A stretch of DNA of 64,000 nt, taken from positions 4,154,001-4,218,000 of the forward strand of contig CP098528.1 of the NCBI GenBank assembly GCA_030440445.1, given 5' to 3'. Position 1 is the first letter of the stretch. Every line of letters starts with the position of its first letter. Position numbers and translations under genes: made by a program. This stretch comes from Halomonas sp. KG2 (lineage in GTDB: Bacteria; Pseudomonadota; Gammaproteobacteria; Pseudomonadales; Halomonadaceae). The notes beneath the pieces were generated by a model that was given only the letters and a program-made list of their open reading frames with translations, was not told where the DNA came from and ran no database searches. Positions 1 through 64,000 of the stretch are shown here, in pieces.

Positions 1-2
1 AG

Positions 3-452
3 AAAGCAAATACCACGCGCCCGGATGTATACGCCCTGCTATCACGGCTCGATAAAGTACGCGAAAACGGGCCGGGGCGTTGGCTCGCCTGTTGTCCTGC
101 GCATGATGACCGCTCGCCCAGTCTGTCGATCCGCGAAACACCAGACGGCACGATCCTGATGCATTGCTTTGCAGGGTGCCCCACGGCGGACGTATTGCTC
201 GCCGTGAACATTGAGTTGAAAGACCTGTTTCCGCAGCGTGACCGAGACGACTACCACGCCAGCAAGCGCCCTGGCGAACGTTGGGTACCACGTGATGTGC
301 TGAGTGCTATAGCAAAAGAGGCGCTAATTACCCTGTTAGCAGCAGAAGCCACGCACCGAGGCGAACGGCTGGAGTCTCCCGATCTTGAACGCCTGGCGAC
401 TGCTGCCGGTCGCCTGCGCAGCGCTGCACAGGAGGTGGGCTGTGATGTCTAA
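3..452 (+). CDS. primase-type zinc-finger protein (5' end outside window)
   Basis: The frame is open from the window edge, so the true start lies upstream or at the edge. Early in the visible part is a CHC2-type zinc-binding pattern, CCPAHDDRSPSLSI followed by HCFAGC, as in the N-terminal zinc ribbon of DnaG-like and phage or plasmid primases. The remaining roughly 100 residues are helical and have no catalytic TOPRIM motif. The protein therefore looks like the stand-alone zinc-finger half of a mobile-element primase, acting with the DUF3987 protein encoded next. The last 8 nt overlap that gene, indicating translational coupling. Such pairs are common in integrative elements and prophage-like islands. 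The role in element DNA replication is inferred from the family. Confidence 0.75.
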   Translation, partial: KANTTRPDVYALLSRLDKVRENGPGRWLACCPAHDDRSPSLSIRETPDGTILMHCFAGCPTADVLLAVNIELKDLFPQRDRDDYHASKRPGERWVPRDVLSAIAKEALITLLAAEATHRGERLESPDLERLATAAGRLRSAAQEVGCDV

Positions 453-1959
453 CACTTTGGAATCATGGCTGGATAAGAGCGCCGACCTGCTTCAGTTTCC
501 AAAACCTAAGCCGTTGCCTGAGAGCTTATCTGGCGTGGCGAAGTTTGATCCTGAAATGCTGCCCCTTCCAATACGCGGCTACATTATGGACACAGCGCAA
601 CGGCTGCAATGCCCGCCTGAGTATTGCGCTGTTACATCGCTAACACTTTTGGCGGGGCTGGTAGGCCATAAGGTGCGATTGAGGCCCAAACAGCATGATG
701 ACTGGGAGGTGGTTGCTACTTTATGGGCGGCCCTAGTGGGCGGCCCTAGCGCCATGAAAAGCCCGGCGCTGAGTGCCATGCGGTTTCCAATCGACGCTAT
801 CGAAGCGGCTGCAAGGCGTCAGCATGAAGAAGCGCTGCGCCACTATGAAACCGAACAGGAGCTTCAGGAGCTGGCGAAAGCAGAAGCCAAGAAAAAAGCT
901 AAGGGCTTTGCTGCCAAAGGTAACATGGACGCCGCACGGGCCACCTTAGAGTCAGTAGATGAGATCGCACCGCCACCTGCGCCACTGCGGCTGACTATCA
1001 ATGATGCAACCGTCGAAAAGGCCGGGGAGCTAATGAACTCGGCAGAGTGCCATCTAACGATATTGCGTGATGAGCTGGCCGGTTGGTTGGCAAAAATGCA
1101 GCAAGAAGAGTACGCAAGCGACCGCGCATTCTATTTGGAAGCCTTCAATGGTGATGGCCGGTTTACCTATGACCGCATTGGCCGGGGCACCGTAGCCATT
1201 GAGCGATGCGCGCTGAATATCGTGGGAGGTATTCAACCCAGCAAGCTAGCGCCAATTATACGCAGCGCCACTAAGGGAACGGCAAACGATGGCCTGATAC
1301 AGCGTTTCCAGCTAGCCGTGTGGCCTGACCCGGTACGTCATTGGAAATGGATAGACCGAAAACCCGATCCTGAGGCCAAGGAGCATTACAGCCAAGTCTT
1401 TTATCGCCTTCATAGCTTGAGTTTGGGAACCGATGAAGAGGACAACCCCCCTTGTTGGCACTTTACCCCAGACGCCCAAGCGATGTTCGTAGAGTGGGCA
1501 ACAGAGATCAACCTGGAGTGCCGATCTGATGACGTTGCGCCGCTATTGGCTGAACACCTGCTGAAGATGCCCAAGACAGTGGGCAGTCTGGCGCTGCTGT
1601 TTGCCGTTATCCAAAACGATGAGGGGGAAGTGAGTGCAGCCGCAACCGCTCGGGCCTTGGAATGGGCCGATCTTTTGCGCAGTCATGCAGAGCGGCTATA
1701 CAGCGCTGCGCTGAACCGTGATGTGGAAGGGGCCAAGCTGATAATCAAGCGACGTGAAAAACTCAACCACCCCACCAAACCGCGAGACATTCAGCAAAAA
1801 GGCTGGCCCGGTCTGGATAGTGCCAACGCCGTAAGAGAGGCGTTGGCGCTGCTGGTAGACCATGGCTACCTCACCGAGATTGAAACGCCGACCACAGGCA
1901 GGCCGCGTATCGACTACTACTGGCACCCAGATTATCTGCCAAAGCAGGAGGGTAAATAA
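445..1959 (+). CDS. DUF3987 family protein of a mobile element
   Basis: A protein of about 504 residues. The start is set at the ATG at 445, preceded by AGGAGG at 430-435, rather than an earlier in-frame codon. The middle of the N-terminal half has an NTP-binding-like loop, GGPSAMKSP, typical of the DUF3987 family, followed by a charged helical region of about 60 residues (Glu/Lys/Ala rich). The C-terminal part has a winged-helix look (VREALALLVDHGYL). Family members are helicase or primase-associated ATPases found beside zinc-finger primases in genomic islands. Here it overlaps the upstream primase-like gene by 8 nt and the downstream gene by 1 nt, so the three form one transcription unit. 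Its last 360 bp are duplicated in decayed form at 2533-2879. Its exact activity is unknown. Confidence 0.8.
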   Translation: MSNTLESWLDKSADLLQFPKPKPLPESLSGVAKFDPEMLPLPIRGYIMDTAQRLQCPPEYCAVTSLTLLAGLVGHKVRLRPKQHDDWEVVATLWAALVGGPSAMKSPALSAMRFPIDAIEAAARRQHEEALRHYETEQELQELAKAEAKKKAKGFAAKGNMDAARATLESVDEIAPPPAPLRLTINDATVEKAGELMNSAECHLTILRDELAGWLAKMQQEEYASDRAFYLEAFNGDGRFTYDRIGRGTVAIERCALNIVGGIQPSKLAPIIRSATKGTANDGLIQRFQLAVWPDPVRHWKWIDRKPDPEAKEHYSQVFYRLHSLSLGTDEEDNPPCWHFTPDAQAMFVEWATEINLECRSDDVAPLLAEHLLKMPKTVGSLALLFAVIQNDEGEVSAAATARALEWADLLRSHAERLYSAALNRDVEGAKLIIKRREKLNHPTKPRDIQQKGWPGLDSANAVREALALLVDHGYLTEIETPTTGRPRIDYYWHPDYLPKQEGK

Positions 1960-2426
1960 TGGGCCGTTGGTTAAATCGAGTGCAGGCAACCAGTGAAAGC
2001 GTTACTGCTATCACCCATGACGAAAAAAAACCTAAAAGCATAGGCCAGCCACACTACAAAACCTACGAAAGACCTTCTGTAGGTTCTGTAGGTAAAGCAC
2101 AGGGCGCTTTTAAAGAAAAAAAAGCCACCGTTAACGATGCGGAAATCATGCTAGCCAACCTGCGAGCCGTTGGCCGTGACCTAGGGGAGGTAGAGCCGCT
2201 GGCGCGCATTACCATGCTCAAGCTAAACCGCGACGCTGCTGCTGAACTAGTGGCCGTGCTGGGTGACCTGTTTGAAACTGCCCCTGATGCCGACGTAGCA
2301 AGGAGCCAATGCCGCCACGTGCTGAGCGACCCTAAAGCCCTGGCAGCCGCCAAAGCTGTTTGGCCTGACCTGGCGAGCCTATTTGTGCCAGCAACAAATA
2401 GCCTTGCCCCTAATATCGCTGATTAA
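1959..2426 (+). CDS. small island protein with SVGSVG motif
   Basis: 155 residues; the ATG overlaps the stop of the DUF3987 gene by one base. I do not recognise a named family, but small proteins starting MGRWL or MSKWL with a repetitive Thr/Lys/Pro stretch followed by SVGSVG often sit after DUF3987 genes in such islands (memory of the family, not a search). The N-terminal 50 residues are low-complexity. The C-terminal about 90 residues are helical and Ala/Leu rich, with DVARSQCRHVLSDPKALAAAK. The DNA encoding the SVGSVG segment contains an inverted repeat (2054-2066 against 2079-2091). A decayed second copy of the gene lies at 2890-3308. Confidence 0.6.
   Translation: MGRWLNRVQATSESVTAITHDEKKPKSIGQPHYKTYERPSVGSVGKAQGAFKEKKATVNDAEIMLANLRAVGRDLGEVEPLARITMLKLNRDAAAELVAVLGDLFETAPDADVARSQCRHVLSDPKALAAAKAVWPDLASLFVPATNSLAPNIAD
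2054..2091. repeat. intragenic inverted repeat, copy 1
   Basis: Arms CTACAAAACCTAC (2054-2066) and GTAGGTTCTGTAG (2079-2091) pair with a single mismatch across a 12-bp spacer. The right arm is part of a direct repeat of TTCTGTAGG. The same structure occurs, perfectly paired, in the duplicated copy at 2983-3022. Confidence 0.7.
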
Positions 2427-2532
2427 CTGAACAGAATTTAGCCATTGGTGGGTCTCTACGATTACATCCTCGAGTGGCTATCTGTTTCTACCTTTAATGG
2501 CACACTCCCAGCCATTAAGCACACGCCAGCCC

Positions 2533-2879
2533 GCCTTTACCGTTATCCAAAGCGATGAAGGAGAAGTCAGTGCAGCCGCAACCGATCAGGCCTTGGAATA
2601 GGCCGACCTTCTGCGCAGCCATGCAGAGCAGCTATACAGCGCCGCGCTGAACCGTGACGTGGAAGGGGACAAGCTGATTCTAAAACGACGTAATAAACTT
2701 GGTAACCCGATCAAGCTGCGCACTGTTCCGCAAAAAGGCTGGTCTGGATAATGCCGAGGTCATAGGGGCAGCACTGGCGCTTCTGGTAGATCATGGCTAC
2801 CTCACTGAGTTAGAGCCCCCCACCACAGGCAGGCCGCGCACTGACTATTACTGGCACCCGGACTATCTGCCAGATTAGG
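2533..2879 (+). pseudogene. decayed duplicate of DUF3987 C-terminus
   Basis: This stretch matches the last ~360 bp of the DUF3987 gene almost base for base. For example, GTTATCCAAAACGATGAGG in the parent is seen here as GTTATCCAAAGCGATGAAG. It has no start, contains an in-frame TAG early (the codon for Trp in GCCTTGGAATGGGCC is here a stop), and has small deletions around 2740. It ends at a TAG at the position equivalent to the parent stop and is followed by the second copy of the small gene. It is a relic of a tandem duplication covering about 1.6-2.43 kb. Confidence 0.8.
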
Positions 2880-2889
2880 AGAAAGAATA

Positions 2890-3308
2890 ATGGGTCGTTG
2901 GTTAAACCGCGTTCAGGCAACAAGTGGGAGTGATAATGCTACCGCGCCTGACGAAAAAAATAAAAAAACGTTGGCCAGCCACCCTACAGAACCTACGAAA
3001 GTTCTTCTGTAGGTTCTGTAGGTAAGACACAGGGCGCTTTTGCTGGAAAAAATGTCACCGAGCAGGAAGTGGAGGCCATGTTGACAAGCCTCCGAGCCGC
3101 TGGGCGCGAACTCCACACCATTGAAGGCTTGGCGCGTGTCGCCCTGAGCCATGTCGCCGCAGCGGAGCTAGCCGCGGTCATAGATGATCTGTTTCAGACT
3201 GCGCCAACGTCAGATGTTGCTCGCTCCCAATGCCGCCGGGTGCTGAGCGACCCTAAAAACCTGGCAGCCGCCAAATCGGTATGGCCTGGCCTTGCAACCG
3301 TTCAGTAA
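2890..3308 (+). pseudogene. frameshifted duplicate of the small SVGSVG gene
   Basis: This is the second copy of the gene at 1959-2426, beginning ATGGGTCGTTGGTTAAACCG. Relative to copy 1 there is a one-base deletion within the A-rich run at 2954-2968, which takes the frame into a TAG near 3010. The downstream frame continues intact to the stop at 3308 and keeps SVGSVGK and DVARSQCRRVLSDPKNLAAAK. The shifted frame could be translated from an internal ATG at 3069 to give 79 residues. The two A7 runs could also permit slippage that restores the full frame. Decay is the simpler reading. Confidence 0.7.
2983..3022. repeat. intragenic inverted repeat, copy 2 (perfect)
   Basis: CCTACAGAACCTAC at 2983-2996 and GTAGGTTCTGTAGG at 3009-3022 are perfect 14-base complements with a 12-base spacer. 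The pairing is better here than in copy 1 although the surrounding coding frame has decayed. This would fit selection on the DNA or RNA structure rather than on the protein. Confidence 0.75.
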
Positions 3309-3527
3309 CACAGGCCGATACCTGTCTAGCAGTCGCGCCTAAATATGACCACTAAACAATCACATCGAAAGGGGCTTGACTTTCTCTGTCCTGCTCAATA
3401 GCATTTTCTTAAGGCAACTGGCATGCCTGCCCCCACCAAGGCGAAGCAATTGCAGTCAGTAGAAACTCTTTTCAACAGCAATCTTGCTGATGATTAAGGT
3501 GGGAAGTCATAAGCATAGGAGATTGTT

Positions 3528-4052
3528 GTGTCTTCAAATTCACGCATTAGTAAAGATGAAATTTCAAATCTAAAATTTGCTGCTAAAAGATTAAAGCGTA
3601 AAACAGGAGTTTCACATAGTGAAGCTTTAGACCAAGTAGCACGTGAAAAAGGGTTTAATGCTTGGTCACATCTACAGCATGTTTTAAACTCTTTACAGGC
3701 TCAATCATCTTTCGAGCTACTCTTGAGTGGCCCAGTACCAAGCTTAAGGCTTCCCTCGAAAAAAATGCGCGATGCGTTAGAAAAAACCATGACGGCCATT
3801 AACAATTTGATGTTAGGCTATAATCAAGATAATGACTTGGTTTGCAACTGGCTTGACGATGATCCTGATCAGATTAGAAATATGGTTGCTCACACAATCC
3901 AGTCTGTTGGAGCCGATAAAGTTTTTCTTCATTTTGAGGATGAAGATGTAATGCGCACACTAGGCGATATAAGTCATTCTGATAGGGCAACAGGCATAAT
4001 CCAAGATCTATGTTTTTTAATCGACGGCGAAGGGCATGGTCACGCGCATTAG
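3528..4052 (+). CDS. hypothetical protein, AT-rich
   Basis: 174 residues; GTG start at 3528 with TAGGAG at 3515-3520 as ribosome site. The first ~50 residues form a helical module, with KFAAKRLKRKTGVSHSEAL then FNAWSHLQ. This recalls the small N-terminal domain seen on several island-borne proteins and glyoxalase-superfamily fusions; the resemblance is from memory only. The rest is acidic and has no motif I recognise; the end is GHGHAH. The gene is clearly more AT-rich than its neighbours, which suggests separate acquisition. It converges on the BREX operon, with a shared hairpin at 4091-4122. No function is assigned. Confidence 0.65.
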   Translation: MSSNSRISKDEISNLKFAAKRLKRKTGVSHSEALDQVAREKGFNAWSHLQHVLNSLQAQSSFELLLSGPVPSLRLPSKKMRDALEKTMTAINNLMLGYNQDNDLVCNWLDDDPDQIRNMVAHTIQSVGADKVFLHFEDEDVMRTLGDISHSDRATGIIQDLCFLIDGEGHGHAH

Positions 4053-4090
4053 ACTAGGTTCTTTGTAGCTTATTGAACTCTGCCTATCCA

Positions 4091-4122
4091 CACAACACCC
4101 GTAGTGAGTTACGGGTGTTGTG
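4091..4122. terminator. hairpin between convergent genes
   Basis: A perfect 13-bp stem (CACAACACCCGTA / TACGGGTGTTGTG, 6-base loop) lies between the plus-strand unknown gene and the end of brxL. Neither side has a long T run, so it would be a weak intrinsic or bidirectional terminator. Confidence 0.5.
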
Positions 4123-4129
4123 GCCCCTC

Positions 4130-6190
4130 CTACTCGCCTAACGACTTCAAGAGCGCATCCCTTGCATCTAGGTAGAACTGAATATCGACTTTGGTGGCCA
4201 TCTCATCAGATAAGTCAAACAGCATCTTTCGGGAAGTCACTGGCATAAGAATAGCTGTCGCGCCTTTTTCAACAGCGATCTCTACTAACGTGACGGGATT
4301 ATGAATCGGCTCGATTGACCCACCAAGGTTAATCTCTCCTACTACAATAAGCCCACCTCTCACGCTTCTTTTTAATAGCGCGGAGCTCATAGCTATTAGG
4401 GAAGCCACACCTAACTTACTGCCTGATTTAGCAGCATCAAATGCTCGGAGCTGAATAGTAAACTCATGTTGCCTTGGTTCTTTGTCGCCTACTAATTGCC
4501 CAGCGCGCGTGTAAAGATTTTGCTCGGCATAACCCACACTTTCGCGAAAAGCAGGCGGCACAGGTTTATTAAGAATTTTAACGCCAGTGCCAGGCCCCTC
4601 GTTTACTTCAATACGAAATAAGCCAGGATGCTCTTCTTGCCCATTTGCTGTTTGTCCACCAGGAGTAATAGACCATACCTGGCCTGGCTCTAAAGGGTCA
4701 TTACCAATACTGTTATCACTCTGCAGTTCGGGAGTGGCCACAAACTTCTCTACACCATCTTCCCCCATGGTATAGCTAAAGTGGGTATTTCTAAATTCAG
4801 CGGCACCGATACGTTTTTGCTGTTCCTTTACCCGTCGGCGTGCTTCCATCGCAATGTGAATTGCCCACTCTATATCTTCTTCACTCGGTGTTAAGTCATC
4901 TCCAGGATATAACAACTTCAAGAGACCACTTGCTGTTTTATTAACCGCGTTAGTGTCACGCCCAGATAGCGCTCCGCCAAAAAAGACACGCCCCTGCCAT
5001 TGCGATACACGGCTTTGATTACGCAACTGGCTCCAACATTCAGAAAGAAAATCACTCACTAAACCAAAATGGTCGGTCAAGAGCTCCTTGCTAACCTTGG
5101 GTACATCCCAGCCTGGTAGAAAGGCATGAATGCGATCCATAAAGGCAGTATCGTGACGCATCTCCTCAGGCAGGGGTCCAAACAGGTGCCCGATGCGCTG
5201 TTGATGTTCAACATCGACATCAAAGTTGCCGACTAACACGATAGAGCCATCAGCACGGATGCTCTCCTTACCACGGGAAAACTCCCCACTTTCCATGTAG
5301 CCCTTCATGATATTGACGCCGTCCTTGTTATCGAACGAGATACCGGATACCTCATCGAAGCAGACCACATCATACTGGCACACCAGGCCACGCTGGCCGT
5401 TAGCATTATTGACGAACATCTTGGCCACGGTGGCCTTACCACCGGAAATCAGGTGGGCATAAGGCGATACCTGCTGGAACAAGTGGCTCTTACCGGTACC
5501 ACGGGGGCCAAGCTCCACCACGTTATAGTTGCGCTCCACAAAGGGCACCATACGCAGCAGCATGGCATCTTTTTGGCGCTCGCTCAGCCCAGCCGCTTCA
5601 ATACCAGTTGAACGGAGCAAGAAGGCCTTCCACTCCTCAGTACTAAAATGCCGACGTGCACGGGCTAGTTCGTCGAGCACATCACGTTTTGATAACTGGA
5701 TCTCTCGCAGGGCGCGGATTCCGAAAGGGCGGCCTCCTTGCTCCTGAGCGATGCTAGCGTCGTACTCCAGTGTCAGTTCCGCGTAGAAGCCACCAGTCAG
5801 CATGCGCTCGTGCTCGCTAACCAGCTCGTCAGGAATCCGTACATCGTTGAGGCGCAAGCTTGGCAAGCTCGCCATATAGGTGTCATTTTTCGTATCAAGT
5901 CGCGCTTGTATAAGGTCGATAACCTTGATTTCGCCTTTCTCACGAGCGCGGGCTTTGAACAGTTCTTCCTCGCCAGCTTTGATGGTGCGTGACTTGAGCT
6001 GCCGCTGTACTACTTCCAGGCCTTCCTCAATCTCTTCCGGATCGGTGCTTGCACAGTAGCGGCCGAGCAGGAATTCCACCACGTACGTTGGTACAGGAAA
6101 CTGGCGAGCAAACGTACGCACCAGATCTTTGCGAACCAAGAAACCATCCAATAATTCGGCAGCCTTGCGATCCAGATCATCGAGCTCCAT
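4130..6190 (-). CDS. brxL: BREX protein BrxL (AAA+, Lon-like)
   Basis: 686 residues, the last gene of the BREX operon. Residues 1-200 are the helical N-terminal part. A Walker A motif, GPRGTGKSH, lies at about 228-236 and a Walker B, VVCFDEV, at about 275-281. The C-terminal ~130 residues have a Lon-protease-like fold signature (GSKLGVASLIAMSSAL, then LGGSIEPIHNPVTLVEIA). Aligned by eye with Lon, the catalytic Ser position (GPSAG in Lon) reads GSKLG and the Lys position (GGLKEK) reads GGSIEP, so proteolysis is unlikely. In the BREX family BrxL is an AAA+ ring needed for phage restriction and generally not for host methylation. The start ATG has AAGGGAA upstream and lies 11 nt after pglZ. Confidence 0.93.
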   Translation of the reverse strand: MELDDLDRKAAELLDGFLVRKDLVRTFARQFPVPTYVVEFLLGRYCASTDPEEIEEGLEVVQRQLKSRTIKAGEEELFKARAREKGEIKVIDLIQARLDTKNDTYMASLPSLRLNDVRIPDELVSEHERMLTGGFYAELTLEYDASIAQEQGGRPFGIRALREIQLSKRDVLDELARARRHFSTEEWKAFLLRSTGIEAAGLSERQKDAMLLRMVPFVERNYNVVELGPRGTGKSHLFQQVSPYAHLISGGKATVAKMFVNNANGQRGLVCQYDVVCFDEVSGISFDNKDGVNIMKGYMESGEFSRGKESIRADGSIVLVGNFDVDVEHQQRIGHLFGPLPEEMRHDTAFMDRIHAFLPGWDVPKVSKELLTDHFGLVSDFLSECWSQLRNQSRVSQWQGRVFFGGALSGRDTNAVNKTASGLLKLLYPGDDLTPSEEDIEWAIHIAMEARRRVKEQQKRIGAAEFRNTHFSYTMGEDGVEKFVATPELQSDNSIGNDPLEPGQVWSITPGGQTANGQEEHPGLFRIEVNEGPGTGVKILNKPVPPAFRESVGYAEQNLYTRAGQLVGDKEPRQHEFTIQLRAFDAAKSGSKLGVASLIAMSSALLKRSVRGGLIVVGEINLGGSIEPIHNPVTLVEIAVEKGATAILMPVTSRKMLFDLSDEMATKVDIQFYLDARDALLKSLGE

Positions 6191-6201
6191 GGCAATTCCC
6201 T

Positions 6202-8535
6202 TCAGTCATCAGTACCAATGGTGGTTAAGCATTGTGCAACCACATGTCCCGCTTCATTCACGATCACTACTTGGGCAACCTCACCTTCTAGGTCGTCGTC
6301 ATCAACCACAACCGATGCTTTTCCTCCTGCCTTAAACGGCTTAGAAGACAGCACCAAGCTAGTACTGGGGTCTGCCGCATGACGGCGTAGATCCAACATT
6401 AAGCCATCAGTTTCGCCTTCCACGAGCACGGTGCAGCGCATCCCTTTCCAAACTAACTCGTCGATCACTACAAGAGGTGTGATTTCCGCTGTTCCGGTAA
6501 CTACCAGCTCCGGCGTAACGCACTCTTGCAGCGTCAAACCACCATGGGTGTACGATTCGCCCGCTTTGAAGCAATAGATGCCCTCAGCTAGCGCAAAATG
6601 CACCTGTTCATTCCAGTACCAAGGAAAACGTGCTGTCGCCGTATTAGCCCCTGGTTTTACCGAGGCACAGCGCCCCCACTTAGAGTCCACCAGGCTAGCA
6701 GGAAGCTCTGTTTTTGGTAACTCACCAGGCATTAGCAACCAGCCATGGTCCGTCACTACCCTCACTTGCGCCCACCCTTGGGCAAGTAAGGCTTGAATGC
6801 GCTCCGCTACCTCGGCCAGCATAGCATCTACACGCTGCGCGAGTTTCCAGCCACTTTCATGGCCAACATGATCGATGTCTCCAAACTCACACCAGGCGGA
6901 TTGAGAGGTATCTAGGGTTTCTTTATGCAGCTGTTCTACTTGGCGGCGTTCCAATACTTGCCACCCGTTATCTCGAAGTAACTTCTTGAAAAGATGTGGC
7001 GTAATCGGTGTGAATTGATAGCTCTCCGGTTCTTCTTTAATAGCACTGCTACCAAAGATGGGAGCCACCGCATATTTGCCCGTGCCGGTCACGCTAGGTA
7101 GTGCCGCCCACGTTGAATGCTCTACAACGTTCAAGCCGCGCTGGATGAGTCTTTTGGCAAGCCGCTTACCGCAGTCTAGGCGCAACCCATCAACAAACAG
7201 AACACACTCCCCTTCACGTGCATGAGGAGAGGGCTCATCGCGTTTTAAGCCGTCATCACCTGGCCGCCAAACGGATTGTAAATGCCGGGCAGCGTCATCG
7301 GCCCAACTCAGATAGATCGAGCGAATAGCGGTAAACACCGCCTCTTGCTCTCGTTGGCCAGTGACTTCGGCCAGTGCTTTCAGAACCGCATCATCTGCTT
7401 TCCAACCTTCTTGAACGTAGGCCTGATGCATATCGTCTGCTTGGCCTCCTGCCAAGCTACGCTGGGTTGTTTTGGCTAAGAAGCTAAGCGGTGCTAACGC
7501 CATCGCTAAAGGGCTTTCCCCTAGCTCTGCCCACACCCAATCACGCCGCCCTCCATGATCTTTTTCTAAGGCATCAAGTCGCGTCCTTGCTTGCGGCGCA
7601 GGCAGGTTCCCTAGCTCACATAAAGCATGGTAAAGCTTATCTTCTTCTTGCTGATTTAACTGAGGCCACACCTGCATATCCTCAACTTCTGGAAACAGCC
7701 CAAGGTCAGGTGGCGCCTGCTGTCGAAGCTGCTCTACCAGCTGAGGATAGCGATGTGGTGCTTCACAGAATCGTGCCCATACCGTGCTCCAAGCACCTTC
7801 GCGCTGGGTTAAGCAGGTAAGGGCTTCCAATGGCGTCTGACGTTCTGGGTGGACGCCATACTGAGAGTGGCATACCTGGCAAAAGGCGTGCCACTCAGGG
7901 CTAGACCCACTTGCTTTTATAGCATCTGGCTGGCTTAGCCATCCCAATACATCAAGAACAGGATCACCGCCTATTAAAAGCGTATTGAAGTCATCCCCGT
8001 CTAAATGTCGCCCTTGTAAGTTACTCAGTGACTCTTTAAGCAATCGGGGCAATGCCGCGTGTAACGCCTGGCGAGTTGCCGCATCGCGTGCGATATCCAA
8101 GCCAAGCCCACCCTGTTCTGTGGTGAGAAAAGCACGCGGCGTCCAATCCTTCGCATTAACCTGAGACCACAACACACCTCGATACTGCAGCTCTGCTAAG
8201 GGCTTCAAGGCGTCTGGGCACTCGCTAATGGCCCGCAAATCCTGCCGCCCAACACCGGGTAAATACAAAATAGGCGGCCTACCTTCATTGGCGACAACGC
8301 CCTCAACGGTACCGGCGATAGCGCATCGCAACCAAATGGCCGGGCCTCGCCGCTCTTCAGGCGCATACTCCCCTAACACCAATAGTTCAGGCAGCACAGA
8401 CTGAATTTGGTTGATAACAGGCTCCCACAGCCGCTCGCGATCTGGCCATAAGATGCAGGCTGGCGCAGCTTGAACATCAGGGTTGTGAGCAGACGTATTG
8501 CGGATAGCTTGCTTGAGCTGGTTCAGAAGATTCAT
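6202..8535 (-). CDS. pglZ: BREX phosphatase-fold protein PglZ
   Basis: 777 residues from the ATG at 8535. An in-frame TTG further upstream would add 21 residues but falls inside the small ORF at 8538-8681. The C-terminal half has alkaline-phosphatase-superfamily metal-site motifs: VLFVDGLRLD at about residue 445-454 and VVTDHGWLL at about 593-601. PglZ is a core BREX component that associates with BrxB and the PglX methyltransferase; its metal-dependent hydrolase activity has been reported for the family. The gene starts 2 nt after the stop of the short ORF at 8538-8681 and ends 11 nt before brxL, so these genes are co-transcribed and probably translationally coupled. Confidence 0.93.
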   Translation of the reverse strand: MNLLNQLKQAIRNTSAHNPDVQAAPACILWPDRERLWEPVINQIQSVLPELLVLGEYAPEERRGPAIWLRCAIAGTVEGVVANEGRPPILYLPGVGRQDLRAISECPDALKPLAELQYRGVLWSQVNAKDWTPRAFLTTEQGGLGLDIARDAATRQALHAALPRLLKESLSNLQGRHLDGDDFNTLLIGGDPVLDVLGWLSQPDAIKASGSSPEWHAFCQVCHSQYGVHPERQTPLEALTCLTQREGAWSTVWARFCEAPHRYPQLVEQLRQQAPPDLGLFPEVEDMQVWPQLNQQEEDKLYHALCELGNLPAPQARTRLDALEKDHGGRRDWVWAELGESPLAMALAPLSFLAKTTQRSLAGGQADDMHQAYVQEGWKADDAVLKALAEVTGQREQEAVFTAIRSIYLSWADDAARHLQSVWRPGDDGLKRDEPSPHAREGECVLFVDGLRLDCGKRLAKRLIQRGLNVVEHSTWAALPSVTGTGKYAVAPIFGSSAIKEEPESYQFTPITPHLFKKLLRDNGWQVLERRQVEQLHKETLDTSQSAWCEFGDIDHVGHESGWKLAQRVDAMLAEVAERIQALLAQGWAQVRVVTDHGWLLMPGELPKTELPASLVDSKWGRCASVKPGANTATARFPWYWNEQVHFALAEGIYCFKAGESYTHGGLTLQECVTPELVVTGTAEITPLVVIDELVWKGMRCTVLVEGETDGLMLDLRRHAADPSTSLVLSSKPFKAGGKASVVVDDDDLEGEVAQVVIVNEAGHVVAQCLTTIGTDD

Positions 8536-8537
8536 TT

Positions 8538-8681
8538 CTATATTGATACCTTGAGATTGGCTTTCACCACCACTACTTTTGCCAGCTGCTCGGGGCAAGG
8601 GGAATCACATTTAAATTCAACGACAGGGTTTTCGCTTTTAGCGATAATTTTCAGTAGCTCTGTCTTCAGCACCCTGGTCAC
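8538..8681 (-). pseudogene. 47-codon AlbA_2 (Schlafen-like) stub between BREX genes
   Basis: A GTG start (8681) lies 1 nt after the stop of the TrlF-like gene, and the TAG (8538-8540) lies 2 nt before the pglZ ATG. The peptide contains LLKIIAKSENPVVEF, then KCDSPCPEQLAK and KANL. This is the typical beginning of AlbA_2/Schlafen-like ATP-binding proteins (ENSGVEFKRDD...PEQLAKE...ANLxGG in the family). The protein stops where the GG strand and the rest of the domain should begin, and the Ala/Phe before AN is Lys-Ala. It is best read as the truncated remnant of a full AlbA_2 gene. Its tight operon spacing leaves open that the mini-peptide is still made or only serves translational coupling. Confidence 0.6.
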
Positions 8682-8682
8682 C

Positions 8683-11340
8683 TCAAAAGTTGTATTTCAT
8701 GCGGCGCTGCTCAAAGGCTTTCTTACCACCTTCAAGGATATCGGCGGCCAGCTTCTGAACCTCTTCCATATCGATGGCGCCTTGATGGTGCTCAGGGATC
8801 GTCGCTTGATCATCGCCTGCTTCAAAAACGCCGATCCACTCTGCATCACCGAAAACAGGTATGTTGGCGTTATGGGTGGCAAAAAGGAACTGACGATCAA
8901 GCTTTGCCTTGCGTAGTTCCGCGACGATGCGCTCTGCAATAAAGGCGTTATCAAGGTTGTCTTCAGGCTGGTCAAGAATAAGCGGGTCCTGATTATCCAG
9001 CAGAAGCAAATGTAGAATCGCCGTACACTGCTGCCCCGTAGACAGACGTTCTAGCGGCCGGTACTGCTCTTGAGCATCGTCATGAGCCACGTTTAGTTCG
9101 ATCGTCACTCTATCAGGAAGCGACAGCTCTTCGAGCGCTAGAAGTTGATTCTCAGATAGTCTCACAAGCGCGTCCGCAACCGTTGGCGTTATTCCCCATT
9201 CCGTTTTAAGCAGCTCATCACGGCCCTGACGAATGGTATGCGCTAATAGCACCGGCGATGCCTTGGCCTCCAATACCCATGCTAAGCGCTTTTCACCGAT
9301 ATTTTCGAGATTGCAATTTCTAAGAAAGTCTACCAACGGCTGTCGATCGCCTTCTATCTCCATGCCAAGACTCAGCTTACCCTTGAGCTTCCTTTGTAAT
9401 CGCCTCAACGCCTGCTGGAGAGACGCAGCACGCTCGCTCAGCGTGTCGCCCAGCTCAGCTAAAAGGCTTCGGCGTTCACTCCATAACGCCTCCAGTTGTT
9501 CCTGGCGCTGATGAAGCTTGGTTTTCCTGGGCTGTATGCGCTCAATTGCCTGCAGAATACTTTTATAGTCATTGCCGATTTCTTGTCCAGACTTCCCTTG
9601 GCTCCCTGGTATTTTTTTGAAGTGTTTTTCCAGTTGTTCTTCCTGCTGTCGCACCTGCTCTAATAGCTGTGTTTCTATCGCCTGCTGTTCACCTTGTGAT
9701 CGTTCTACTGCCTGGGTGGTTTCACCGATTAGCTTCTCAACACTGGTACGCAATGCATCCAACATAACGCGCTGCTGAAGTAACAGTGCGGCATTGGGCA
9801 AGTGGGCTAATGCTTGATCGCTTAAAAAGGAGCTATCTGGTAGAGAGTCGCGTAAGTACTGAATAGCACCATTGACGCGTTGAACGCCTTCTTGCGCGCG
9901 TTTATTCAGTTGACGCTCTTTTTCCAGCAAAGGCACTGATTGCAGTTTCTCCTCCAGCCCGAGCTCCTTATAGTGAGCGGCCTTTGCCTCAAGCTTAGGC
10001 AATTGCTCAACGTCAGCCTCGACCTCTGCCTTTTGTTGAATTGCCCGAAGGATGGCTTCGCGATTTTCCGACAACTTTTTCCTGATGCCATCGAGCTTGG
10101 CATCGTAGTCGCTATGGGATGCCTGAAGAAAGCGGGAGAGCAATTGACGTTGGTCACTGGGTTCTTGGGTTATCTCATAAATTTCATTCTGACCAAAACA
10201 CTCAAAGCGCGGCATCAGTTCATTGGGTGAAAACGGTACGATATCGCCATTTTCATCTTTAACAACAGGGTTATCGCCAAACCGACGTGACACGGTAAAT
10301 CGCCTGCCATGCATACTGGCCGAGCGCACAGTTAAGAAGACCTGCGCTTTTTCCTTGCCCAGGTTTTCCTCAATAGTCGCATCGTGCTGCCGCTGAGCAT
10401 GCCTGCCCAGTGGCCGAATGCCAAGTACAAAACGAATGCACTCGATAAGTGTGGATTTACCCGTACCACGCCCACCAATCACTGCGTTCAAATGATCAGA
10501 TAGCGCGACGTTTAAACCGTCTAGATACCCCCCCACTACCTTGATGGTTTCGATAGCTGACGCGTGATGCTGAGGTGCATCCGAATTAAGCCGTATACGA
10601 GATTCAGAATCACAAAACGCTTGCTTGAATGAGGCAAAGCAAGGCGTGGTCATTTTTATCAGGCATGATGCACTTAGATGGCGCAAGGTTTCAGGCGTCT
10701 CAACGTCGCGCGCATTGATAATGGCGAGAGGCGTTTCTCTCTTATAATTTTCGTCTTTATTTCTGGCAACTTTATAAAAAAAACCATCTTCAGCAGGTTT
10801 GAGGCCTTCAACCGATCCAGGTATCTGAGCAGCGGACAGCTCCTGTAATCTCCAAACGTTATGTAGCCGTTGCTTGAGGACACCATCGTCACTCGTGACA
10901 TGCGCCGCATAGGCGAAGCCGCCTAAGTCCTCTACTTTTTGCAGGATCTGCTGCGAGGTCCGGTTGACGGGTGCTCCTGGCTTTTGCGTATTAATACCAA
11001 ACCCAACTGTCATCTGCCCATGAAGATCGCGCAGATCCGTATTTTCCTGAAACAGACACACAAAGTGTGCCTGCTCGCTGGAAGCAATTTCGAAGCCAGG
11101 AAATACCACGATGCCATGTGGCTCAGCCGCACGGCGAATAGATTCGATATCCTCGACACTGCCGTGATCCGCAATGCCAAGCACTTTGATCCCTTCTTCC
11201 AGGCAGATATCAACCAACTGCTGGTTATACGCTTCTTCTGAAAGGCCATGAGACTGGCTGCGGAAGGTTTCCGTATAACGGTAAGGGTTGACCTGAAGCG
11301 CGCACTTCCAGAACTTTGCCCCCGTATACGTTGCAGACAT
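8683..11340 (-). CDS. PHP-domain/SMC-like ATPase (TrlF-like) inside BREX
   Basis: 885 residues from ATG 11340, with a G-run Shine-Dalgarno in the end of pglX; a TTG at 11346 would give a short overlap with pglX. Residues ~40-230 form a PHP phosphoesterase domain (IADHGS near 58, FPGFEI near 83, AAHV near 148). Then come Walker A GGRGTGKST (~291-299), a ~230-residue coiled-coil region rich in Gln/Glu/Leu, an ABC/SMC signature LERLSTGQQ, and Walker B LILDQPEDNLDN. This architecture matches proteins called TrlF family AAA-like ATPases. The likely activity is ATP-gated nucleic-acid cleavage or phosphoester hydrolysis, which would suit a phage-defence accessory. It is not a core BREX gene. Spacing to both neighbours shows it belongs to the operon. 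Confidence 0.85.
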   Translation of the reverse strand: MSATYTGAKFWKCALQVNPYRYTETFRSQSHGLSEEAYNQQLVDICLEEGIKVLGIADHGSVEDIESIRRAAEPHGIVVFPGFEIASSEQAHFVCLFQENTDLRDLHGQMTVGFGINTQKPGAPVNRTSQQILQKVEDLGGFAYAAHVTSDDGVLKQRLHNVWRLQELSAAQIPGSVEGLKPAEDGFFYKVARNKDENYKRETPLAIINARDVETPETLRHLSASCLIKMTTPCFASFKQAFCDSESRIRLNSDAPQHHASAIETIKVVGGYLDGLNVALSDHLNAVIGGRGTGKSTLIECIRFVLGIRPLGRHAQRQHDATIEENLGKEKAQVFLTVRSASMHGRRFTVSRRFGDNPVVKDENGDIVPFSPNELMPRFECFGQNEIYEITQEPSDQRQLLSRFLQASHSDYDAKLDGIRKKLSENREAILRAIQQKAEVEADVEQLPKLEAKAAHYKELGLEEKLQSVPLLEKERQLNKRAQEGVQRVNGAIQYLRDSLPDSSFLSDQALAHLPNAALLLQQRVMLDALRTSVEKLIGETTQAVERSQGEQQAIETQLLEQVRQQEEQLEKHFKKIPGSQGKSGQEIGNDYKSILQAIERIQPRKTKLHQRQEQLEALWSERRSLLAELGDTLSERAASLQQALRRLQRKLKGKLSLGMEIEGDRQPLVDFLRNCNLENIGEKRLAWVLEAKASPVLLAHTIRQGRDELLKTEWGITPTVADALVRLSENQLLALEELSLPDRVTIELNVAHDDAQEQYRPLERLSTGQQCTAILHLLLLDNQDPLILDQPEDNLDNAFIAERIVAELRKAKLDRQFLFATHNANIPVFGDAEWIGVFEAGDDQATIPEHHQGAIDMEEVQKLAADILEGGKKAFEQRRMKYNF

Positions 11341-11342
11341 TG

Positions 11343-14300
11343 TCAATCCCCCCCAGAATTCCCACGAGCCGCTTTCTTCGCCGCCAACGTGAGGTGGTAA
11401 TCGTTGATCCGGTCGCCCTTGGCACCGCTAAGCTGGGGGCCGAGGTTGTACCAGGGGGCGGATTCCACGTCTTTGCCACGGTCTTTCTTCCAGTGGATAT
11501 TGGGCTTGTGCACCAATATACCAGCGTCTTTCTTTTTAACGTCATGCACTGACAGGAAGGGGCGGATATTGAGGCGTACGCCGTCGTTGAGGTCGGGATG
11601 CCAGCCGATGGGCTGTTCTTCTATAGGCTTCCAGCGCACGAAGATATCGTAGGGTTCTTCGCCTTCGAGAATCAGTGCTAATCTTGTCTGTAGGGCTAAA
11701 GCAGCGGCAATCTTTTCCTCAGCACCGTCGATGCCTTTTTCACGCTGATCCTTCTGGTCTTTGATCCAGTCGCCCAGATAGTTGTAGGTAAGTGCTTCCA
11801 AGTTTTTGTAGTCAAGCTTGTGGTAGTTCACCAGCGCCGAAAAGCCGTCTTTGAGGCCGTCCCAGATGTGCCAAATAAAGGGGCGGTTCTGGAATAGCTT
11901 ACAGTGCTGAGTAAAGAACTTATCGCTCAGCCAGCTCTCTAGGTCCTTGCCAGCATGGTCGACGCTTTCGAGCAGCTTGCCACGGGTGGTGGCGGACCAC
12001 TGGTCGCCGTAGGCGTCGGCCAGAAGCGCCTCCAGGCGGTCCACTGCGCGGCGTTCGCCGCGAACGGCGGGCAGGCAGACAATGCCGTCTCGGTCTGCAT
12101 GGCCCAGCAGCGCCTCGCAGCGCTCGACCCACTCGCGCTGCTCCTCGGCCAGCTCCATCTCCGGGTCCAGCTCCGCCGGCCAGCGGTAGCCGAGTAGGCG
12201 GGCCACGGCGACCTGTAGCACAGTATCATCGATGCGCAACGAGCCATGGGAGGTCCATTTTGTCTCTTCGTCCCAGATTACCGAGCCGCAGGGGTGGCCG
12301 TGGAAGATCCATTGAATAGGATTGTTAGAGTAAGGGGCTGGCAACCCGTGGGGATACTTTTCTTTAGCTATGATTTTCCAAAAATCTATATCAAAAGGTA
12401 TCTTTACAAGGGTGGCATTAGTGACATTCTTCTTTTTGTCTATTTTCCGGACTTCGTCATGAAACGACTGGCTTTCACAAAATGCAAAAACTGCCTCCAA
12501 GTCGCTTTTGTCTTTTGGGGAAATGACAGCACTTGATTGGTCGTAAATATCACCGCTATATAGTGTGGCAGGCAGTGTTCTAGTTTGTCGTATCGCAACA
12601 CCTTTTTTATTCCACGCTTCTGTGCCTTGTATCCTGGCCAAAGGAGAGTTATAAAGTTCCCCAAGACCATTTTCCCACCTAATCAGTCCATCTCTCCCAG
12701 TGTAGTGTTGTGTTGACTCACACGGAAGCTGGTATAAGGACCATGCATTATTTTCTTTTATAAGGCCTATTTCCCAAAACTGAAAAACATACCTTGGCGT
12801 GTCACCATTTTGGAGACCAACATACGAGCCGGATTTTTCCATCAATAGAGGAAGCTCTGAGGATTCGTGCACCCCGATTCTGAAATCAGGATTAGAAAGC
12901 TGTTTTTCTTGCAACAAATTCTTCCCAATCATCTTTTGCAAGTGCACTTTTTTCGCATGAGGCCCCTTTTCATGCAGGGCGTCAATTGCATAGTACTCAC
13001 TACTGGAGCCAAGCCCAAGTGGTTCTCTGGAGTACGACAAAAGCGCGGTAAATGCTCCTGCCGCTTGAGAGCTTTCGAATGCGTGCTCACCTAGATCTGC
13101 AAGGAACCGCCATTTTGAGTTATGCAGCAAATACTGCCTAACCTTCTTATGAGATCCCAGGAAAAGCCATTCATGAGGTGTAACTAAGGATGCTGTTCCA
13201 CAAGAATTTAGAAAGCCATAAATTCTTAATAGAAAAGCTGTAGCTAAGTTTGCTTGTCCTAAGGAAAAATGCTCAGCAATAAATGACTGTGCCGTATTGC
13301 CAAGTTGCTTTGTCTCTTTAAAAGGTACATTAGTAATTACCCAGTGGTAGCGATCTCCCAAAAGGGTAGCCGCTTTAGCCAGTCCCTGAGCAGTCACCGC
13401 AGTTTCATGCTGTTCCTCACTCCCCTCCTGTGCGAGTGCCTGATTGAGCGCCTCGGAAAGCTCGCTCCACTGGGCAACCTTGGCGGCGCTGGTGCGGGTG
13501 GGGTCGAGCAGGCTGCCAAGGATGGGGGCATCCTTGAAGCTGTCGTAGAGCCAGTCCAGGGCGATGGTGAGGTTTTTCTTACCCAGCCCTAATGCCTTCC
13601 ACTCCTCCTTGGCCACGCTGATGGATAGGCCGGAGCAGGCCAGGTGAAGCTCGGGCAACGGTCGATAGCCGCCAGCACTGGGGTAGCGCCAGGCTGTTAT
13701 CGCCAAGGCAAAGGCGGCCAACTCCACACAGCGCTGGTCGATTTCCAAGCCGTTTAGGTTGTCGCGCAGTACCGCATCCACAGCGTCGCGGGCACTAAGG
13801 CCCTCCAGCTCCATGCGCATGGGTACCAGCATCAACAGCGCAGCGACCAGGAAGTGGCCACTGCCACAGCAAGGGTCTAGCGTTTTTAGCTCGGCGAGGC
13901 TTTCCGGCCAGCCGTCGAAGGTGCCGGCGGCGGGGGTCCAGTGTCCAGTTTCCTCGTCCTTGACGAAGCGCAGGTACTCCAGCGGTAAGCCCGGCAGGCT
14001 GGCCTTGTTGCGCAGCTCTTGCTCACTTTCGGCATTGGCCAAGTCGGTTTCCGACAGGCGGCGGGCGACCCACCAGGCACCCAAGCTGTTATCCAGCAGA
14101 AAGCTGACCATGTAAGGTTCAGTAAAGAGCTGAGTCACCGCAGGCAGTTCGTCGGCACCGATCTTCACCTCAGAGCGGTTGATGCGCTCCTTATTGTCGG
14201 TTTGCCAAAACTGGTAGACCCAGCCGAGGCTATCGCTGGCATGAAAGACTTCCACGGCCAGCCCAGCTAACAGCTCTTCCAGCTCGCGCTTATACTCGGC

Positions 14301-14759
14301 GGCCAGGGTAATTTCGAACACCGGGCTATCGACGCGGAACACTTGGGGCAGCATGGTACTGGCCAGTTGGGCGGCTAAGGCCCAGCCACTGGCATGCCCT
14401 TCCTCTTCCGCCAGCTCCTCACACTCCTCCAAGGTGACGGCCACGCCGTCGTACATCAGCAGCTCGTTCTCGGCCAGAAAGCGGGCAAATAGCATGCGGT
14501 GCCAGTGCTCATAGGCAATTTCACTAATTAACCGGGTAATGGACTGGGCACCTTCCTGTAGCGGGTCGCCGAGGCTGCGGGCGTGGGCGCGCAAACGGCG
14601 GCGCAGGGCACGCTGGCCGTCGTTTAAATAGCTAGGGGCACTTTCCTCGCCTACACCCAGCTGCTCTAGTGCGGCCTCGGCGGCCTGCTCGGCCACTGGG
14701 CGTGCTTGACGAACGGTGCGATAGAGCTGATTACGGAGTGTTTTATCGAGTGGCTGCAT
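11343..14759 (-). CDS. pglX: BREX DNA methyltransferase PglX
   Basis: 1138 residues. The SAM-binding motif I, LDPCCGSGHF, is at about 294-303. The amino-methyltransferase motif IV at about 477-480 reads NVPF instead of the usual NPPY/F, in the context VITNVPFKETKQLG. The size and the downstream long C-terminal target-recognition region fit PglX, the adenine-N6 methyltransferase that marks host DNA in BREX and is needed for phage exclusion. It follows the AlbA_2/HATPase gene after a 139-nt gap full of inverted repeats and precedes the TrlF-like gene with almost no gap. The gene is more GC-rich at its ends than in the middle (about 12.3-13.4 kb), where the recognition domain would be; such mosaics are typical of specificity exchange. 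Confidence 0.93.
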   Translation of the reverse strand: MQPLDKTLRNQLYRTVRQARPVAEQAAEAALEQLGVGEESAPSYLNDGQRALRRRLRAHARSLGDPLQEGAQSITRLISEIAYEHWHRMLFARFLAENELLMYDGVAVTLEECEELAEEEGHASGWALAAQLASTMLPQVFRVDSPVFEITLAAEYKRELEELLAGLAVEVFHASDSLGWVYQFWQTDNKERINRSEVKIGADELPAVTQLFTEPYMVSFLLDNSLGAWWVARRLSETDLANAESEQELRNKASLPGLPLEYLRFVKDEETGHWTPAAGTFDGWPESLAELKTLDPCCGSGHFLVAALLMLVPMRMELEGLSARDAVDAVLRDNLNGLEIDQRCVELAAFALAITAWRYPSAGGYRPLPELHLACSGLSISVAKEEWKALGLGKKNLTIALDWLYDSFKDAPILGSLLDPTRTSAAKVAQWSELSEALNQALAQEGSEEQHETAVTAQGLAKAATLLGDRYHWVITNVPFKETKQLGNTAQSFIAEHFSLGQANLATAFLLRIYGFLNSCGTASLVTPHEWLFLGSHKKVRQYLLHNSKWRFLADLGEHAFESSQAAGAFTALLSYSREPLGLGSSSEYYAIDALHEKGPHAKKVHLQKMIGKNLLQEKQLSNPDFRIGVHESSELPLLMEKSGSYVGLQNGDTPRYVFQFWEIGLIKENNAWSLYQLPCESTQHYTGRDGLIRWENGLGELYNSPLARIQGTEAWNKKGVAIRQTRTLPATLYSGDIYDQSSAVISPKDKSDLEAVFAFCESQSFHDEVRKIDKKKNVTNATLVKIPFDIDFWKIIAKEKYPHGLPAPYSNNPIQWIFHGHPCGSVIWDEETKWTSHGSLRIDDTVLQVAVARLLGYRWPAELDPEMELAEEQREWVERCEALLGHADRDGIVCLPAVRGERRAVDRLEALLADAYGDQWSATTRGKLLESVDHAGKDLESWLSDKFFTQHCKLFQNRPFIWHIWDGLKDGFSALVNYHKLDYKNLEALTYNYLGDWIKDQKDQREKGIDGAEEKIAAALALQTRLALILEGEEPYDIFVRWKPIEEQPIGWHPDLNDGVRLNIRPFLSVHDVKKKDAGILVHKPNIHWKKDRGKDVESAPWYNLGPQLSGAKGDRINDYHLTLAAKKAARGNSGGD

Positions 14760-14819
14760 AATGATGCTTCTTCCCTGTCACTGTCGGCAGGCGTGTGCCG
14801 AAAAATGTTGCGTTGCCTA

Positions 14820-14900
14820 GAATTGCACTAGCGTGCAATTCACGTGCAATTCTTCGATTAAATGCACGGAGAATGCCCGAAGGGCAATTACCCGTGCATT
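14820..14900. promoter_or_regulatory. dyad-rich gap between BREX genes
   Basis: The 139-nt gap before pglX holds GAATTGCAC (14820-14828), its complement GTGCAATTC at 14833-14841, and another copy at 14844-14852. Next to these is a two-level hairpin: outer arms AATGCACGG (14861-14869) / CCGTGCATT (14892-14900) and inner arms TGCCC/GGGCA, which on the minus strand close a stable C(UUCG)G-type loop. Read on the transcribed strand it could terminate or attenuate the upstream gene and bind a regulator controlling pglX. No clear T run follows. Confidence 0.5.
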
Positions 14901-16617
14901 AAGATGCGGGTGGTATCCAATAGTAGCGAGAGCCGGCGCCACGTCCTTTTTGCTCCACCTGCCCAGTCTCGCTTGTCAGCTCTTGCATCAGCTGCCCTAC
15001 CTGGTTGCGGGTATAACGTGTCATGTGGCGGATTTCGGCGTTTTGCAGGCCCTCTTCACCACGCTGGGCACGGTCTTTGAGGACACTCAATACCCGTGTT
15101 TTGGCGGCCTCCCAATCGATACGGCGGCGTTTATCCGTATTACCGTCGGCCACCAACCGCGTGTACAGTGCCGGGTAGAGACTCCAGTAGGCACCACGGC
15201 CACTGCCGCCGTGCTCTACGTAGCCTTGCTGCTCCATGCGCGCAAGCAGTTCACGTGTCTCAGCTTCGCTGCGCTGGCAAAGGCCGGCTGCCGTGGCGGT
15301 GTCCATTTCAGCGTGCTGAAGGAGGTATTGCAGCAGCAGCAACTGATCGACCCCCAGGGATCGCCCGCTTTGACTTTCTTCGGCGACAAACTGCCGGAAT
15401 ACGGCGTTAATCTGACGCTGGTGAAAAATCACCGCGATAGAATCACCGATTTCACGGATTACTGGCGGTTCTTTACCTTCCATCAGCATGGCGGAATACA
15501 TACGGCTAACGCCGAGGTTTGTCCGGTTTACCAAGCGCAGTTTAACTAAAGCATCTACAAGCAAGGGGTTCCGTGCCGCTGGCTGGTGGTGAAGGATGTT
15601 GTTCTCTCTAATACCCGCAATAAACCCACCGTTATTGCTAATTTCCAGCCGCTGCGGGTAAAGCTTGACCATCACCGGGCCAGCAATGCGTAGATCTAGG
15701 TGGCAAAAGGCATTCATCAATGCCTCGCGCACGGCTATTTCTGGCCAAGTACGGTATTCGAAGTGGAACATGCCCTGTTCCACGGTGGTAATAGGATTAA
15801 AGGGCACCAACAGGTCTTCAATACGCTGAACAGAGAGAGGAATGGCACTTACCCGGTCTTCACGCACGCCATAGACGGTATCGGATTGCATTTGCAGAAA
15901 GGTCCACAGATGCCCCGGTACATGCTCGCGTAATGCCGCCTCAGTACCCGCCAATAGAATGGCGGCCCTTGTCATCTGACCATTGCGTATCAATCCCAGC
16001 GTATCTAGCAGTTCTATATCTGGTCGGCGCAGCAACTCTTCGGGCGCTCGTTCGCGCTGCGCTAGGGTGCGTAGTGCCTCCATCGCTACCGGGGAAAGCA
16101 GACTTTCATCAACGCGACCAATGGCCTCGGCGGTGTAGTCGGTTTCACCGGTTTCGACGCCGATTTTGCGGCGCATTGTGCCGGTAAGTGGCTGACAGTC
16201 CTTGCCAACCCTCACGGTTCCGCCGCCTTTGGTATCGGTATGGGGCGGCATGCCAGGATGCACCTGCATAATGAGCACTCGGCCAGTGCCTTCAGGTACA
16301 TGTAGCTCTTCAAACACCGGCATGATGTGCGGGTCCGTTTGATCATAAACGGCTCGCTTTAAAAGATTGACGTCAATTTCCGGCGATACACCCAGGACAG
16401 CGCTTTCGCGGCCTTTGGCTTTGTCTGCCACCCCAAATACAACGGTTCCGCCACCGCCATTGGTCATACAAACCGCCATTTGCACAACCTTCTGTACCGC
16501 CTTATCACGACTGCTGGTATCCCACTGTTTAAAATCGAGATCCTGGTCTTCTAGGTCGTCAGCAATACAGTGGTTTAGTTCGTCTAGCAGCGCTTCGACG
16601 TCGCGTTGTGTTCTCAT
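14899..16617 (-). CDS. AlbA_2/Schlafen-like and HATPase_c_4 protein in BREX
   Basis: 572 residues. The N-terminal ~150 residues are an AlbA_2 (Schlafen-like) domain, with DLDFKQWD near 27 and the Gly-rich GGGGTVVFGV near 54-63. A middle region carries a GHKL-type ATPase segment (VREALMNAFCHLD and ISNNGG) as in the RecG-like COG2865 regulators. The C-terminal third has two winged-helix-like stretches (VDQLLLLQYLLQHAEMDTATAAGLCQ split by linkers). Such proteins are called transcriptional regulators or ATP-binding proteins, and their role in defence loci is not settled. It lies 12 nt after brxC and before pglX in the same operon. It could be a regulator of the locus or an added effector; I cannot decide from sequence. 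Confidence 0.8.
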   Translation of the reverse strand: MRTQRDVEALLDELNHCIADDLEDQDLDFKQWDTSSRDKAVQKVVQMAVCMTNGGGGTVVFGVADKAKGRESAVLGVSPEIDVNLLKRAVYDQTDPHIMPVFEELHVPEGTGRVLIMQVHPGMPPHTDTKGGGTVRVGKDCQPLTGTMRRKIGVETGETDYTAEAIGRVDESLLSPVAMEALRTLAQRERAPEELLRRPDIELLDTLGLIRNGQMTRAAILLAGTEAALREHVPGHLWTFLQMQSDTVYGVREDRVSAIPLSVQRIEDLLVPFNPITTVEQGMFHFEYRTWPEIAVREALMNAFCHLDLRIAGPVMVKLYPQRLEISNNGGFIAGIRENNILHHQPAARNPLLVDALVKLRLVNRTNLGVSRMYSAMLMEGKEPPVIREIGDSIAVIFHQRQINAVFRQFVAEESQSGRSLGVDQLLLLQYLLQHAEMDTATAAGLCQRSEAETRELLARMEQQGYVEHGGSGRGAYWSLYPALYTRLVADGNTDKRRRIDWEAAKTRVLSVLKDRAQRGEEGLQNAEIRHMTRYTRNQVGQLMQELTSETGQVEQKGRGAGSRYYWIPPAS

Positions 16618-16629
16618 GCCCTTGCGCTC

Positions 16630-19600
16630 CTACTGGGTGATGACCGGTCCATTCTGGAGGGCATCGCGTAACTCTCGGCGGGCATCCTCAAGCCAGGCTT
16701 CGATATCGTCTTCACTCTTCAACGTACGGCGGGGCAATTCAACAAACTGAATTTCTGGTTCCATCGCCTCGGCAGCTTTAACCAGCACGTCGTCAAACCG
16801 GCTAGAAAGCGCAGCAATGCGATCCGCTAAGGCATCAGGTCGTACATGGCTTAAGGTGGCAAGCACCTCCGCTGTTGAGCCGAGGCTAATGGCAGGTGCG
16901 TCGGCCGCTGTCAGGCGTTTAGTAGCAAGCAAATCATGGCGTTCATCTGGTGACAGCTGTTGCCAGTTATCGTCTGCTTCTAACCGTTGCATACCAGTGG
17001 CGTGCTCACGCTCATAGCGCTGCTGGAGGTCGTTGAATACTTCTCGGAATTGTTGGGTCAGGCTCGCTAGCAACGGCTGCACGGGGTCAGGGTCGTCTAA
17101 TAAGGAGCGGTGCGCTTTAATTTGCTCCACCTGAACGAGCAAGGGTTCAGCCGCTTGGAGCCCTCTCGCGTAATCAGCAAGCTGTTTAAGCGTTCCCCAT
17201 GCTGGCCGGCGTTGCGTAATTTTCTCAGCCGTGGCCTGCCAGCTTTCAATGGCATTAATCAACTCATCTTGGTTGGTGACGATAGCCTTCAACTGGTCGT
17301 TACCGCTACTTAAGCGAACGGCATCGAGCGCATCCACATTAGGCTTTTCTGGCAATGGGGCTTCGCCCCCTGCTTTATCTGCTAGTGCTTGCAGCTCTGC
17401 CACAAACTCAGGGGCTTTAGCAGACTCCTCGCCTGATTTGGGGTGTACACCAAGCTTCTGCATCACTTTGCGGATTCTGATGCGCTCACCAGCTGAAAGC
17501 GTGGTGGCTTCAATACGGAAGTCCGTTTTACCAATGGCTCGCCTATCCAGGTCTTGAGGGGCGGTATTATCTGCTGCTCGAATTTGGCCAGCGACCAACA
17601 ATACTTGTAGCGCACCATCAATGGCGTCTTGTGGCCAGCCAAAGTCACCATGCTCAAAATGGTCGCGTATCTCGCTGCCCTTTTTCCCGTTGGATAAGTA
17701 GCTGAGAATCGCCTTACACACAGGGTGCACCTGAGGCTCGCCGTCGTAGCCAATAGCACCCAGCGCATCAGGCGCGCCCTGCTTCGCTTTGGCATACACT
17801 TTGTCCCAATTGGCATGATCCGCCAGGTGAAACTTGGGGTGCAGACGCGCTAACGCGTTCTCAGCACCTTCTAAAATAGCGTCGCGTAGCGTGGCTCCGA
17901 TAATTTCATTGCCACCGCCCTGAAACACCTGGGCACCGTTGAAGGCATCGTCTAACAGCTCTTTAATGCGGCGCTGGGCACTATTTTGCGTGGTTTGCAT
18001 TGCCCCGCGTGCTTCTTGCCCCTTAGGGGTACCTGGTGTACCTCGAGTTTCCAGTGTTGCCGTCGCCGCTCTAAACTCAATCAACTGATTGCGTAATTCG
18101 TCAGCGGAACGCTTAGGGATAAAGACAAACAGTGTGGGGGACTCTGACCCAGCTTGGCGAGCATCGGCACGTAGCTGGCTAACATCATCCGACCAACCAT
18201 TACGTACCCATACATAGAGTTTTTCGTTCGCATCGTTGGGCAGAGCCATATCAAATATTGGCGACAGCGGCCGCGGCACTTTAGCGTTACCGTGGGTCAG
18301 CGTGAGGTTGCCTACCTGCTGTGCAAAGTGCTTACGTATGAGATCATCGCGCTCAGTTTCAATTTGATGCGTAGCATTACCCAGCGTGCTCTTATGGCTA
18401 AGAAAAGCGTCGTTCCAGGCAGCACTCTCCTCGGTTTGAATGCGATATTCATCCCCCACTTTGATGATGAACTCACAACCATCCAGTAGCCCAGGCAATT
18501 GGCTGCGCAGTGAGCTGCTGCCTGCTTTTAGGTCATCGACTAACAGGTCGGCAATATTATTGAGCGTGGGGTGCAGGCCCAGATCGGTGTTCGTGCTGGC
18601 TACTTTATTAATCAGAAACACAATCGCGCAGGCACGTGCCATCAGGCGCTCTGTTTCATTACCACTTCTCCAGCGCTGTGTTGCATCGTGCAAACGGCGA
18701 GGCAGCATACGGAACTGCAGTAGCTTGTCCGAGAGATTAAAGTAGAGGTAATCTGCCGCGATAATATTACCGAGTGGTTCGTCTAAATTCGTTTTTATCG
18801 CCGCATGGATAAGGCTTAGCTGGCCGCGAAGCTGGCTGTCGGTACCAGTTTGGTCGAGTACACGTAGCGCTGCATCCCAGAAACGCCTGCGTACCGGCAG
18901 AATAGGGTAATCCTGAGCGAAATGCTGGGTATCGTCCTGTTTGTGGGCAATAGAAGACTCGGATAGGTGGCGCGAAATCTCGCCAACATTATTGTCCATT
19001 ACCTGCTGAACGGATGTTTTTGCTTCAGGTTTCTTGGCGAGCAACACCTGCCTAATAACGGCATCGACGTCGGCATCGGAAAGCTCAATTCGACTGGTAA
19101 AGCGCCCCTGTAAACGTGCTAGGTTGCTGGTACCGGTAATAGCGGTTTGGCCGGTGCCAATAAACATCAATCGGCTACCTAAGCCTTTGCAGCAAGCTTC
19201 CACTGCTTCTTGCACTTCAATTGAGCGCTGCCCATCCGTGCCGATGTACTGCTGTACTTCGTCTAGCACAACTAACGTAAGAGGTAATTTGCCCTCTTCA
19301 CTTAATGCCTGACGAATCGCCTTAAGCATGTCGTCACTGCTGATATCACTGGTAGGCGGAAAAAGGTTGCCTAGTGTTTCTGCGCACACTTCCACGCTGC
19401 TAAACGTTTTAGGCTTCGCCTTTACTAGCGCCTCATGTAGCGACTCTGCGACGTAGAAGTTATCCAGCTCTTCTTGCCAATCGTCTCCTTTAGCCGCTAG
19501 ATCTTCACGCACCTGCTCTAAAATGCCTTCATCCCGTAGCCACATGACAAAACGCGCCACCGGATACTGCTGAGGTAAACCTGCCGCGCGAAAAATGACC

Positions 19601-20064
19601 GATAGCAGCGCTAACCGGACGCTTTGATCGCGGGAGCTCGCGCCTAATGTACCGGAAGCTGCAAATAGGCCACCATGGCGCTTACCTTGGGTAGAAAGCT
19701 CTTTGAAAAGGTCTTGTATCTCTTGGGGTAAATGGGCAATACCGCGAGCAGTAGCGCCGTCATCAAATGTCACGTCTTCCCACAGGTTACGAAGCATCTT
19801 CGCCATGTGGGACTTACCCGAACCAAAGAAGCCACTGATCCACACACCAGGCTGCTGAGAAGCGCCACTGCTCAAGTTTCTCAGGTAGGTGTCTAGGATG
19901 TCATGCATGCCTTTCGCGTATTGACCATCGCAAACAAACGTCTCTAGCTCGTAGCGCAAAACGGTTTGTGCACGACTACTAGTGTCGTCATTAACGTACG
20001 CAACGCCCTCGTTGACTAAACGTTGTTCTGCAGGGTCCTTGGCGTAAATATCGCGATTGCGCAT
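16630..20064 (-). CDS. brxC: BREX ATPase BrxC
   Basis: 1144 residues, a usual length for BrxC/PglY-family ATPases. Walker A GFFGSGKSH lies at ~78-86 and a Walker B-like LVVLDEVQQY at ~263-272. A long helical middle (residues ~600-1000) and a coiled-coil-like C-terminus follow. The start ATG has AGGAAAGG just upstream. BrxC is a core component of every type 1 BREX system, required for both methylation and phage exclusion and thought to bind DNA. It lies 78 nt after brxB and 12 nt before the AlbA_2/HATPase gene, so all are in one operon. Confidence 0.93.
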   Translation of the reverse strand: MRNRDIYAKDPAEQRLVNEGVAYVNDDTSSRAQTVLRYELETFVCDGQYAKGMHDILDTYLRNLSSGASQQPGVWISGFFGSGKSHMAKMLRNLWEDVTFDDGATARGIAHLPQEIQDLFKELSTQGKRHGGLFAASGTLGASSRDQSVRLALLSVIFRAAGLPQQYPVARFVMWLRDEGILEQVREDLAAKGDDWQEELDNFYVAESLHEALVKAKPKTFSSVEVCAETLGNLFPPTSDISSDDMLKAIRQALSEEGKLPLTLVVLDEVQQYIGTDGQRSIEVQEAVEACCKGLGSRLMFIGTGQTAITGTSNLARLQGRFTSRIELSDADVDAVIRQVLLAKKPEAKTSVQQVMDNNVGEISRHLSESSIAHKQDDTQHFAQDYPILPVRRRFWDAALRVLDQTGTDSQLRGQLSLIHAAIKTNLDEPLGNIIAADYLYFNLSDKLLQFRMLPRRLHDATQRWRSGNETERLMARACAIVFLINKVASTNTDLGLHPTLNNIADLLVDDLKAGSSSLRSQLPGLLDGCEFIIKVGDEYRIQTEESAAWNDAFLSHKSTLGNATHQIETERDDLIRKHFAQQVGNLTLTHGNAKVPRPLSPIFDMALPNDANEKLYVWVRNGWSDDVSQLRADARQAGSESPTLFVFIPKRSADELRNQLIEFRAATATLETRGTPGTPKGQEARGAMQTTQNSAQRRIKELLDDAFNGAQVFQGGGNEIIGATLRDAILEGAENALARLHPKFHLADHANWDKVYAKAKQGAPDALGAIGYDGEPQVHPVCKAILSYLSNGKKGSEIRDHFEHGDFGWPQDAIDGALQVLLVAGQIRAADNTAPQDLDRRAIGKTDFRIEATTLSAGERIRIRKVMQKLGVHPKSGEESAKAPEFVAELQALADKAGGEAPLPEKPNVDALDAVRLSSGNDQLKAIVTNQDELINAIESWQATAEKITQRRPAWGTLKQLADYARGLQAAEPLLVQVEQIKAHRSLLDDPDPVQPLLASLTQQFREVFNDLQQRYEREHATGMQRLEADDNWQQLSPDERHDLLATKRLTAADAPAISLGSTAEVLATLSHVRPDALADRIAALSSRFDDVLVKAAEAMEPEIQFVELPRRTLKSEDDIEAWLEDARRELRDALQNGPVITQ

Positions 20065-20142
20065 GCGTCCTTTCCTCGGCGGTGGGAGTGTGCGTTTGAA
20101 ACAGGCTTGCTTAAGTAAATGTAGATATACTGTATATCAGGC

Positions 20143-20694
20143 TTAGCGCACGCCGTCAGGTGTAATTGGCGTTGCGAGGTAATTCCAGCCGTCATAACCA
20201 TCTAATAGGCGGTAATTATTATTTTCAAAGCTGCCGGGAAACAGAACAACCAACCGGCCTGTGATGTGAGGGGCTAGGCGATCGACAACCTCCTTCACTT
20301 TCAGTAAACCAAATAAACTTCCCACGCCATGGACTGCGACGACATGATTATCATCAACGGAGTGCTCGCTCAGCTGCCGCATGAAGCGCTGTTCAAGCCA
20401 ATCCAAGTAGCGGTGGATAACGGTTGTCAGCTTCGTAGGAGATTTAAAGTAAGAGGTGGCGTACTTCTGTTCCGCCATCCATAGGGCAAACGTGTCGGTG
20501 AGGTCAAAGGTTACCCATTCATGTCCATTTTTCCGGGTAACCAGCTCAAACTCATCTAGGTTGGCTTGTAGGCGCAGCTCTTCCGTTTCGGGATAAACGC
20601 AAAAAATCACCCGCTGAGCAGCGGCCGTATCATCACGCCACGGCAGTGAGATAAATTGGCCATAAGAATCTGTCAGGCGCTTTATTTTGCTCAT
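20143..20694 (-). CDS. brxB: BREX protein BrxB (DUF1788)
   Basis: 183 residues with the DUF1788 pattern: VIFCVYPETEELRLQANL near the start, then VVAVHGVGSLFGLLKVKEV, and GRLVVLFPGSFENNNYRLLDG near the end. The ATG overlaps the brxA stop by 4 nt (ATGA). BrxB is a small core BREX protein of largely unknown activity that interacts with PglZ. The 78-nt gap to brxC contains no strong hairpin. Confidence 0.93.
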   Translation of the reverse strand: MSKIKRLTDSYGQFISLPWRDDTAAAQRVIFCVYPETEELRLQANLDEFELVTRKNGHEWVTFDLTDTFALWMAEQKYATSYFKSPTKLTTVIHRYLDWLEQRFMRQLSEHSVDDNHVVAVHGVGSLFGLLKVKEVVDRLAPHITGRLVVLFPGSFENNNYRLLDGYDGWNYLATPITPDGVR

Positions 20695-21509
20695 AGCATC
20701 TCTTCCTGAGCGGTATTGGCTTGGATCTCTGACATGGCACTATTAACCACAGGAGCGAGCGCAGGAAAGTCGACATCAATCACGCTATCTACCCGGCGCA
20801 TCACCATCCAGCCGCGCGACGATGCGCTGGCAGCTAATGCTAAGAAGTGGTCCGTGTCACAGTCCAGCAGCTTGCAATAGGGACTTTGTAGCAATAGCTC
20901 GCCTCTTCCACCTTGCAGCCAAGCAATATATAGCGCATACGCGACAGCTCCTGTCGCAGGTTCAACAGGTGTGCGTACTTTCTTTACATGCCCCCGTAGA
21001 TGCCCTGACTTTGTGAGGGTGCCATTGATATTCTGAGCAGCTGATCTCCTCGTAGCAGGACTGAAACGTTCAGGCCAGCAAGCCTCGATGTGCTGTTCGG
21101 TCCAATCTCGCGTAATGGTTGTGCCTGGAGGCTGCTGGAGAATCTCGGACATGGCTCCGCGCAGTAAGCTATCCCGTGCAGTGGCAGATAATAATGCTAG
21201 CAGCGGACGGGCCTCGACATCACGGCACCAAAAATACAGAAGCCCCGCGAAAATAGGGTTTGCAGGATCAAGACCGTATAGCTCTGTTAGGTGCCTAGCG
21301 GTTAGCTGACGCGAGCGCCCAGAGGGCTTGGCGAGGCAGTTTTGCTCACAAATCGCCGCCTGGTACTGATCGCGTGAGGCTTCTGTGCCCGCCCATTCCA
21401 GCAGCGTCGTGAGCTCGGCCAGCATCATAGTTCGGGATAAGTGAACACCGCCCGAACGGGTCATGAACCCCATCGCTTGGAGCTTTATTGAGTCAAGTGT
21501 CGACGCCAT
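20691..21509 (-). CDS. brxA: BREX protein BrxA (DUF1819)
   Basis: 272 residues, longer than many BrxA proteins (about 200). The DUF1819 character is seen in MMLAELTTLLEW, FAGLLYFWCRD and the C-terminal VAYALYIAWLQGG ... LLDCDTDHF. BrxA is a DNA-binding core protein and is the first gene of the operon here. No BrxR-type WYL regulator gene precedes it; the next gene upstream is the divergent relaxase-like gene. The operon promoter should lie in the AT-rich 21510-21690 gap. Confidence 0.9.
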   Translation of the reverse strand: MASTLDSIKLQAMGFMTRSGGVHLSRTMMLAELTTLLEWAGTEASRDQYQAAICEQNCLAKPSGRSRQLTARHLTELYGLDPANPIFAGLLYFWCRDVEARPLLALLSATARDSLLRGAMSEILQQPPGTTITRDWTEQHIEACWPERFSPATRRSAAQNINGTLTKSGHLRGHVKKVRTPVEPATGAVAYALYIAWLQGGRGELLLQSPYCKLLDCDTDHFLALAASASSRGWMVMRRVDSVIDVDFPALAPVVNSAMSEIQANTAQEEML

Positions 21510-21690
21510 CTACCGTTAACTCTCGTTAGTTTCATTGGCTATGAACTTTATCACGGCAGCCCACACGGTGCCGTACCGCAAGCTATGTGTGAGCTATTTT
21601 TGATTTTTTAAAAAAATTTCATTTATTCAGGGCACAAGCGCTGCCACTGCCCCTTATTAAGTGATAAGCACTTTGATAAGAGGCAACAAG
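21510..21690. promoter_or_regulatory. divergent promoter region of brxA and the relaxase gene
   Basis: 181 bp between two divergent genes. It contains a strongly AT-rich core (TTTTTGATTTTTTAAAAAAATTT at about 21597-21619, given here only to mark the A/T tract) and a small dyad AAGTG/CACTT near 21660-21674 with two GATAAG repeats. An origin of transfer is often found just upstream of MobV-type genes, but I cannot identify a nick site. Confidence 0.45.
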
Positions 21691-23067
21691 ATGGCACAAC
21701 GAGTATTACCGAGCAGCCAAAAGCAAACCGTGATTTTGAGATCGATCAAGCTCACATCATGGAGTAAAGCTGGGGCGAGTGCAGGACACACGTGGCGCAC
21801 CACTGAGGTGCCGCATGCTGACAAAACACGGACTCATCTTAATGAGGACTGGCGACCAGCATCATCACCAGCGCAGCTCCGAGCAGCAACAGAAGAACGC
21901 ATAGCACTTGCTGATAATTTCAGAAGTAACTCTGTGCTATTAATCGAATATATTGTTTCAGCTAACCACCATGCGTTTATTGAAAACGGGGGGAATCTTA
22001 AGTGGAAAGAGTATTTCAAAGACGCGCTTGAATTCTTCGAAGGCAAACATGGAGAGAAGAATATTGTTGGCGTAAATGTACAACTTGATGAGCACACCCC
22101 CCATCTTGTCATTTATACAGTTCCGCTAGTAAACCACCCCGCTTACAAACGGCAGCGAAATGTGATTACTGGAAAAGAGAACGGCAAAATCATCCGCGGT
22201 TATCGTATGTACGCAGTACCTGCTAGAACTTCTCTAAGCGCATCTCACTTTATTGGCAGCCGTAAGAAATTACGCACACTTCAAACAGAATTCGCCGAGC
22301 ATGTTGGCACAAAGCACGACTTGCAGCGTGGCTTACGCCATTCAGCAGCAACTCACGTCACGACTAAGACGTTCCATCAAGCACTAATAAAGGGACTTTC
22401 CAAAAACATCGATATATCTCTTAAGGATCTAAATAAAAAGGGGTTCTTAATCAACAAAGAGTCTGACGAGGAATATGTCGAGCGTATTACCACGTTGATT
22501 CATGAGCACTATCAGCCCGCCGTTGCAAAAGCATCTCTTTATGAAATAGAAAAGCGACGCGCCTGCGAAATGGCAGAAACGGCTCGGAGAGCTGAAGAAA
22601 ATTTAAAATGTGAAACTGCCTCTCATCACAAAACAAAACAGAAACTTTCAGAAATCACAGAAGGGATTTCTTCTTCAGAAATATCTGAAATAAAAAGAAT
22701 TGCACAAAAATTTAGGTATGACCGTGCCGAGCAGGAGCGTGAGGCTCGTCTAGCAAAAAAACGAGCAGAGCAGAGAGAGGCAGCTCGCGAGCAGCAGCAG
22801 GAAAACGAGCTCGTGGAAAAAATTATGCGGCTAGATGCTCAACAACTAGCTGCGATGCCCGTATTGGAGCGCAAAAAAATATGGGAGCTAGCAGTTGAGC
22901 GAGCTGACCTAGAGCCAACTCTTTTTAGCTGGATTGATAGCGGCATTTTTGACCATAACGGAGCAGTCGTTGAGAACCCAATAAAAAAAGAAAAAGCTAT
23001 AAAAAACATATCTTTAAATGATCAAAAGGCACCTCTTACTCCCTTGTTCAAATCGCCAGAAATATAA
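21691..23067 (+). CDS. MobV-like (Pre/Mob) relaxase, metal motif altered
   Basis: 458 residues from ATG 21691, with GAGGC upstream; an in-frame GTG at 21661 is less likely. The N-terminal ~200 residues resemble plasmid Mob/Pre proteins: a VLLIEYIVSANHHAF strand followed by a motif at ~131-139 of the form xLDEHTPHL. The MobV histidine motif is normally HxDExxPHxH; here the first and last His are Gln and Val, so only part of the metal site remains. From ~290 the protein is a charged coiled coil (ARLAKKRAEQREAAREQQQ). It would nick the island DNA at an oriT for mobilisation if active. The altered motif suggests a divergent or inactive enzyme. Confidence 0.75.
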   Translation: MAQRVLPSSQKQTVILRSIKLTSWSKAGASAGHTWRTTEVPHADKTRTHLNEDWRPASSPAQLRAATEERIALADNFRSNSVLLIEYIVSANHHAFIENGGNLKWKEYFKDALEFFEGKHGEKNIVGVNVQLDEHTPHLVIYTVPLVNHPAYKRQRNVITGKENGKIIRGYRMYAVPARTSLSASHFIGSRKKLRTLQTEFAEHVGTKHDLQRGLRHSAATHVTTKTFHQALIKGLSKNIDISLKDLNKKGFLINKESDEEYVERITTLIHEHYQPAVAKASLYEIEKRRACEMAETARRAEENLKCETASHHKTKQKLSEITEGISSSEISEIKRIAQKFRYDRAEQEREARLAKKRAEQREAAREQQQENELVEKIMRLDAQQLAAMPVLERKKIWELAVERADLEPTLFSWIDSGIFDHNGAVVENPIKKEKAIKNISLNDQKAPLTPLFKSPEI

Positions 23068-23229
23068 TTTTTCCAAAATGAGGGCATTAGCCCATAAAAC
23101 GCCCCTTATCAAATGAGCACAACATTTTTAATACGTCAGACAATGGAGGCAAATATGGAACGACTGATCAAACGTCAAGAGGTTCTCAAACGCTGTGGCA
23201 TTAGCGCCACCACGCTCTACCGGCTGATA

Positions 23230-24331
23230 CCTGAATTCAAGCAATAAGTGCAGCACCTGCTGTGTCCAGGGCTCCTGAGTACTCCCCCAGAAACACCTGT
23301 GCCGGTGTCCGGTAACCGAGTCGCTTTCGAGGGCGGTCGTTTAGTTTCTCGACCACCTTGCGCAGCTCGGCATCGGTGACCTGGCGGAAGTCTGTTCCCT
23401 TGGGGAAGTACTGCCGTATCAAGCCATTGGTATTCTCGTTGCTCCCACGCTGGCCAGAGCAGTAGGGATCGCAAAAGTAGGTCTTTGCGGTCACCGCCTT
23501 GCCTACGGCTATGTGGCCGGCGAACTCCGAGCCGTTGTCTAGGGTGATGGTCTTCACAGCACCCCGGCGAGGCTTCAACAGCCGGATCATGGCCGCTTGC
23601 GTCAGCTCCGCTGAGACCCTGGGCAACCTCGCCGCCAGCAGATAGCCGCTACGGCGCTCTACCAGCGTCACCAGCCCCGATTGCTTATGCCCCTGAATGA
23701 CGGTGTCGCCTTCCCAGTGCCCGATGACGAGCCTGGCATCGACCTCTGCCGGGCGATGCTCAATGCCCACGCGGCTGGGGATCTTGCCAAGCCCAGCGCT
23801 CTTGGCCTGAGCCCGATGCTTGCTGCGACGCTTCGGTTGGCGGAGGTGCCGCCATAGATCGCCACCTTGCGCTCTGTCATCCCAGATCAAGGAGTAGATC
23901 CACTGGTGACTGACGCCTATGCCGGCCAACGGTGCCATGAAGCCGCTGATCTGCTCCGGACTCCACTCCTCTCGCAGCCGGTCGGCAACGGCGGTGATCA
24001 GGCTGGGCAAGCGCTTCGTCCACTTCCAGGCGGTGCGGCGGCGGTGATCACTGAGGGACTGGGCCTGCTCGGGGTCGTAGCCACCAGAAGTGGCGTTACG
24101 ACGCAGCTCACGGCTGACCGTGCTGCTGTGGATTCCTAGCTCTCTGCCGATTTGACGCTGGCTCACGCCCAAGTCATAGCGGGCGTGGATCTGGTATCGT
24201 TGGGTCTGGGTCAGCTGTCGGTATCCCATGCTCTGCTTCACTTTGGTCGGTGAGCCGAGAAGGGTACCGGCGCTGACCCTCCTGCCTCCACCGTGGTGTC
24301 CAAAGTGCTGCGGTTATTCTATGAATCCAGG
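23230..24331. mobile_element. IS30-family insertion sequence
   Basis: About 1.1 kb bounded by imperfect inverted repeats of about 27 bp: CCTGAATTCAAGCAATAAG at the left and, reversed, CCTGGATTCATAGAATAAC at the right, both continuing to GCAGCAC. The flanks are ATA at 23227-23229 and ATA at 24332-24334, a 3-bp target duplication as expected for the family. It encodes one intact transposase on the minus strand and interrupts alpA. Confidence 0.92.
23237..24229 (-). CDS. IS30-family transposase
   Basis: 330 residues from ATG 24229; a GTG at 24241 would add four. The N-terminal HTH reads GYRQLTQTQRYQIHARYD and then VSQRQIGRELGIHSSTVSREL. The DDE catalytic core is complete: the first Asp in HWEGDTVIQG, the second in TLDNGSEFAGH, and the Glu in NENTNGLIRQYFPKGTD. 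Length and motifs are those of a functional IS30-type transposase. The gene is antisense to alpA and occupies nearly the whole element. Confidence 0.95.
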   Translation of the reverse strand: MGYRQLTQTQRYQIHARYDLGVSQRQIGRELGIHSSTVSRELRRNATSGGYDPEQAQSLSDHRRRTAWKWTKRLPSLITAVADRLREEWSPEQISGFMAPLAGIGVSHQWIYSLIWDDRAQGGDLWRHLRQPKRRSKHRAQAKSAGLGKIPSRVGIEHRPAEVDARLVIGHWEGDTVIQGHKQSGLVTLVERRSGYLLAARLPRVSAELTQAAMIRLLKPRRGAVKTITLDNGSEFAGHIAVGKAVTAKTYFCDPYCSGQRGSNENTNGLIRQYFPKGTDFRQVTDAELRKVVEKLNDRPRKRLGYRTPAQVFLGEYSGALDTAGAALIA

Positions 24332-24503
24332 ATAGACAACGGGCAGTTTCCCAAAAGCGTTAATATCTCTAAGCGCGCGGTAGCCTGGGCAAACTCAGAA
24401 ATCGAACTGTGGATTGAAGAACGTATGCGTGAGCGCGATCAATAGCCCTCTGTTGCGAGCATAGCCATATAGCAAGGAGCGGATTGAAGCTAAACAATCA
24501 ACG

Positions 24504-24532
24504 ACTGCTGAGGAATATAATCCCCCAGCAGT
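24504..24532 (+). terminator. weak hairpin after alpA
   Basis: ACTGCTG (24504-24510) pairs with CAGCAGT (24526-24532), extended by GG/CC, and is followed by TGGTTTTA. It could end transcripts from the alpA side of the island. Confidence 0.4.
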
Positions 24533-24646
24533 TGGTTTTAGTGCATCGTTCGTCAGTTGGACAGAAAAATGAGCCTAAGCAAATCGATTTTGGGATTGCG
24601 CCTTGTGGTTACTAGTGTGGTTATAGCTGCTGACTGGCCAAAACAA

Positions 24647-24674
24647 AAGGGCTTACGTGTTAACGTAAGCCCTT
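24647..24674 (-). terminator. intrinsic terminator of the tRNA gene
   Basis: A perfect 12-bp stem AAGGGCTTACGT/ACGTAAGCCCTT with a 4-base loop lies 8 nt beyond the tRNA 3' end. On the minus strand it runs into TTTTGTTTT. This is a classic intrinsic terminator for the tRNA transcript. Confidence 0.85.
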
Positions 24675-24682
24675 GATATGTT

Positions 24683-24759
24683 TGGCGCGCCCGGCAGGAA
24701 TTGAACCTACGACCTTCGGCTTCGGAGGCCGACACTCTATCCAACTGAGCTACGGGCGC
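24683..24759 (-). tRNA. tRNA-Arg (anticodon CCG)
   Basis: 77 nt including an encoded CCA. The acceptor arms GCGCCCG (5', at 24759-24753) and CGGGCGC (24693-24687) pair fully. The anticodon stem UCGGC/GCCGA closes the loop CUCCGAA, giving anticodon CCG, which reads CGG (Arg). The T-arm GGUUCGAAU is present. The 3' end points toward the island at lower coordinates, the usual orientation for a tRNA used as an attachment site. Confidence 0.95.
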
Positions 24760-24902
24760 TTTGGGTGCGTATCGTACCCGTGTGGGCGCGCTGTGTCCAG
24801 CTAGTCAGCGGTTTTACAGGCGCTTTGATTGACCGTTTTCCGCAGTGTGGTGCATGCTTTGGGAGCACTTCCTATCTTTAGTGAAACTGGGAACACAACA
24901 TA

Positions 24903-25898
24903 ATGAAAACTTTTGCACGTAACACGCTGGCACTGGGCATTTCACTGGCGCTGGTAAGCGCCGCGAATGCCGCTGATTTTGCTGATATGGATCCCGTTAC
25001 CCTGCGTTTGGCCCACGTGGTCAACGAGCAAGATGGTTTCCATATCGCCGCGACCAAGTTTGAAGAACTGGTGGAAGAACGCACCGATGGCAAGGTCAAT
25101 ATCGAGATCTACCCCAATGCATCACTGGGTGACGAGCGCACGTTGCTGGAAGGTATGCAGATCGGCACCGTGGATATGGGGCTGATTACCAACGGCCCGG
25201 TGGCCAACTTTGTGGAAGAGATGGCAGTATTTGAACTGCCGTTCCTATTTCCTTCACCAGAAGCCGCTTATGGGGTGCTCGATGGTCCTATCGGCCAGGA
25301 GTTGCTGGATAAGCTGTCTGACGTGAACCTGAAAGGTTTGGCCTACGCAGAGCGCGGCTTCCGCAACCTGACCAACAGCGAACGCGCGGTGAATTCGCCG
25401 GAAGATCTGGATGGGCTACGCATTCGTGTGATGGAAAACCCGGTGTACACCGACACCTTCCGCGAGCTGGGCGCCAACGCTATTCCCATGGCGTGGACAG
25501 AAGCGCTGACCGCCATGCAGCAAGGCACCATCGACGGCCAGGAAAATCCGGTGAACGTTATCCATTCGTTCAAGCTGGATGAAACCCAGAACTACATGAC
25601 CCTTTCCCGCCATACGTACGCCCCGGCCATTTTTGTAATGGGCATGCCCGTTTGGAACCAACTGCCAGAACAGGCACAAACCGTACTGAAAGAAGCCGCC
25701 CAAGAAGCCGCCGAACATGAGCGCCAAGTGAATGCGGATATGGAAGCCGACCAACTGGCGGCGCTGCGCGAAGCCGGTATGGAAATCAACGAAACGCCGG
25801 ATATGGAAGCCTTCCAAGCTGCTGTTGTGCCGGTGTACGAGAAGTACGGCGAGCAGTTTGGTGACTACCTGCCGCGCATTCAGGAGGCACTTAAGTAA
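24903..25898 (+). CDS. dctP: TRAP transporter substrate-binding protein, orphan copy
   Basis: 331 residues; signal peptide of about 23 residues (MKTFARNTLALGISLALVS... ending ANA-A). The DctP family pattern is clear: LRLAHVVNEQDGFHIAA, EIYPNASLGDERTLLEGMQ, GTVDMG, and AWTEALTAMQQGTIDGQENP, which includes the Arg/Asn region that binds carboxylates. It shares long identical blocks with the DctP at 28686-29726, so the two are recent paralogues. Unlike that copy, it is not followed by dctQ and dctM; a LysR gene comes next. It probably delivers a C4-dicarboxylate or related organic acid, perhaps to the membrane subunits encoded at 29.7-31.5 kb. Confidence 0.92.
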   Translation: MKTFARNTLALGISLALVSAANAADFADMDPVTLRLAHVVNEQDGFHIAATKFEELVEERTDGKVNIEIYPNASLGDERTLLEGMQIGTVDMGLITNGPVANFVEEMAVFELPFLFPSPEAAYGVLDGPIGQELLDKLSDVNLKGLAYAERGFRNLTNSERAVNSPEDLDGLRIRVMENPVYTDTFRELGANAIPMAWTEALTAMQQGTIDGQENPVNVIHSFKLDETQNYMTLSRHTYAPAIFVMGMPVWNQLPEQAQTVLKEAAQEAAEHERQVNADMEADQLAALREAGMEINETPDMEAFQAAVVPVYEKYGEQFGDYLPRIQEALK

Positions 25899-26019
25899 AC
25901 GGTCTTTGCTACCTGCCCGGCTTCCCGTAGCGTGAGGTTGGTCTTATTGAAGTGACCGATAGCTGTTTGCGTAGTGTCAATATACTGCGTGAACAGCCTT
26001 TGCCAATTAGAGACGCCTG

Positions 26020-26967
26020 ATGACTGAACCAACCAATATAAAGTTGGCAACGAGACTACATAAGATAAATCTCAATTTACTATTGGTGTTTCATACGCTT
26101 TATTGGAAAAGGAGCTTAACGCTTACCGCAGAAGCACTCTGCCTAAGCCAGCCAGCCGTCAGCCATTCGCTGAAGAAGTTGCGCCTGCTGATGGATGACC
26201 CGCTGTTTATTAAAACGTTGGACGGCATGCAGCCAACTCCGCTTGCCCGGCAGATGGATGCCGCGGTGGCCAAAGGGTTGTTCTACTTCGATCAGGCTGT
26301 GTATAGCAATAGTGAGTTCTCACCGGCCACATCGAAACGCGAGTTTCGTGTCAGCCTAGTGGACTATGTGAGCCAGCAGTTACAACCTAAGCTCATTCAG
26401 CACTGTTTAACTCATGCACCCGACTTATGCTTCAATATGTTGTCTACCCGCATAGCCAGTGCCGAAGATGCCCAGCACGCCATACAAGCCCATGATATCG
26501 ACCTCGCCATGGTGCAGTTGGAAAGCTTGCCACTCACCTCCTATCACGAATACCTGTTTGATGATGTGATTGGCTGTGTTGGTGATGCTTCCCTATACGG
26601 AGACAACGACACGATCACGCTTGACGCTTTTTTAAACGCCCCACAAATCGCATTGTCTCACCGCGAAGACAGCCCATTGTTAATCAATGAGAAGCTGAGA
26701 ATACTGGGGTTAGAACGCAAAATCGTCGCCAAAACACCCTACATCACTCCTCTCCAAGAGATACTGGTCTCGACGAATTTACTCTGTGTGGTGACTGAGA
26801 GTGCCGCCAAGGTGATTTGTCGCAACAATAGCCTGAAGTTCTACGCCCTGCCCCTAGATGTAGCGCCCTTTAAAGTATGCCTATGCTGGGATGAAAGGAA
26901 GGATCACGACTCAGGCATACACTGGTTAAGATCGCTAATTAGGGAGCTGATAACACCCGCTCCCTAG
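26020..26967 (+). CDS. LysR-family transcriptional regulator
   Basis: 315 residues. The N-terminal winged HTH reads NLNLLLVFHTLYWKRSLT, then LCLSQPAVSHSLKKLR and DPLFIK, followed by a LysR substrate-binding domain. It lies between the orphan dctP and the convergent FAD-oxidase gene. By position it probably controls uptake and oxidation of the organic acid carried by the TRAP system. The inducer cannot be read from the sequence. Confidence 0.9.
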   Translation: MTEPTNIKLATRLHKINLNLLLVFHTLYWKRSLTLTAEALCLSQPAVSHSLKKLRLLMDDPLFIKTLDGMQPTPLARQMDAAVAKGLFYFDQAVYSNSEFSPATSKREFRVSLVDYVSQQLQPKLIQHCLTHAPDLCFNMLSTRIASAEDAQHAIQAHDIDLAMVQLESLPLTSYHEYLFDDVIGCVGDASLYGDNDTITLDAFLNAPQIALSHREDSPLLINEKLRILGLERKIVAKTPYITPLQEILVSTNLLCVVTESAAKVICRNNSLKFYALPLDVAPFKVCLCWDERKDHDSGIHWLRSLIRELITPAP

Positions 26968-27002
26968 AAGCTGGCGATACTTACTGACCATTCAGGCAAA
27001 CG

Positions 27003-28394
27003 CTAGTCCAGCGCTATCACTTTGCCGGGGTTCAATAGACCTTTGGGATCCAGCGCGGTTTTTAGGCGTTTCATTAAGGCAATCTCCTCACTGGTACGGG
27101 AAACTGACAGATAGTCCTTTTTTTCAAGACCAATGCCGTGTTCTGCAGAAATGGAGCCGCCAAACGCTTTTAGAGGCGAATAGACAAGCTGTTCAACCTG
27201 GCGTCGGCTGTCCGGGCCATCGTCACGTACCGTGATCATAATGTGTAAGTTGCCATCACCAAGGTGGCCAAATACCACTATTTTGCCTGATTGAGGCCAC
27301 TGGGCTTCAAGGTTCTCTTCTAAAATATCGACATACGCTTGCATGCTGGGAATCGGCAGGCTGACATCGTAGGAGAACATCGGTTTCAGCTCGTTCACCA
27401 GCACTTCGATATCTTCTCTTATGGCCCAGATCGCCTGACGCTGGGCTTGGGAGCTCGCCAAGGCCGCATCGGTGATCAAGTCGGCCTCTAGTGCCTTTTG
27501 CAGCACTTGGGAAAAACGCTCGGCGTCCTCGGCCTCATCCAGCCCCAACGTTTCAATAATGGCGTAGAAAGGTGAGTTATCCGCTAGTACAGGCGCATGC
27601 TTACCGCTTTCGGTGGTCATCAGTTTATAGTGATTATTCCACAGCGCTTCAAAGGCACTGAGGCTATTGGCTAGCTCACGAGAGACAAGATTCAGCAGTT
27701 GAGTCAACGCATCGAAAGAGGGCACCGCCACTAATGCCGTTTGCTCGCTGGGCATGTGGGGTTGTAACCGTAGTACTGCACGGGTCACGATTCCCAACGT
27801 ACCTTCACTGCCAATAAACAGCTGCTTCAGATCGTATCCTGCATTGTTTTTCAGCATTTTATTCAATGAGCTCACTACGGTGCCGTCGCTAAGTACCGCC
27901 TCTAGTCCCAGTACCTGCTGGCGCATCATGCCGTAGCGTATTACCCGTATACCACCCGCATTGGTGGCGATGTTGCCACCAATGGTGCAAGAGCCTCTTG
28001 CCCCCAAGTCAAGTGGGAACTGCATATCGATCTCTTGCGCTGCTTCCTGTACGCGCTGCAGGGTCACGCCAGCCTGAGCTAGAACTGTGGAACCAACCGG
28101 GTCGATCTCCTCTATTTGATTCATCAACTCCAGTGACACGACGATTTCGTCTGGGCTTGCCACCCCGCCATGCACAATGCCAGTCATGCCCCCGTGTGTC
28201 ACCACAGACTGGTCGGCCTGATAACACAAAGCCATGACACGGCTCAGCTGTTCTGTGCTGCGCGGCCTAACAATCGCCTTAGCGCGACAAGGCGCCCCTG
28301 TAAACCAATCTACGCTACGCTGCGAGACATCATCACCAAGCAGTACCCCCGAAGGGCCGACGATTGCAACAAGGTCGTTCAGCAACTTATCCAT
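27003..28394 (-). CDS. FAD-linked 2-hydroxyacid oxidase/dehydrogenase (GlcD-like)
   Basis: 463 residues. The N-terminal FAD_binding_4 domain (VVTHGGMTGIVHGGV, DLGARGSCTIGGNIATNAGG) and the C-terminal FAD-oxidase_C domain with VVFGHLGDGNLHIMI and SAEHGIGLEKK are those of D-lactate/glycolate/2-hydroxyglutarate dehydrogenases. It is a single-subunit type; no glcE or glcF neighbours are present. It ends 35 nt from the convergent LysR gene and shares a 291-bp promoter region with the divergent dctP at 28686. The TRAP system may import the hydroxyacid that this enzyme oxidises. Exact substrate unknown. Confidence 0.88.
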   Translation of the reverse strand: MDKLLNDLVAIVGPSGVLLGDDVSQRSVDWFTGAPCRAKAIVRPRSTEQLSRVMALCYQADQSVVTHGGMTGIVHGGVASPDEIVVSLELMNQIEEIDPVGSTVLAQAGVTLQRVQEAAQEIDMQFPLDLGARGSCTIGGNIATNAGGIRVIRYGMMRQQVLGLEAVLSDGTVVSSLNKMLKNNAGYDLKQLFIGSEGTLGIVTRAVLRLQPHMPSEQTALVAVPSFDALTQLLNLVSRELANSLSAFEALWNNHYKLMTTESGKHAPVLADNSPFYAIIETLGLDEAEDAERFSQVLQKALEADLITDAALASSQAQRQAIWAIREDIEVLVNELKPMFSYDVSLPIPSMQAYVDILEENLEAQWPQSGKIVVFGHLGDGNLHIMITVRDDGPDSRRQVEQLVYSPLKAFGGSISAEHGIGLEKKDYLSVSRTSEEIALMKRLKTALDPKGLLNPGKVIALD

Positions 28395-28685
28395 TTCTTA
28401 TTCCTGATTTAGCTGACCACACCATTGGTTTAAGCACTTGGCGTTTAAAAACCCTGTAGTGCTTCATTCAAAAGTGCGCAATTAAAAGTAACCTCTTGCA
28501 GATTATCGCCAACCTACAAATCACTCAAGTGCAAGTTATATAAAGATTTTTAGAATTATCAAAACGAATAATGGAATAAAAATAAGTAATTTGCCCCCTA
28601 TAATTAATGTGATATAGATGAGCGTTAACATGATAATAAAACCACACCTCAATATAATTAAAATCACTAATTCTTAGGAGATAAT
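28395..28685. promoter_or_regulatory. divergent promoter region, FAD oxidase / dctPQM
   Basis: 291 bp, very AT-rich toward dctP. It has an inverted repeat AAGCACT (28432-28438) / AGTGCTT (28458-28464), a possible regulator site near the oxidase start. An AGGAG precedes the GTG start of dctP at 28686. Confidence 0.5.
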
Positions 28686-29726
28686 GTGACTAACCTTGCC
28701 TGCTTTACGCTGAACGCTGTGACTAAATCGGCACGCCAACTTAAACAGCTAACTCTTCCCCTTATTGGTGTAGGTCTACTCAGTTTGCCCCTCGCTGGAC
28801 AAGCGGAAGAGATAGCCCCTGCTACGCTGCGCCTAGCCCATGTGGTGAATACGGAAGATACTTACCATATTGCTGCTGAGCGCTTCCAACAGCTAATTAG
28901 CGAGCGTACCGATGGCGCGGTTAGCGTGGAAATTTATCCGAATGCCTCGCTGGGCGATGAGCGCACCTTATTAGAAGGTATGCAAATCGGCACTGTGGAT
29001 ATGGGCATTATCACCAACGGGCCAGTGGCTAACTTCGTTGATGAGTTCTCCGTTTTCGAGCTTCCATTTCTCTTTCCCAGCTCCGAAGCGGCCTATACTG
29101 TGCTGGATGGTGAAATCGGCCAGGAAATCCTAGGCAAATTACAGGATGTGAACCTGAAGGGATTGGCATACGCTGAACGTGGCTTTAGGAATATCACTAA
29201 TAGCCAGCATGCAATCAATGTCCCTGAAGACCTTCAAGGCCTGAGGCTGCGGGTCATCGAAAACGAGGTTTATGTTGATACATTCCGCGGGCTCGGTGCC
29301 AACGCTGTACCCATGGCCTGGACAGAGGCATTAACCGCCTTGCAGCAAGGCACTATTGATGGCCAGGAGAACCCCGTTAACGCTATTCATGCCTTCAACC
29401 TTGCGGAAACCCAGGACTACCTAACGATGACTCGGCATATTTATGCGCCAGCAACGTTTATTATGAGCCTTCCCGCCTGGAACGGCCTCCAGGCAGAGCT
29501 TCAGCCCATTGTGCTGGATGTCGCCAAGCAAGCATCTGCATACGCAAGAGAGCAGAATGCTATCATGGAAGCTGAACAACTGGCTGAGCTTCGCGAGGCG
29601 GGCATGGAGATCAACGAAACTCCAGATATTGAAGCCTTCCAGACCGCCGTGGCGCCAGTGTATGAGAAGTATGGCGAGCAGTTTGGTGATTATCTACCGC
29701 GCATTCAGGAGGCGCTAAATCAGTGA
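28686..29726 (+). CDS. dctP: TRAP transporter substrate-binding protein
   Basis: 346 residues from GTG 28686 (AGGAG at 28676-28680; the overlapping ATG at 28684 is out of frame). The signal peptide is longer than in the orphan paralogue and ends near LAGQAEE. Same DctP motifs: LRLAHVVNTEDTYHIAA, IYPNASLGDERTLLEGMQ, AWTEALTALQQGTIDGQENP. It is first in a dctPQM operon and overlaps dctQ by one base. The N-terminal third is AT-richer than the rest. It binds an organic acid in the periplasm and hands it to DctQM. Confidence 0.93.
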   Translation: MTNLACFTLNAVTKSARQLKQLTLPLIGVGLLSLPLAGQAEEIAPATLRLAHVVNTEDTYHIAAERFQQLISERTDGAVSVEIYPNASLGDERTLLEGMQIGTVDMGIITNGPVANFVDEFSVFELPFLFPSSEAAYTVLDGEIGQEILGKLQDVNLKGLAYAERGFRNITNSQHAINVPEDLQGLRLRVIENEVYVDTFRGLGANAVPMAWTEALTALQQGTIDGQENPVNAIHAFNLAETQDYLTMTRHIYAPATFIMSLPAWNGLQAELQPIVLDVAKQASAYAREQNAIMEAEQLAELREAGMEINETPDIEAFQTAVAPVYEKYGEQFGDYLPRIQEALNQ

Positions 29727-30250
29727 TGGCGTTTGCACAGCCACTTTTAACACTATTGAAACGTAGCGAACGCGGGCTGGATGCCATCATCCAGCCCGTG
29801 GTCTTTGCAGGCATGGCAGCATTAATTGGTGTGATCACTCTGCAGATTGTGTCGCGGGTGCTGTTCAGCGCCGTTGGCTGGACGGAAGAAGTCGCGCGCT
29901 TTCTGCTGGTGTGGATTACGTTTTTAGCCAGTACCTTAGCCTTCCAACGCGGGCGGCATATCGCCGTGACCTTTGCCGTAGATGCGCTTCCCCTGCCCTT
30001 GCGCAAGCTAGCGCGCTTGGCTGCACTGGCGGTGGTGCTGGCGTTTATGATCGCGCTAATCGTGATTGGCTACCGCTATATGCAGGTGCAAAGCTTTCAG
30101 AAATCCGCCTCGCTGCGGCTTTCGATGACCTACATCTATGCAGTCATTCCGCTTACCGCCGCCATCATGGCGTGGTACGCCCTGGTGGATATGATTGACG
30201 TACTGGTGAACGGTGAGCCGACGGTCGCCGCTCCGGAGGAGCCACTATGA
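29726..30250 (+). CDS. dctQ: TRAP transporter small membrane subunit
   Basis: 174 residues from ATG 29726; a GTG one codon earlier is possible. Four hydrophobic segments are visible, with the DctQ motif TEEVARFLLVWITFLAS and RGRHIAV in the second and third loops. It is the small integral membrane component that links the binding protein to the DctM permease. It overlaps dctM by 4 nt (ATGA). Confidence 0.93.
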   Translation: MAFAQPLLTLLKRSERGLDAIIQPVVFAGMAALIGVITLQIVSRVLFSAVGWTEEVARFLLVWITFLASTLAFQRGRHIAVTFAVDALPLPLRKLARLAALAVVLAFMIALIVIGYRYMQVQSFQKSASLRLSMTYIYAVIPLTAAIMAWYALVDMIDVLVNGEPTVAAPEEPL

Positions 30251-31509
30251 CGCTGGTACTGTTCGGTCTATTCTTCCTGTTTATGCTGCTGGGTGTGCCA
30301 ATTGCCTTTGCGATTGGGGCAAGCACGCTTTATGCGCTGTACCAGTCGGGCGTGCCACTGATGGTGGTCACCCAGCAGATGTTCCAGGGCATTAACTCGT
30401 TTGCCCTGGTCGCTATCCCGATGTTTATTCTGGCCGGGGATTTGATGGCCCAAGGTAAGGTCAGCGAACGATTGGTGAGCTTTGCCGATTCGTTAGTCGG
30501 CTTTATGCGCGGCGGGCTTTCGGTGGTATCGGTAATGGCAGGCATGTTCTTCGCGGCTATCTCCGGCTCTGGAGCGGCCACCACCGCGGCGGTGGGTTCA
30601 AGCCTAGTGCCAGAGCTTAAGCGTAAAGGTTACGACCCGGCCTCGGCGGCCAGCTTAATTGCTGCCAGCGGCACGATTGGCGTTGTGATTCCTCCTTCGG
30701 TACCGATGATCATCTACGCGGTAATTGCTCAGCAATCGGTATCGAAGCTGTTTTTGAACGGCTTTTTGCCGGGGCTAGCAATGGGGCTGGGGCTGATGGC
30801 CATTGCCATCACTCAAGCCTATAAGCGTCAGTATCCCAAAGGTACACCGTTGTCGCTGCCTACCATTTGGCGCACGCTAAAAGCAGCTAGCTGGGGGCTG
30901 ATGACGCCGATCATTATTTTGGGCGGTATCTTCTCGGGCATTTTCACGCCTTCGGAAGCGGCGGTGGTGGCGGTCAACTACGCGCTGCTGGTATCACTGT
31001 TTGTGTATCGGGATTTAACCCTGCCCCAAGTCTATAAGCTGCTGATTCGTTCGGCGATGACCACCGCGGTGATTATGCTGGTGATTGCCATGTCGGCAGT
31101 ACTCAGCTGGACACTTTCAAGCTGGCAGGTACCCGGCGCGATTGCCCAGGCGGTCCTGTCGCTTTCCACCAACCCCTACGTAATTATGCTACTGGTGGTG
31201 GCCATAATTCTGCTCACGGGGGTGTTTATCGAAACCGCTAGTGCTTTGATTATTCTTACCCCGGTGCTGCTGCCGCTGGTACTGCAGTTGGGCATCGACC
31301 CGATCCACTTTGGTTTGATTATTGTGGTGGGGCTGTCAATTGGCATGATTACCCCGCCAGTGGCGATCAACCTTTATGTGGCTTCGTCAGTGACTCAACT
31401 ACCTCTGGAGCGTATCACTCGAGCAATTATCCCGTATCTTTTAGGCTTGATTGGGGTGCTGCTATTGGTGGTTTATGTACCGATCCTGCTGGGCTGGTCG
31501 GGTGGCTAA
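30247..31509 (+). CDS. dctM: TRAP transporter large permease subunit
   Basis: 420 residues, the usual length, with about twelve hydrophobic segments. Typical DctM features are GDLMAQGKVSERLVSFA, the conserved ISGSGAATTAAVGSSLVPEL loop, IPPSVPMIIYAV, and near the end IGMITPPVAINLYV. It forms the sodium-coupled transport channel with DctQ. The last ~105 bp are nearly identical to an isolated fragment at 35979-36083. A strong terminator follows at 31529. Confidence 0.95.
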   Translation: MTLVLFGLFFLFMLLGVPIAFAIGASTLYALYQSGVPLMVVTQQMFQGINSFALVAIPMFILAGDLMAQGKVSERLVSFADSLVGFMRGGLSVVSVMAGMFFAAISGSGAATTAAVGSSLVPELKRKGYDPASAASLIAASGTIGVVIPPSVPMIIYAVIAQQSVSKLFLNGFLPGLAMGLGLMAIAITQAYKRQYPKGTPLSLPTIWRTLKAASWGLMTPIIILGGIFSGIFTPSEAAVVAVNYALLVSLFVYRDLTLPQVYKLLIRSAMTTAVIMLVIAMSAVLSWTLSSWQVPGAIAQAVLSLSTNPYVIMLLVVAIILLTGVFIETASALIILTPVLLPLVLQLGIDPIHFGLIIVVGLSIGMITPPVAINLYVASSVTQLPLERITRAIIPYLLGLIGVLLLVVYVPILLGWSGG

Positions 31510-31528
31510 ATCAGCGTTTGCACTGTTT

Positions 31529-31555
31529 AAAGAGAGCCTTTTTGGCTCTCTTTTT
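31529..31555 (+). terminator. intrinsic terminator after dctM
   Basis: AAAGAGAGCC / GGCTCTCTTT stem, 5-base T loop, ending in TTTTT. It ends the dctPQM operon. Confidence 0.85.
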
Positions 31556-31608
31556 AAAGTAACGCTTATTTAGTCTCAGTACACTCATCGTGAATTCACA
31601 CAAGAAGC

Positions 31609-32661
31609 TCACATCGAATGTTCGCCAGCTTGGCACGACTTTCTAAACTGTCCTGGTGTTACTTCAAAGAGCTGAAAAAAACAGTTGCGAAAATGAGAGA
31701 TACTCACAAAACCAGTAGCAACTGCCACTTCAGCAACGGGCTTGTTAGTTTGCTGAAGAAGCTGACGCGCACGCGTTAGTCGAAGCTCCATATAGTATCG
31801 AGAAGGGCTAGCATTAACGTAATTACCAAACATACGTTCTAGCTGGCGTCTCGAAATATTGACCCAATTCGCTATTTCGGATATGGACAAAGGCTCTTCA
31901 ATATTATTTTTCATCAATTGCAGCGATATTTTCAATTTTTCTGGCAGAGTGAGGTTTTGATCGACACCTATCGTTGAAATATCTGGAGAGTCTAAGCCCT
32001 TATCACAGCGAAGCATCTCTTCAACTGCACTGACCACCTCATTGCCACAGTCAGTTCTTACTACTTCAAGCATCATGCTCAATGAGCTACTCGCCCCCGC
32101 ACAGCTGATACGATTACGATCCACAATAAAGCTACGGCTAGATACCGATACATCCCAAAACTGCTCTGCCATCATCGCGCGGCCATCAGGATGATAAGCG
32201 CACTGGTAGCCGCTCAATAATCCCGCCTCTGCAAGGAAGTAGGCACCGTTCCATAACCCTCCTAACATTCTGTCTTTGTTGTCAGCATGTCTCAGTTTGC
32301 TGCGCAAGAGGAGGGTTGTTTTAGGAAGTACACGCAGGCCGCCACATACAATCAACACATCAATGTTTAGGCTTGTCGCATCAAACTTGTCTAATGAATA
32401 ATCCGCGGCCACTTCAATACCTAAATCAGAAACAGCTGCCGATGCCTCGCTACCCACCACCAATACTTCATACATCGTAGTAGACTTCATTAAATTCGTT
32501 GTAACGAGTGCATCCACAGCGCCAGTGAAAGCCATCATTGAAAAATTCTCTAGCAGTATAAAAGCTACTCTTTTTTTTATTTTAGGCTTTTCTAAATAGT
32601 CGCCCGAAGAAATATAAGGCATGTTTTTATTTTTCAATATGCTTGAGAATTTATCCTTCAT
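31609..32661 (-). CDS. GlxA-like AraC-family regulator
   Basis: 350 residues. The ATG at 32661 with TTGAGG six bases upstream is chosen over an in-frame TTG at 32673. Residues ~30-200 form a DJ-1/PfpI amidase-like domain (FILLENFSMMAFTGAVDAL, VLIVCGGLRVL, GLWNGAYFLAEAGLL). The end is an AraC HTH pair (LSISEIANWVNISRRQLERM, then VAEVAVATGFVSISHFRNCF). This is the architecture of the GlxA/GbdR/CdhR class that controls use of quaternary amines and amino-acid derivatives. It is divergent from the third TRAP operon and is its likely regulator. Confidence 0.9.
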   Translation of the reverse strand: MKDKFSSILKNKNMPYISSGDYLEKPKIKKRVAFILLENFSMMAFTGAVDALVTTNLMKSTTMYEVLVVGSEASAAVSDLGIEVAADYSLDKFDATSLNIDVLIVCGGLRVLPKTTLLLRSKLRHADNKDRMLGGLWNGAYFLAEAGLLSGYQCAYHPDGRAMMAEQFWDVSVSSRSFIVDRNRISCAGASSSLSMMLEVVRTDCGNEVVSAVEEMLRCDKGLDSPDISTIGVDQNLTLPEKLKISLQLMKNNIEEPLSISEIANWVNISRRQLERMFGNYVNASPSRYYMELRLTRARQLLQQTNKPVAEVAVATGFVSISHFRNCFFQLFEVTPGQFRKSCQAGEHSM

Positions 32662-32993
32662 GATGAACCTCAATTTTTTGAGCCATTGTTATTTTTTTGC
32701 AAAAATTGTACCACAGATAAATAAATCAAAAAAAATCAGCATCATTCCCTCAATGCTACAAAACTTCAAACTCAACTATGTAAAACCTGTCCAGCCTTGT
32801 GTCAAGTTGAACAACCTACACAAATTTAATCGCCTTACTTCGTCAAATAACAAGAATATACCCATCGCCATGTTCTTTTAAAAGCTTATCAAATGTCGCT
32901 ATTTAGTTCCTTGGTGTCGCAAAGAAAACCTTTTCGAATGTAGTAACTGATTCAAGATGAAACCCCACCCCCTCTCCTCTGAGAAATAAACTT
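32662..32993. promoter_or_regulatory. AT-rich divergent region, regulator / TRAP operon
   Basis: 332 bp with no credible gene. It is strongly AT-rich and should hold both promoters and the site for the GlxA-like regulator. I see no convincing palindrome or RNA gene in it. Confidence 0.5.
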
Positions 32994-34019
32994 ATGAATA
33001 ATCCTAAAAGCAAAAAAGTTACTCTGGGCGCTGCAACTCTTTTGTCCTTAACAACCATGGGGAGTGTCCAGGCAGAGAACATCTCGTTGAAATTCCATAG
33101 CGGACTTTCACAATCTCGCCCTGAAGCAGAGCAGATCAACAGACTCGCTAGCTTAGTGAGTGAAAAGTCAGATGGCGAGCTCGATATCGAAGTCTACCAT
33201 GCAGGCGCTTTAGGTCTTAAAGAAGCTGACATGCTGAGAGTATTGCAGCAGGGCATGGTCGATATGGCACTACTGTATGGTGAATATTACACACGTGATG
33301 CGCCTGCCTTGGCATCTGTATATGCTCAGGGCGCTATTACGGAATCTTCCCAACATGATGAAATTCTTGATGTCATCAGGGAGCTTTATGAAGACGGCTT
33401 CTCAGCTTGGGATATTCAAATCGTTGGTGGCGTCGTTGCTCCTATTTTCGATGTAGGTTTGCACTGCAAAGAGCCGGTACACACTTTGGCAGATCTACAG
33501 GATAAGAAAGTCCGCGTCTGGTCCAGACACCTTGTGGATACTTTTGAATTATTGGGCATTTCAGCTCAAGTCATTCCGCAAAATGATATGTATATGGCAC
33601 TTCAAACAGGCGTTGTAGATTGTGCCTATTACTTATCTACCGTGGCCCCTACCGTTTCGCTTCAAGAAGTCACCGAGTATGAGTCTTACTTACACCCTTG
33701 GGCAGCCTCCCCATGGCTTTTTGGTATCAGTGAACAAGCGCTATCCCGCCTCAACGACAACCAACGTCAGGCGCTGGAAGAAGCCGGTGAAGAGGTTTGG
33801 AACGAGACCCGCGCCACTGCGGTTGATCCAGAGCGCGAAGCGCAGGCACGTCAAGAGCGCAAAGAATTGGGAATCACCATGCTTCCCGATTTCTCCGACG
33901 ATGACGTTGAAACCTTTGTAGACGCAGCTTGGCAAGCGTGGCAAGCCATGGCGGAAAACGCAGGCGAGGATGGCATACGCTACTACGAGACAGTCACCCA
34001 AGCGATCTCCGAAGAGTAA
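32994..34019 (+). CDS. dctP: TRAP transporter substrate-binding protein, distinct subfamily
   Basis: 341 residues; signal peptide ending near VQA-EN. The fold pattern is DctP (LKFHSGLSQSRPEAEQINRLA, LDIEVYHAGALG, GMVDMALLY, MALQTGVVDCA), but it is only distantly related to the two DctPs at 24.9 and 28.7 kb. It is probably for a different ligand. The ALQTGVVDCAYY segment corresponds to the ALQQGTIDGQEN ligand region in those proteins. It is first in the operon with dctQ and dctM at 34082-35868, but is separated from dctQ by a 62-nt gap with an attenuator-like hairpin. Confidence 0.9.
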   Translation: MNNPKSKKVTLGAATLLSLTTMGSVQAENISLKFHSGLSQSRPEAEQINRLASLVSEKSDGELDIEVYHAGALGLKEADMLRVLQQGMVDMALLYGEYYTRDAPALASVYAQGAITESSQHDEILDVIRELYEDGFSAWDIQIVGGVVAPIFDVGLHCKEPVHTLADLQDKKVRVWSRHLVDTFELLGISAQVIPQNDMYMALQTGVVDCAYYLSTVAPTVSLQEVTEYESYLHPWAASPWLFGISEQALSRLNDNQRQALEEAGEEVWNETRATAVDPEREAQARQERKELGITMLPDFSDDDVETFVDAAWQAWQAMAENAGEDGIRYYETVTQAISEE

Positions 34020-34038
34020 GGGATACATAAACCAATCG

Positions 34039-34068
34039 AGAGCCAATACCTATTGGCTCTTTCTTTTT
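34039..34068 (+). terminator. intra-operon attenuator-like hairpin
   Basis: AGAGCCAATA pairs with TATTGGCTCT, followed by TTCTTTTT. It lies between dctP and dctQ and would let the binding protein be made in excess over the membrane subunits. Confidence 0.7.
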
Positions 34069-34081
34069 GGAGCTAGCCGTG

Positions 34082-34588
34082 ATGATAAGAAGAATCAACA
34101 CTGTACTGAACTATACAGCCTACGCCTCCTTTCTATTGGGCGTCATGAGCGGTATAGCAATGACGGCACTCATATTCGTCAGCACATTGATGCGCTATCT
34201 GGGTGGTCGTCCTTTGCGGTTTTCAGATGAGCTGGCGGGGCTGCTGTTCTTAACATTGACCTTCCTTTGTCTACCTTATGTACTCAATAAGGGCCGCCAC
34301 ATACGCATAGAAATACTCGTCAATCTGATGCCAGCAGGTATCGCGAGGATAATGGACTTTATAGGCGTCGTCGTATTACTTACGTTCTGTGCCATCTTCG
34401 CCTTTGAATCCTGGAATTTCATGAACTTCTCGTTCTCGCTCAATTCACGTACGGATATCAGTAGCATTCTCTTATGGCCGTGGATGGCCATCATGCCTTT
34501 TTCCATGGTGCTGTGCCTCTTGATTCAGCTCAGCCATGGCTTTAAACAGCCCTCGACAGATGTTGCTTCAGCGGAGGATGCGATATGA
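34082..34588 (+). CDS. dctQ: TRAP transporter small membrane subunit
   Basis: 168 residues from ATG 34082, with GGAG at 34069-34072; a GTG one codon upstream is an alternative. Four hydrophobic segments and the DctQ pattern FSDELAGLLFLTLTFLCLPY followed by KGRHIRIEI. It partners the distinct DctP at 32994 and overlaps the next dctM by 4 nt. Confidence 0.9.
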   Translation: MIRRINTVLNYTAYASFLLGVMSGIAMTALIFVSTLMRYLGGRPLRFSDELAGLLFLTLTFLCLPYVLNKGRHIRIEILVNLMPAGIARIMDFIGVVVLLTFCAIFAFESWNFMNFSFSLNSRTDISSILLWPWMAIMPFSMVLCLLIQLSHGFKQPSTDVASAEDAI

Positions 34589-35868
34589 GTTGGTTACTCT
34601 TGAGCGGGGCGCTAGTTCTATTTTTAACCAGTGGCGCGATTCTAGGGGCTGCGCTGGGGCTTACGGGGCTGCTCCTGCTCCACTTTCAAGCTAACGGCGC
34701 CACCCCCTTGGCGATTAACGCAACTTGGAACATGCTAACGGATTTTACGCTAAGCGCCGTTCCTCTTTTCATATTTTTAGGTGAAATACTTCTCGCAAGC
34801 GGCGTGTCAAAACGCGTCTATAACGGTCTAACCCCTCTGTTCGCGCGTGTTCCAGGGCAATTGCTCCATACCAACATCGCTGTCTGCACCCTGTTTGGTG
34901 CGGTTAGCGGGTCAAGCACCTCTACCGCAGCAGCCATAGGCGCAGTTGGCTATCCTGAACTGACAAAACGTGGGTATAAGCCAAGTGTAGTGGTGGGCAC
35001 GTTAGCTGCAGGGGGCACACTTGGGCTTCTCATTCCCCCCAGTTTGGCATTGATCATCTACGGAGCGACGCAAAACGTCTCTATTGGCCAACTCTTTATC
35101 GCTGGCATGCTACCAGGCTTACTCATTGCTGCCGCTTTTTCCACATGGATTATGATCCGCTCTAAAATTGGCGAGCCAGTAACCCCTACGTTTAAAGAGC
35201 AAGTGACCTTCAAACACGTAATAACTGGACTCAAGGAGATATGGCCTCTTCCCGTACTTATTTTCTTTGTACTGGGGACCATTTATCTGGGAATTGCGAC
35301 GCCTACAGAGTCGGCGGCTTTGGGCGTAGTGGCCAGTATCGTTTTAGGTTTAACATGGGGCGATTTAACCTTCAAAAGACTATGGCAGGCGTTTAAGCAT
35401 GCCTCAATCATGTTTACCGCTATCGGTATGATTTTGATTGGTACAGTGATCCTTTCTCAAGCCGTCAGCCTACTGGGTATTCCTCGTACTGCAGTCGAAA
35501 CGATTGGCAGCTTTGGGCTAGGCCCGTATGGCATACTGCTGATGATCGTCATCGTCTATATCGTGCTAGGATGTTTCTTTGATGGAATATCACTGCTACT
35601 CATGACACTTCCTATCACCTTCCCGATGATCACAAGCTTAGGGTTCGACCCCATCTGGTTCGGTATTATTGTCACGCTACTTATAGAGATCGGTATGATA
35701 ACGCCGCCCGTAGGACTCAATCTCTTTGTCCTATCATCCATCTCTAAAAATGAAGTTAATTTAACATCTGCAGCAAAGGCCTCCTTGCCTTACTGGCTTA
35801 TTTTACTTGGCGCCATAGGAGTATTTACGCTATTTCCTAACATCATTTTGTGGGTCACTACCTTTTAG
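34585..35868 (+). CDS. dctM: TRAP transporter large permease subunit
   Basis: 427 residues, multi-spanning. DctM motifs: FIFLGEILLASGVSKRVY, AVSGSSTSTAAAIGAVGYPEL, GLLIPPSLALIIYGA, IEIGMITPPVGLNLFVLSS. The sequence is divergent from the dctM at 30247, which supports a different substrate. A long hairpin at 35900-35936 closes the operon. Confidence 0.93.
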   Translation: MSWLLLSGALVLFLTSGAILGAALGLTGLLLLHFQANGATPLAINATWNMLTDFTLSAVPLFIFLGEILLASGVSKRVYNGLTPLFARVPGQLLHTNIAVCTLFGAVSGSSTSTAAAIGAVGYPELTKRGYKPSVVVGTLAAGGTLGLLIPPSLALIIYGATQNVSIGQLFIAGMLPGLLIAAAFSTWIMIRSKIGEPVTPTFKEQVTFKHVITGLKEIWPLPVLIFFVLGTIYLGIATPTESAALGVVASIVLGLTWGDLTFKRLWQAFKHASIMFTAIGMILIGTVILSQAVSLLGIPRTAVETIGSFGLGPYGILLMIVIVYIVLGCFFDGISLLLMTLPITFPMITSLGFDPIWFGIIVTLLIEIGMITPPVGLNLFVLSSISKNEVNLTSAAKASLPYWLILLGAIGVFTLFPNIILWVTTF

Positions 35869-35899
35869 AACAACCTCAATTCACTAAACGATGCTGCTG

Positions 35900-35936
35900 A
35901 ACTATAGGCCCTCTCTAGCTAAAGAGAGCCTATAGT
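35900..35936. terminator. hairpin after second dctPQM operon
   Basis: AACTATAGG ... CTCTCT pairs with AGAGAG ... CCTATAGTT, with a one-base bulge. The T tail is short, so strength is uncertain. Confidence 0.6.
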
Positions 35937-35978
35937 TTAAATGCGATTCGCATCAGTCCCCTATCGACGTCGCTACCG

Positions 35979-36083
35979 CTGGAGCGCATCACTCGGGCAA
36001 TTATCCCGTATCTTTTAGGCTTGATTGAGGCGCTGCTATTGGTGGTTTATGTACCGACCCTGATGTTCTTAACAGGTGGTTAG
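35979..36083 (+). pseudogene. 3' remnant of a dctM gene
   Basis: Encodes LERITRAIIPYLLGLI and VVYVPTLM up to a TAG. It matches the last 34 codons of the dctM at 30247-31509 with about a dozen base changes, and has no upstream part. The 5' side loses similarity abruptly near 35979. It sits between the second TRAP operon and the terminator at 36131. See the finding on an interrupted ancestral operon. Confidence 0.85.
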
Positions 36084-36130
36084 CAAGACGTTAACGCTGA
36101 GCTGAATTGCGTTGAAATAAGCGTTAATGA

Positions 36131-36161
36131 AAAAGGGGCTTGCCATGTGGCAGCCCCTTTT
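36131..36161. terminator. bidirectional terminator
   Basis: AAAAGGGGC ... GCCCCTTTT with inner GCCA/TGGC pairing. A and T runs on both sides let it work for the dctM remnant side and for the chemoreceptor on the minus strand. Confidence 0.8.
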
Positions 36162-36233
36162 CTACTTCACCTGCTTGCTACTGCTGGTTTTTAACAACGT
36201 GTGTTTTCAGCCAGCAGGAGCATAGCGTTAGGC

Positions 36234-38024
36234 TTAAAACTCTTCCCAGTCGTCTTCGCCAGCGTTAACGGGTGCTGGCTTAGAGGAGAGCGCGGGTCGC
36301 TTGAGTTCCTGACGTGCACTTGGCGCGCCAGAAGGCAGAGACTGACGCGGTTGGTTTAACACTGGCCGTGCCGATGAGGCTTGTGGCTCATCGTCGCCAA
36401 GCACGAAGGTGTTGATCAGCTCATTAAGGTGCTCGGCATGACGGCGCATGTTGGCCGCTGCCGTGGTGGATTCTTGCACCATGGCCGCGTTTTGCTGAGT
36501 CATGGTATCCATTTCCGCGACGGCGGTGTTGATCTGGCCAATACCGCTACTTTGCTCCTTGGCACCCGCCGTAATCTCACCGATTACATCGGTCACCTTA
36601 GAAACACTTTCAACAATGTCATGCATTGTCGCGCCCGCCTTACGTACCAGCTCGGCACCGGTGTGAGTGTGCTTAACGGAGCTATCAATCAGCGTGCGAA
36701 TCTCTTTTGAGGCATTGCTAGAGCGGCTAGCCAGTGTGCGTACTTCTTGCGCGACGACCGCAAAACCGCGGCCATGCTCACCCGCCCGAGCGGCTTCCAC
36801 AGAGGCGTTAAGCGCCAGAATGTTGGTTTGGAAAGCGATAGCGTCAATCATGGTGATGATTTCGCTGATGCGCGTCGCTGAGTCGTTGATATCGTGCATC
36901 GTCCGCTCGACCTGCCCCATGGCTTCTTCACCATGTTGGGCTACTTCAGCAGTGGACTGCACCAGCTGATTGGCCTGCTGGGCATTATCCGCACTGTGAT
37001 TCACGGTCGAGGTAATTTCTTCCATGGAAGCCGACGTTTCCTGCAGGTTGGCAGCAGCCTGCTCGGTACGGGTGGCCAGTTCCTCGGAGCTATGGGAGAT
37101 TTCCCCCGCCGAATGATAAACACTCATGGTGCTACGGCGCACATCACGCAGGGTTTCCTGCATGCGCTCGACAAAGGCATTGAACTGAATCGCTAGGTTA
37201 CCCACTTCGTCATTACTTTCTACCGCTAGGCGGCGGGTAAGGTCGCCACGGCCTTGGGCGATATCGTGCATAGCGCTGGCGGTGCGTTTAATCGGCCCAA
37301 CGGTACGGCGCACAAAGCCAAATGCGAGCAGCGCCACTGCTAGAAACAAGGCGGCACCCAACAAAATAGCGAACAGGATAGACTGGCGTAGATCCGCGTT
37401 AGCGGTCGCCGCCAGTTCTGCAACAACCGCATCAACATCGGTGACATAAACCCCGGCACCGATCATCCAGCCCCATTTTTCCAGGCTATCGACATACGAG
37501 TGTTTCGGCTCAATTGCACGGGTGCTAGGGTATTCCCATAAGTAGCTATGAAAACCGCCACCGTTCTTGGCAACCTGAAGAATATCGCGAATAAGGTAAT
37601 TTCCGTCTGGGGTTCGTACGTCCATCATGTTGGTACCTTCACGCTCTGGCGCAGGGGCCGTCACGATATTGTTACCATCGAAGTCGTAGATAAAAACGTA
37701 GTTATTACCTTCAAAGCGCATGGCGCGCACGATCTCGGCTACCTGCTGTTTGGCTTCCTCGTCATTGACACCTGCTTGCTCATAAATAGGAGAAATAGCG
37801 GACGTTGCCATTTGCACAATGTCGCGCACTGCATTGCGACGCTCTTCAATCAGCACCTCACGCTGATTCGCCAGCGTCTCGCGGGTGTTTTGAGTGCGTT
37901 CATAGGCGTTAAACGCGACTAACCCTGCGGTCACTATGAAAATTGGCAGTAGGACAAGCATCAACACTTTAGCCTGTAAGCTAAGGCTTCGTTTTTGCGG
38001 GGTCGAAGAAGGAGGAGTAGCCAT
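36234..38024 (-). CDS. methyl-accepting chemotaxis protein with Cache sensor
   Basis: 596 residues. TM1 at ~20-40, a periplasmic single-Cache-type domain ([47 protein letters not shown]), TM2 at ~213-235, a HAMP domain, then the signalling hairpin with [20 protein letters not shown] near 395-415. The C-terminus ends DDWEEF, which resembles the xWxxF pentapeptide that tethers CheR/CheB. Single-Cache receptors of this kind often sense organic acids, and the TRAP genes nearby point the same way. Monocistronic; the terminator at 36131-36161 follows. Confidence 0.93.
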
Positions 38025-38161
38025 AAGTGTTTCTCAGTAGGTCATCGGAAGAATTTTTAATAGTTTTATGCGTTTTTTATCGACCTAACCGGTGTCAACT
38101 TTAACCACTGCGCATACTTTTTGTTTATGAACAGCAAATTAACGCTCAAAATTGCGCTTTC

Positions 38162-38181
38162 ATAACCTGCGTTAAGGTTAT
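38162..38181. repeat. 7-bp dyad upstream of sRNA candidate
   Basis: ATAACCT (38162-38168) and AGGTTAT (38175-38181) are exact complements 6 bases apart. It may be an operator or the first hairpin of the candidate RNA. Confidence 0.6.
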
Positions 38182-38296
38182 CTTCGGCCTACCCGTCCAC
38201 TGTAGGGGTGTGGTGGCCAAGGATGGCCCGTTTTAGCAAGCCGCTAGCCACCTATTGTTGACTGCGCTGCCCCCTATTGGGGCAGCGCAGTTTTTT
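38182..38296 (+). ncRNA. candidate intergenic small RNA
   Basis: The gap 38025-38381 lies between two minus-strand genes but ends in a strong plus-strand terminator. Inside are CCTAC/GTAGG (38188-38206 region), a hairpin GGTGGC ... GCCACC (about 38212-38252) whose inner loop contains AAGGAT flanked by GGCC, and then the 12-bp terminator stem plus six T. No open frame with a ribosome site is seen. The 5' end is a guess. Apart from the dyad at 38162-38181 the rest of the 357-bp gap shows nothing else. An RNA of about 110-130 nt is inferred. Confidence 0.4.
38262..38296 (+). terminator. strong intrinsic terminator
   Basis: Perfect 12-bp stem CTGCGCTGCCCC / GGGGCAGCGCAG with loop CTATT, followed by TTTTTT. 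The T run is only on the plus strand, where no protein gene precedes it. Confidence 0.9.
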
Positions 38297-38381
38297 ATGG
38301 TGGGCAAGATTGTCACCATCATCAGCTTCCAGCTTCCGCCTCTAACACGGTGTGGTAAGCGTGGAACCACCTTCTCCAACG

Positions 38382-39437
38382 TCATAAGAAATCAGGAATT
38401 TCAATAACACTACCGCATTGATGGGGGCTATAGCCCGGTAAACGATTCACCGCTTCTTGAAAGGAAGCACTGCGTAACACCCGCAAGAAGTCATCGAACT
38501 TTGGCTCCTTTAAGGAGTGATAGTGACAGGCCAATACGTAGTCCTCAGTGGCTAACGGCACAAAATCAAGCCCAAACCGTTGCGCGGCAGCCGCTACACC
38601 AAAGCCGGTATCCGCCATTCCCGCAGCGACATAGGCCGCCACCGCTGAGTGGGTATACTCCTCAATCTCATAACCATCCACGTTGGCTGCTGAAATACCA
38701 GCTTCGGCCAGCAGGTTGTCTAACAGCTCCCGGGTACCCGACGATGCCTGACGGTTTATAAACCGTACCGGCCTGTTGGCCAGAGCGGCAACGCCATCAA
38801 TTCCCAGCGGGTTACCCGGCGCCACCATTAATCCCTGTTGACGTGCGATAAACCCCATTAGTCGATGATTGCGGGGCTTGAGCAGACGACGGTATTTGCG
38901 TCGCGCCTTCTCACCCACGTTACCCCGAGGCAGGTGGCAGCCCGCCAGATCGCAGCTATTGCGGTTAAGCGCTGCTAGCGCTTCCAAAGGGCTGCAGTAC
39001 TGCAGATCAAGCTGGAGCTCCCCCAGATGCTGTGGCAATAGCTCTATCGCAAAACCGTGGCTGGCATGCAGGCGCAGAACGGGTTGAATACCTTCCTGAT
39101 GCTGTTGAATAGCAAGATTAAGCTCAGATCCCAGGCTATCAAGTTGTGGGCTCAACCGAGCAGTGGCGCGCTGTTCGGCCCATAGCAGCTTCTCACCCAG
39201 CGGCGATAACCGCGCCCCGCGCCCACGCTCAAGTTCAACAAGAGAGACACCAAAAAACTCCCCACCCTGGCGCAGTAAATTCCACGCGTGACGATAAGAG
39301 ATCCCTGCTTCCTCGGCGGCAAGAGTCAACTTGCCATGACGATGCACTGCCCCCAGCAGGCGCAAAAGGTTGGTATCGAGCCGATGCCCATCGTCATCGC
39401 TAAAGCACCAGGTGGGCGTTACCTTGATTCTTTTCAT
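38382..39437 (-). CDS. ModE-type HTH regulator with periplasmic-binding fold
   Basis: 351 residues from ATG 39437; a GTG at 39443 is an alternative. The N-terminal ~110 residues are a ModE/LysR-type winged HTH (LLRLLGAVHRHGKLTLAAEE, YRHAWNLLRQ, ARLSPLGEKLL). The rest is a PBP-like domain as in molybdate/tungstate or other anion-binding proteins (LRLHASHGFAIELLP, RFINRQASSGTRELLD, DTGFGVAAAA). It is divergent from the formate dehydrogenase operon and is its likely regulator. The ligand could be formate, molybdate or another oxyanion. An 18-bp operator-like repeat overlaps its own start region, which suggests autoregulation. Confidence 0.85.
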   Translation of the reverse strand: MKRIKVTPTWCFSDDDGHRLDTNLLRLLGAVHRHGKLTLAAEEAGISYRHAWNLLRQGGEFFGVSLVELERGRGARLSPLGEKLLWAEQRATARLSPQLDSLGSELNLAIQQHQEGIQPVLRLHASHGFAIELLPQHLGELQLDLQYCSPLEALAALNRNSCDLAGCHLPRGNVGEKARRKYRRLLKPRNHRLMGFIARQQGLMVAPGNPLGIDGVAALANRPVRFINRQASSGTRELLDNLLAEAGISAANVDGYEIEEYTHSAVAAYVAAGMADTGFGVAAAAQRFGLDFVPLATEDYVLACHYHSLKEPKFDDFLRVLRSASFQEAVNRLPGYSPHQCGSVIEIPDFL

Positions 39438-39439
39438 AG

Positions 39440-39457
39440 GCACTACTTTTCATATTT
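39440..39457. promoter_or_regulatory. operator-like inverted repeat, left arm
   Basis: GCACTACTTTTCATATTT, an exact complement of 39511-39528, lies directly before the regulator start and would cover its ribosome site. Confidence 0.7.
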
Positions 39458-39510
39458 TTAAGTTGATAACTTGATGCTAGCTTTGTCCTAACCGTGATGC
39501 ACGCCTTTTT

Positions 39511-39528
39511 AAATATGAAAAGTAGTGC
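39511..39528. promoter_or_regulatory. operator-like inverted repeat, right arm
   Basis: AAATATGAAAAGTAGTGC, the exact complement of 39440-39457, lies about 40 bp before fdsG. The two arms face each other across 53 bp, which suits two regulator dimers controlling a divergent promoter pair. Confidence 0.7.
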
Positions 39529-39566
39529 ATATTTAAAACATAATAAGCAGTCGCGAGGCAGGCACC

Positions 39567-40061
39567 ATGAACCATTCCCAGGAGTGGGCGCCACAGGCTA
39601 TTCAGGCCGAAGTCGATGCCCTGAAGCACAAGCCCGGCGCCCTACTGCCGATCCTCCACGCCCTCCAAGATCGTTTCGGGTTTATCCCCGAGGCAGCAGT
39701 CCCCATCATCGCTGAAGCGCTCAATCAAACCCGCGCCGAAGTACACGGTGTCATCAGCTTCTATCACCACTTTCGCACCGCGCCGCCAGGCCGCCACGTG
39801 GTTCAGATCTGCCGCGCAGAGGCCTGCCAGGCGGTGGGCGCACGCCAGCTCGAAGCTCATGCTAAGACGCGCCTAGGGGTCGATTACCATCAGACGACCA
39901 GCGACCGTGAAATCACCCTTGAGGCGGTGTACTGCCTGGGCAACTGCGCCTGCGGGCCGTCCATCCGTGTGGACGACGGCGTGCGCGGGCGGGTAACCCC
40001 AGAGGTCTTTGATGCACTGTTGGATGAGCTGCAAACCCGGCCGCTGGAGATAATCGCATGA
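39567..40061 (+). CDS. fdsG: NAD-dependent formate dehydrogenase gamma subunit
   Basis: 164 residues, NuoE-like. The [2Fe-2S] site cysteines are seen in CRAEACQ and in YCLGNCACGPS. First gene of the soluble fds operon; ATG 39567 with a GAGG-type site upstream. It overlaps fdsB by 4 nt. It passes electrons from the FdsA centre to the flavin in FdsB. Confidence 0.93.
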   Translation: MNHSQEWAPQAIQAEVDALKHKPGALLPILHALQDRFGFIPEAAVPIIAEALNQTRAEVHGVISFYHHFRTAPPGRHVVQICRAEACQAVGARQLEAHAKTRLGVDYHQTTSDREITLEAVYCLGNCACGPSIRVDDGVRGRVTPEVFDALLDELQTRPLEIIA

Positions 40062-41614
40062 GCATCCGCATATTCGTTCCTCGCGATACCACCGCACTGT
40101 CCCTGGGCGCTGATGCCGTCGCCAACCGATTGGAAAAAGAGCTAGCTGCCCGAGGCCAGTCAATTTCCCTGGTGCGTAATGGCTCCCGCGGGCTTGCTTG
40201 GCTTGAGCCGCTGGTGGAAGTTGAGACGCCTATTGGGCGGTTCGCCTATGGTCCCGTCACCGTCAACGACGTCTCGGCGCTGCTCGACAGCGGCCTGTTA
40301 GAGGGTAACGTCAGCCATCCCCTGGCGCTGGGCCCCACGGAGGAGATTGACTACCTCGCCGGTCAACAGCGCCTGACCTTCGCGCGTATCGGTATTACTG
40401 ACCCGCTGTCGATTGAGGATTATCGCGCCCACAGCGGTTTTTGCGGCCTGGAGGCAGCGCTGCAGCGCGAGCCCCAGGACATCGTCGAGGAAGTCAAAGC
40501 TTCCGGCCTGCGCGGGCGCGGCGGGGCCGCCTTCCCGACCGGTATCAAGTGGCAAACGGTGCTCGACACCCCCGCCGATCAGAAATATATCGTCTGCAAT
40601 GCCGACGAGGGCGATTCCGGTACCTTCGCCGACCGGCTGGTAATGGAGTGCGACCCTTACATGCTGATCGAGGGCATGGCGATTGCCGGGCTCGCGGTGG
40701 AGGCGACCCAGGGCTATATCTACCTGCGTTCTGAATATCCGCTCGCCAAGGAGATTCTTGACGAGGCGATTGCCCGCGCCGAACAAGCCGGTTATCTGGG
40801 TGATAACCTGCTGGGTAGCGGCCGCGACTTTCACCTGGAAGTACGCCTGGGCGCTGGCGCGTATATCTGCGGTGAAGAGACCTCCCTACTCGAAAGCCTA
40901 GAGGGCAAGCGCGGCCTGGTGCGTTTCAAGCCACCACTGCCCGCCATTGAAGGGCTATTTGGCCGCCCCACCGTAGTCAACAACGTGCTCTCGCTGGCTG
41001 CCGTACCCTTCATTCTTGCCGAAGGCGCCGAGGCCTACGCCACCCATGGCATGGGGCGCTCACGAGGCACGCTGGCACTGCAACTGGCGGGCAACGTTAA
41101 GCACGGCGGGCTGGTAGAGCTGGCGTTTGGCACCACCCTGCGCACCCTGATGGAGACGTTCGGTGGTGGCACGCTAAGCGGCAAACCATTACGCGCCGTG
41201 CAAGTGGGTGGCCCGCTAGGCGCTTACCTGCCGGAATCTCAGTGGGACTTACCGCTGGACTACGAAGCCTTTGCTGCTGACAGCGCCGTACTGGGCCACG
41301 GTGGCGTAGTGATGTTTGACGAAAGCGTCGACATGGCTGAACAGGCGCGCTTCTCGATGGAATTCTGCAAGGTGGAGTCCTGCGGCAAATGTACACCTTG
41401 CCGTATTGGCTCAACCCGTGGCGTGGAGGTAATTGATCGTATCCGCGCCAACCAAAACCGCGAGGCCAACCTCGCCCTGCTCCATGACCTCTGCGAAACG
41501 ATGGTGGATGGCTCGCTCTGCGCCATGGGGGGTATGACGCCCTTTCCAGTGCAAAGCGCCCTAGCGCATTTTCCTGATGATTTTCAGCGGGCGGCGAACG
41601 GAGATAACTCATGA
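40058..41614 (+). CDS. fdsB: NAD-dependent formate dehydrogenase beta subunit
   Basis: 518 residues, NuoF-like with an N-terminal thioredoxin-fold extension. NADH-site SGLRGRGGAAFPTGIKW, FMN-site CNADEGDSGTFADR, and the [4Fe-4S] motif ESCGKCTPCRIGSTRG are all present. This subunit reduces NAD+ using electrons from formate. It overlaps both neighbours by 4 nt. Confidence 0.95.
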   Translation: MSIRIFVPRDTTALSLGADAVANRLEKELAARGQSISLVRNGSRGLAWLEPLVEVETPIGRFAYGPVTVNDVSALLDSGLLEGNVSHPLALGPTEEIDYLAGQQRLTFARIGITDPLSIEDYRAHSGFCGLEAALQREPQDIVEEVKASGLRGRGGAAFPTGIKWQTVLDTPADQKYIVCNADEGDSGTFADRLVMECDPYMLIEGMAIAGLAVEATQGYIYLRSEYPLAKEILDEAIARAEQAGYLGDNLLGSGRDFHLEVRLGAGAYICGEETSLLESLEGKRGLVRFKPPLPAIEGLFGRPTVVNNVLSLAAVPFILAEGAEAYATHGMGRSRGTLALQLAGNVKHGGLVELAFGTTLRTLMETFGGGTLSGKPLRAVQVGGPLGAYLPESQWDLPLDYEAFAADSAVLGHGGVVMFDESVDMAEQARFSMEFCKVESCGKCTPCRIGSTRGVEVIDRIRANQNREANLALLHDLCETMVDGSLCAMGGMTPFPVQSALAHFPDDFQRAANGDNS

Positions 41615-44502
41615 TCAAACATTTCGACCCCCGTCAGCACTCTAGCAGCGCTGAGGTCACCAAAGACCTCGGTACGCCTTTCCCTGCCTTTGCTGCTGAT
41701 GCTGCCTCGGTGAGCCTCAATATCGACGGCGTGACCATCAGCGTGCCGGAGGGCACCTCGGTACTACGCGCCGCGGCCCTGGCGGATATTAATATCCCCA
41801 AGCTCTGCGCTACTGACAGCCTGGAGCCATTCGGCTCCTGCCGGTTGTGCGCGGTACAAGTAGAGGGGCGGCGAGGCATGCCCGCGGCCTGTACCACACC
41901 GGTGGTTGAAGGTATGAAGGTGACCACCCAGAACGAACGTCTGGCCAAGCTGCGGCGTAATGTGATGGAGTTATACATCTCGGACCACCCGCTGGACTGC
42001 CTGACCTGTCCCGCCAACGGTGACTGCGAACTGCAGGATATGGCCGGTAGTGTCGGGCTGCGCGAAGTGCGCTACGGGTTCGAAGGCGAGAACCACCTTG
42101 AAGCCGTCAAAGACGAAACCAACCCTTACTTCAGTTTCGATCCTAGCAAATGCATCGTTTGCTCGCGCTGTGTGCGCGCCTGCGAAGAGGTTCAGGGCAC
42201 CTTTGCTCTGACCATCGATGGCCGCGGATTTGAATCCAAGGTGTCAGCGGGACAGGCGGATTCGTTCATGGATTCAGACTGTGTTTCCTGCGGTGCCTGC
42301 GTTCAGGCTTGCCCGACAGCCACGCTGATGGAAAAGAGCGTCATCGACCACGGTGTTCCCGAGCACAGCGTCGTGACCACGTGTGCTTACTGCGGTGTGG
42401 GCTGCTCATTCGAAGCGCAAATGAAGGGTGACCAGTTGGTACGCATGGTGCCCTACAAGGGCGGCGACGCTAACCATGGTCACTCTTGTGTCAAGGGCCG
42501 CTTCGCCTTTGGCTACGCCACCCACCCGGATCGCCTGACCACACCGATGATCCGCGATAGCATCGACCAACCCTGGCGCGAGGCCAGCTGGGAAGAGGCA
42601 ATCGGCTTTGCCGCCAGCCGTTTGAAAGCGATTCAGGCCGAGCACGGCCGCGAGAGCATCGGCGGCATCACCTCATCGCGCTGTACCAACGAAGAGACCT
42701 ATCTGGTGCAGAAGCTGATTCGCGCCGCGTTCGGCAACAACAACACCGATACCTGCGCGCGGGTCTGCCACTCGCCCACTGGCTACGGCTTGAAGACCAC
42801 GCTGGGCGAATCCGCCGGCACCCAGACCTTTGACTCAGTCATGCAGGCCGATGCGATTATCGTGATTGGCGCCAACCCCACCGACGCCCACCCAGTGTTT
42901 GGTTCGCTGATGCGCAAACGATTGCGTCAAGGCGCGAAGCTGATCGTCGCCGACCCTCGCCGCATCGACCTTTTAAAGACCCCGCACATGAGCGAGGCCC
43001 AACATCTGCCGCTGCGCCCAGGTACTAATGTGGCGCTGATCAACGCGTTGGGGCACGTGGTGGTCACCGAAGGTCTTGAAGACCAGGCATTCGTGGCCAA
43101 GCGCTGCGATACCGAGGCCTATCACAGCTGGCGCACCTTTATCAGTGAGCCACGCCACTCCCCGGAGGCCACCGAAGCGATTACCGGCGTGCCCGCCGAG
43201 GCCGTACGCCAAGCGGCGCGCACCTATGCTAAAGCAGCTAATGGCGCGATCTACTACGGCTTGGGGGTGACCGAGCACAGTCAGGGCTCCACCATGGTGA
43301 TGGGCATTGCCAACTTAGCGATGGCCACCGGTAACATTGGCCGCGAGGGCGTGGGCGTGAACCCGTTGCGCGGCCAGAACAATGTGCAGGGCTCCTGCGA
43401 CATGGGCTCCTTCCCCCACGAGCTGCCGGGCTACCAGCACGTGGCCGACCCCATCGCCCGCGGCCGCTTTGAGTCCGTGTGGGGCGTTAAGCTCGACGAC
43501 GAGCCGGGACTGCGCATTCCCAATATGTTCGACGCCGCCATCGAAGGCACCTTTAAAGCGCTTTACGTGCAAGGCGAAGACATCGCCCAATCCGATCCCA
43601 ACACCCAGCATGTTGAGGCGGCACTACGCTCGCTGGACTGCCTGATCGTGCAAGATATTTTCCTCAACGAAACGGCCAAGTTCGCCCACGTACTACTGCC
43701 CGGTTCAAGCTTTCTGGAAAAAAACGGCACCTTCACCAACGCCGAGCGGCGCATCAACCGGGTACGCAAAGTGATGCCTGCGCTGGCTGGCAAGGAAGAC
43801 TGGGAAATCACTCAGGATCTGGCCAATGCGCTGGGCTACCCGATGCACTACACCCATCCGTCCGAAATCATGGACGAAATCGCCCAGTTAACGCCAAGCT
43901 TTGCGGGCGTCAGCTACGCCAAGCTGGAGGAGCGCGGCAGCCTGCAGTGGCCCTGCAACGCCGAGTACCCGCTGGGCATGCCGACCATGCACGAGGTTGA
44001 CTTCCCCATTGGCCTGGGGCGCTTTGCGATTACCGAGTACGTAGCCACTGAAGAGCGCGCTAACCGCCGCTTCCCACTACTGCTCACCACCGGGCGGATT
44101 CTCAGCCAATACAACGTGGGCGCCCAGACCCGGCGTACCGACAACCAGCGCTGGCACGATGAAGACGTGTTGGAACTGCATCCCTCTGATGCCGAGCTTC
44201 GCGGCGTACGCGACGGTGACTGGCTGGGCATTACCAGCCGTTCGGGGCAGACGGTGCTACGCGCACGGCTCAGCGAGCGCATGCAGCCAGGGGTGGTGTA
44301 TACCACCTTCCACCACCCCGGCAGCGGCGCTAACGTCATCACGACGGATAACTCGGACTGGGCCACCAACTGTCCGGAATATAAGGTCACAGCGGTGCAG
44401 GTGGAAAAAGTCAGCCAACCCTCCGCTTGGCAGCAGCGCTTTAACACTTTCGACCTGATCCAGCGTGACCACCTAGCCAACGCTCATCAGGAGGCGCCAT
44501 GA
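41611..44502 (+). CDS. fdsA: formate dehydrogenase alpha subunit (Mo/W, Fe-S)
   Basis: 963 residues. Near the N-terminus is a NuoG-like [2Fe-2S] domain (FGSCRLCAVQVEG), a His-Cys cluster (DHPLDCLTCPANGDCEL), and a double [4Fe-4S] ferredoxin domain (CIVCSRCVRACEE, CVSCGACVQACPTA). A further [4Fe-4S] site (CAYCGVGCSFE) precedes the bis-MGD catalytic domain. The probable metal-ligand Cys is in DTCARVCHSPTGYGL, so this is a Cys rather than selenocysteine enzyme. It is the catalytic subunit of the cytosolic NAD-linked enzyme. Overlaps fdsB and fdsC by 4 nt each. Confidence 0.95.
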   Translation: MIKHFDPRQHSSSAEVTKDLGTPFPAFAADAASVSLNIDGVTISVPEGTSVLRAAALADINIPKLCATDSLEPFGSCRLCAVQVEGRRGMPAACTTPVVEGMKVTTQNERLAKLRRNVMELYISDHPLDCLTCPANGDCELQDMAGSVGLREVRYGFEGENHLEAVKDETNPYFSFDPSKCIVCSRCVRACEEVQGTFALTIDGRGFESKVSAGQADSFMDSDCVSCGACVQACPTATLMEKSVIDHGVPEHSVVTTCAYCGVGCSFEAQMKGDQLVRMVPYKGGDANHGHSCVKGRFAFGYATHPDRLTTPMIRDSIDQPWREASWEEAIGFAASRLKAIQAEHGRESIGGITSSRCTNEETYLVQKLIRAAFGNNNTDTCARVCHSPTGYGLKTTLGESAGTQTFDSVMQADAIIVIGANPTDAHPVFGSLMRKRLRQGAKLIVADPRRIDLLKTPHMSEAQHLPLRPGTNVALINALGHVVVTEGLEDQAFVAKRCDTEAYHSWRTFISEPRHSPEATEAITGVPAEAVRQAARTYAKAANGAIYYGLGVTEHSQGSTMVMGIANLAMATGNIGREGVGVNPLRGQNNVQGSCDMGSFPHELPGYQHVADPIARGRFESVWGVKLDDEPGLRIPNMFDAAIEGTFKALYVQGEDIAQSDPNTQHVEAALRSLDCLIVQDIFLNETAKFAHVLLPGSSFLEKNGTFTNAERRINRVRKVMPALAGKEDWEITQDLANALGYPMHYTHPSEIMDEIAQLTPSFAGVSYAKLEERGSLQWPCNAEYPLGMPTMHEVDFPIGLGRFAITEYVATEERANRRFPLLLTTGRILSQYNVGAQTRRTDNQRWHDEDVLELHPSDAELRGVRDGDWLGITSRSGQTVLRARLSERMQPGVVYTTFHHPGSGANVITTDNSDWATNCPEYKVTAVQVEKVSQPSAWQQRFNTFDLIQRDHLANAHQEAP

Positions 44503-45326
44503 GCACCCACCATTCACGCAACGCGGTAGCGCGCCAGCCGGTGGAGGTGCGTCGTGGCGCTAACGGCTGGTACACCGATACCCAGGAGGATCTACTGGCC
44601 TTAGAAAGGCCAGTAGCACTGGTCTACAACGGCATCTCCCATGCGGTGATGATGGCAAGCCCCGCCGACCTTGAGGATTTTGCCCTCGGCTTTAGCCTTT
44701 CCGAAGGTATCCTGGCCAATATCACCGAGTGCTATGACCTCGATATCCACGAAGCGCCTCAGGGCCTCACCGTTCACCTCACCATTGCCAGCCAACGGAT
44801 GGCTGAGCTCAAGCAGCGGCGGCGCAGCCTGACAGGGCGTACCGGCTGCGGTCTGTGCGGCACCGAAGCCCTGGAACAGGCTATTCGTCCGATCCCCTCG
44901 GTCGTGGCACCGTCGCTTAGCGATGCTGCCATTCAGCGCTCCCTGCAGGAGCTGGCCACCCAGCAGCCACTGCAAGCAGCCACTGGCGCTAGCCACGGTG
45001 CCGCTTGGTGCGATACTCAGGGTCGCATCCTACGGCTACGCGAGGATGTCGGCCGCCACAACGCGCTGGACAAACTGATCGGCGCGCTCGCCCGCGAGGC
45101 AGCCCCTCTAGAAGAAGGGTTCGCGCTAGTCACCAGCCGCGCCAGCTACGAGATGGTTCATAAGTGCGCTAGCACGGGCATCGGCGCACTGGTGGCTGTC
45201 TCGGCGGCCACCGCGCTGGCCGTGGAACAGGCCCAAGCGTCAGGCCTACTACTGGCGGGCTTTGCGCGACCTGGTCGCCACTTGATCTACCACCGCCCCA
45301 TTACAATGGCGATTGCCCACGGCTGA
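44499..45326 (+). CDS. fdhD: formate dehydrogenase accessory sulfurtransferase FdhD/FdsC
   Basis: 275 residues of the FdhD family; the active CxxC is in RTGCGLCGTEAL at about residue 115-124. Downstream are LREDVGRHNALDKLIG and TSRASYEMVHKCASTGI, which are diagnostic of the family. It transfers sulfur from IscS-type donors to the molybdenum cofactor so that the alpha subunit can bind it. In fds operons this gene is called fdsC. Confidence 0.95.
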   Translation: MSTHHSRNAVARQPVEVRRGANGWYTDTQEDLLALERPVALVYNGISHAVMMASPADLEDFALGFSLSEGILANITECYDLDIHEAPQGLTVHLTIASQRMAELKQRRRSLTGRTGCGLCGTEALEQAIRPIPSVVAPSLSDAAIQRSLQELATQQPLQAATGASHGAAWCDTQGRILRLREDVGRHNALDKLIGALAREAAPLEEGFALVTSRASYEMVHKCASTGIGALVAVSAATALAVEQAQASGLLLAGFARPGRHLIYHRPITMAIAHG

Positions 45327-45337
45327 GGAGACACTCA

Positions 45338-45577
45338 ATGTCGACGCATAACGATAAAAACCTGATTCACATGATTAACCAAATCGCCGTGAACTTGCGC
45401 AGCGGCCACGACGAAGAAACGGCGGCAACAGCCATCTGTCGACACCTGGAAACCTTCTGGGCAAGACCAATGAAACAGCGCCTAGTGGCCTCACTGGAAC
45501 GTGAGGATGATGAACTGTCACCGTTGGCACGGCGCGCTGCGTTGTTATTGGCTGAGCGACAAACCCGCTCGACATAG
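45338..45577 (+). CDS. fdsD: formate dehydrogenase delta subunit
   Basis: 79 residues, the short last gene of the fds operon. The NLIHMINQIAVNLRS start and the FWARPMKQRL motif are usual for FdsD. It is needed for enzyme assembly or stability in the family. It starts 11 nt after fdhD. Confidence 0.9.
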   Translation: MSTHNDKNLIHMINQIAVNLRSGHDEETAATAICRHLETFWARPMKQRLVASLEREDDELSPLARRAALLLAERQTRST

Positions 45578-45601
45578 TGGCTTGCCACTTGGCAAGCCAC
45601 T
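45576..45601. terminator. hairpin between fdsD and ureG
   Basis: AGTGGCTTGCC / GGCAAGCCACT, an 11-bp perfect stem with loop ACTT, overlapping the fdsD stop. There is no T run directly after, so it is a weak or bidirectional terminator between convergent operons. Confidence 0.6.
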
Positions 45602-45646
45602 GCTAGCGAGTACTTGTTATTTTATTGCAGCAACTTTTTCTACCGG

Positions 45647-46279
45647 CTATGCCGTTGCTGCCTGGGGTCGACGCTCATCCAGCATGCCTTTGTCGAGAAT
45701 AAAGCGGATGATCTCTTCAAGGCCTACCCCGTCGTAAAGATTGGTAAACACAAAGGGGCGCTCGCCGCGCATTTTCTTCGAATCCCGCTCCATCACCTCA
45801 AGCGATGCATGAACCTGCTCGGCAATATCGATTTTGTTGATAATCAGCAGGTCTGACTTGGTAATGCCTGGCCCGCCTTTACGGGGGATCTTATCGCCTG
45901 CGGAAACGTCAATCACGTACAGCGTGAGATCGGAAAGCTCGGGGCTGAACGTTGCAGAGAGGTTGTCGCCACCGGATTCCACCAGTACCAGCTCTAGTTT
46001 AGGGTGACGGGCATGTAGCTCGTCGATGGCCGCTAGGTTCATCGAGGCATCTTCGCGAATGGCGGTATGCGGGCAGCCGCCGGTTTCCACACCCAGAATG
46101 CGGTCGGCAGGCAGCGCATCGTGTTTGAGCAGAAAGTCGGCGTCTTCACGGGTATATATGTCGTTGGTCACGACGGCGATATCGTAGTAATCCCGTAGCG
46201 CCGAACAAAGCTGCTTAAGCAGTGCCGTTTTGCCGGAACCCACCGGGCCACCCACACCTACACGTAAACAGTGCGTCAT
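45647..46279 (-). CDS. ureG: urease accessory GTPase UreG
   Basis: 210 residues. P-loop [14 protein letters not shown] near the N-terminus, [13 protein letters not shown], the invariant GCPHTAI with Cys and His for nickel, and NKIDIAEQV for guanine binding. UreG drives GTP-dependent nickel delivery to the apo-urease with UreD, UreE and UreF. Last gene of the minus-strand urease set; ends convergent to fdsD. Confidence 0.97.
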
Positions 46280-46302
46280 TGTTATCTCCTACTCATAAGC
46301 AT

Positions 46303-47025
46303 TTAACTTCTAAACAAGCGTGAATATTGTGTTTCGTGAAGAGCGCTGGCCAGCGCCACGCCGGGCAGTATCGGGCCAAGGTCATCATCTTCTAGCAACA
46401 GAGCTTGGTCGACGGCCGCCACCAGTTCCCCGCGCAGCTGTTCAATCACCCGCTGGGCGGCGGTATGGCCCAGGGGTAGTGCTTTGCAGGCCACTGCCAG
46501 TTGGTTTTCCAGCCACGCCCAGCCAAACCCTAATAGCGCTTGGCGCGGGGGCACACGGCGCATAAAAGCGGCGTAGCTAAATAGCGTCACATAGCCTGCA
46601 TGGGCAGGTAATAAAGGCGGCAGACAGCCTTCACTTCGCTCATCCAGGCGGGGTAATAAGTCCAGGCTGCCCAGCAGACGTTTGAGTGAAGCGCCCAAGC
46701 GGCTATCCTCAGCGGCTAATTCAGCGGTTTCGCGGGTGGCCGCCAACCACTCGTCCCACTGAGCGATTGCATCGCTGTCATGCTGCTCAAGGGCGGTGTA
46801 AAAGCGCGCGATCAGCGGCAGTTCACAGCGGGTTAGGCCATCTTCCAGTACGCCAGAAAGCCACTCAGAAAGGCTTTGTTCATCACTTACCCAGCCCAGC
46901 TCAAAGGCGCTTTCCAGCCCTTGGGAAAACGCAAAGGCACCGATGGGTAGCGCTGGGCTGACCAGCTGCATTAGCCCTAGCAGGGCTAAGTCATGGCTTT
47001 CTGGTGCGGCATGCTCAGTGGGCAT
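46303..47025 (-). CDS. ureF: urease accessory protein UreF
   Basis: 240 residues from ATG 47025. Longer in-frame starts reach into the His-rich end of ureE and would read it in a wrong frame. UreF pattern: LMQLVSPALPIGAFAFSQGLE at the start, GLTRCELPLI, and LPLGHTAAQRVIEQL near the end. It helps open the urease for nickel loading and regulates the UreG GTPase. Overlaps ureE by 11 nt. Confidence 0.95.
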   Translation of the reverse strand: MPTEHAAPESHDLALLGLMQLVSPALPIGAFAFSQGLESAFELGWVSDEQSLSEWLSGVLEDGLTRCELPLIARFYTALEQHDSDAIAQWDEWLAATRETAELAAEDSRLGASLKRLLGSLDLLPRLDERSEGCLPPLLPAHAGYVTLFSYAAFMRRVPPRQALLGFGWAWLENQLAVACKALPLGHTAAQRVIEQLRGELVAAVDQALLLEDDDLGPILPGVALASALHETQYSRLFRS

Positions 47026-47587
47026 GATGATGCTCATGCGCGTGTGAATGGTCGTGGTCATGAGCGTGGTCGTGGGAGTGCCCATGACCATGAGAATGCC
47101 CGTGAGAATGCCCGTGAGAATGTCCGTGAGAGTGCCCGCCGCCACCTACTTGGTTATAGGCCCCTGGTTCTGGATCGAAGGTGGCGTTGTGGTGCTCAAG
47201 CTCAGCCCCCAGTAGTTCCGCCAGTTCTTCTAACACATGGTCGGGTGGGAAACGCACCCAGCCACCCTTGTCGTCTTCGCCCAGCGCCAGCTGTACATGG
47301 CGGTTGCCAAGGTGGTACGCCAGCCGCGCCAGGGGTAAGCCGGTGCTTACTCGCGCGGTCACCACCGGTTCGATGGCGGCACGTATGCGCACCACGTCGC
47401 CACTTTCAGCTTTTAAGCCTTCGCCATCGCGCAGCACTGGGCCACGGTCTAGAAACAGCCCCAGCTCGCGGCCGCTATCGCTTTGGGCTTTTAGGCGCCC
47501 GCGAATGCGCAGCTCAAAGGGCAGCGTCAGCGTGTCGCTGGCGGTGCTTTCGTCTATCGGCCCTAAACGTTCTATCAGTTTCAACAT
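47015..47587 (-). CDS. ureE: urease nickel metallochaperone UreE, His-rich tail
   Basis: 190 residues. The N-terminal peptide-binding-like domain is followed by the metal-binding domain with AYHLGNRHVQLAL, then a tail of about 40 residues made mostly of HSHG and HDHD repeats. In the DNA the tail is a short tandem repeat. UreE binds nickel and passes it to UreG. It precedes ureF and is separated from ureC by a 199-bp gap holding a palindromic repeat. Confidence 0.95.
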   Translation of the reverse strand: MLKLIERLGPIDESTASDTLTLPFELRIRGRLKAQSDSGRELGLFLDRGPVLRDGEGLKAESGDVVRIRAAIEPVVTARVSTGLPLARLAYHLGNRHVQLALGEDDKGGWVRFPPDHVLEELAELLGAELEHHNATFDPEPGAYNQVGGGGHSHGHSHGHSHGHSHGHGHSHDHAHDHDHSHAHEHHHAH

Positions 47588-47624
47588 GACTACCGTCCTT
47601 TCGCTATCTATGCGGCTGTGGCGG

Positions 47625-47766
47625 GGGTAGGCCTACGAGAGGGCGCTGTGAATACCTCCCTGTACGCTACTTTTGCCACCTGACCTCCATGGATGGAGGA
47701 AATGCCGGAAATGTAGGGAACATTTTCCGGCCATGGCAAAAGACCCTCTCTACGGCCTACCCCCGG
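47625..47766. repeat. nested palindromic repeat between ureC and ureE
   Basis: Outer arms of 21 bp (47625-47645 and 47746-47766) match at 18 of 21 positions as inverted repeats. Inside, TTTTGCCA / TGGCAAAA and CCGGAAAT ... ATTTTCCGG add further pairing. It has no gene. The segment beginning GGGCGCTGTGAATACCTCCC resembles intergenic repeats I recall from Halomonas genomes (memory, unchecked). It would form a long hairpin in the ureC-ureE mRNA. Confidence 0.75.
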
Positions 47767-47786
47767 CGCCCTGGATAACAACTCAA

Positions 47787-49502
47787 TCAAAACAAATGAT
47801 ACCGCTGCGCCAGTGGTAGCTCGGTCGCTGGCTCGCAGGTGAGTAGCTCGCCATCGCAGCGCACTTCATAGGTTTGTGGGTCAACGGTAAGCTCTGGGCA
47901 GGCGTCGTTGAGCTTCATATCTTTTTTGCGCACGCCGCGTACGTTTTTACAGGCGGAAAGCGTGCTCTGCAGGCCCAGACGCTCTTTAATGCCTGCGTCA
48001 ATCGCCGCTTGGCTCACGAAGTTGAGCCGCGTTTGGCTGGCGGCCTTTCCAAACGCCCCAAACATAAAGCGATAATGCACCGGCTGAGGGGTAGGAATAG
48101 ACGCATTGGGGTCGCCCATGGGCGCCGCCGCAATCATGCCGCCTTTTAAAATCAGCGAGGGTTTTACGCCGAAAAATGCCGGCTTCCAGAGCACTAAATC
48201 AGCCAGTTTGCCAACTTCGATGGAGCCCACCTCATGGGCAATGCCATGGGTAATCGCAGGGTTAATGGTGTATTTGGCGATATAACGCTTGGCGCGCAGG
48301 TTATCCGCACCCAGGGCTTCATCTTCGGGCAATAAACCGCGCTGCACTCTCATTTTATGAGCCGTTTGCCAGGTACGGCAGACCACTTCGCCCACTCGCC
48401 CCATGGCTTGGGAATCCGAGGCAATCATCGAGATCACGCCCAAGTCGTGGAGAATATCTTCGGCGGCGATCGTTTCACGGCGAATACGTGAGTCGGCAAA
48501 GGCCACATCTTCAGGAATGTTGGGGTCCAAGTGGTGGCAAACCATCAACATATCCAGGTGTTCGTCGATGGTGTTAACCGTATAAGGCCGCGTCGGATTA
48601 GTGGAAGACGGCAGCACATACTCTTTTGAGCAGGCGGTCAGGATATCCGGCGCGTGACCGCCGCCTGCCCCTTCGGTGTGATAGGTGTGAATGCCGCGCT
48701 CTTTAAACGCCGCCAGGGTGTCTTCCACAAAGCCGGATTCGTTGAGTGTGTCGGTGTGGATCGCGATCTGCACATCATACTTCTCTGCCACACTGAGGCA
48801 GTTATCAATGGACGCAGGCGTGGTGCCCCAGTCTTCGTGGAGTTTAAGCCCCATGGCCCCGGCTTCCAGCTGCGCTTCCAACGCTTCCGGCAAGCTGGCG
48901 TTGCCTTTGCCTAACAGGCCAATATTCATCGGCAGGTCGTCCACCGCTTGCAGCATTTTGCCAATGTGCCACGCGCCAGGCGTGCAAGTGGTGGCGTTGG
49001 AGCCAGTCGCCGGACCGGTGCCGCCGCCCAGCATGGTGGTCACGCCGCTCATCAGCGCTTCTTCTACCTGTTGGGGGCAAATAAAGTGAATATGCGCGTC
49101 GATGCCTCCAGTGGTAAGAATCTTGCCTTCGCCTGAGATAATTTCAGTGCCGGGGCCAATCACTATATCTACATCGGGCTGGGTGTCGGGGTTGCCTGCC
49201 TTGCCAATCGCGGCAATGCGCCCGTTTTGCAGGCCGACATCGGCTTTAACAATGCCCCACCAGTCTAAAATCAGCGCGTTGGTAATCACCGTATCCATCA
49301 CCGTGGCGTCGTTACGCTGGCTTTGCCCCATGCCGTCGCGGATGACCTTACCACCGCCGAACTTCACCTCATCGCCGTAGTGGGTAGCGTCTTGCTCCAC
49401 TTCGATCCACAGTTCGGTATCGCCCAGGCGCACGCGGTCGCCTACCGTGGGTCCATACATATCGGCGTAGGCTTGCCGGCTGATTGTGTTAACCGGTTTC
49501 AT
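47787..49502 (-). CDS. ureC: urease alpha subunit
   Basis: 571 residues. Nickel-site and active-site motifs are complete: HIHFICPQQ, the carbamylated Lys in [30 protein letters not shown] and the flap Cys/His region. It is the catalytic subunit hydrolysing urea to ammonia and carbamate. Overlaps ureB by 4 nt. The protein carries no truncation. Confidence 0.97.
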
Positions 49503-49819
49503 TGTTTATCTCCATCGAGCGCACCCATCACATCGCCGCGGAAGCCGTAAATTTCGCGCTTACCAACGAAGGGAATTAGCGTAACCTCGCGGGTCTGGCC
49601 TGGCTCAAAGCGAATCGCGGTGCCCGCTGCCACGTCTAAGCGAAAACCACGGGATTTGCTGCGATCAAATACCAGCGCGGGGTTGGCTTCAGCGAAGTGG
49701 TAGTGAGAGCCGATCTGAATAGGGCGGTCGCCGGTATTGGCCACTTCGACGCTAATCCGCTCGCGGCCCACGCATAGCTCAATATCACCGTCTTTTAACT
49801 GATACTCACCGGGAATCAT
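49499..49819 (-). CDS. ureB: urease beta subunit
   Basis: 106 residues from the ATG at 49819 (AGGAGC just upstream), the usual UreB start [11 protein letters not shown]. Longer readings enter the IS3 element. Motifs: [21 protein letters not shown] and GDVMGALDG. Its start is 61 bp from the right-hand copy of the IS3 target duplication, so its leader is interrupted. Confidence 0.96.
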
Positions 49820-49927
49820 CTGCTTGCTCCTGCGTCGCGGTGCTGAGAGTGGGAGAGGTAAGTCGTAAGGTGGGGGAACTTGGAATGCCCCTGAAAAAGT
49901 AGACACCTTTTTCAGAGAGAAGGTGTT

Positions 49928-50245
49928 ATGAAATATAAGCGTAGCCCCAGGTATTCCGATGAGTTTAAACGTGAAGCCGTGCAAACGTCACTCTCTTCAC
50001 CGCAGACGCAGACAACGCTTGCTGCCAAACTATGTATACATCCAAATACATTAAGTCGTTGGCGCAAGGAGTTGACCATGGATCACACATCGTCTGACAA
50101 GAAAATTGCCAATGATGGCCCTGAAAAAAGCGTTCAGGAGCTTGAAAATGAAATCAAGAGATTAAAAAAGCAGCTAAGAAGATCCCAGCTGGAGACTGAA
50201 ATTTTAAAAAAGGCGGACGAGTACTTTATCAAGCACGGCAAGTAA
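49928..50245 (+). CDS. IS3-family transposase OrfA
   Basis: 105 residues. HTH ([10 protein letters not shown] ... [19 protein letters not shown]) followed by a leucine-zipper-like helix ([18 protein letters not shown]). A_AAA_AAG at 50206-50212 is in the correct phase for -1 frameshifting into orfB. Confidence 0.93.
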
Positions 50246-51105
50246 AATTTGCTTTTATTGAGATCCATCGCCAGTTGCGGTGGCCGCTCTCAATAACTTG
50301 TGAAGTACTCGGTGTCTCTCGCTCAGGTTACTACCGATGGAAAGGTCGCCAACGGTGTCCTGGAAAAATGCAAAAGCGCCATCAAAGCATCACGTCTTTT
50401 TTGCTAGAGCGTGCCAAGAAAATGAACAGTGTGCCCGGTTATCGGAAGCTATGGATTGAAGCTCAAGATGAAGGGTACCGCTGCGGGAAGAATCAGGTTC
50501 AACGCCTCCTTCAAGAAGCAGGCTATCGTTCCTGTACCGCCTTGAAACCCGGGTATCGGCGCGCTGTGTCGACATTACCCGTTTTGCCTAACTTACTGAA
50601 TCGGCGATTTTCAGTTGGCGAGCCGAACAAGGTTTGGGTCTCGGATATTACCCAGATTCGCTGTAAGGAAGGATGGCTCTATCTGGTGGCGGTCATGGAC
50701 CTTGGTACCCGTCAAATCGTTGGTTATGCGCAGGGGGCAGTCAACAGTTCACAGCTGGTGTTAAACGCGCTGGAGTCAGCCTGGAAGCATTCTCAGCCGG
50801 TCGGAAAGGAATTGCTTTTTCATTCTGACCAAGGCACACAGTATCGCAGCGAAGAGGTGATGGCGTGGCTTAACGGCCGTGAGGTCACAATAAGCATGTC
50901 TCGCCGAGGAAATTGTTGGGATAATGCCTGTGCAGAAAGCTTTTTTGCCTTGCTCAAGAAGGAATGGACAAAGCCGCTAGGCACTATAGAACGAAGCGAT
51001 ATGGGCGATGAGGTCCGATACTATATTGATGAGTTCTATCCAAAAATGAGAAGGCACATGGCGCTAGGAGGTCTCACTCCCAGCGCCTATGCTGCGAACA
51101 GTTAA
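50212..51105 (+). CDS. IS3-family transposase OrfB (by -1 frameshift)
   Basis: The frame is open from the slippery site at 50206-50212 to 51105; a free-standing start would be near 50275. The rve integrase core is intact: first Asp in KVWVSDITQI, second in FHSDQGTQYRS, Glu in DNACAESFFALLKKE. Upstream is an HTH_21-like helix (ERAKKMNSVPGYRKLW). Together with OrfA it should make a functional OrfAB transposase. Confidence 0.93.
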   Translation, partial: GGRVLYQARQVKFAFIEIHRQLRWPLSITCEVLGVSRSGYYRWKGRQRCPGKMQKRHQSITSFLLERAKKMNSVPGYRKLWIEAQDEGYRCGKNQVQRLLQEAGYRSCTALKPGYRRAVSTLPVLPNLLNRRFSVGEPNKVWVSDITQIRCKEGWLYLVAVMDLGTRQIVGYAQGAVNSSQLVLNALESAWKHSQPVGKELLFHSDQGTQYRSEEVMAWLNGREVTISMSRRGNCWDNACAESFFALLKKEWTKPLGTIERSDMGDEVRYYIDEFYPKMRRHMALGGLTPSAYAANS

Positions 51106-51170
51106 GCCCAAGTGTCTACAAAAATGGGGGCATACCAACTCCTCACACCTCACACCTCACTATTCACCCT

Positions 51171-51473
51171 TCACACAATGGGGGTATGTACGGTCACGAG
51201 CTTGGTGCCGTCCGGAAAGGTGGCTTCTACCTGCACCTCATCCACCATTTCCGCTACGCCATCCATGACGTCATCACGGCTAAGGATTTCACGGCCGTAG
51301 CTCATTAAGTCGGCGACACTTCTGCCGTCACGGGCACCTTCGATAATTTCAAAGCTGATCAGCGCGACGGCTTCGGGGTAGTTAAGCTTTAGGCCACGTG
51401 CTTTGCGACGCTCGGCAAGCTGGGCGGCAGAAAACAGCAGCAGCTTATCTTTGTCTCGCGGGGTCAGTTCCAT
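51171..51473 (-). CDS. ureA: urease gamma subunit
   Basis: 100 residues, the normal UreA length: [20 protein letters not shown], then [14 protein letters not shown] and [15 protein letters not shown]. It is now separated from ureB by the IS3 element and from ureD by the iron cluster. A sigma-54-like promoter lies at 51586-51602. Confidence 0.97.
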
Positions 51474-51585
51474 AGCGGCTCCATTGGCTCAATCAGTGGC
51501 TGCGCTTAACAGAAACGACGGTGCAGGATTCGGAACAACACTCCCAGACTATCGAAACCGAGCACGCCTATTTGAAGCAATGCAG

Positions 51586-51602
51586 CGCAACCGCCGTACC
51601 AA
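51586..51602 (-). promoter_or_regulatory. sigma-54 promoter of ureA
   Basis: On the minus strand TTGGTACGGCGGTTGCG has the invariant GG-N10-GC. The 13 bases ending in this GG (TTCACCATTTTGG) are identical to those before the ureD promoter at 61207-61223. Confidence 0.75.
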
Positions 51603-51668
51603 AATGGTGAATAGAAAAAATAGTTATTATTATTCAATGGTTTGAAAAATATCGACTTTCTCTTATTC

Positions 51669-51725
51669 GCACCAAAACTGCACCATGCTAATTAGCCAGC
51701 CCCTTCTTTCGCACCAAAGAAGTGC
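51669..51725. promoter_or_regulatory. NtrC-like enhancer sites upstream of ureA
   Basis: GCACCAAAACTGCAC (from 51669) and GCACCAAAGAAGTGC (51711-51725) resemble GCACCAAAATGGTGC, the second matching at 12 of 15 bases. They lie about 70-125 bp upstream of the -24 box, as expected for NtrC. The rest of 51474-51849 holds no gene. Confidence 0.5.
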
Positions 51726-51849
51726 AATTAAAACGCTCCACTTAGCATTAACTATCAAATAATAATAAAACACATTACTATTTGTGCGCGTCTTTTAAAT
51801 AAGGCTGTTTGTTGAACCTTTGTTTCTACACCAGGTTGAGACACACCAC

Positions 51850-52785
51850 GTGACCATTAGCACCCGCTATACCGTTGATCATTTTTTAGGCTACGGACGC
51901 CGATACAGTATCGATTACTGCTTTCCCATCACTTCCAACGCTGCCTGCACGCCGAAAACATCGATCGCCCAAGGGCGTGTAGAGGAAGTTAGCCTAGCGG
52001 CGGGGGTGGAGCTTTTTATTTCCGATTTGGATGTGCTGCGACCTTATCAATCGTTCTCTAAGGGCAATACCGATCTGCTGATTGTGGTGATGTTAGAGGG
52101 CTGCGCACATTTTGATATTGATGGCCAAAAGCGTTGGATAACGGCCGGGGAAGCTTGCTGGCTAAGGCTGGACACAGGTTTAACGCTCAGCGCTTTTCAT
52201 CCTGCTAATCAACGGCTTCGCACGCTATGTCTGTCGCTCGACGCACCAGCGATGCAGGCTTGGTATGGTGCTCACATCTCATCGTCATCCCTCCATGTCT
52301 GGCAACTCAGCCCTGGGTTACAGCTCACCATCGATGAAGCATGCGGTACTTCCAGTAGCGCTGAGTCACAGCGCATGCGCTTTCAAGGGTTAGCACTGCA
52401 AATCATCGCCCAGGGGCTGGACGGCCGTTCGCCATATACGGCTGACAGTGGCGCACTGTACCGACAGCGCTTGGCGCTAATACGCCGCTGGCTGGATGAA
52501 GAGCCGTCGCTTGACCACACGCTGCAACGCTTAGCGGATCGCGCGGCTATGAGCCCAAGTACGTTAATGCGGCATTTCAAGCTGGCTTACGGCCTAGCGC
52601 CAATCGACTATTTGCGCAAGCGTCGGCTTGCGCTAGCGCGTGAGCTGCTGCTGAGCGGCCACAGCGTTCAACAAGCGGCACATTTAAGCGGCTACCGTCA
52701 TGCCAGCAACTTTATTACTGCCTTCAAGAAAAACTACGGTATCTCGCCGGGTGCTTTGACGGAAAGTTCCCTTAAACGCTCCTAA
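51850..52785 (+). CDS. AraC-family regulator of iron cluster
   Basis: About 311 residues if started at GTG 51850; a TTG at 51820 would add ten. The C-terminal AraC HTH pair is clear (LQRLADRAAMSPSTLMRHFK, VQQAAHLSGYRHASNFITAF). The N-terminal half is a ligand-sensing domain as in PchR/YbtA-type siderophore regulators (inference from position). It is divergent from ureA and precedes the TonB receptor gene in the same direction. Confidence 0.88.
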   Translation: MTISTRYTVDHFLGYGRRYSIDYCFPITSNAACTPKTSIAQGRVEEVSLAAGVELFISDLDVLRPYQSFSKGNTDLLIVVMLEGCAHFDIDGQKRWITAGEACWLRLDTGLTLSAFHPANQRLRTLCLSLDAPAMQAWYGAHISSSSLHVWQLSPGLQLTIDEACGTSSSAESQRMRFQGLALQIIAQGLDGRSPYTADSGALYRQRLALIRRWLDEEPSLDHTLQRLADRAAMSPSTLMRHFKLAYGLAPIDYLRKRRLALARELLLSGHSVQQAAHLSGYRHASNFITAFKKNYGISPGALTESSLKRS

Positions 52786-52852
52786 AACGATACGGCTGAC
52801 GTTTGCGCATAATCAATTGCGCGGCGGGCATAACCGCCCGCCCAGCATAAAT

Positions 52853-52871
52853 GGAATAATTCTCATTATGA
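52853..52871. promoter_or_regulatory. Fur-like box before TonB receptor gene
   Basis: The minus strand reads TCATAATGAGAATTATTCC, which matches the Fur consensus ATAATGATAATCATTAT at 13 of 17 positions. It lies about 40 bp before the receptor start. Confidence 0.65.
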
Positions 52872-52912
52872 AATATTAACTACTAGCAACATCCACTTTG
52901 GAAAACCGCTCC

Positions 52913-55057
52913 ATGCCATTGTTATATCGATCAACATGCACTGCTCTTATTCTTGCCTACCCTTTGCTTGCCTTTGCTGAAGCTCCTGACGAAACATTGG
53001 ACAATTTGCTAGTGACCGGTGAGCGCCTCAGCACCAGCAGTGAAGGCACTCAACGCTACACAGTGCCCGCTAGCCGCAGTGCGGTCGGGCTGTCATTAAC
53101 ACCACGCGAGACGCCCCAATCAACAAGTGTTATTACTCGCCAGCAGATCGACGACCGTGCGGCACAGTCAGGCGGTGATGTTTTAGCTCAAGTGCCTGGC
53201 GTTTCGCCAAGCCGAGCTGACAGTAACCGGATTAGCTATGCCGCACGTGGTTTTTCAATCCGTAGCGTGCAGTTTGACGGACTCAGCATTCCGCTCAGCG
53301 GTTTCTGGAATTTTGGCGATACCGACTGGGATGCGGCGATTTATGACCGTGTTGAAGTAGTGCGCGGGGCAACCGGTTTATTGACCGGCGCTGGCGAACC
53401 TTCGGCAAGCGTTAACTTTATTCGCAAACGCCCGTTGTCCGAAACGGCTGCGTCTGTTTCCGCAGGCATCGGCCGCTGGGATCGTCGCCGCGCCACGGCG
53501 GATGTGTCTGTACCGTTAAGCAGCGATGGTACGACCGGGGCCCGTTTTGTCGTGGCCAAAGGCCAAAACGATAGCTTTATCTCTCATCTCGAAGATGACC
53601 ATGAGACACTTTACGGTGTTATCAGTAGCGAGCTTACCCCCGCTACTCAATTAACCGTAGGGGTTGAATATCAGCACAACGAGACGCTCGGCGCGGGGGC
53701 CAGTGTCCCGGCTTTTTATGCTGACGGCAGCCGCACGGACTTTGACCGCAGCGCATCTAACAACACCGACTGGTCAACGTTTTACAACGAGACCACTCGC
53801 GTGTTCGCTGATCTTAGCCACCAACTGGATAACGGCTGGACGTTACGCGCCGCGGTCAGCCATAACGATGGTAACTATGGCCTAGAGTACCTTTATCGCG
53901 GCGGTTTCCCAGACAGGGAGACAGGCCTTGGTATGTCCAGCTCCTTCTTAAATTACCGCGGCAACCGCACTCAACAAACCGTTAACGTGACGGCCGAAGG
54001 TGATTTCAGCTTATTTGGCCGCCAACACGAGTTGGGCTTTGGCTGGATGCATAACGAAGATGACTTTGAGATAAAACTGGCCACCCCGGTTGGCACGCCG
54101 CCTTCCGCGGGTAGTTACCTTAATTGGCGAGACAGTGTGGTGGCCAAGCCTCAGTGGGGGCAATTCAACAGCTCAGATAATATGCAGGTAACGCAAAGCG
54201 GCGGCTTTATGGTGTCGCGCTTTTCGTTGAGTGATCCGCTTAATCTTATTCTTGGTGCACGCCTGAGCGACTGGGAATTGGATCAGACTTATTATGGATC
54301 TGATCGGCAATACCGATACAGCAACGAAATAACGCCTTATGCGGGCATTATTTACGATATTAATGACTACGCCTCTGTTTACGCGAGTTATACCGAGATT
54401 TTCCAGTCTCAGAATGCCCGCCGTGAGGATGGCTCTCTGCTTGATCCTATTCAGGGCCGCAGCTATGAGCTGGGTGCTAAGGCAACCCTTCTGAACGGCC
54501 ACTTGGATAGCAGTATTGCACTGTTTAGAACAGAGCAAAACGGTGTGGCCGAAGCTATTCCTGGCGTTGATGTGATTGGCCAGCCGGGTACGTCCGCCCA
54601 CCGCAGCGTTGATGGTAATCAGGTCAATGGCGTTGAAGTCGAATTGATTGGCGAAGTGGCCTCTGGCTGGAATGTGAGCGCCAGCTACGCGCTAGCCAAT
54701 GCAGAAAATTCCGACGGTGAGCGGACCAACACGACCCATCCGCGCCAACAGGTCAAACTGTTTACCACTTACCAACTGCCGGGTGCATGGAGTGGCTTAA
54801 CATTGGGCGGCGGGGCACGTTGGCAAAGCGATATTTGGCGGAACACATCTAGCCCCAATGGCCAGGTTAAGGTTGGGCAAGATGCTTACGCCGTTGCTGA
54901 TCTGATGGCACGCTACCGTTTCAACGATCAATTAAGCGCGCAGCTGAACATCAACAACGTGTTTGACAAGGACTACTACGAGCAAATTGGTTTCTACAGC
55001 CAGTATTGGCTTGGCGAACCGCGTAGTGCCGTCATGTCAATCAACTGGGATTGGTGA
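52913..55057 (+). CDS. TonB-dependent ferric-siderophore receptor
   Basis: 714 residues from ATG 52913; a TTG five codons earlier is less likely. Signal peptide to about LLAFA-EA, then a TonB box-like ETLDNLLVTG, a plug domain (GLSLTPRETPQSTSVIT, VEVVRGATGLLTGAGEPSAS) and a 22-strand beta-barrel ending INWDW with the usual aromatic C-terminus. It resembles the FhuE/FpvA class that imports hydroxamate or mixed siderophores. The Fur-like box indicates iron repression. The periplasmic-binding protein gene follows after 7 nt. Confidence 0.93.
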   Translation: MPLLYRSTCTALILAYPLLAFAEAPDETLDNLLVTGERLSTSSEGTQRYTVPASRSAVGLSLTPRETPQSTSVITRQQIDDRAAQSGGDVLAQVPGVSPSRADSNRISYAARGFSIRSVQFDGLSIPLSGFWNFGDTDWDAAIYDRVEVVRGATGLLTGAGEPSASVNFIRKRPLSETAASVSAGIGRWDRRRATADVSVPLSSDGTTGARFVVAKGQNDSFISHLEDDHETLYGVISSELTPATQLTVGVEYQHNETLGAGASVPAFYADGSRTDFDRSASNNTDWSTFYNETTRVFADLSHQLDNGWTLRAAVSHNDGNYGLEYLYRGGFPDRETGLGMSSSFLNYRGNRTQQTVNVTAEGDFSLFGRQHELGFGWMHNEDDFEIKLATPVGTPPSAGSYLNWRDSVVAKPQWGQFNSSDNMQVTQSGGFMVSRFSLSDPLNLILGARLSDWELDQTYYGSDRQYRYSNEITPYAGIIYDINDYASVYASYTEIFQSQNARREDGSLLDPIQGRSYELGAKATLLNGHLDSSIALFRTEQNGVAEAIPGVDVIGQPGTSAHRSVDGNQVNGVEVELIGEVASGWNVSASYALANAENSDGERTNTTHPRQQVKLFTTYQLPGAWSGLTLGGGARWQSDIWRNTSSPNGQVKVGQDAYAVADLMARYRFNDQLSAQLNINNVFDKDYYEQIGFYSQYWLGEPRSAVMSINWDW

Positions 55058-55064
55058 GAAGCTG

Positions 55065-56042
55065 ATGCTGTTACGCTCATTCATCACCCTGTTAATTGCG
55101 GCTGCCCCCATGACGGGGGCAGTGGCTGATACCTCTCTGTTTCCCGTTGCCATCCCAAGCCCACTGGGAACAGCCACCATTGACGAGCCACCTCAGCGCG
55201 TCGTCACCCTTGGCGTTGGTGCTGATGATATTGCCATTTCACTTGGCGTGGTGCCGGTCGGGGTCAGCCGTGCGGAGTGGGGCGGCGATGAAGACGGCTA
55301 TTGGCCATGGGTACGAGACGCTCTAGAAGCACAAGCAGCGCCGCTCCCCACGACGATTACCCAATACCCCGAGCTGGATGTTGAAGCACTGCTCGCGCTG
55401 GAGCCGGATGTCATTCTGGCGCCTTCCAGTGGTGTTCCAGACGCTATTTATGATCTGTTGTCGCCACTGGTGCCCATTGTCGCTTACCCAGAGCGCCCTT
55501 ACCTCACTTCTGTTGATGAGCAGATTGAACGTATTGCACAAGCGCTTGGCGTGCCGGAACAAGGCGCTGCCTTAATACGTCATCTCGACACATCGCTGAG
55601 GACTGCAGGCGAGTCTTATCCAAGCCTTGCAGACACCACTTTTGCCTATGTGCGGCCCGACCCAGCCTCCGGAAATGTCTCTGTGTACTTAGCAGACGAC
55701 CCTCGTGTTGGCACACTGACAGGCCTTGGGCTTCACTTGTCACCAACGGTTGAAGGCTTATCACCCAGCGGCAATCACTTTGCCCACTACCTAGGGTTTG
55801 AACATCTGCCCATGCTCGAAGATGTCGATTTAGTGGTCTCTTGGTATCACAGCGCAGAGCAGCGCGATAGAGTCGCTGAGCTACCGCTTTTTGCGTCTTT
55901 GCCAGCCATTTCACATGGCCGCTATCTGGCGCTAACCGATCAGCCATTAATCGTGGCTAGTTCTGCCGGTTCGCCACTAGCGACTCAATGGATGATCGAG
56001 CGGCTCTTGCCACGCCTTGCCGAGGCAGCAGAACAGCGATGA
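55065..56042 (+). CDS. siderophore ABC transporter substrate-binding protein
   Basis: 325 residues from ATG 55065; upstream readings lie inside the receptor gene. Signal peptide MLLRSFITLLIAAAPMTG to about VADTS. Class III (BtuF/FecB/FhuD) fold: PPQRVVTLGVGADDIAISLG, YPELDVEALLALEPDVIL, RYLALTDQPL. It should bind the iron-siderophore in the periplasm and present it to the two permeases encoded next. Overlaps the permease gene by 4 nt. Confidence 0.9.
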   Translation: MLLRSFITLLIAAAPMTGAVADTSLFPVAIPSPLGTATIDEPPQRVVTLGVGADDIAISLGVVPVGVSRAEWGGDEDGYWPWVRDALEAQAAPLPTTITQYPELDVEALLALEPDVILAPSSGVPDAIYDLLSPLVPIVAYPERPYLTSVDEQIERIAQALGVPEQGAALIRHLDTSLRTAGESYPSLADTTFAYVRPDPASGNVSVYLADDPRVGTLTGLGLHLSPTVEGLSPSGNHFAHYLGFEHLPMLEDVDLVVSWYHSAEQRDRVAELPLFASLPAISHGRYLALTDQPLIVASSAGSPLATQWMIERLLPRLAEAAEQR

Positions 56043-57058
56043 ATGCTGGAGCGGGTATGGAGAACGGCCTATTTCCCTCTTTACGGCAACGAACACGCTG
56101 GCTGGTTGGGCTAATGGGGGCGGTACTGCTGTTTGGCTGGGTCAACCTCTCGGTCGGAGCAGAACACCTCTCCCCTTATCAAGTATGGCGGGCACTTCAA
56201 GCGCTAGACACTAGCTACGCCAACGACTTAGTGGAAGCACGCCTGTCACGCACACTGCTCGCCATCGCCACCGGCGCGGCACTTGCTGTCGCCGGTACAC
56301 TGCTACAAAATTTAACTCGCAACCCGCTTGCCGAGCCTGGGCTTCTGGGCATCAATGCAGGCGCAGCCGCCTCTCTCGTCACCGCTGGTTTGGTGCTTGG
56401 TTCGTTGCCTGCAGGCGCTTTTTGGTTAGCGCTACCTGGCGCGCTTTGCGTGGCTGTTTTAGTCGGCGTTCAGAGCGCTTATCGCCAGCATGACCCATCA
56501 CATCTGCTGCTGTTAGGGGCAGCGCTTAACGCCGTTCTATTTGCCTACGTACAAGCCATCACCCTTACTCACCCCGCCTTATTTGCCAACTATCGCTTCT
56601 GGATCGTTGGGTCCATCAATGGGCATACGCTAGGTGAAGCCCAGCGGCTATTAGGCTGGATAGCGGTCGGGCTAGGCCTGTCGTTTATCCTCCCGCGCTT
56701 TTTGCACGTCCTGCAAATGGGTGACGGCGTGACCAAAGCGCTGGGGCTGAATGCGGGTTGTTTAAGGCTGGCGGTGCTTAGCGGTAGCGCGTTGCTAGCG
56801 GCGATTTCAACCGCCACGGTAGGCCCTATCGCCTTCGTGGGCTTAGCCGTGCCGTTATTGGCCAAAAAAATTGCCGGCCATTACGTTTATTGGCAACTTG
56901 CCATCGCGCTAGTGATGGGCCCCCTGATGATGATACTTGCAGACCTGCTCGCACGCCTTTTGCTAAGCCCTTCTGAAATCATGACAGGGATTCTGACAGC
57001 GCTGCTAGGCGCGCCATTTCTGTTAGTCGCTGTGCGCATTAACCAGCGCGGTGTGTGA
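56039..57058 (+). CDS. FecCD-family iron-siderophore permease
   Basis: 339 residues from ATG 56039, overlapping the upstream stop as ATGA; an ATG at 56057 is also possible. Multi-spanning FecCD protein with VEARLSRTLLAIATGAALAVAG, NLTRNPLAEPGLLGINAGAA and VGPIAFVGLAVPLLAKK. It pairs with the second permease to form the inner-membrane channel. Confidence 0.92.
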   Translation: MNAGAGMENGLFPSLRQRTRWLVGLMGAVLLFGWVNLSVGAEHLSPYQVWRALQALDTSYANDLVEARLSRTLLAIATGAALAVAGTLLQNLTRNPLAEPGLLGINAGAAASLVTAGLVLGSLPAGAFWLALPGALCVAVLVGVQSAYRQHDPSHLLLLGAALNAVLFAYVQAITLTHPALFANYRFWIVGSINGHTLGEAQRLLGWIAVGLGLSFILPRFLHVLQMGDGVTKALGLNAGCLRLAVLSGSALLAAISTATVGPIAFVGLAVPLLAKKIAGHYVYWQLAIALVMGPLMMILADLLARLLLSPSEIMTGILTALLGAPFLLVAVRINQRGV

Positions 57059-58165
57059 GTGATAATGAAACGCTTTAATACGTTACTGCCAGCCTCCCGT
57101 CAGTTGTCACCCTGTCTTTTGCCATCCCGAGCTTTAGCCCCCTACGTGTTGGCCAGCATCATCGCTTTAGGGCTATTACTGGGTTCTCTCATGCTGGGAA
57201 GCCAAGGGCTTAGCAAGGAAGCGCTTGGGCACCTTATCCAAGGTAATGCGACACCGTTTGAACAGTGGCAGGCGTTTACGCTGCGCTTACCACGGGCATT
57301 CGTCGCGCTGTGTGCTGGCTTTGCGCTGGGTGTATCGGGCGCCCTGTTTCAAGGCATCACCCGCAACCCATTAGGTAGTCCCGATATTATCGGCCTTACC
57401 ACCAGCGCTAGCCTGGGAGCACTGCTGGCAAGCAGCTGGTTGATGGGCATTATGTCTACCACGACAGGAGCCGCACTAGGTGCGATCATCGGCACGCTGG
57501 CGGTCTATAGCGGCTCTGGGCGTGGTTTTCGCCACCCCTCTTCAATGATTATTGCTGGCATCGCTATCAATGCCTTAGCCCTAGCAGGTGTGCAGCTAAA
57601 TTTGACCTGGCTGGGCCAAGAGCAAGCGCGAGACGCGATGATTTGGCTTAGCGGTAGCGTAGCAGGACGCCAGTGGCACGATCTTTGGCCAATGCTTGGC
57701 CTGTGTTTGCTGTTACTGCCCGGTATTGTGCTGATAGCCCCCCGGCTGCGTCTGATGGCGCTTGGCGACCCCGTCGCCAAAAGCCTCGGCGTTAATCTGG
57801 CAGCCTCACGCTTATTAAGTGCCTTAATGGGGGCTTTTCTAGCAGGTGGCGCGGTCGCGACGGTAGGGCCGATTGCGTTTGTGTCCCTTGCCGCCCCCCA
57901 GTTGGCGTTACGCCTGTGGCGAAAACCTGGGCCGCTCCCCTTAGCGGCAGGTGTGGTCGGAGCGCTGCTGCTATTAGCGGCAGACTTAGCGGCTCAGTAC
58001 TTATTGCCTTCTGGGGCGTTACCCGTCGGGGTTTTAACAGCCGGGCTGGGCGGCATCTATTTGGTTTATTTATTAAATCGCCAGCGGCGGGGGGAATTAC
58101 CGCTGCTGGCGAAAGCGCTCAAACATCGCCAGACCAAGAAATACCACTCCCGCCGAGATGCTTAG
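57059..58165 (+). CDS. FecCD-family iron-siderophore permease, second subunit
   Basis: 368 residues from GTG 57059, or 366 from ATG 57065. FecCD pattern: LRLPRAFVALCAGFALGVSGALF, ITRNPLGSPDIIGLT, TVGPIAFVSLAAPQLALRLW. It follows directly after the first permease. No ATPase gene follows: the end runs into the convergent DUF3325 gene, overlapping by 69 nt. The energy subunit must come from elsewhere. Confidence 0.92.
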   Translation: MIMKRFNTLLPASRQLSPCLLPSRALAPYVLASIIALGLLLGSLMLGSQGLSKEALGHLIQGNATPFEQWQAFTLRLPRAFVALCAGFALGVSGALFQGITRNPLGSPDIIGLTTSASLGALLASSWLMGIMSTTTGAALGAIIGTLAVYSGSGRGFRHPSSMIIAGIAINALALAGVQLNLTWLGQEQARDAMIWLSGSVAGRQWHDLWPMLGLCLLLLPGIVLIAPRLRLMALGDPVAKSLGVNLAASRLLSALMGAFLAGGAVATVGPIAFVSLAAPQLALRLWRKPGPLPLAAGVVGALLLLAADLAAQYLLPSGALPVGVLTAGLGGIYLVYLLNRQRRGELPLLAKALKHRQTKKYHSRRDA

Positions 58166-58372
58166 ACAGCCCAGCCATAGCGTTATTGCCAGCCCTGTGC
58201 TCCAGGTTTCCATTGCCAACCAAAGCGGCCAACCGAGTATCGCACTGCCCGCCCAGAACCAAGGTTTTTGTTGAGCAGGCTTAAGACCACAACGGCGTCG
58301 GTGGCGGCTATCCGACAGCGCAATTAATGCAAAACCCAGCGTACAGAGTGCCAGAGTCGTGGTGAGCATCAT
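58097..58372 (-). CDS. DUF3325-like small membrane protein
   Basis: 91 residues with three hydrophobic segments (TTTLALCTLGFALIALS, then WFWAGSAILGWPLWLA and TLWLGCLSISAGVVFLGLAM). Its start overlaps the PepSY gene stop. DUF3325 proteins regularly follow PepSY-type siderophore reductases in iron cassettes. Function unknown. Confidence 0.75.
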   Translation of the reverse strand: MMLTTTLALCTLGFALIALSDSRHRRRCGLKPAQQKPWFWAGSAILGWPLWLAMETWSTGLAITLWLGCLSISAGVVFLGLAMFERFRQQR

Positions 58373-59916
58373 GACGCCACCTGAATGGGCTGCACACGGG
58401 TGCTCGCTTTTTTAGCAGCTCGTTTCATTTGCCAGACGATGATCAGCGCGCTGACCAAGCACATCAGGTCAACGCTAACACGCTGCCAATTACCTGCGGC
58501 AAGCTCACCTAGAACACGATAGGAAGGGGCCAAGAGATTCAGCATTGGTAGGCACAGTAACAAGATAACGATCAGAGTTAACTGCTCCCGCCACGCCTGC
58601 GAGGTCGAGCGTCTTAAAACAGCGTGTAGCAGCGCCAGCAGCCAGGCGGCAAAGAAAAAATGGATTTCCCATTGGGCGCGCCCACTAAGCGCCACCGGTA
58701 AAAGTCGATTGCTGGCGAAAAAGGCCAATACGGCAATCGGCATGCCGGCCAACGTGGCTATATTAAGCCGCTCGACACACCACATCCCCACCACGCCGCC
58801 CTTCTTATGCTTACGCTTTGACGTCCACAGCAGTAGCCCGGTTGCCACCATGCCACACCCAGCAGCCCCTAACGCAAAATAGGTCCAGCGCATGCCCCAG
58901 TCGGCAAAACGGCCGGCATGTAACCCCACCATAATGCCGTGTGCTTGTTCATCAATGCGTTGCGGCTGAGTCTCTGCTAACAACGCGCCCGAACTGGCCG
59001 CATAGATACGTTGTGGGCGGTGCGCGGATAACGCCTCGTGGGTACTTTGCCAAACCACGGCACGCGCACCTGCATCACCTGGGTGGCTAACCCTTAAGGA
59101 CTGCACTGGCTTCTGCCAATGCGCCTCAGCATCACCGACCATTTCGCTAAGGGCATATAACGCTGCAGGCTGCCCCGTAGCCGGGCCGGAGAGTGGAAAG
59201 GCATGCAGCTCACTGGTCGCTTGGCGACGCGCGTCAGCATCGGGAAACGCGCGCTCTACTCCCCAAGGCATATACAGCGACATGAGTGTTATCAAGCCGG
59301 TGTAGGTAATCATTAACTGAAAAGGTAGCGCTAACACCGAAAATGCATTGTGCGCATCAAGCCAACTGCGCGCGCCCTTTTGGGGCCGGAAAGCAAAAAA
59401 GTCGCGCAGGATTTTTTTATGGGTTATCACGCCGCTAATGATTGCCACGAACATCATCATGGTGGCGATACCAATGATCCAGCGGCCATAGATGGCGGGC
59501 AGATGATGCAATTGGAAATGGAATCGATAGAAAAAATCCCCCCCACGCGTTTCTCGCGGGGTAACCAACGTCAGAGTGGTTGGGTCAAGTATCGATCGCT
59601 CTCTCCCATCCTGCCCAAACCAGACGGCTGTCGAAACCGCCTCGCGCTCATTAGGGAAGGTGATCTGCCAGCTTCTCGCTGAGGAAGCATGTTCAGTAAG
59701 ATAGTGCTGCCAGTAATCCGCTAGGCGTCGATTGTCCCACTCAGCATTCGTGGCGACACTCGGAAGTTCGGGCTGCATCCACAACGAGATACTCTCTTTG
59801 AAGTAACTCAGAGTGCCCGTCAGAAAAACGGCAAATAGCAGCCAAGCAGCCAACAAGCCGCACCATGTGTGCAGCTGGGCCATATTACGCCTCACGCTGC
59901 GCTTAGTGGACGCCAT
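58369..59916 (-). CDS. PepSY-associated membrane protein, likely ferric-siderophore reductase
   Basis: 515 residues. Membrane segments at the start (WCGLLAAWLLFAVFLTGTLSYF), around 140-160 (HHLPAIYGRWIIGIATMM), at ~200, at ~340 and near the end. This is the PepSY_TM arrangement, with scattered His that could bind haem. Related proteins in iron cassettes reduce ferric siderophores at the inner membrane. It is the middle gene of a three-gene minus-strand cassette. Confidence 0.85.
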   Translation of the reverse strand: MASTKRSVRRNMAQLHTWCGLLAAWLLFAVFLTGTLSYFKESISLWMQPELPSVATNAEWDNRRLADYWQHYLTEHASSARSWQITFPNEREAVSTAVWFGQDGRERSILDPTTLTLVTPRETRGGDFFYRFHFQLHHLPAIYGRWIIGIATMMMFVAIISGVITHKKILRDFFAFRPQKGARSWLDAHNAFSVLALPFQLMITYTGLITLMSLYMPWGVERAFPDADARRQATSELHAFPLSGPATGQPAALYALSEMVGDAEAHWQKPVQSLRVSHPGDAGARAVVWQSTHEALSAHRPQRIYAASSGALLAETQPQRIDEQAHGIMVGLHAGRFADWGMRWTYFALGAAGCGMVATGLLLWTSKRKHKKGGVVGMWCVERLNIATLAGMPIAVLAFFASNRLLPVALSGRAQWEIHFFFAAWLLALLHAVLRRSTSQAWREQLTLIVILLLCLPMLNLLAPSYRVLGELAAGNWQRVSVDLMCLVSALIIVWQMKRAAKKASTRVQPIQVAS

Positions 59917-60184
59917 AGTTAGCCACCACTAGAAGGCCGCCAATGGCTAGACCGATAGCTCCCCAAAGACGTATCAAACTCGGCGTGATAAACGACCAGA
60001 TCGCCACGCCCGCCCAAATAATAAAGCTTCCCATCATGCCGATACGCAGAGACATCATGGTATCAAACGGTAAGCCAAGCGCTGCCACCGAAAACAGTGC
60101 AGCAACGATATAGCCGCCAAGCGTCGCGGCCAGGATGCGTAAGATCAGCAGCCAATAGGAAGAGGATAAGACGTTGAGCAGCAT
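59903..60184 (-). CDS. DUF3649-like small membrane protein
   Basis: 93 residues, three to four hydrophobic segments (ILAATLGGYIVAALFSVAAL, IWAGVAIWSF, GAIGLAIGGLLVVANYG). First gene of the cassette; overlaps the PepSY gene by 14 nt. DUF3649 is commonly found with DUF3325 and PepSY genes in siderophore loci. A Fur-like dyad lies just upstream at 60220. Confidence 0.75.
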   Translation of the reverse strand: MLLNVLSSSYWLLILRILAATLGGYIVAALFSVAALGLPFDTMMSLRIGMMGSFIIWAGVAIWSFITPSLIRLWGAIGLAIGGLLVVANYGVH

Positions 60185-60219
60185 GGTGCATCTCGGTGCA
60201 GGTCACAGACCACCATTTT

Positions 60220-60244
60220 AATGCAAAAGGTTTTCATTTGCATT
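60220..60244. promoter_or_regulatory. Fur-like dyad before DUF3649/PepSY cassette
   Basis: AATGCAAA (60220-60227) and TTTGCATT (60237-60244) are exact complements; the centre TTTTCATTTGCAT resembles Fur sites. It lies 36 bp upstream of the cassette start. Confidence 0.5.
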
Positions 60245-60281
60245 AGTACAAATAACTTATTTAGCACCTGCTGCACAACGT

Positions 60282-61166
60282 TTAGGTTAACCAAATGCGC
60301 GGTGTGTGGGCGACACGCGCGATCCAGTGCGGGCGCAGAACATGCCACGCCTGCTCACACAGCGTCCAGGCTTCATTGCGTGAGTTTCCGAGATAACGTA
60401 ATAACAGCACGCCCTGGCGAACGGTAACCGCCCAACGCGGGTTGTCCGGCAGCGCTTCGCGTAGCTCATCAATCGCCACACCGGCATCTTCTAAGCCCAC
60501 CGCCCATAGCGTGGCTTGCACCGTGGCGCCCCCCTGCCCCCAGCGCCCGTTAAAACGCGGATGTGCAGGATCCAACGGTTGGCGTTCAAGCCACAGCGGC
60601 TTGCCATCTAGGGTTAAACGAAAGTGCTGCTCAATGCGACCTGTTACATAGGGAAGTTCACTGGCGGGGCGGCCCAGCGCCATGATTTCCCAGCCCAAGC
60701 AACGGGCACTGCCATGCAACGCAATATGCGTTCGCTGAGCGCCTTTGGAGCCATCAAAGGCGATCGTTTCTTGAGGAAGCCACTCAAGGATGCCGCCATC
60801 TTCCACGTTAAGCTCAGTCTGTTGGTTCCAGGCAACGCCCTGACTGTCAGCTTTATAAAGCTTGTTAGCCGCAGGCGTGGTGAGCAGCGCATGAGCATCA
60901 CCCTCGATGTGGGCGCGAATCGTCAGGGCATCGCCACTGACTAAACCACCGGGTGGATGCAGCACGTACACATGGCAAGCTTCCGTGCTGCCTTCTGGGT
61001 AAAACGGCCGCTGTACTCGTAGCGGCCCTTGGTGACGAGCCTGCACCAATCGGGTTGTGCCCTCACGGTTAGCAAAACGCAGCGCCAGCGATGCCGCCCA
61101 GTGGCGCTCGCCATCAAAGCGATGGCCTGAGCTAGCGGCAGGTGTCGCAAGTTCACACAGAGTCAT
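60282..61166 (-). CDS. ureD: urease accessory protein UreD
   Basis: 294 residues. UreD/UreH pattern: LVQARHQGPLRVQRPFYPEG at about 38-57, VYVLHPPGGLVSGDAL, LTTPAANKLYKA, and LEWLPQETIAFDGS. It scaffolds UreF and UreG on the apo-urease. Its usual neighbour ureA is about 9 kb away here, across the iron cluster. It has its own sigma-54-like promoter at 61207. Confidence 0.95.
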   Translation of the reverse strand: MTLCELATPAASSGHRFDGERHWAASLALRFANREGTTRLVQARHQGPLRVQRPFYPEGSTEACHVYVLHPPGGLVSGDALTIRAHIEGDAHALLTTPAANKLYKADSQGVAWNQQTELNVEDGGILEWLPQETIAFDGSKGAQRTHIALHGSARCLGWEIMALGRPASELPYVTGRIEQHFRLTLDGKPLWLERQPLDPAHPRFNGRWGQGGATVQATLWAVGLEDAGVAIDELREALPDNPRWAVTVRQGVLLLRYLGNSRNEAWTLCEQAWHVLRPHWIARVAHTPRIWLT

Positions 61167-61206
61167 GGCGCTATCGCTTCCAGTTGGTCAATATTTCAAC
61201 TTGAAA

Positions 61207-61223
61207 TGCAAGGAGTGCGCCAA
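61207..61223 (-). promoter_or_regulatory. sigma-54 promoter of ureD
   Basis: On the minus strand TTGGCGCACTCCTTGCA has the invariant GG-N10-GC and near-consensus TTGGCrC/TTGCA. Transcription would start about 30 nt before the ureD ATG. An NtrC-like palindrome (GCGCCAAAATGGTG) overlaps the -24 side. Confidence 0.8.
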
Positions 61224-61297
61224 AATGGTGAAAAACCACGTTTCTTTGTCGACACAATAACTTAAGCTTTGAGATTGTTAGCTACCAACGGCTTTAA

Positions 61298-61343
61298 GCA
61301 CCAAAAGAGAACACAAAAACGGATAAGCGCACCAAATCTGAGC
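61298..61343. promoter_or_regulatory. NtrC-like enhancer sites upstream of ureD
   Basis: GCACCAAAAGAGAAC (61298-61312) and GCACCAAATCTGAGC (61329-61343) share the GCACCAAA half of the NtrC site and lie 75-120 bp upstream of the -24 box. Apart from these and the promoter, the 318-bp gap 61167-61484 contains nothing I recognise. Confidence 0.45.
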
Positions 61344-61484
61344 AACCTTCAACGCCGTTAGAAGAAGGCCCAAGCCTCGTTAAGCTAAGCTGCGCACTCT
61401 TCTTTGCTAACCACTAAATGGTAAGCGTTGGGGGCTATATCGTTGCTAAACTGATACGCACATAGTCATCAGCAGAGTTCAACA

Positions 61485-61871
61485 ATGACACGCACCCATC
61501 ACCCTTCCCCTACCTTCCAGCTGCGCTTAGCGTTAAACCACGATGTGGTGATTGGCCCTGGCAAGGCTGACCTGTTGGAAATGATTGATCAAACCGGCTC
61601 AATTTCCGCGGCGGGCCGCGCGCTGAACATGAGTTATAAAAAAGCCTGGCAACTGCTCGAAACTATGAACGGCTACTTTTTATCACCGCTGGTGGTAACA
61701 AGTTCCGGTGGAAATGCACGGGGGGGAGCACACCTAACCGAGACGGGTAAACAAGTACTTACCCACTATCGAGCACTGGAAAAGCAGTTTGTGATGGCAA
61801 CGCCTGACGATGCCAAAGCACTGCTAGCGCTTCTGTCACCTTCTGATGGTGCCGAGCGCGACAATGATTGA
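61485..61871 (+). CDS. short ModE-like regulator (HTH only)
   Basis: 128 residues. ModE-type winged HTH (LLEMIDQTGSISAAGRALNM, YKKAWQLLETMNGYF, HLTETGKQVLTHYRALE). It lacks the C-terminal molbindin (TOBE) domains of the full ModE protein, so molybdate sensing is not explained by this protein alone. It precedes modABC by 92 bp, in the same direction, and is the probable repressor of that operon. Confidence 0.88.
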   Translation: MTRTHHPSPTFQLRLALNHDVVIGPGKADLLEMIDQTGSISAAGRALNMSYKKAWQLLETMNGYFLSPLVVTSSGGNARGGAHLTETGKQVLTHYRALEKQFVMATPDDAKALLALLSPSDGAERDND

Positions 61872-61927
61872 TCGCCATCCAGCCACGCGTTATTTGTCAT
61901 TGAACACGCGCTGAGTATTCGCTAATC

Positions 61928-61955
61928 TCCGCTATATCCATGTGGAAATAGCGGA
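61928..61955. promoter_or_regulatory. ModE-like operator before modA
   Basis: TCCGCTAT (61928-61935) and ATAGCGGA (61948-61955) are exact complements, 12 bases apart. The CGCTATAT half resembles the ModE box CGnTATATA. It lies just before the modA start. Confidence 0.7.
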
Positions 61956-61963
61956 ATAAAACG

Positions 61964-62752
61964 ATGCTTAACTTCGGTGTGAACAATCGCCTGCTTGCCA
62001 GCGTTATTCTATTTAGCCTTCCGACAGCATCAGCGCTCGCGAGCGACAATGTGCACGTTGCAGCCGCTGCGTCGCTGACCGATGCACTAAACGATGCCAT
62101 TGCGGTTTATGAAACGCATAATGACGTTGATGTGACCGCGATTTATGCTTCGTCGTCTACCCTTGCTCGACAAATCGCCAGCGGCAGTCCCGCGCAGCTA
62201 TTTCTTTCCGCAAATGTGACGTGGATGGATTGGCTTGAAGATCAGCATATCAATGTGCAGCAACGTAGAGATTTACTGCAAAATCGATTGGCGCTTGTTA
62301 GTGCCAGCGATAGCGTGCCAATGCAGTTCACCCCAGGGGAAGGCATCGCTATTGAAACGCTATTAGGCGAGCGCGACCGACTGTCCGTGGGAGACCCAGA
62401 CCATGTACCGGCCGGTATCTATACCCAGCAAGCACTGGAGACACTGGGCGAATGGGAAGCTCTAGCGCCGCGCCTAGCCCGTGGCAATGATGTGCGCGCT
62501 GCATTAGCGCTGGTAGAGCGTGAAGAAACACCCATCGGTGTGGTGTATCAAACGGATGCTTTTGCCAGCAAGGCCGTCAGGGTACTTGGGTTATTCCCAG
62601 CCGCCAGCCACGACCCCATTACGTACCCCATCGCCCTGATTGATGCAGAGCAAAACGCTGCTGCCGTGGCGCTACAGGCGTGGTTAACCAGTGAAGAAGC
62701 CCTCGCTATCTTTGCCGAGCATGGCTTTGACACAAGCATCAGTGCACCGTGA
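61964..62752 (+). CDS. modA: molybdate ABC transporter binding protein
   Basis: 262 residues. Signal peptide to about SALA-SD. ModA pattern: VHVAAAASLTDALNDAI, ASSSTLARQIASGSPAQLF, ANVTWMDWL, and VYQTDAFASKAV. It binds molybdate or tungstate in the periplasm, with oxyanion-contact Ser in ASLT and SSST. It overlaps modB by 4 nt. Confidence 0.95.
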   Translation: MLNFGVNNRLLASVILFSLPTASALASDNVHVAAAASLTDALNDAIAVYETHNDVDVTAIYASSSTLARQIASGSPAQLFLSANVTWMDWLEDQHINVQQRRDLLQNRLALVSASDSVPMQFTPGEGIAIETLLGERDRLSVGDPDHVPAGIYTQQALETLGEWEALAPRLARGNDVRAALALVEREETPIGVVYQTDAFASKAVRVLGLFPAASHDPITYPIALIDAEQNAAAVALQAWLTSEEALAIFAEHGFDTSISAP

Positions 62753-63450
62753 CGCTTTCTCCAGCGGAGTGGGAGGCTATTCGCCTAAGCTTACTGATCG
62801 GCTTAGCGGCGGTTGCATGGATATTGCCCCCAGGCATTGCCGTCGCTTGGTGGCTAGCCCGCTATCATTTTCGCGGGAAAGCATTGGTCAATGGTTTGAT
62901 ACACTTGCCACTGGTTCTGCCGCCCGTGGTTGTGGGGTATCTACTGTTAATTGGCTTGGGCAGGCAAGGGGTGTTTGGTCAATGGCTTTACAGCAACTTA
63001 GGCGTATCATTGCCATTTACTTGGCAAGGGGCAGCCGTTGCTAGCGGCGTAATGGCGTTTCCATTACTGGTGAGGGCCCTGCGTTTATCCCTTGAGGCCG
63101 TTGACCCCAAACTCGAAGCGGCTGCCAGCACGCTAGGCGCTAGTCGCTGGCGGGTATTCACCACCATCACATTGCCGCTGGCGATCCCCGGCCTGCTAAC
63201 AGGTACCGTGCTGGCTTTTGCTCGCGCGCTTTCCGAGTTCGGTGCCACTATCACTTTCGCCTCTAATATCCCTGGCGAAACGCGCACCTTACCCCTAGCA
63301 CTCTATACGCTAATTCAGACACCCGGTCAGGAAGCCGCTGCGGCAAGGCTATGTTTTCTCGCCATCATTATTGCCCTGCTCTCGTTAATTGCCTCTGAAT
63401 GGCTAGCGCGCCGCACCCAACAGCGTTTACAGGAACGTGATGCCTACTAA
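62749..63450 (+). CDS. modB: molybdate ABC transporter permease
   Basis: 233 residues from GTG 62749. Five to six hydrophobic segments and the EAA loop EAAASTLGASRWRVFTTITL. ModB signature LPLVLPPVVVGYLLLIGLG. It forms the molybdate channel with itself as a dimer. Overlaps modC by 11 nt. Confidence 0.95.
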   Translation: MTLSPAEWEAIRLSLLIGLAAVAWILPPGIAVAWWLARYHFRGKALVNGLIHLPLVLPPVVVGYLLLIGLGRQGVFGQWLYSNLGVSLPFTWQGAAVASGVMAFPLLVRALRLSLEAVDPKLEAAASTLGASRWRVFTTITLPLAIPGLLTGTVLAFARALSEFGATITFASNIPGETRTLPLALYTLIQTPGQEAAAARLCFLAIIIALLSLIASEWLARRTQQRLQERDAY

Positions 63451-64000
63451 CCCAACGTCTCCCGACGCCTCTGCCCATTCATCGCTATCGCTCTCTGTTG
63501 AACAACGCCTTGGCAACTTCCAGCTGCAAGCATCGCTCACGCTGCCCGCTAGCGGTGTGACCGGTATTTTTGGCATATCAGGAAGCGGCAAAACCAGCCT
63601 ACTGCGCATTATTGCAGGCTTGGACACACCCGACGTAGGCAAACTGCAGCTCGGCGACCAGGTGCTACTAGACACCCAACAGCGCCAGAATGTACCCGCC
63701 CATCAACGGCGCATTGGCGTTGTGTTCCAGGAGGCGCGTCTTTTTCCTCATTACCGAGTGCGAGGCAACCTCACCTACGGCATGCCTAAACGAGCAACTC
63801 ACCGCTTCGATGAGATTGTCGAATTGCTTGGCATCGGACATTTACTTGAGCGGATACCGGGTACCCTTTCGGGCGGCGAAGCACGCCGAGTCGCCATAGG
63901 CAGGGCACTACTGAGCGATCCTCAGCTACTGCTAATGGATGAGCCACTCTCCGGATTGGATGGGCCACGTAAGCAAGAGCTGTTGCGCTTCATTGCGCGA
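63440..64000 (+). CDS. modC: molybdate ABC transporter ATPase (3' end outside window)
   Basis: 187 residues are visible. Walker A GISGSGKTSLL, Q-loop VFQEARLFPHY, signature LSGGEARRVAIGRAL and Walker B LLLMDEPLSGLD are present. The C-terminal molbindin domain would lie beyond the window. It energises ModB for molybdate uptake. Confidence 0.93.
   Translation, partial: MPTNPTSPDASAHSSLSLSVEQRLGNFQLQASLTLPASGVTGIFGISGSGKTSLLRIIAGLDTPDVGKLQLGDQVLLDTQQRQNVPAHQRRIGVVFQEARLFPHYRVRGNLTYGMPKRATHRFDEIVELLGIGHLLERIPGTLSGGEARRVAIGRALLSDPQLLLMDEPLSGLDGPRKQELLRFIAR

Follow-up and report, generated by a model that had tools for sequence, protein, structure and literature searches.

Two accessory genes, one for a Schlafen-type protein and one for TrlF, flank pglX in a type I BREX operon of Halomonas sp. 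KG2

Results

The window, i.e. the whole stretch of 64,000 nucleotides of Halomonas sp. KG2 DNA that was analysed, contains a complete type I BREX operon with a PglZ of type B, which runs on the minus strand from 21509 down to 4130 in the order brxA-brxB-brxC-(572 aa)-pglX-(887 aa)-pglZ-brxL, all eight genes being intact open frames. The core genes are brxA (20691..21509; PADLOC BrxA, 308.1 bits), brxB (20143..20694; PADLOC BrxB, 252.4 bits, and Pfam BrxB), brxC (16630..20064; PADLOC BrxC, 1557.5 bits, and NCBIfam BREX_BrxC, 930.9 bits, with a Walker A motif at residue 78), the adenine methyltransferase gene pglX (11343..14759; PADLOC PglX, 1682.8 bits), pglZ of BREX-1 type B (6202..8598; PADLOC PglZ, 1009.9 bits, and NCBIfam NF033450, 898.6 bits) and brxL (4130..6190; PADLOC BrxL, 990.1 bits, and Pfam BrxL_ATPase, with a Walker A motif at residue 228). 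The PADLOC and NCBIfam matches and the coordinates bear out a preliminary description of this DNA, which had given the six core genes in this order; its statement that most genes lie 1-12 nt apart holds for four of the seven junctions (two 4-nt overlaps and gaps of 12 and 11 nt, from the coordinates), the other three measuring 78, 139 and 84 nt. Minus-strand promoter-like sites were not found between the operon genes, two such sites lying inside brxL, which is compatible with a single transcript, in the sense of compatibility only. The usual motif IV of N6-adenine methyltransferases is NPPY; the window PglX has NVPF, and among 21 aligned PglX sequences NVPY/F is present in 18 and NPPY in three. 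By sequence comparison, NVPF is a trait of the lineage.

The operon probably belongs to an integrative element inserted in tRNA-Arg. An imperfect repeat of ~102 bp (24637..24737, no strand assigned), which spans the 3' portion of tRNA-Arg(CCG) together with the adjoining flank, is likely the right end of this element; its left counterpart is beyond the window, at about -2274 to -2173. Between both repeats, and divergent from brxA, is a plus-strand gene for a MobV-family relaxase (21661..23067; NCBIfam MobV, 126.8 bits against a cut-off of 100).

The slot between brxC and pglX (slot 1; 14899..16617, minus strand) encodes a 572-residue protein which, on the basis of Pfam and a tree, combines a Schlafen AlbA_2 domain (SLFN_AlbA_2, 7.2e-18) with a GHKL-type ATPase domain (HATPase_c_4, 2.5e-17) and a C-terminal extension. 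The slot between pglX and pglZ (slot 2; 8683..11346, minus strand) encodes an 887-residue TrlF, in which a PHP-like part, its first motif altered, is joined to an ABC/SMC-type ATPase; its match to NCBIfam NF045780 (541.9 bits against a cut-off of 350) is full-length, covering positions 2-944 of the 944-position profile. There is no trlG downstream of trlF, pglZ starting 84 nt on. Pfam also assigns AAA_23 (1.2e-11) to TrlF; SMC_N falls short of its curated cut-off (33.9 against 40 bits), as does PHP (25.1 against 26.4 bits). The AlbA_2/HATPase and PHP/SMC-like genes are where the preliminary description had placed them, with the domains that it had named. Comparison with solved structures gave weak matches of TrlF to Rad50 and SMC heads, and for the 572-residue family a match only to 3lmm, an uncharacterised protein. 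PADLOC returned only partial matches for both extra genes. As identities for TrlF, we rejected Ppl, the architecture of which is PHP-SMC (NF042955, 169.1 bits against a cut-off of 1000, a partial match to the ATPase region), AriA of PARIS (partial PADLOC matches only, the best at 37.3 bits) and Gabija or Septu (partial or weak PADLOC matches only). The G+C content of trlF is 50.2%, against 54.8 and 53.4% in its neighbours, and gives no telling sign of recent insertion.

Alignment of 41 sequences of the 572-residue family reveals that E23 and D28 are invariant and that D65 is present in at least 90%; the ATPase residues E298, N302 and H306 are likewise invariant. When matched by spacing, not by structural alignment, E23, D28 and D65 lie nearly at the spacing of the SLFN13 tRNase residues E205, E210 and D248 (PMC5862951), although residue 28 is Asp where SLFN13 has Glu, which counts against an RNase reading. 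Source annotations describe relatives of the protein variously as a RecG-like helicase or as RNA-binding or DNA-binding domain proteins. A plasmid search with the protein gave 67 records; the 40 of them that were listed were all relatives at 31% identity or less, and the four covered over at least 80% were at ~22% identity.

TrlF has a Walker A motif at residues 291-298, LSTGQQ at 768-773 and DQPEDN at 792-797. The metal ligands of PHP domains follow the pattern HxH...H...E...H...H...DxH; in TrlF the first motif reads Q-V-N instead of HxH, with Q18 and N20 invariant in all 44 aligned TrlF sequences. Of the other PHP-ligand-like residues in these sequences, H61, H94, H149 and D214 are invariant and E86 is present in at least 90%. 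The earlier suggestion of a nuclease made of a PHP phosphoesterase and an SMC-type ATPase was right as to the domains, but a PHP nuclease is doubtful with HxH reading Q-V-N.

In a sample of BREX operons enriched for cargo, most of them found through TrlF or the 572-residue protein, open frames were present at 16 of 24 readable brxC/pglX junctions and at 22 of 26 pglX/pglZ junctions, and at none of the brxA/brxB (0/18), brxB/brxC (0/18) and pglZ/brxL (0/25) junctions. The filled slot 1 of four operons (L076, L079, L082 and L095) holds only a frame of 140-155 residues or one on the opposite strand; without these the count is 12/24. A sample found through BrxC, and so not picked by cargo, gave nine operons among 201 genomes of the host family, with slot 1 filled in eight of the nine and slot 2 in all eight that were readable. 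The PglZ-based sample contains operons with both slots empty (three of the eight readable: L111, L113 and L114), and in this PglZ-type-B sample, which includes the window, TrlF/TrlG lies in the pglX/pglZ slot of four of eight readable operons. Some loci enter these counts in part: L112 duplicates the operon of L075, which it represents in the PglZ sample, and does not enter the junction count; L115 and L119, at contig ends, and L120 (genome G196, below the PglZ cut-off) are outside the eight readable operons, with their readable junctions counted; two junctions each are missing from the count for L148 and L149, in which the gene filter recognised no brxB. The L116 operon is decayed.

The slot-2 cargo of sister operons consists of GmrSD, Hsp70-type genes, OLD-type ATPases or TrlF with TrlG. 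L117 has GmrSD; L148 has genes of 438 and 622 residues, the latter encoding an Hsp70, as well as a frame on the opposite strand; GmrSD is accompanied in L149 and L150 by three genes including an Hsp70 one; L151 has a 495-residue gene followed by a transposase and the contig end; and L152 has a TrlF-like gene, an AAA_21 ATPase and a 202-residue gene. With respect to slot 1, all seven BREX operons read that carry the 572-residue family (the window and six others) have it between brxC and pglX, whereas in two sisters, the BrxC of which is 84% identical, an OLD-type ATPase and a gene of 152/153 residues take its place.

The TrlF loci surveyed were the best 80 of 180 TrlF relatives. TrlG, with an AlbA_2/HATPase_c_4 make-up like that of the 572-residue protein, directly follows TrlF in 61 of these 80, counting a broken TrlG (L066) and one cut by a contig end (L027); the other 19 have no adjacent TrlG, in L065 and L091 perhaps only because of a contig end, so that a lone TrlF is not exceptional. 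By profile models, TrlF is outside BREX in 68 of the same 80, and the TrlF-TrlG pair is also nested in type I restriction, type III restriction and Wadjet operons. As the nested-defence proposal of the preliminary description implied, TrlF occurs with BREX more often than expected: of eight genomes whose PglZ of type B scores over the cut-off, four have it, compared with 15 of the 360 remaining genomes (p 3e-4 in a one-sided Fisher test, with the window's own genome excluded and G196 counted as lacking PglZ type B), and in three of those four it is inside the BREX operon. In a TrlF tree, from which pieces shorter than 800 residues were left out, the window TrlF lies beside a clade of 23 rows, 20 of them with TrlG, at a support of 93, which does not reach the starred level; BREX loci with TrlG require 13 changes on this tree, 11 forced by starred branches, and 23 of 500 shuffles were as low.

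Discussion

The sites filled in the window are sites of accessory defences elsewhere. BrxU is located between brxC and pglX in the BREX system of pEFER (PMC8565348), and an ATPase and DUF4435 pair located between pglX and pglZ in Salmonella BREX (PMC9009780) is named PARIS in PMC11341690. The latter paper reports that pglZ and pglX are co-localised in ~9,000 genomes, that ~7,000 have further genes among the BREX components and that no known defence system is present in ~5,000 of these regions. These reports agree with the earlier view that the two extra genes are not BREX core. Like the BrxU- and PARIS-bearing type I systems, the window operon has its accessory genes inside the operon, at brxC/pglX and pglX/pglZ; unlike them, it carries a Schlafen/GHKL-type protein and TrlF, and neither GmrSD nor OLD plus TOPRIM, there being no DUF4435 or TOPRIM match in the operon by Pfam and PADLOC and no GmrSD_N or GmrSD_C domain in the window by Pfam. 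BREX accessory slots are already known; TrlF as their occupant was not found in the literature searched, outside of which an ABC-ATPase survey (gkaa726) and a preprint on bacterial Schlafens (doi 10.1101/2025.07.24.666596) may describe parts. No papers on TrlF with BREX were found either, and a term search of the available text of PMC12707154, PMC12458937 and PMC13326643 (TrlF being a term in the first two) brought up no mention of TrlF or AlbA_2 genes as part of BREX.

Gene content and positions, the exchange of cargo, the separateness of the families and the conservation of catalytic-type residues are matters of observation; the reading that we favour, with a probability of about 0.6 and from sequence comparison, is that two independent accessory modules, likely back-up defences, occupy two BREX cargo slots flanking pglX. 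The extra genes lie where related operons have exchangeable genes and therefore look like plug-in back-up defences, not a two-gene system. Slot 1 holds a protein of Schlafen type that is common among BREX operons of this sub-lineage, and TrlF is one of the several cargoes that replace one another in slot 2. The ATPase-gated Schlafen protein may cut tRNA or other RNA once BREX is blocked or overrun, such that growth stops, and TrlF may sense abnormal DNA or restriction failure through its SMC-type ATPase. TrlF elsewhere has its own Schlafen-type partner, TrlG; here it may act alone, act via the slot-1 protein or be losing its function. Some loci count against this reading: TrlF is behind brxL, not between pglX and pglZ, in L004 and L050; a partial 52% relative of the 572-residue protein (G303/L121), cut by a contig end, is not behind brxC and is preceded by 13.5 kb in which profile models find no BREX gene; and type I restriction genes lie beside a relative of 28% identity (G133/L122).

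The slot-1 protein is very probably the BREX back-up effector described by Rakesh & Krishnan 2026 (PMC12839542) as a Schlafen-family RNase with a minimal histidine kinase and a wHTH and reported there from at least 1017 taxa, in BREX and BREX-related systems. The operon setting is the same, and Pfam finds the AlbA_2 and histidine-kinase-type ATPase domains of that effector in the 572-residue protein; a C-terminal wHTH has no Pfam match in the window protein, and a MarR_2 HTH domain is listed for two (P0067 and P0084) of its best 120 relatives. The present analysis adds its location at brxC/pglX and its replacement by an OLD-type pair in sisters; PHP, TrlF and AlbA do not occur in the main text of PMC12839542. 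That the protein is instead a regulator or an additional subunit of BREX, and not an RNase, seems to us rather unlikely. Its high conservation (the best 120 listed relatives are at least 67% identical), its fixed position beside pglX, the MarR_2 domain of the two relatives and the replacement of the second catalytic Glu by Asp would all suit such a role; against it, the acidic residues of AlbA_2 are invariant or nearly so, and the OLD-type pair takes its place in the sisters with 84% identical BrxC, from which it appears that BREX of this lineage does not need it.

The proposal of the preliminary description that the two genes form one nested system was not supported by comparison with other loci, across which the two were looked for, and not found, as a conserved couple. 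The 572-residue family occurs in six other operons, four of which, with pglX/pglZ read whole, have no TrlF by profile models; one has the distant TrlF-like gene (L152) and in one the contig ends before pglZ (L151). In a tree of AlbA_2/HATPase proteins (a quick tree with long-branch warnings, TrlG-type proteins below 370 residues, including those of L121, L066 and L027, being left out), the family stands apart as a clade of 15 rows (branch 2.52, SH-aLRT 99), parted by long branches from all 74 TrlF-adjacent proteins; on this tree we reject the view that it is a TrlG moved to another slot. A variant in which one system spans both slots, TrlF sensing and the slot-1 Schlafen protein replacing a lost TrlG as effector, is accordingly improbable, even though the two genes share an operon, TrlF usually precedes a protein of the same make-up and the window TrlF lies beside a clade mostly with TrlG; the frequency of lone TrlF also speaks against it. 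Least probable is that both genes are passengers, functionally unconnected with BREX, for which the operon is a safe landing site, as might be read from the variation in cargo and the many TrlF loci outside BREX, since TrlF and TrlG nest inside several kinds of defence operon and the 13 changes on the TrlF tree fit repeated uptake better than chance leftovers.

Alongside the favoured reading of two independent modules, we consider, tentatively and with some doubt, that TrlF/TrlG may be an alarm of general use, plugged into whichever system it guards, which senses when that system fails and arrests the cell by RNA cleavage, the window alarm being without its own effector and having perhaps borrowed the Schlafen protein resident in slot 1. 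Insertion would then be at pglX/pglZ in BREX, hsdS/hsdR in type I, mod/res in type III and jetB/jetC in Wadjet, i.e. between modification or sensing genes and effector genes. If TrlFG does guard BREX, restriction and Wadjet systems, it would be a fail-safe module of the PrrC/PARIS type with a different sensor. TrlF/TrlG may account for a share of the unassigned pglX/pglZ genes in the ~5,000 genomes of PMC11341690. The rule that cargo lies only beside pglX points to where new defence genes may be sought.

The TRL operon of Photorhabdus (trlR-trlF-trlG) causes a growth arrest at 36 °C that is tied to trlG; it is relieved by mutations in trlG or when the operon is deleted, and PMC7554251 reports no trlF mutations. 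The arrest supports the favoured reading, though by an indirect link. As an alarm, TrlF/TrlG would give this unexplained growth-arrest locus a natural cause, the temperature arrest being a misfiring. The Photorhabdus locus resembles the window in having TrlF and an AlbA_2 plus HATPase_c_4 protein, and differs from it in that trlG directly follows trlF and that there is no BREX, and the available text of PMC7554251 describes no phage test; the locus is probably another branch of the family. The TrlG of pYR3, which PMC7554251 calls syntenic with the TRL operon, is of the L008 type (61% identical) and ~28-31% identical to the main TrlG branch, which four other Photorhabdus loci carry.

Operon content and genetic setting

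The BREX operon consists of eight open frames on the minus strand, which read from 21509 down to 4130 as brxA, brxB, brxC, a 572-aa gene, pglX, an 887-aa gene, pglZ and brxL. The six BREX genes match their own families in PADLOC and NCBIfam profiles, with PglZ of the NCBI 'type B' of BREX-1, bearing out the preliminary description of a type 1 operon with all core genes in order and two extra genes. The operon spacing of 1-12 nt that it gave for most junctions applies to four of seven (≤12 nt, including two 4-nt overlaps), the remaining three being 78, 139 and 84 nt. Motif IV of PglX (11343-14759) is NVPF; NVPY/F is present in 18 of 21 aligned PglX sequences and NPPY in three (from loci L076, L082 and L095), the PglZ proteins of which are type A or distant by profile models.

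The operon is probably the cargo of an integrative element of ~26.9 kb, because an imperfect direct repeat of ~102 bp, the end of tRNA-Arg(CCG), lies at both sides (24637-24737, and 17726-17827 of L186, the adjoining stretch to the left, i.e. about -2274 to -2173), a tyrosine integrase (L186:17910-19238) is located just left of the window and just inside the repeat, and NCBIfam identifies a MobV relaxase and an IS30 transposase within the putative element. Elsewhere in the window, an Rfam 5_ureB_sRNA match (89.8 bits, 49058-49344) lies opposite a 571-aa frame and may simply reflect a urease-type gene.

The two additional genes as probable separate modules

The 572-aa protein, encoded at the brxC-pglX junction (slot 1; 14899-16617), is a Schlafen AlbA_2 domain fused to a histidine-kinase-type ATPase domain (Pfam). 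Its family is large and close, with 1318 relatives at E ≤1e-10 among 7997 scored candidates, and the best 120 of these are listed at 67% identity or above. Across 41 aligned sequences E23 and D28 never vary and at least 90% retain D65, the spacing of these residues (5 and 37) being near that of the active site described for the tRNase SLFN13 (E205, E210, D248; PMC5862951); the sole solved relative found by structure search was the uncharacterised protein 3lmm. A Schlafen RNase with a minimal histidine kinase and a wHTH is described as a BREX back-up effector in at least 1017 taxa (Rakesh and Krishnan 2026, PMC12839542), and the slot-1 gene very probably encodes such an effector; a term search of the main text of that paper gave no occurrence of PHP, TrlF or AlbA.

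The 887-aa gene at the pglX-pglZ junction (slot 2; 8683-11346) is TrlF by NCBIfam (541.9 bits versus a cut-off of 350), with an N-terminal PHP-like part, a long middle region and an ABC/SMC-type ATPase head, of which the Walker A, LSTGQQ signature and Walker B regions are kept across 44 aligned sequences. The proposed joining of a PHP part to an SMC-like ATPase stands as regards domains. Its nuclease role is uncertain, because Q-V-N, with Q18 and N20 invariant in the same 44 sequences, replaces HxH, the usual first PHP motif; H61, H94 and H149 are also invariant.

Both genes are, as suggested, non-core genes within the operon, but the suggestion that they form one nested system is not supported. 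A tree of 95 AlbA_2/HATPase proteins, made by a quick method with several long-branch warnings and an unsure deep order, places the 572-aa family in a single tight clade (15 rows, branch length 2.52, SH-aLRT 99), separate from the 76 rows containing all 74 TrlF-adjacent proteins. The window TrlF adjoins a 23-row clade of the TrlF tree (support 93, not starred), 20 rows of which have TrlG, the usual AlbA_2/HATPase_c_4-type partner, which suggests, on phylogenetic grounds, that TrlG has been lost here.

The 572-aa protein and TrlF are most likely separate back-up modules. Type I BREX marks the host's own DNA by methylation and blocks phage DNA that lacks the mark; in our proposal this marking and exclusion would be the first step. 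On BREX failure the Schlafen protein would be freed, or switched by its own ATPase domain, and would cut RNA, as its domains, residues and the SLFN13 precedent imply. TrlF, given its SMC-type head, might sense abnormal DNA ends or an inhibited complex and act via an effector; elsewhere this would be TrlG, and in the window it may be missing or be supplied by the slot-1 protein or some other protein.

Members of the 572-aa family occupy the brxC-pglX junction in all seven BREX operons read that carry one (the window, L117 and L148-L152); all but the window were found through the 572-aa protein itself, so this count speaks for its position rather than its frequency. Against a fixed place are two genes outside the BREX operons read. 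One, in genome G303 (L121:13534-14394), corresponds to the first half of the protein (52% identity) and is truncated at the contig end; profile models detect no BREX genes in the preceding 13.5 kb, so that the family may also occur outside BREX. The other, a 28% relative in G133 (L122), is near type I restriction genes. The Halomonas genome itself has a second AlbA_2/HATPase_c_4 protein (415 aa; L187:11562-12809, C1 near 1497485), with an SNF2 helicase on one side and, on the other, an N6/N4 methylase and then a type III Res-like protein.

Distribution of TrlF and TrlG

TrlF scored over the cut-off in 20 of 369 genomes of the window's class, TrlG being adjacent by profile models in 11 and not in nine, including that of the window. 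TrlF is enriched in genomes with PglZ type B: with the window's genome left out and genomes treated as unrelated, it is present in 4/8 of those whose PglZ type B match exceeds the cut-off versus 15/360 of the others (one-sided Fisher p 3e-4). Three of the four have it inside the BREX operon and one (G055) elsewhere. Mapped onto the TrlF tree, the BREX loci that have TrlG require 13 changes, of which starred branches force 11 (the mean is 15.1 when labels are shuffled), which, as far as the tree indicates, implies repeated uptake or loss.

Among the best 80 of 180 TrlF loci found, TrlF is immediately followed in 61 by a TrlG-type gene in the same orientation, usually 380-470 aa long; 19 have none adjacent, the contig ending ≤400 nt past TrlF in two of them. 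By profile models the setting is BREX in 12, type I restriction in seven and neither in 61. TrlF-TrlG lies between hsdS and hsdR in three type I restriction operons (L003, L024, L083), and TrlF is downstream of brxL in L004 and L050. Single loci of the 'neither' set, examined by Pfam or PADLOC, place TrlF-TrlG between jetB and jetC of Wadjet type II (L052:6301-18872), ahead of jetB of Wadjet type I (L017) and between mod upstream and res downstream of a type III restriction system (L084:7870-17387); jetA and jetC of Wadjet type II are near TrlF in L059, and a type III res is upstream in L071. No known system was recognised from the neighbours examined in L037, L045, L159, L035 and L161; one neighbour gene each of the first three gave no PADLOC match, and those of L035 and L161 are an Hsp90-type gene and an FtsK gene, respectively.

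The names derive from a Photorhabdus temperature-restriction operon, for which growth arrest at 36 C is reported to be lifted by trlG mutations or operon loss, with no trlF mutations seen (PMC7554251); the TrlG domain coordinates of that paper and synteny with pYR3 point to P. laumondii TrlG being of the type in locus L008. Our literature search found no paper placing TrlF in BREX; the record annotation of a Vibrio plasmid already labels it between pglX and pglZ.

Two cargo positions in BREX operons

Both positions have precedents: BrxU sits between brxC and pglX (PMC8565348), and an ATPase plus DUF4435 pair, deletion of which is reported to leave methylation unaffected, between pglX and pglZ (PMC9009780). 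The pair is named PARIS in PMC11341690, which describes ~7,000 genomes that have further genes interspersed among the BREX components. Over all operons read, junctions with a gap >250 nt and called frames number 16/24 at brxC-pglX and 22/26 at pglX-pglZ, counts that are inflated by cargo-based sampling; the zeros at brxA-brxB (0/18), brxB-brxC (0/18) and pglZ-brxL (0/25) are unaffected by it. Four of the 16 (L076, L079, L082, L095) are weak cases, in which the frames measure 140-155 aa or run in the opposite orientation, and gaps without a called gene occur twice at brxC-pglX (540, 621 nt) and once at pglX-pglZ (472 nt). In the PglZ-based sample (eight readable operons, window included), slot 1 is filled in three, slot 2 in five and neither in three, with TrlF in slot 2 in four.

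A BrxC-based, cargo-blind search of 201 genomes of the host's taxonomic family gave nine operons: six of the seven above that carry the 572-aa gene, and three that lack it. Two of the latter have a BrxC 84% identical to that of the window and, in place of the Schlafen protein, an OLD-type ATPase with a 152/153-aa gene (L182:5733-7501, L183:5568-7420), the 153-aa gene of L183 having no Pfam match; in the third (BrxC 45%) slot 1 is empty and slot 2 has GmrSD, an AAA_21 ATPase and a 202-aa gene.

Where the Schlafen protein fills slot 1, slot 2 varies: TrlF in the window; GmrSD in L117; 438- and 622-aa genes with an opposite-strand frame in L148; 368-, 424- and 628-aa genes plus GmrSD in L149; GmrSD plus 368-, 417- and 622-aa genes in L150; and a TrlF-like gene with 426-aa (AAA_21) and 202-aa genes in L152. 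In L151 a 495-aa gene (11359-12846) directly after pglX, with no Pfam match and possibly an unknown defence cargo, is followed by a transposase and the contig end. A three-gene cargo of 368, 417-435 and 622-659 aa recurs between pglX and pglZ (L150:13044-17266, L149:4317-8578, L182:13421-17703), and its third gene matches Hsp70 every time. The second and third genes occur in L148 also, the 622-aa gene there likewise matching Hsp70. In the sister operon L182, pglX is split into three pieces (7532-13389) with 334- and 342-aa frames between them.
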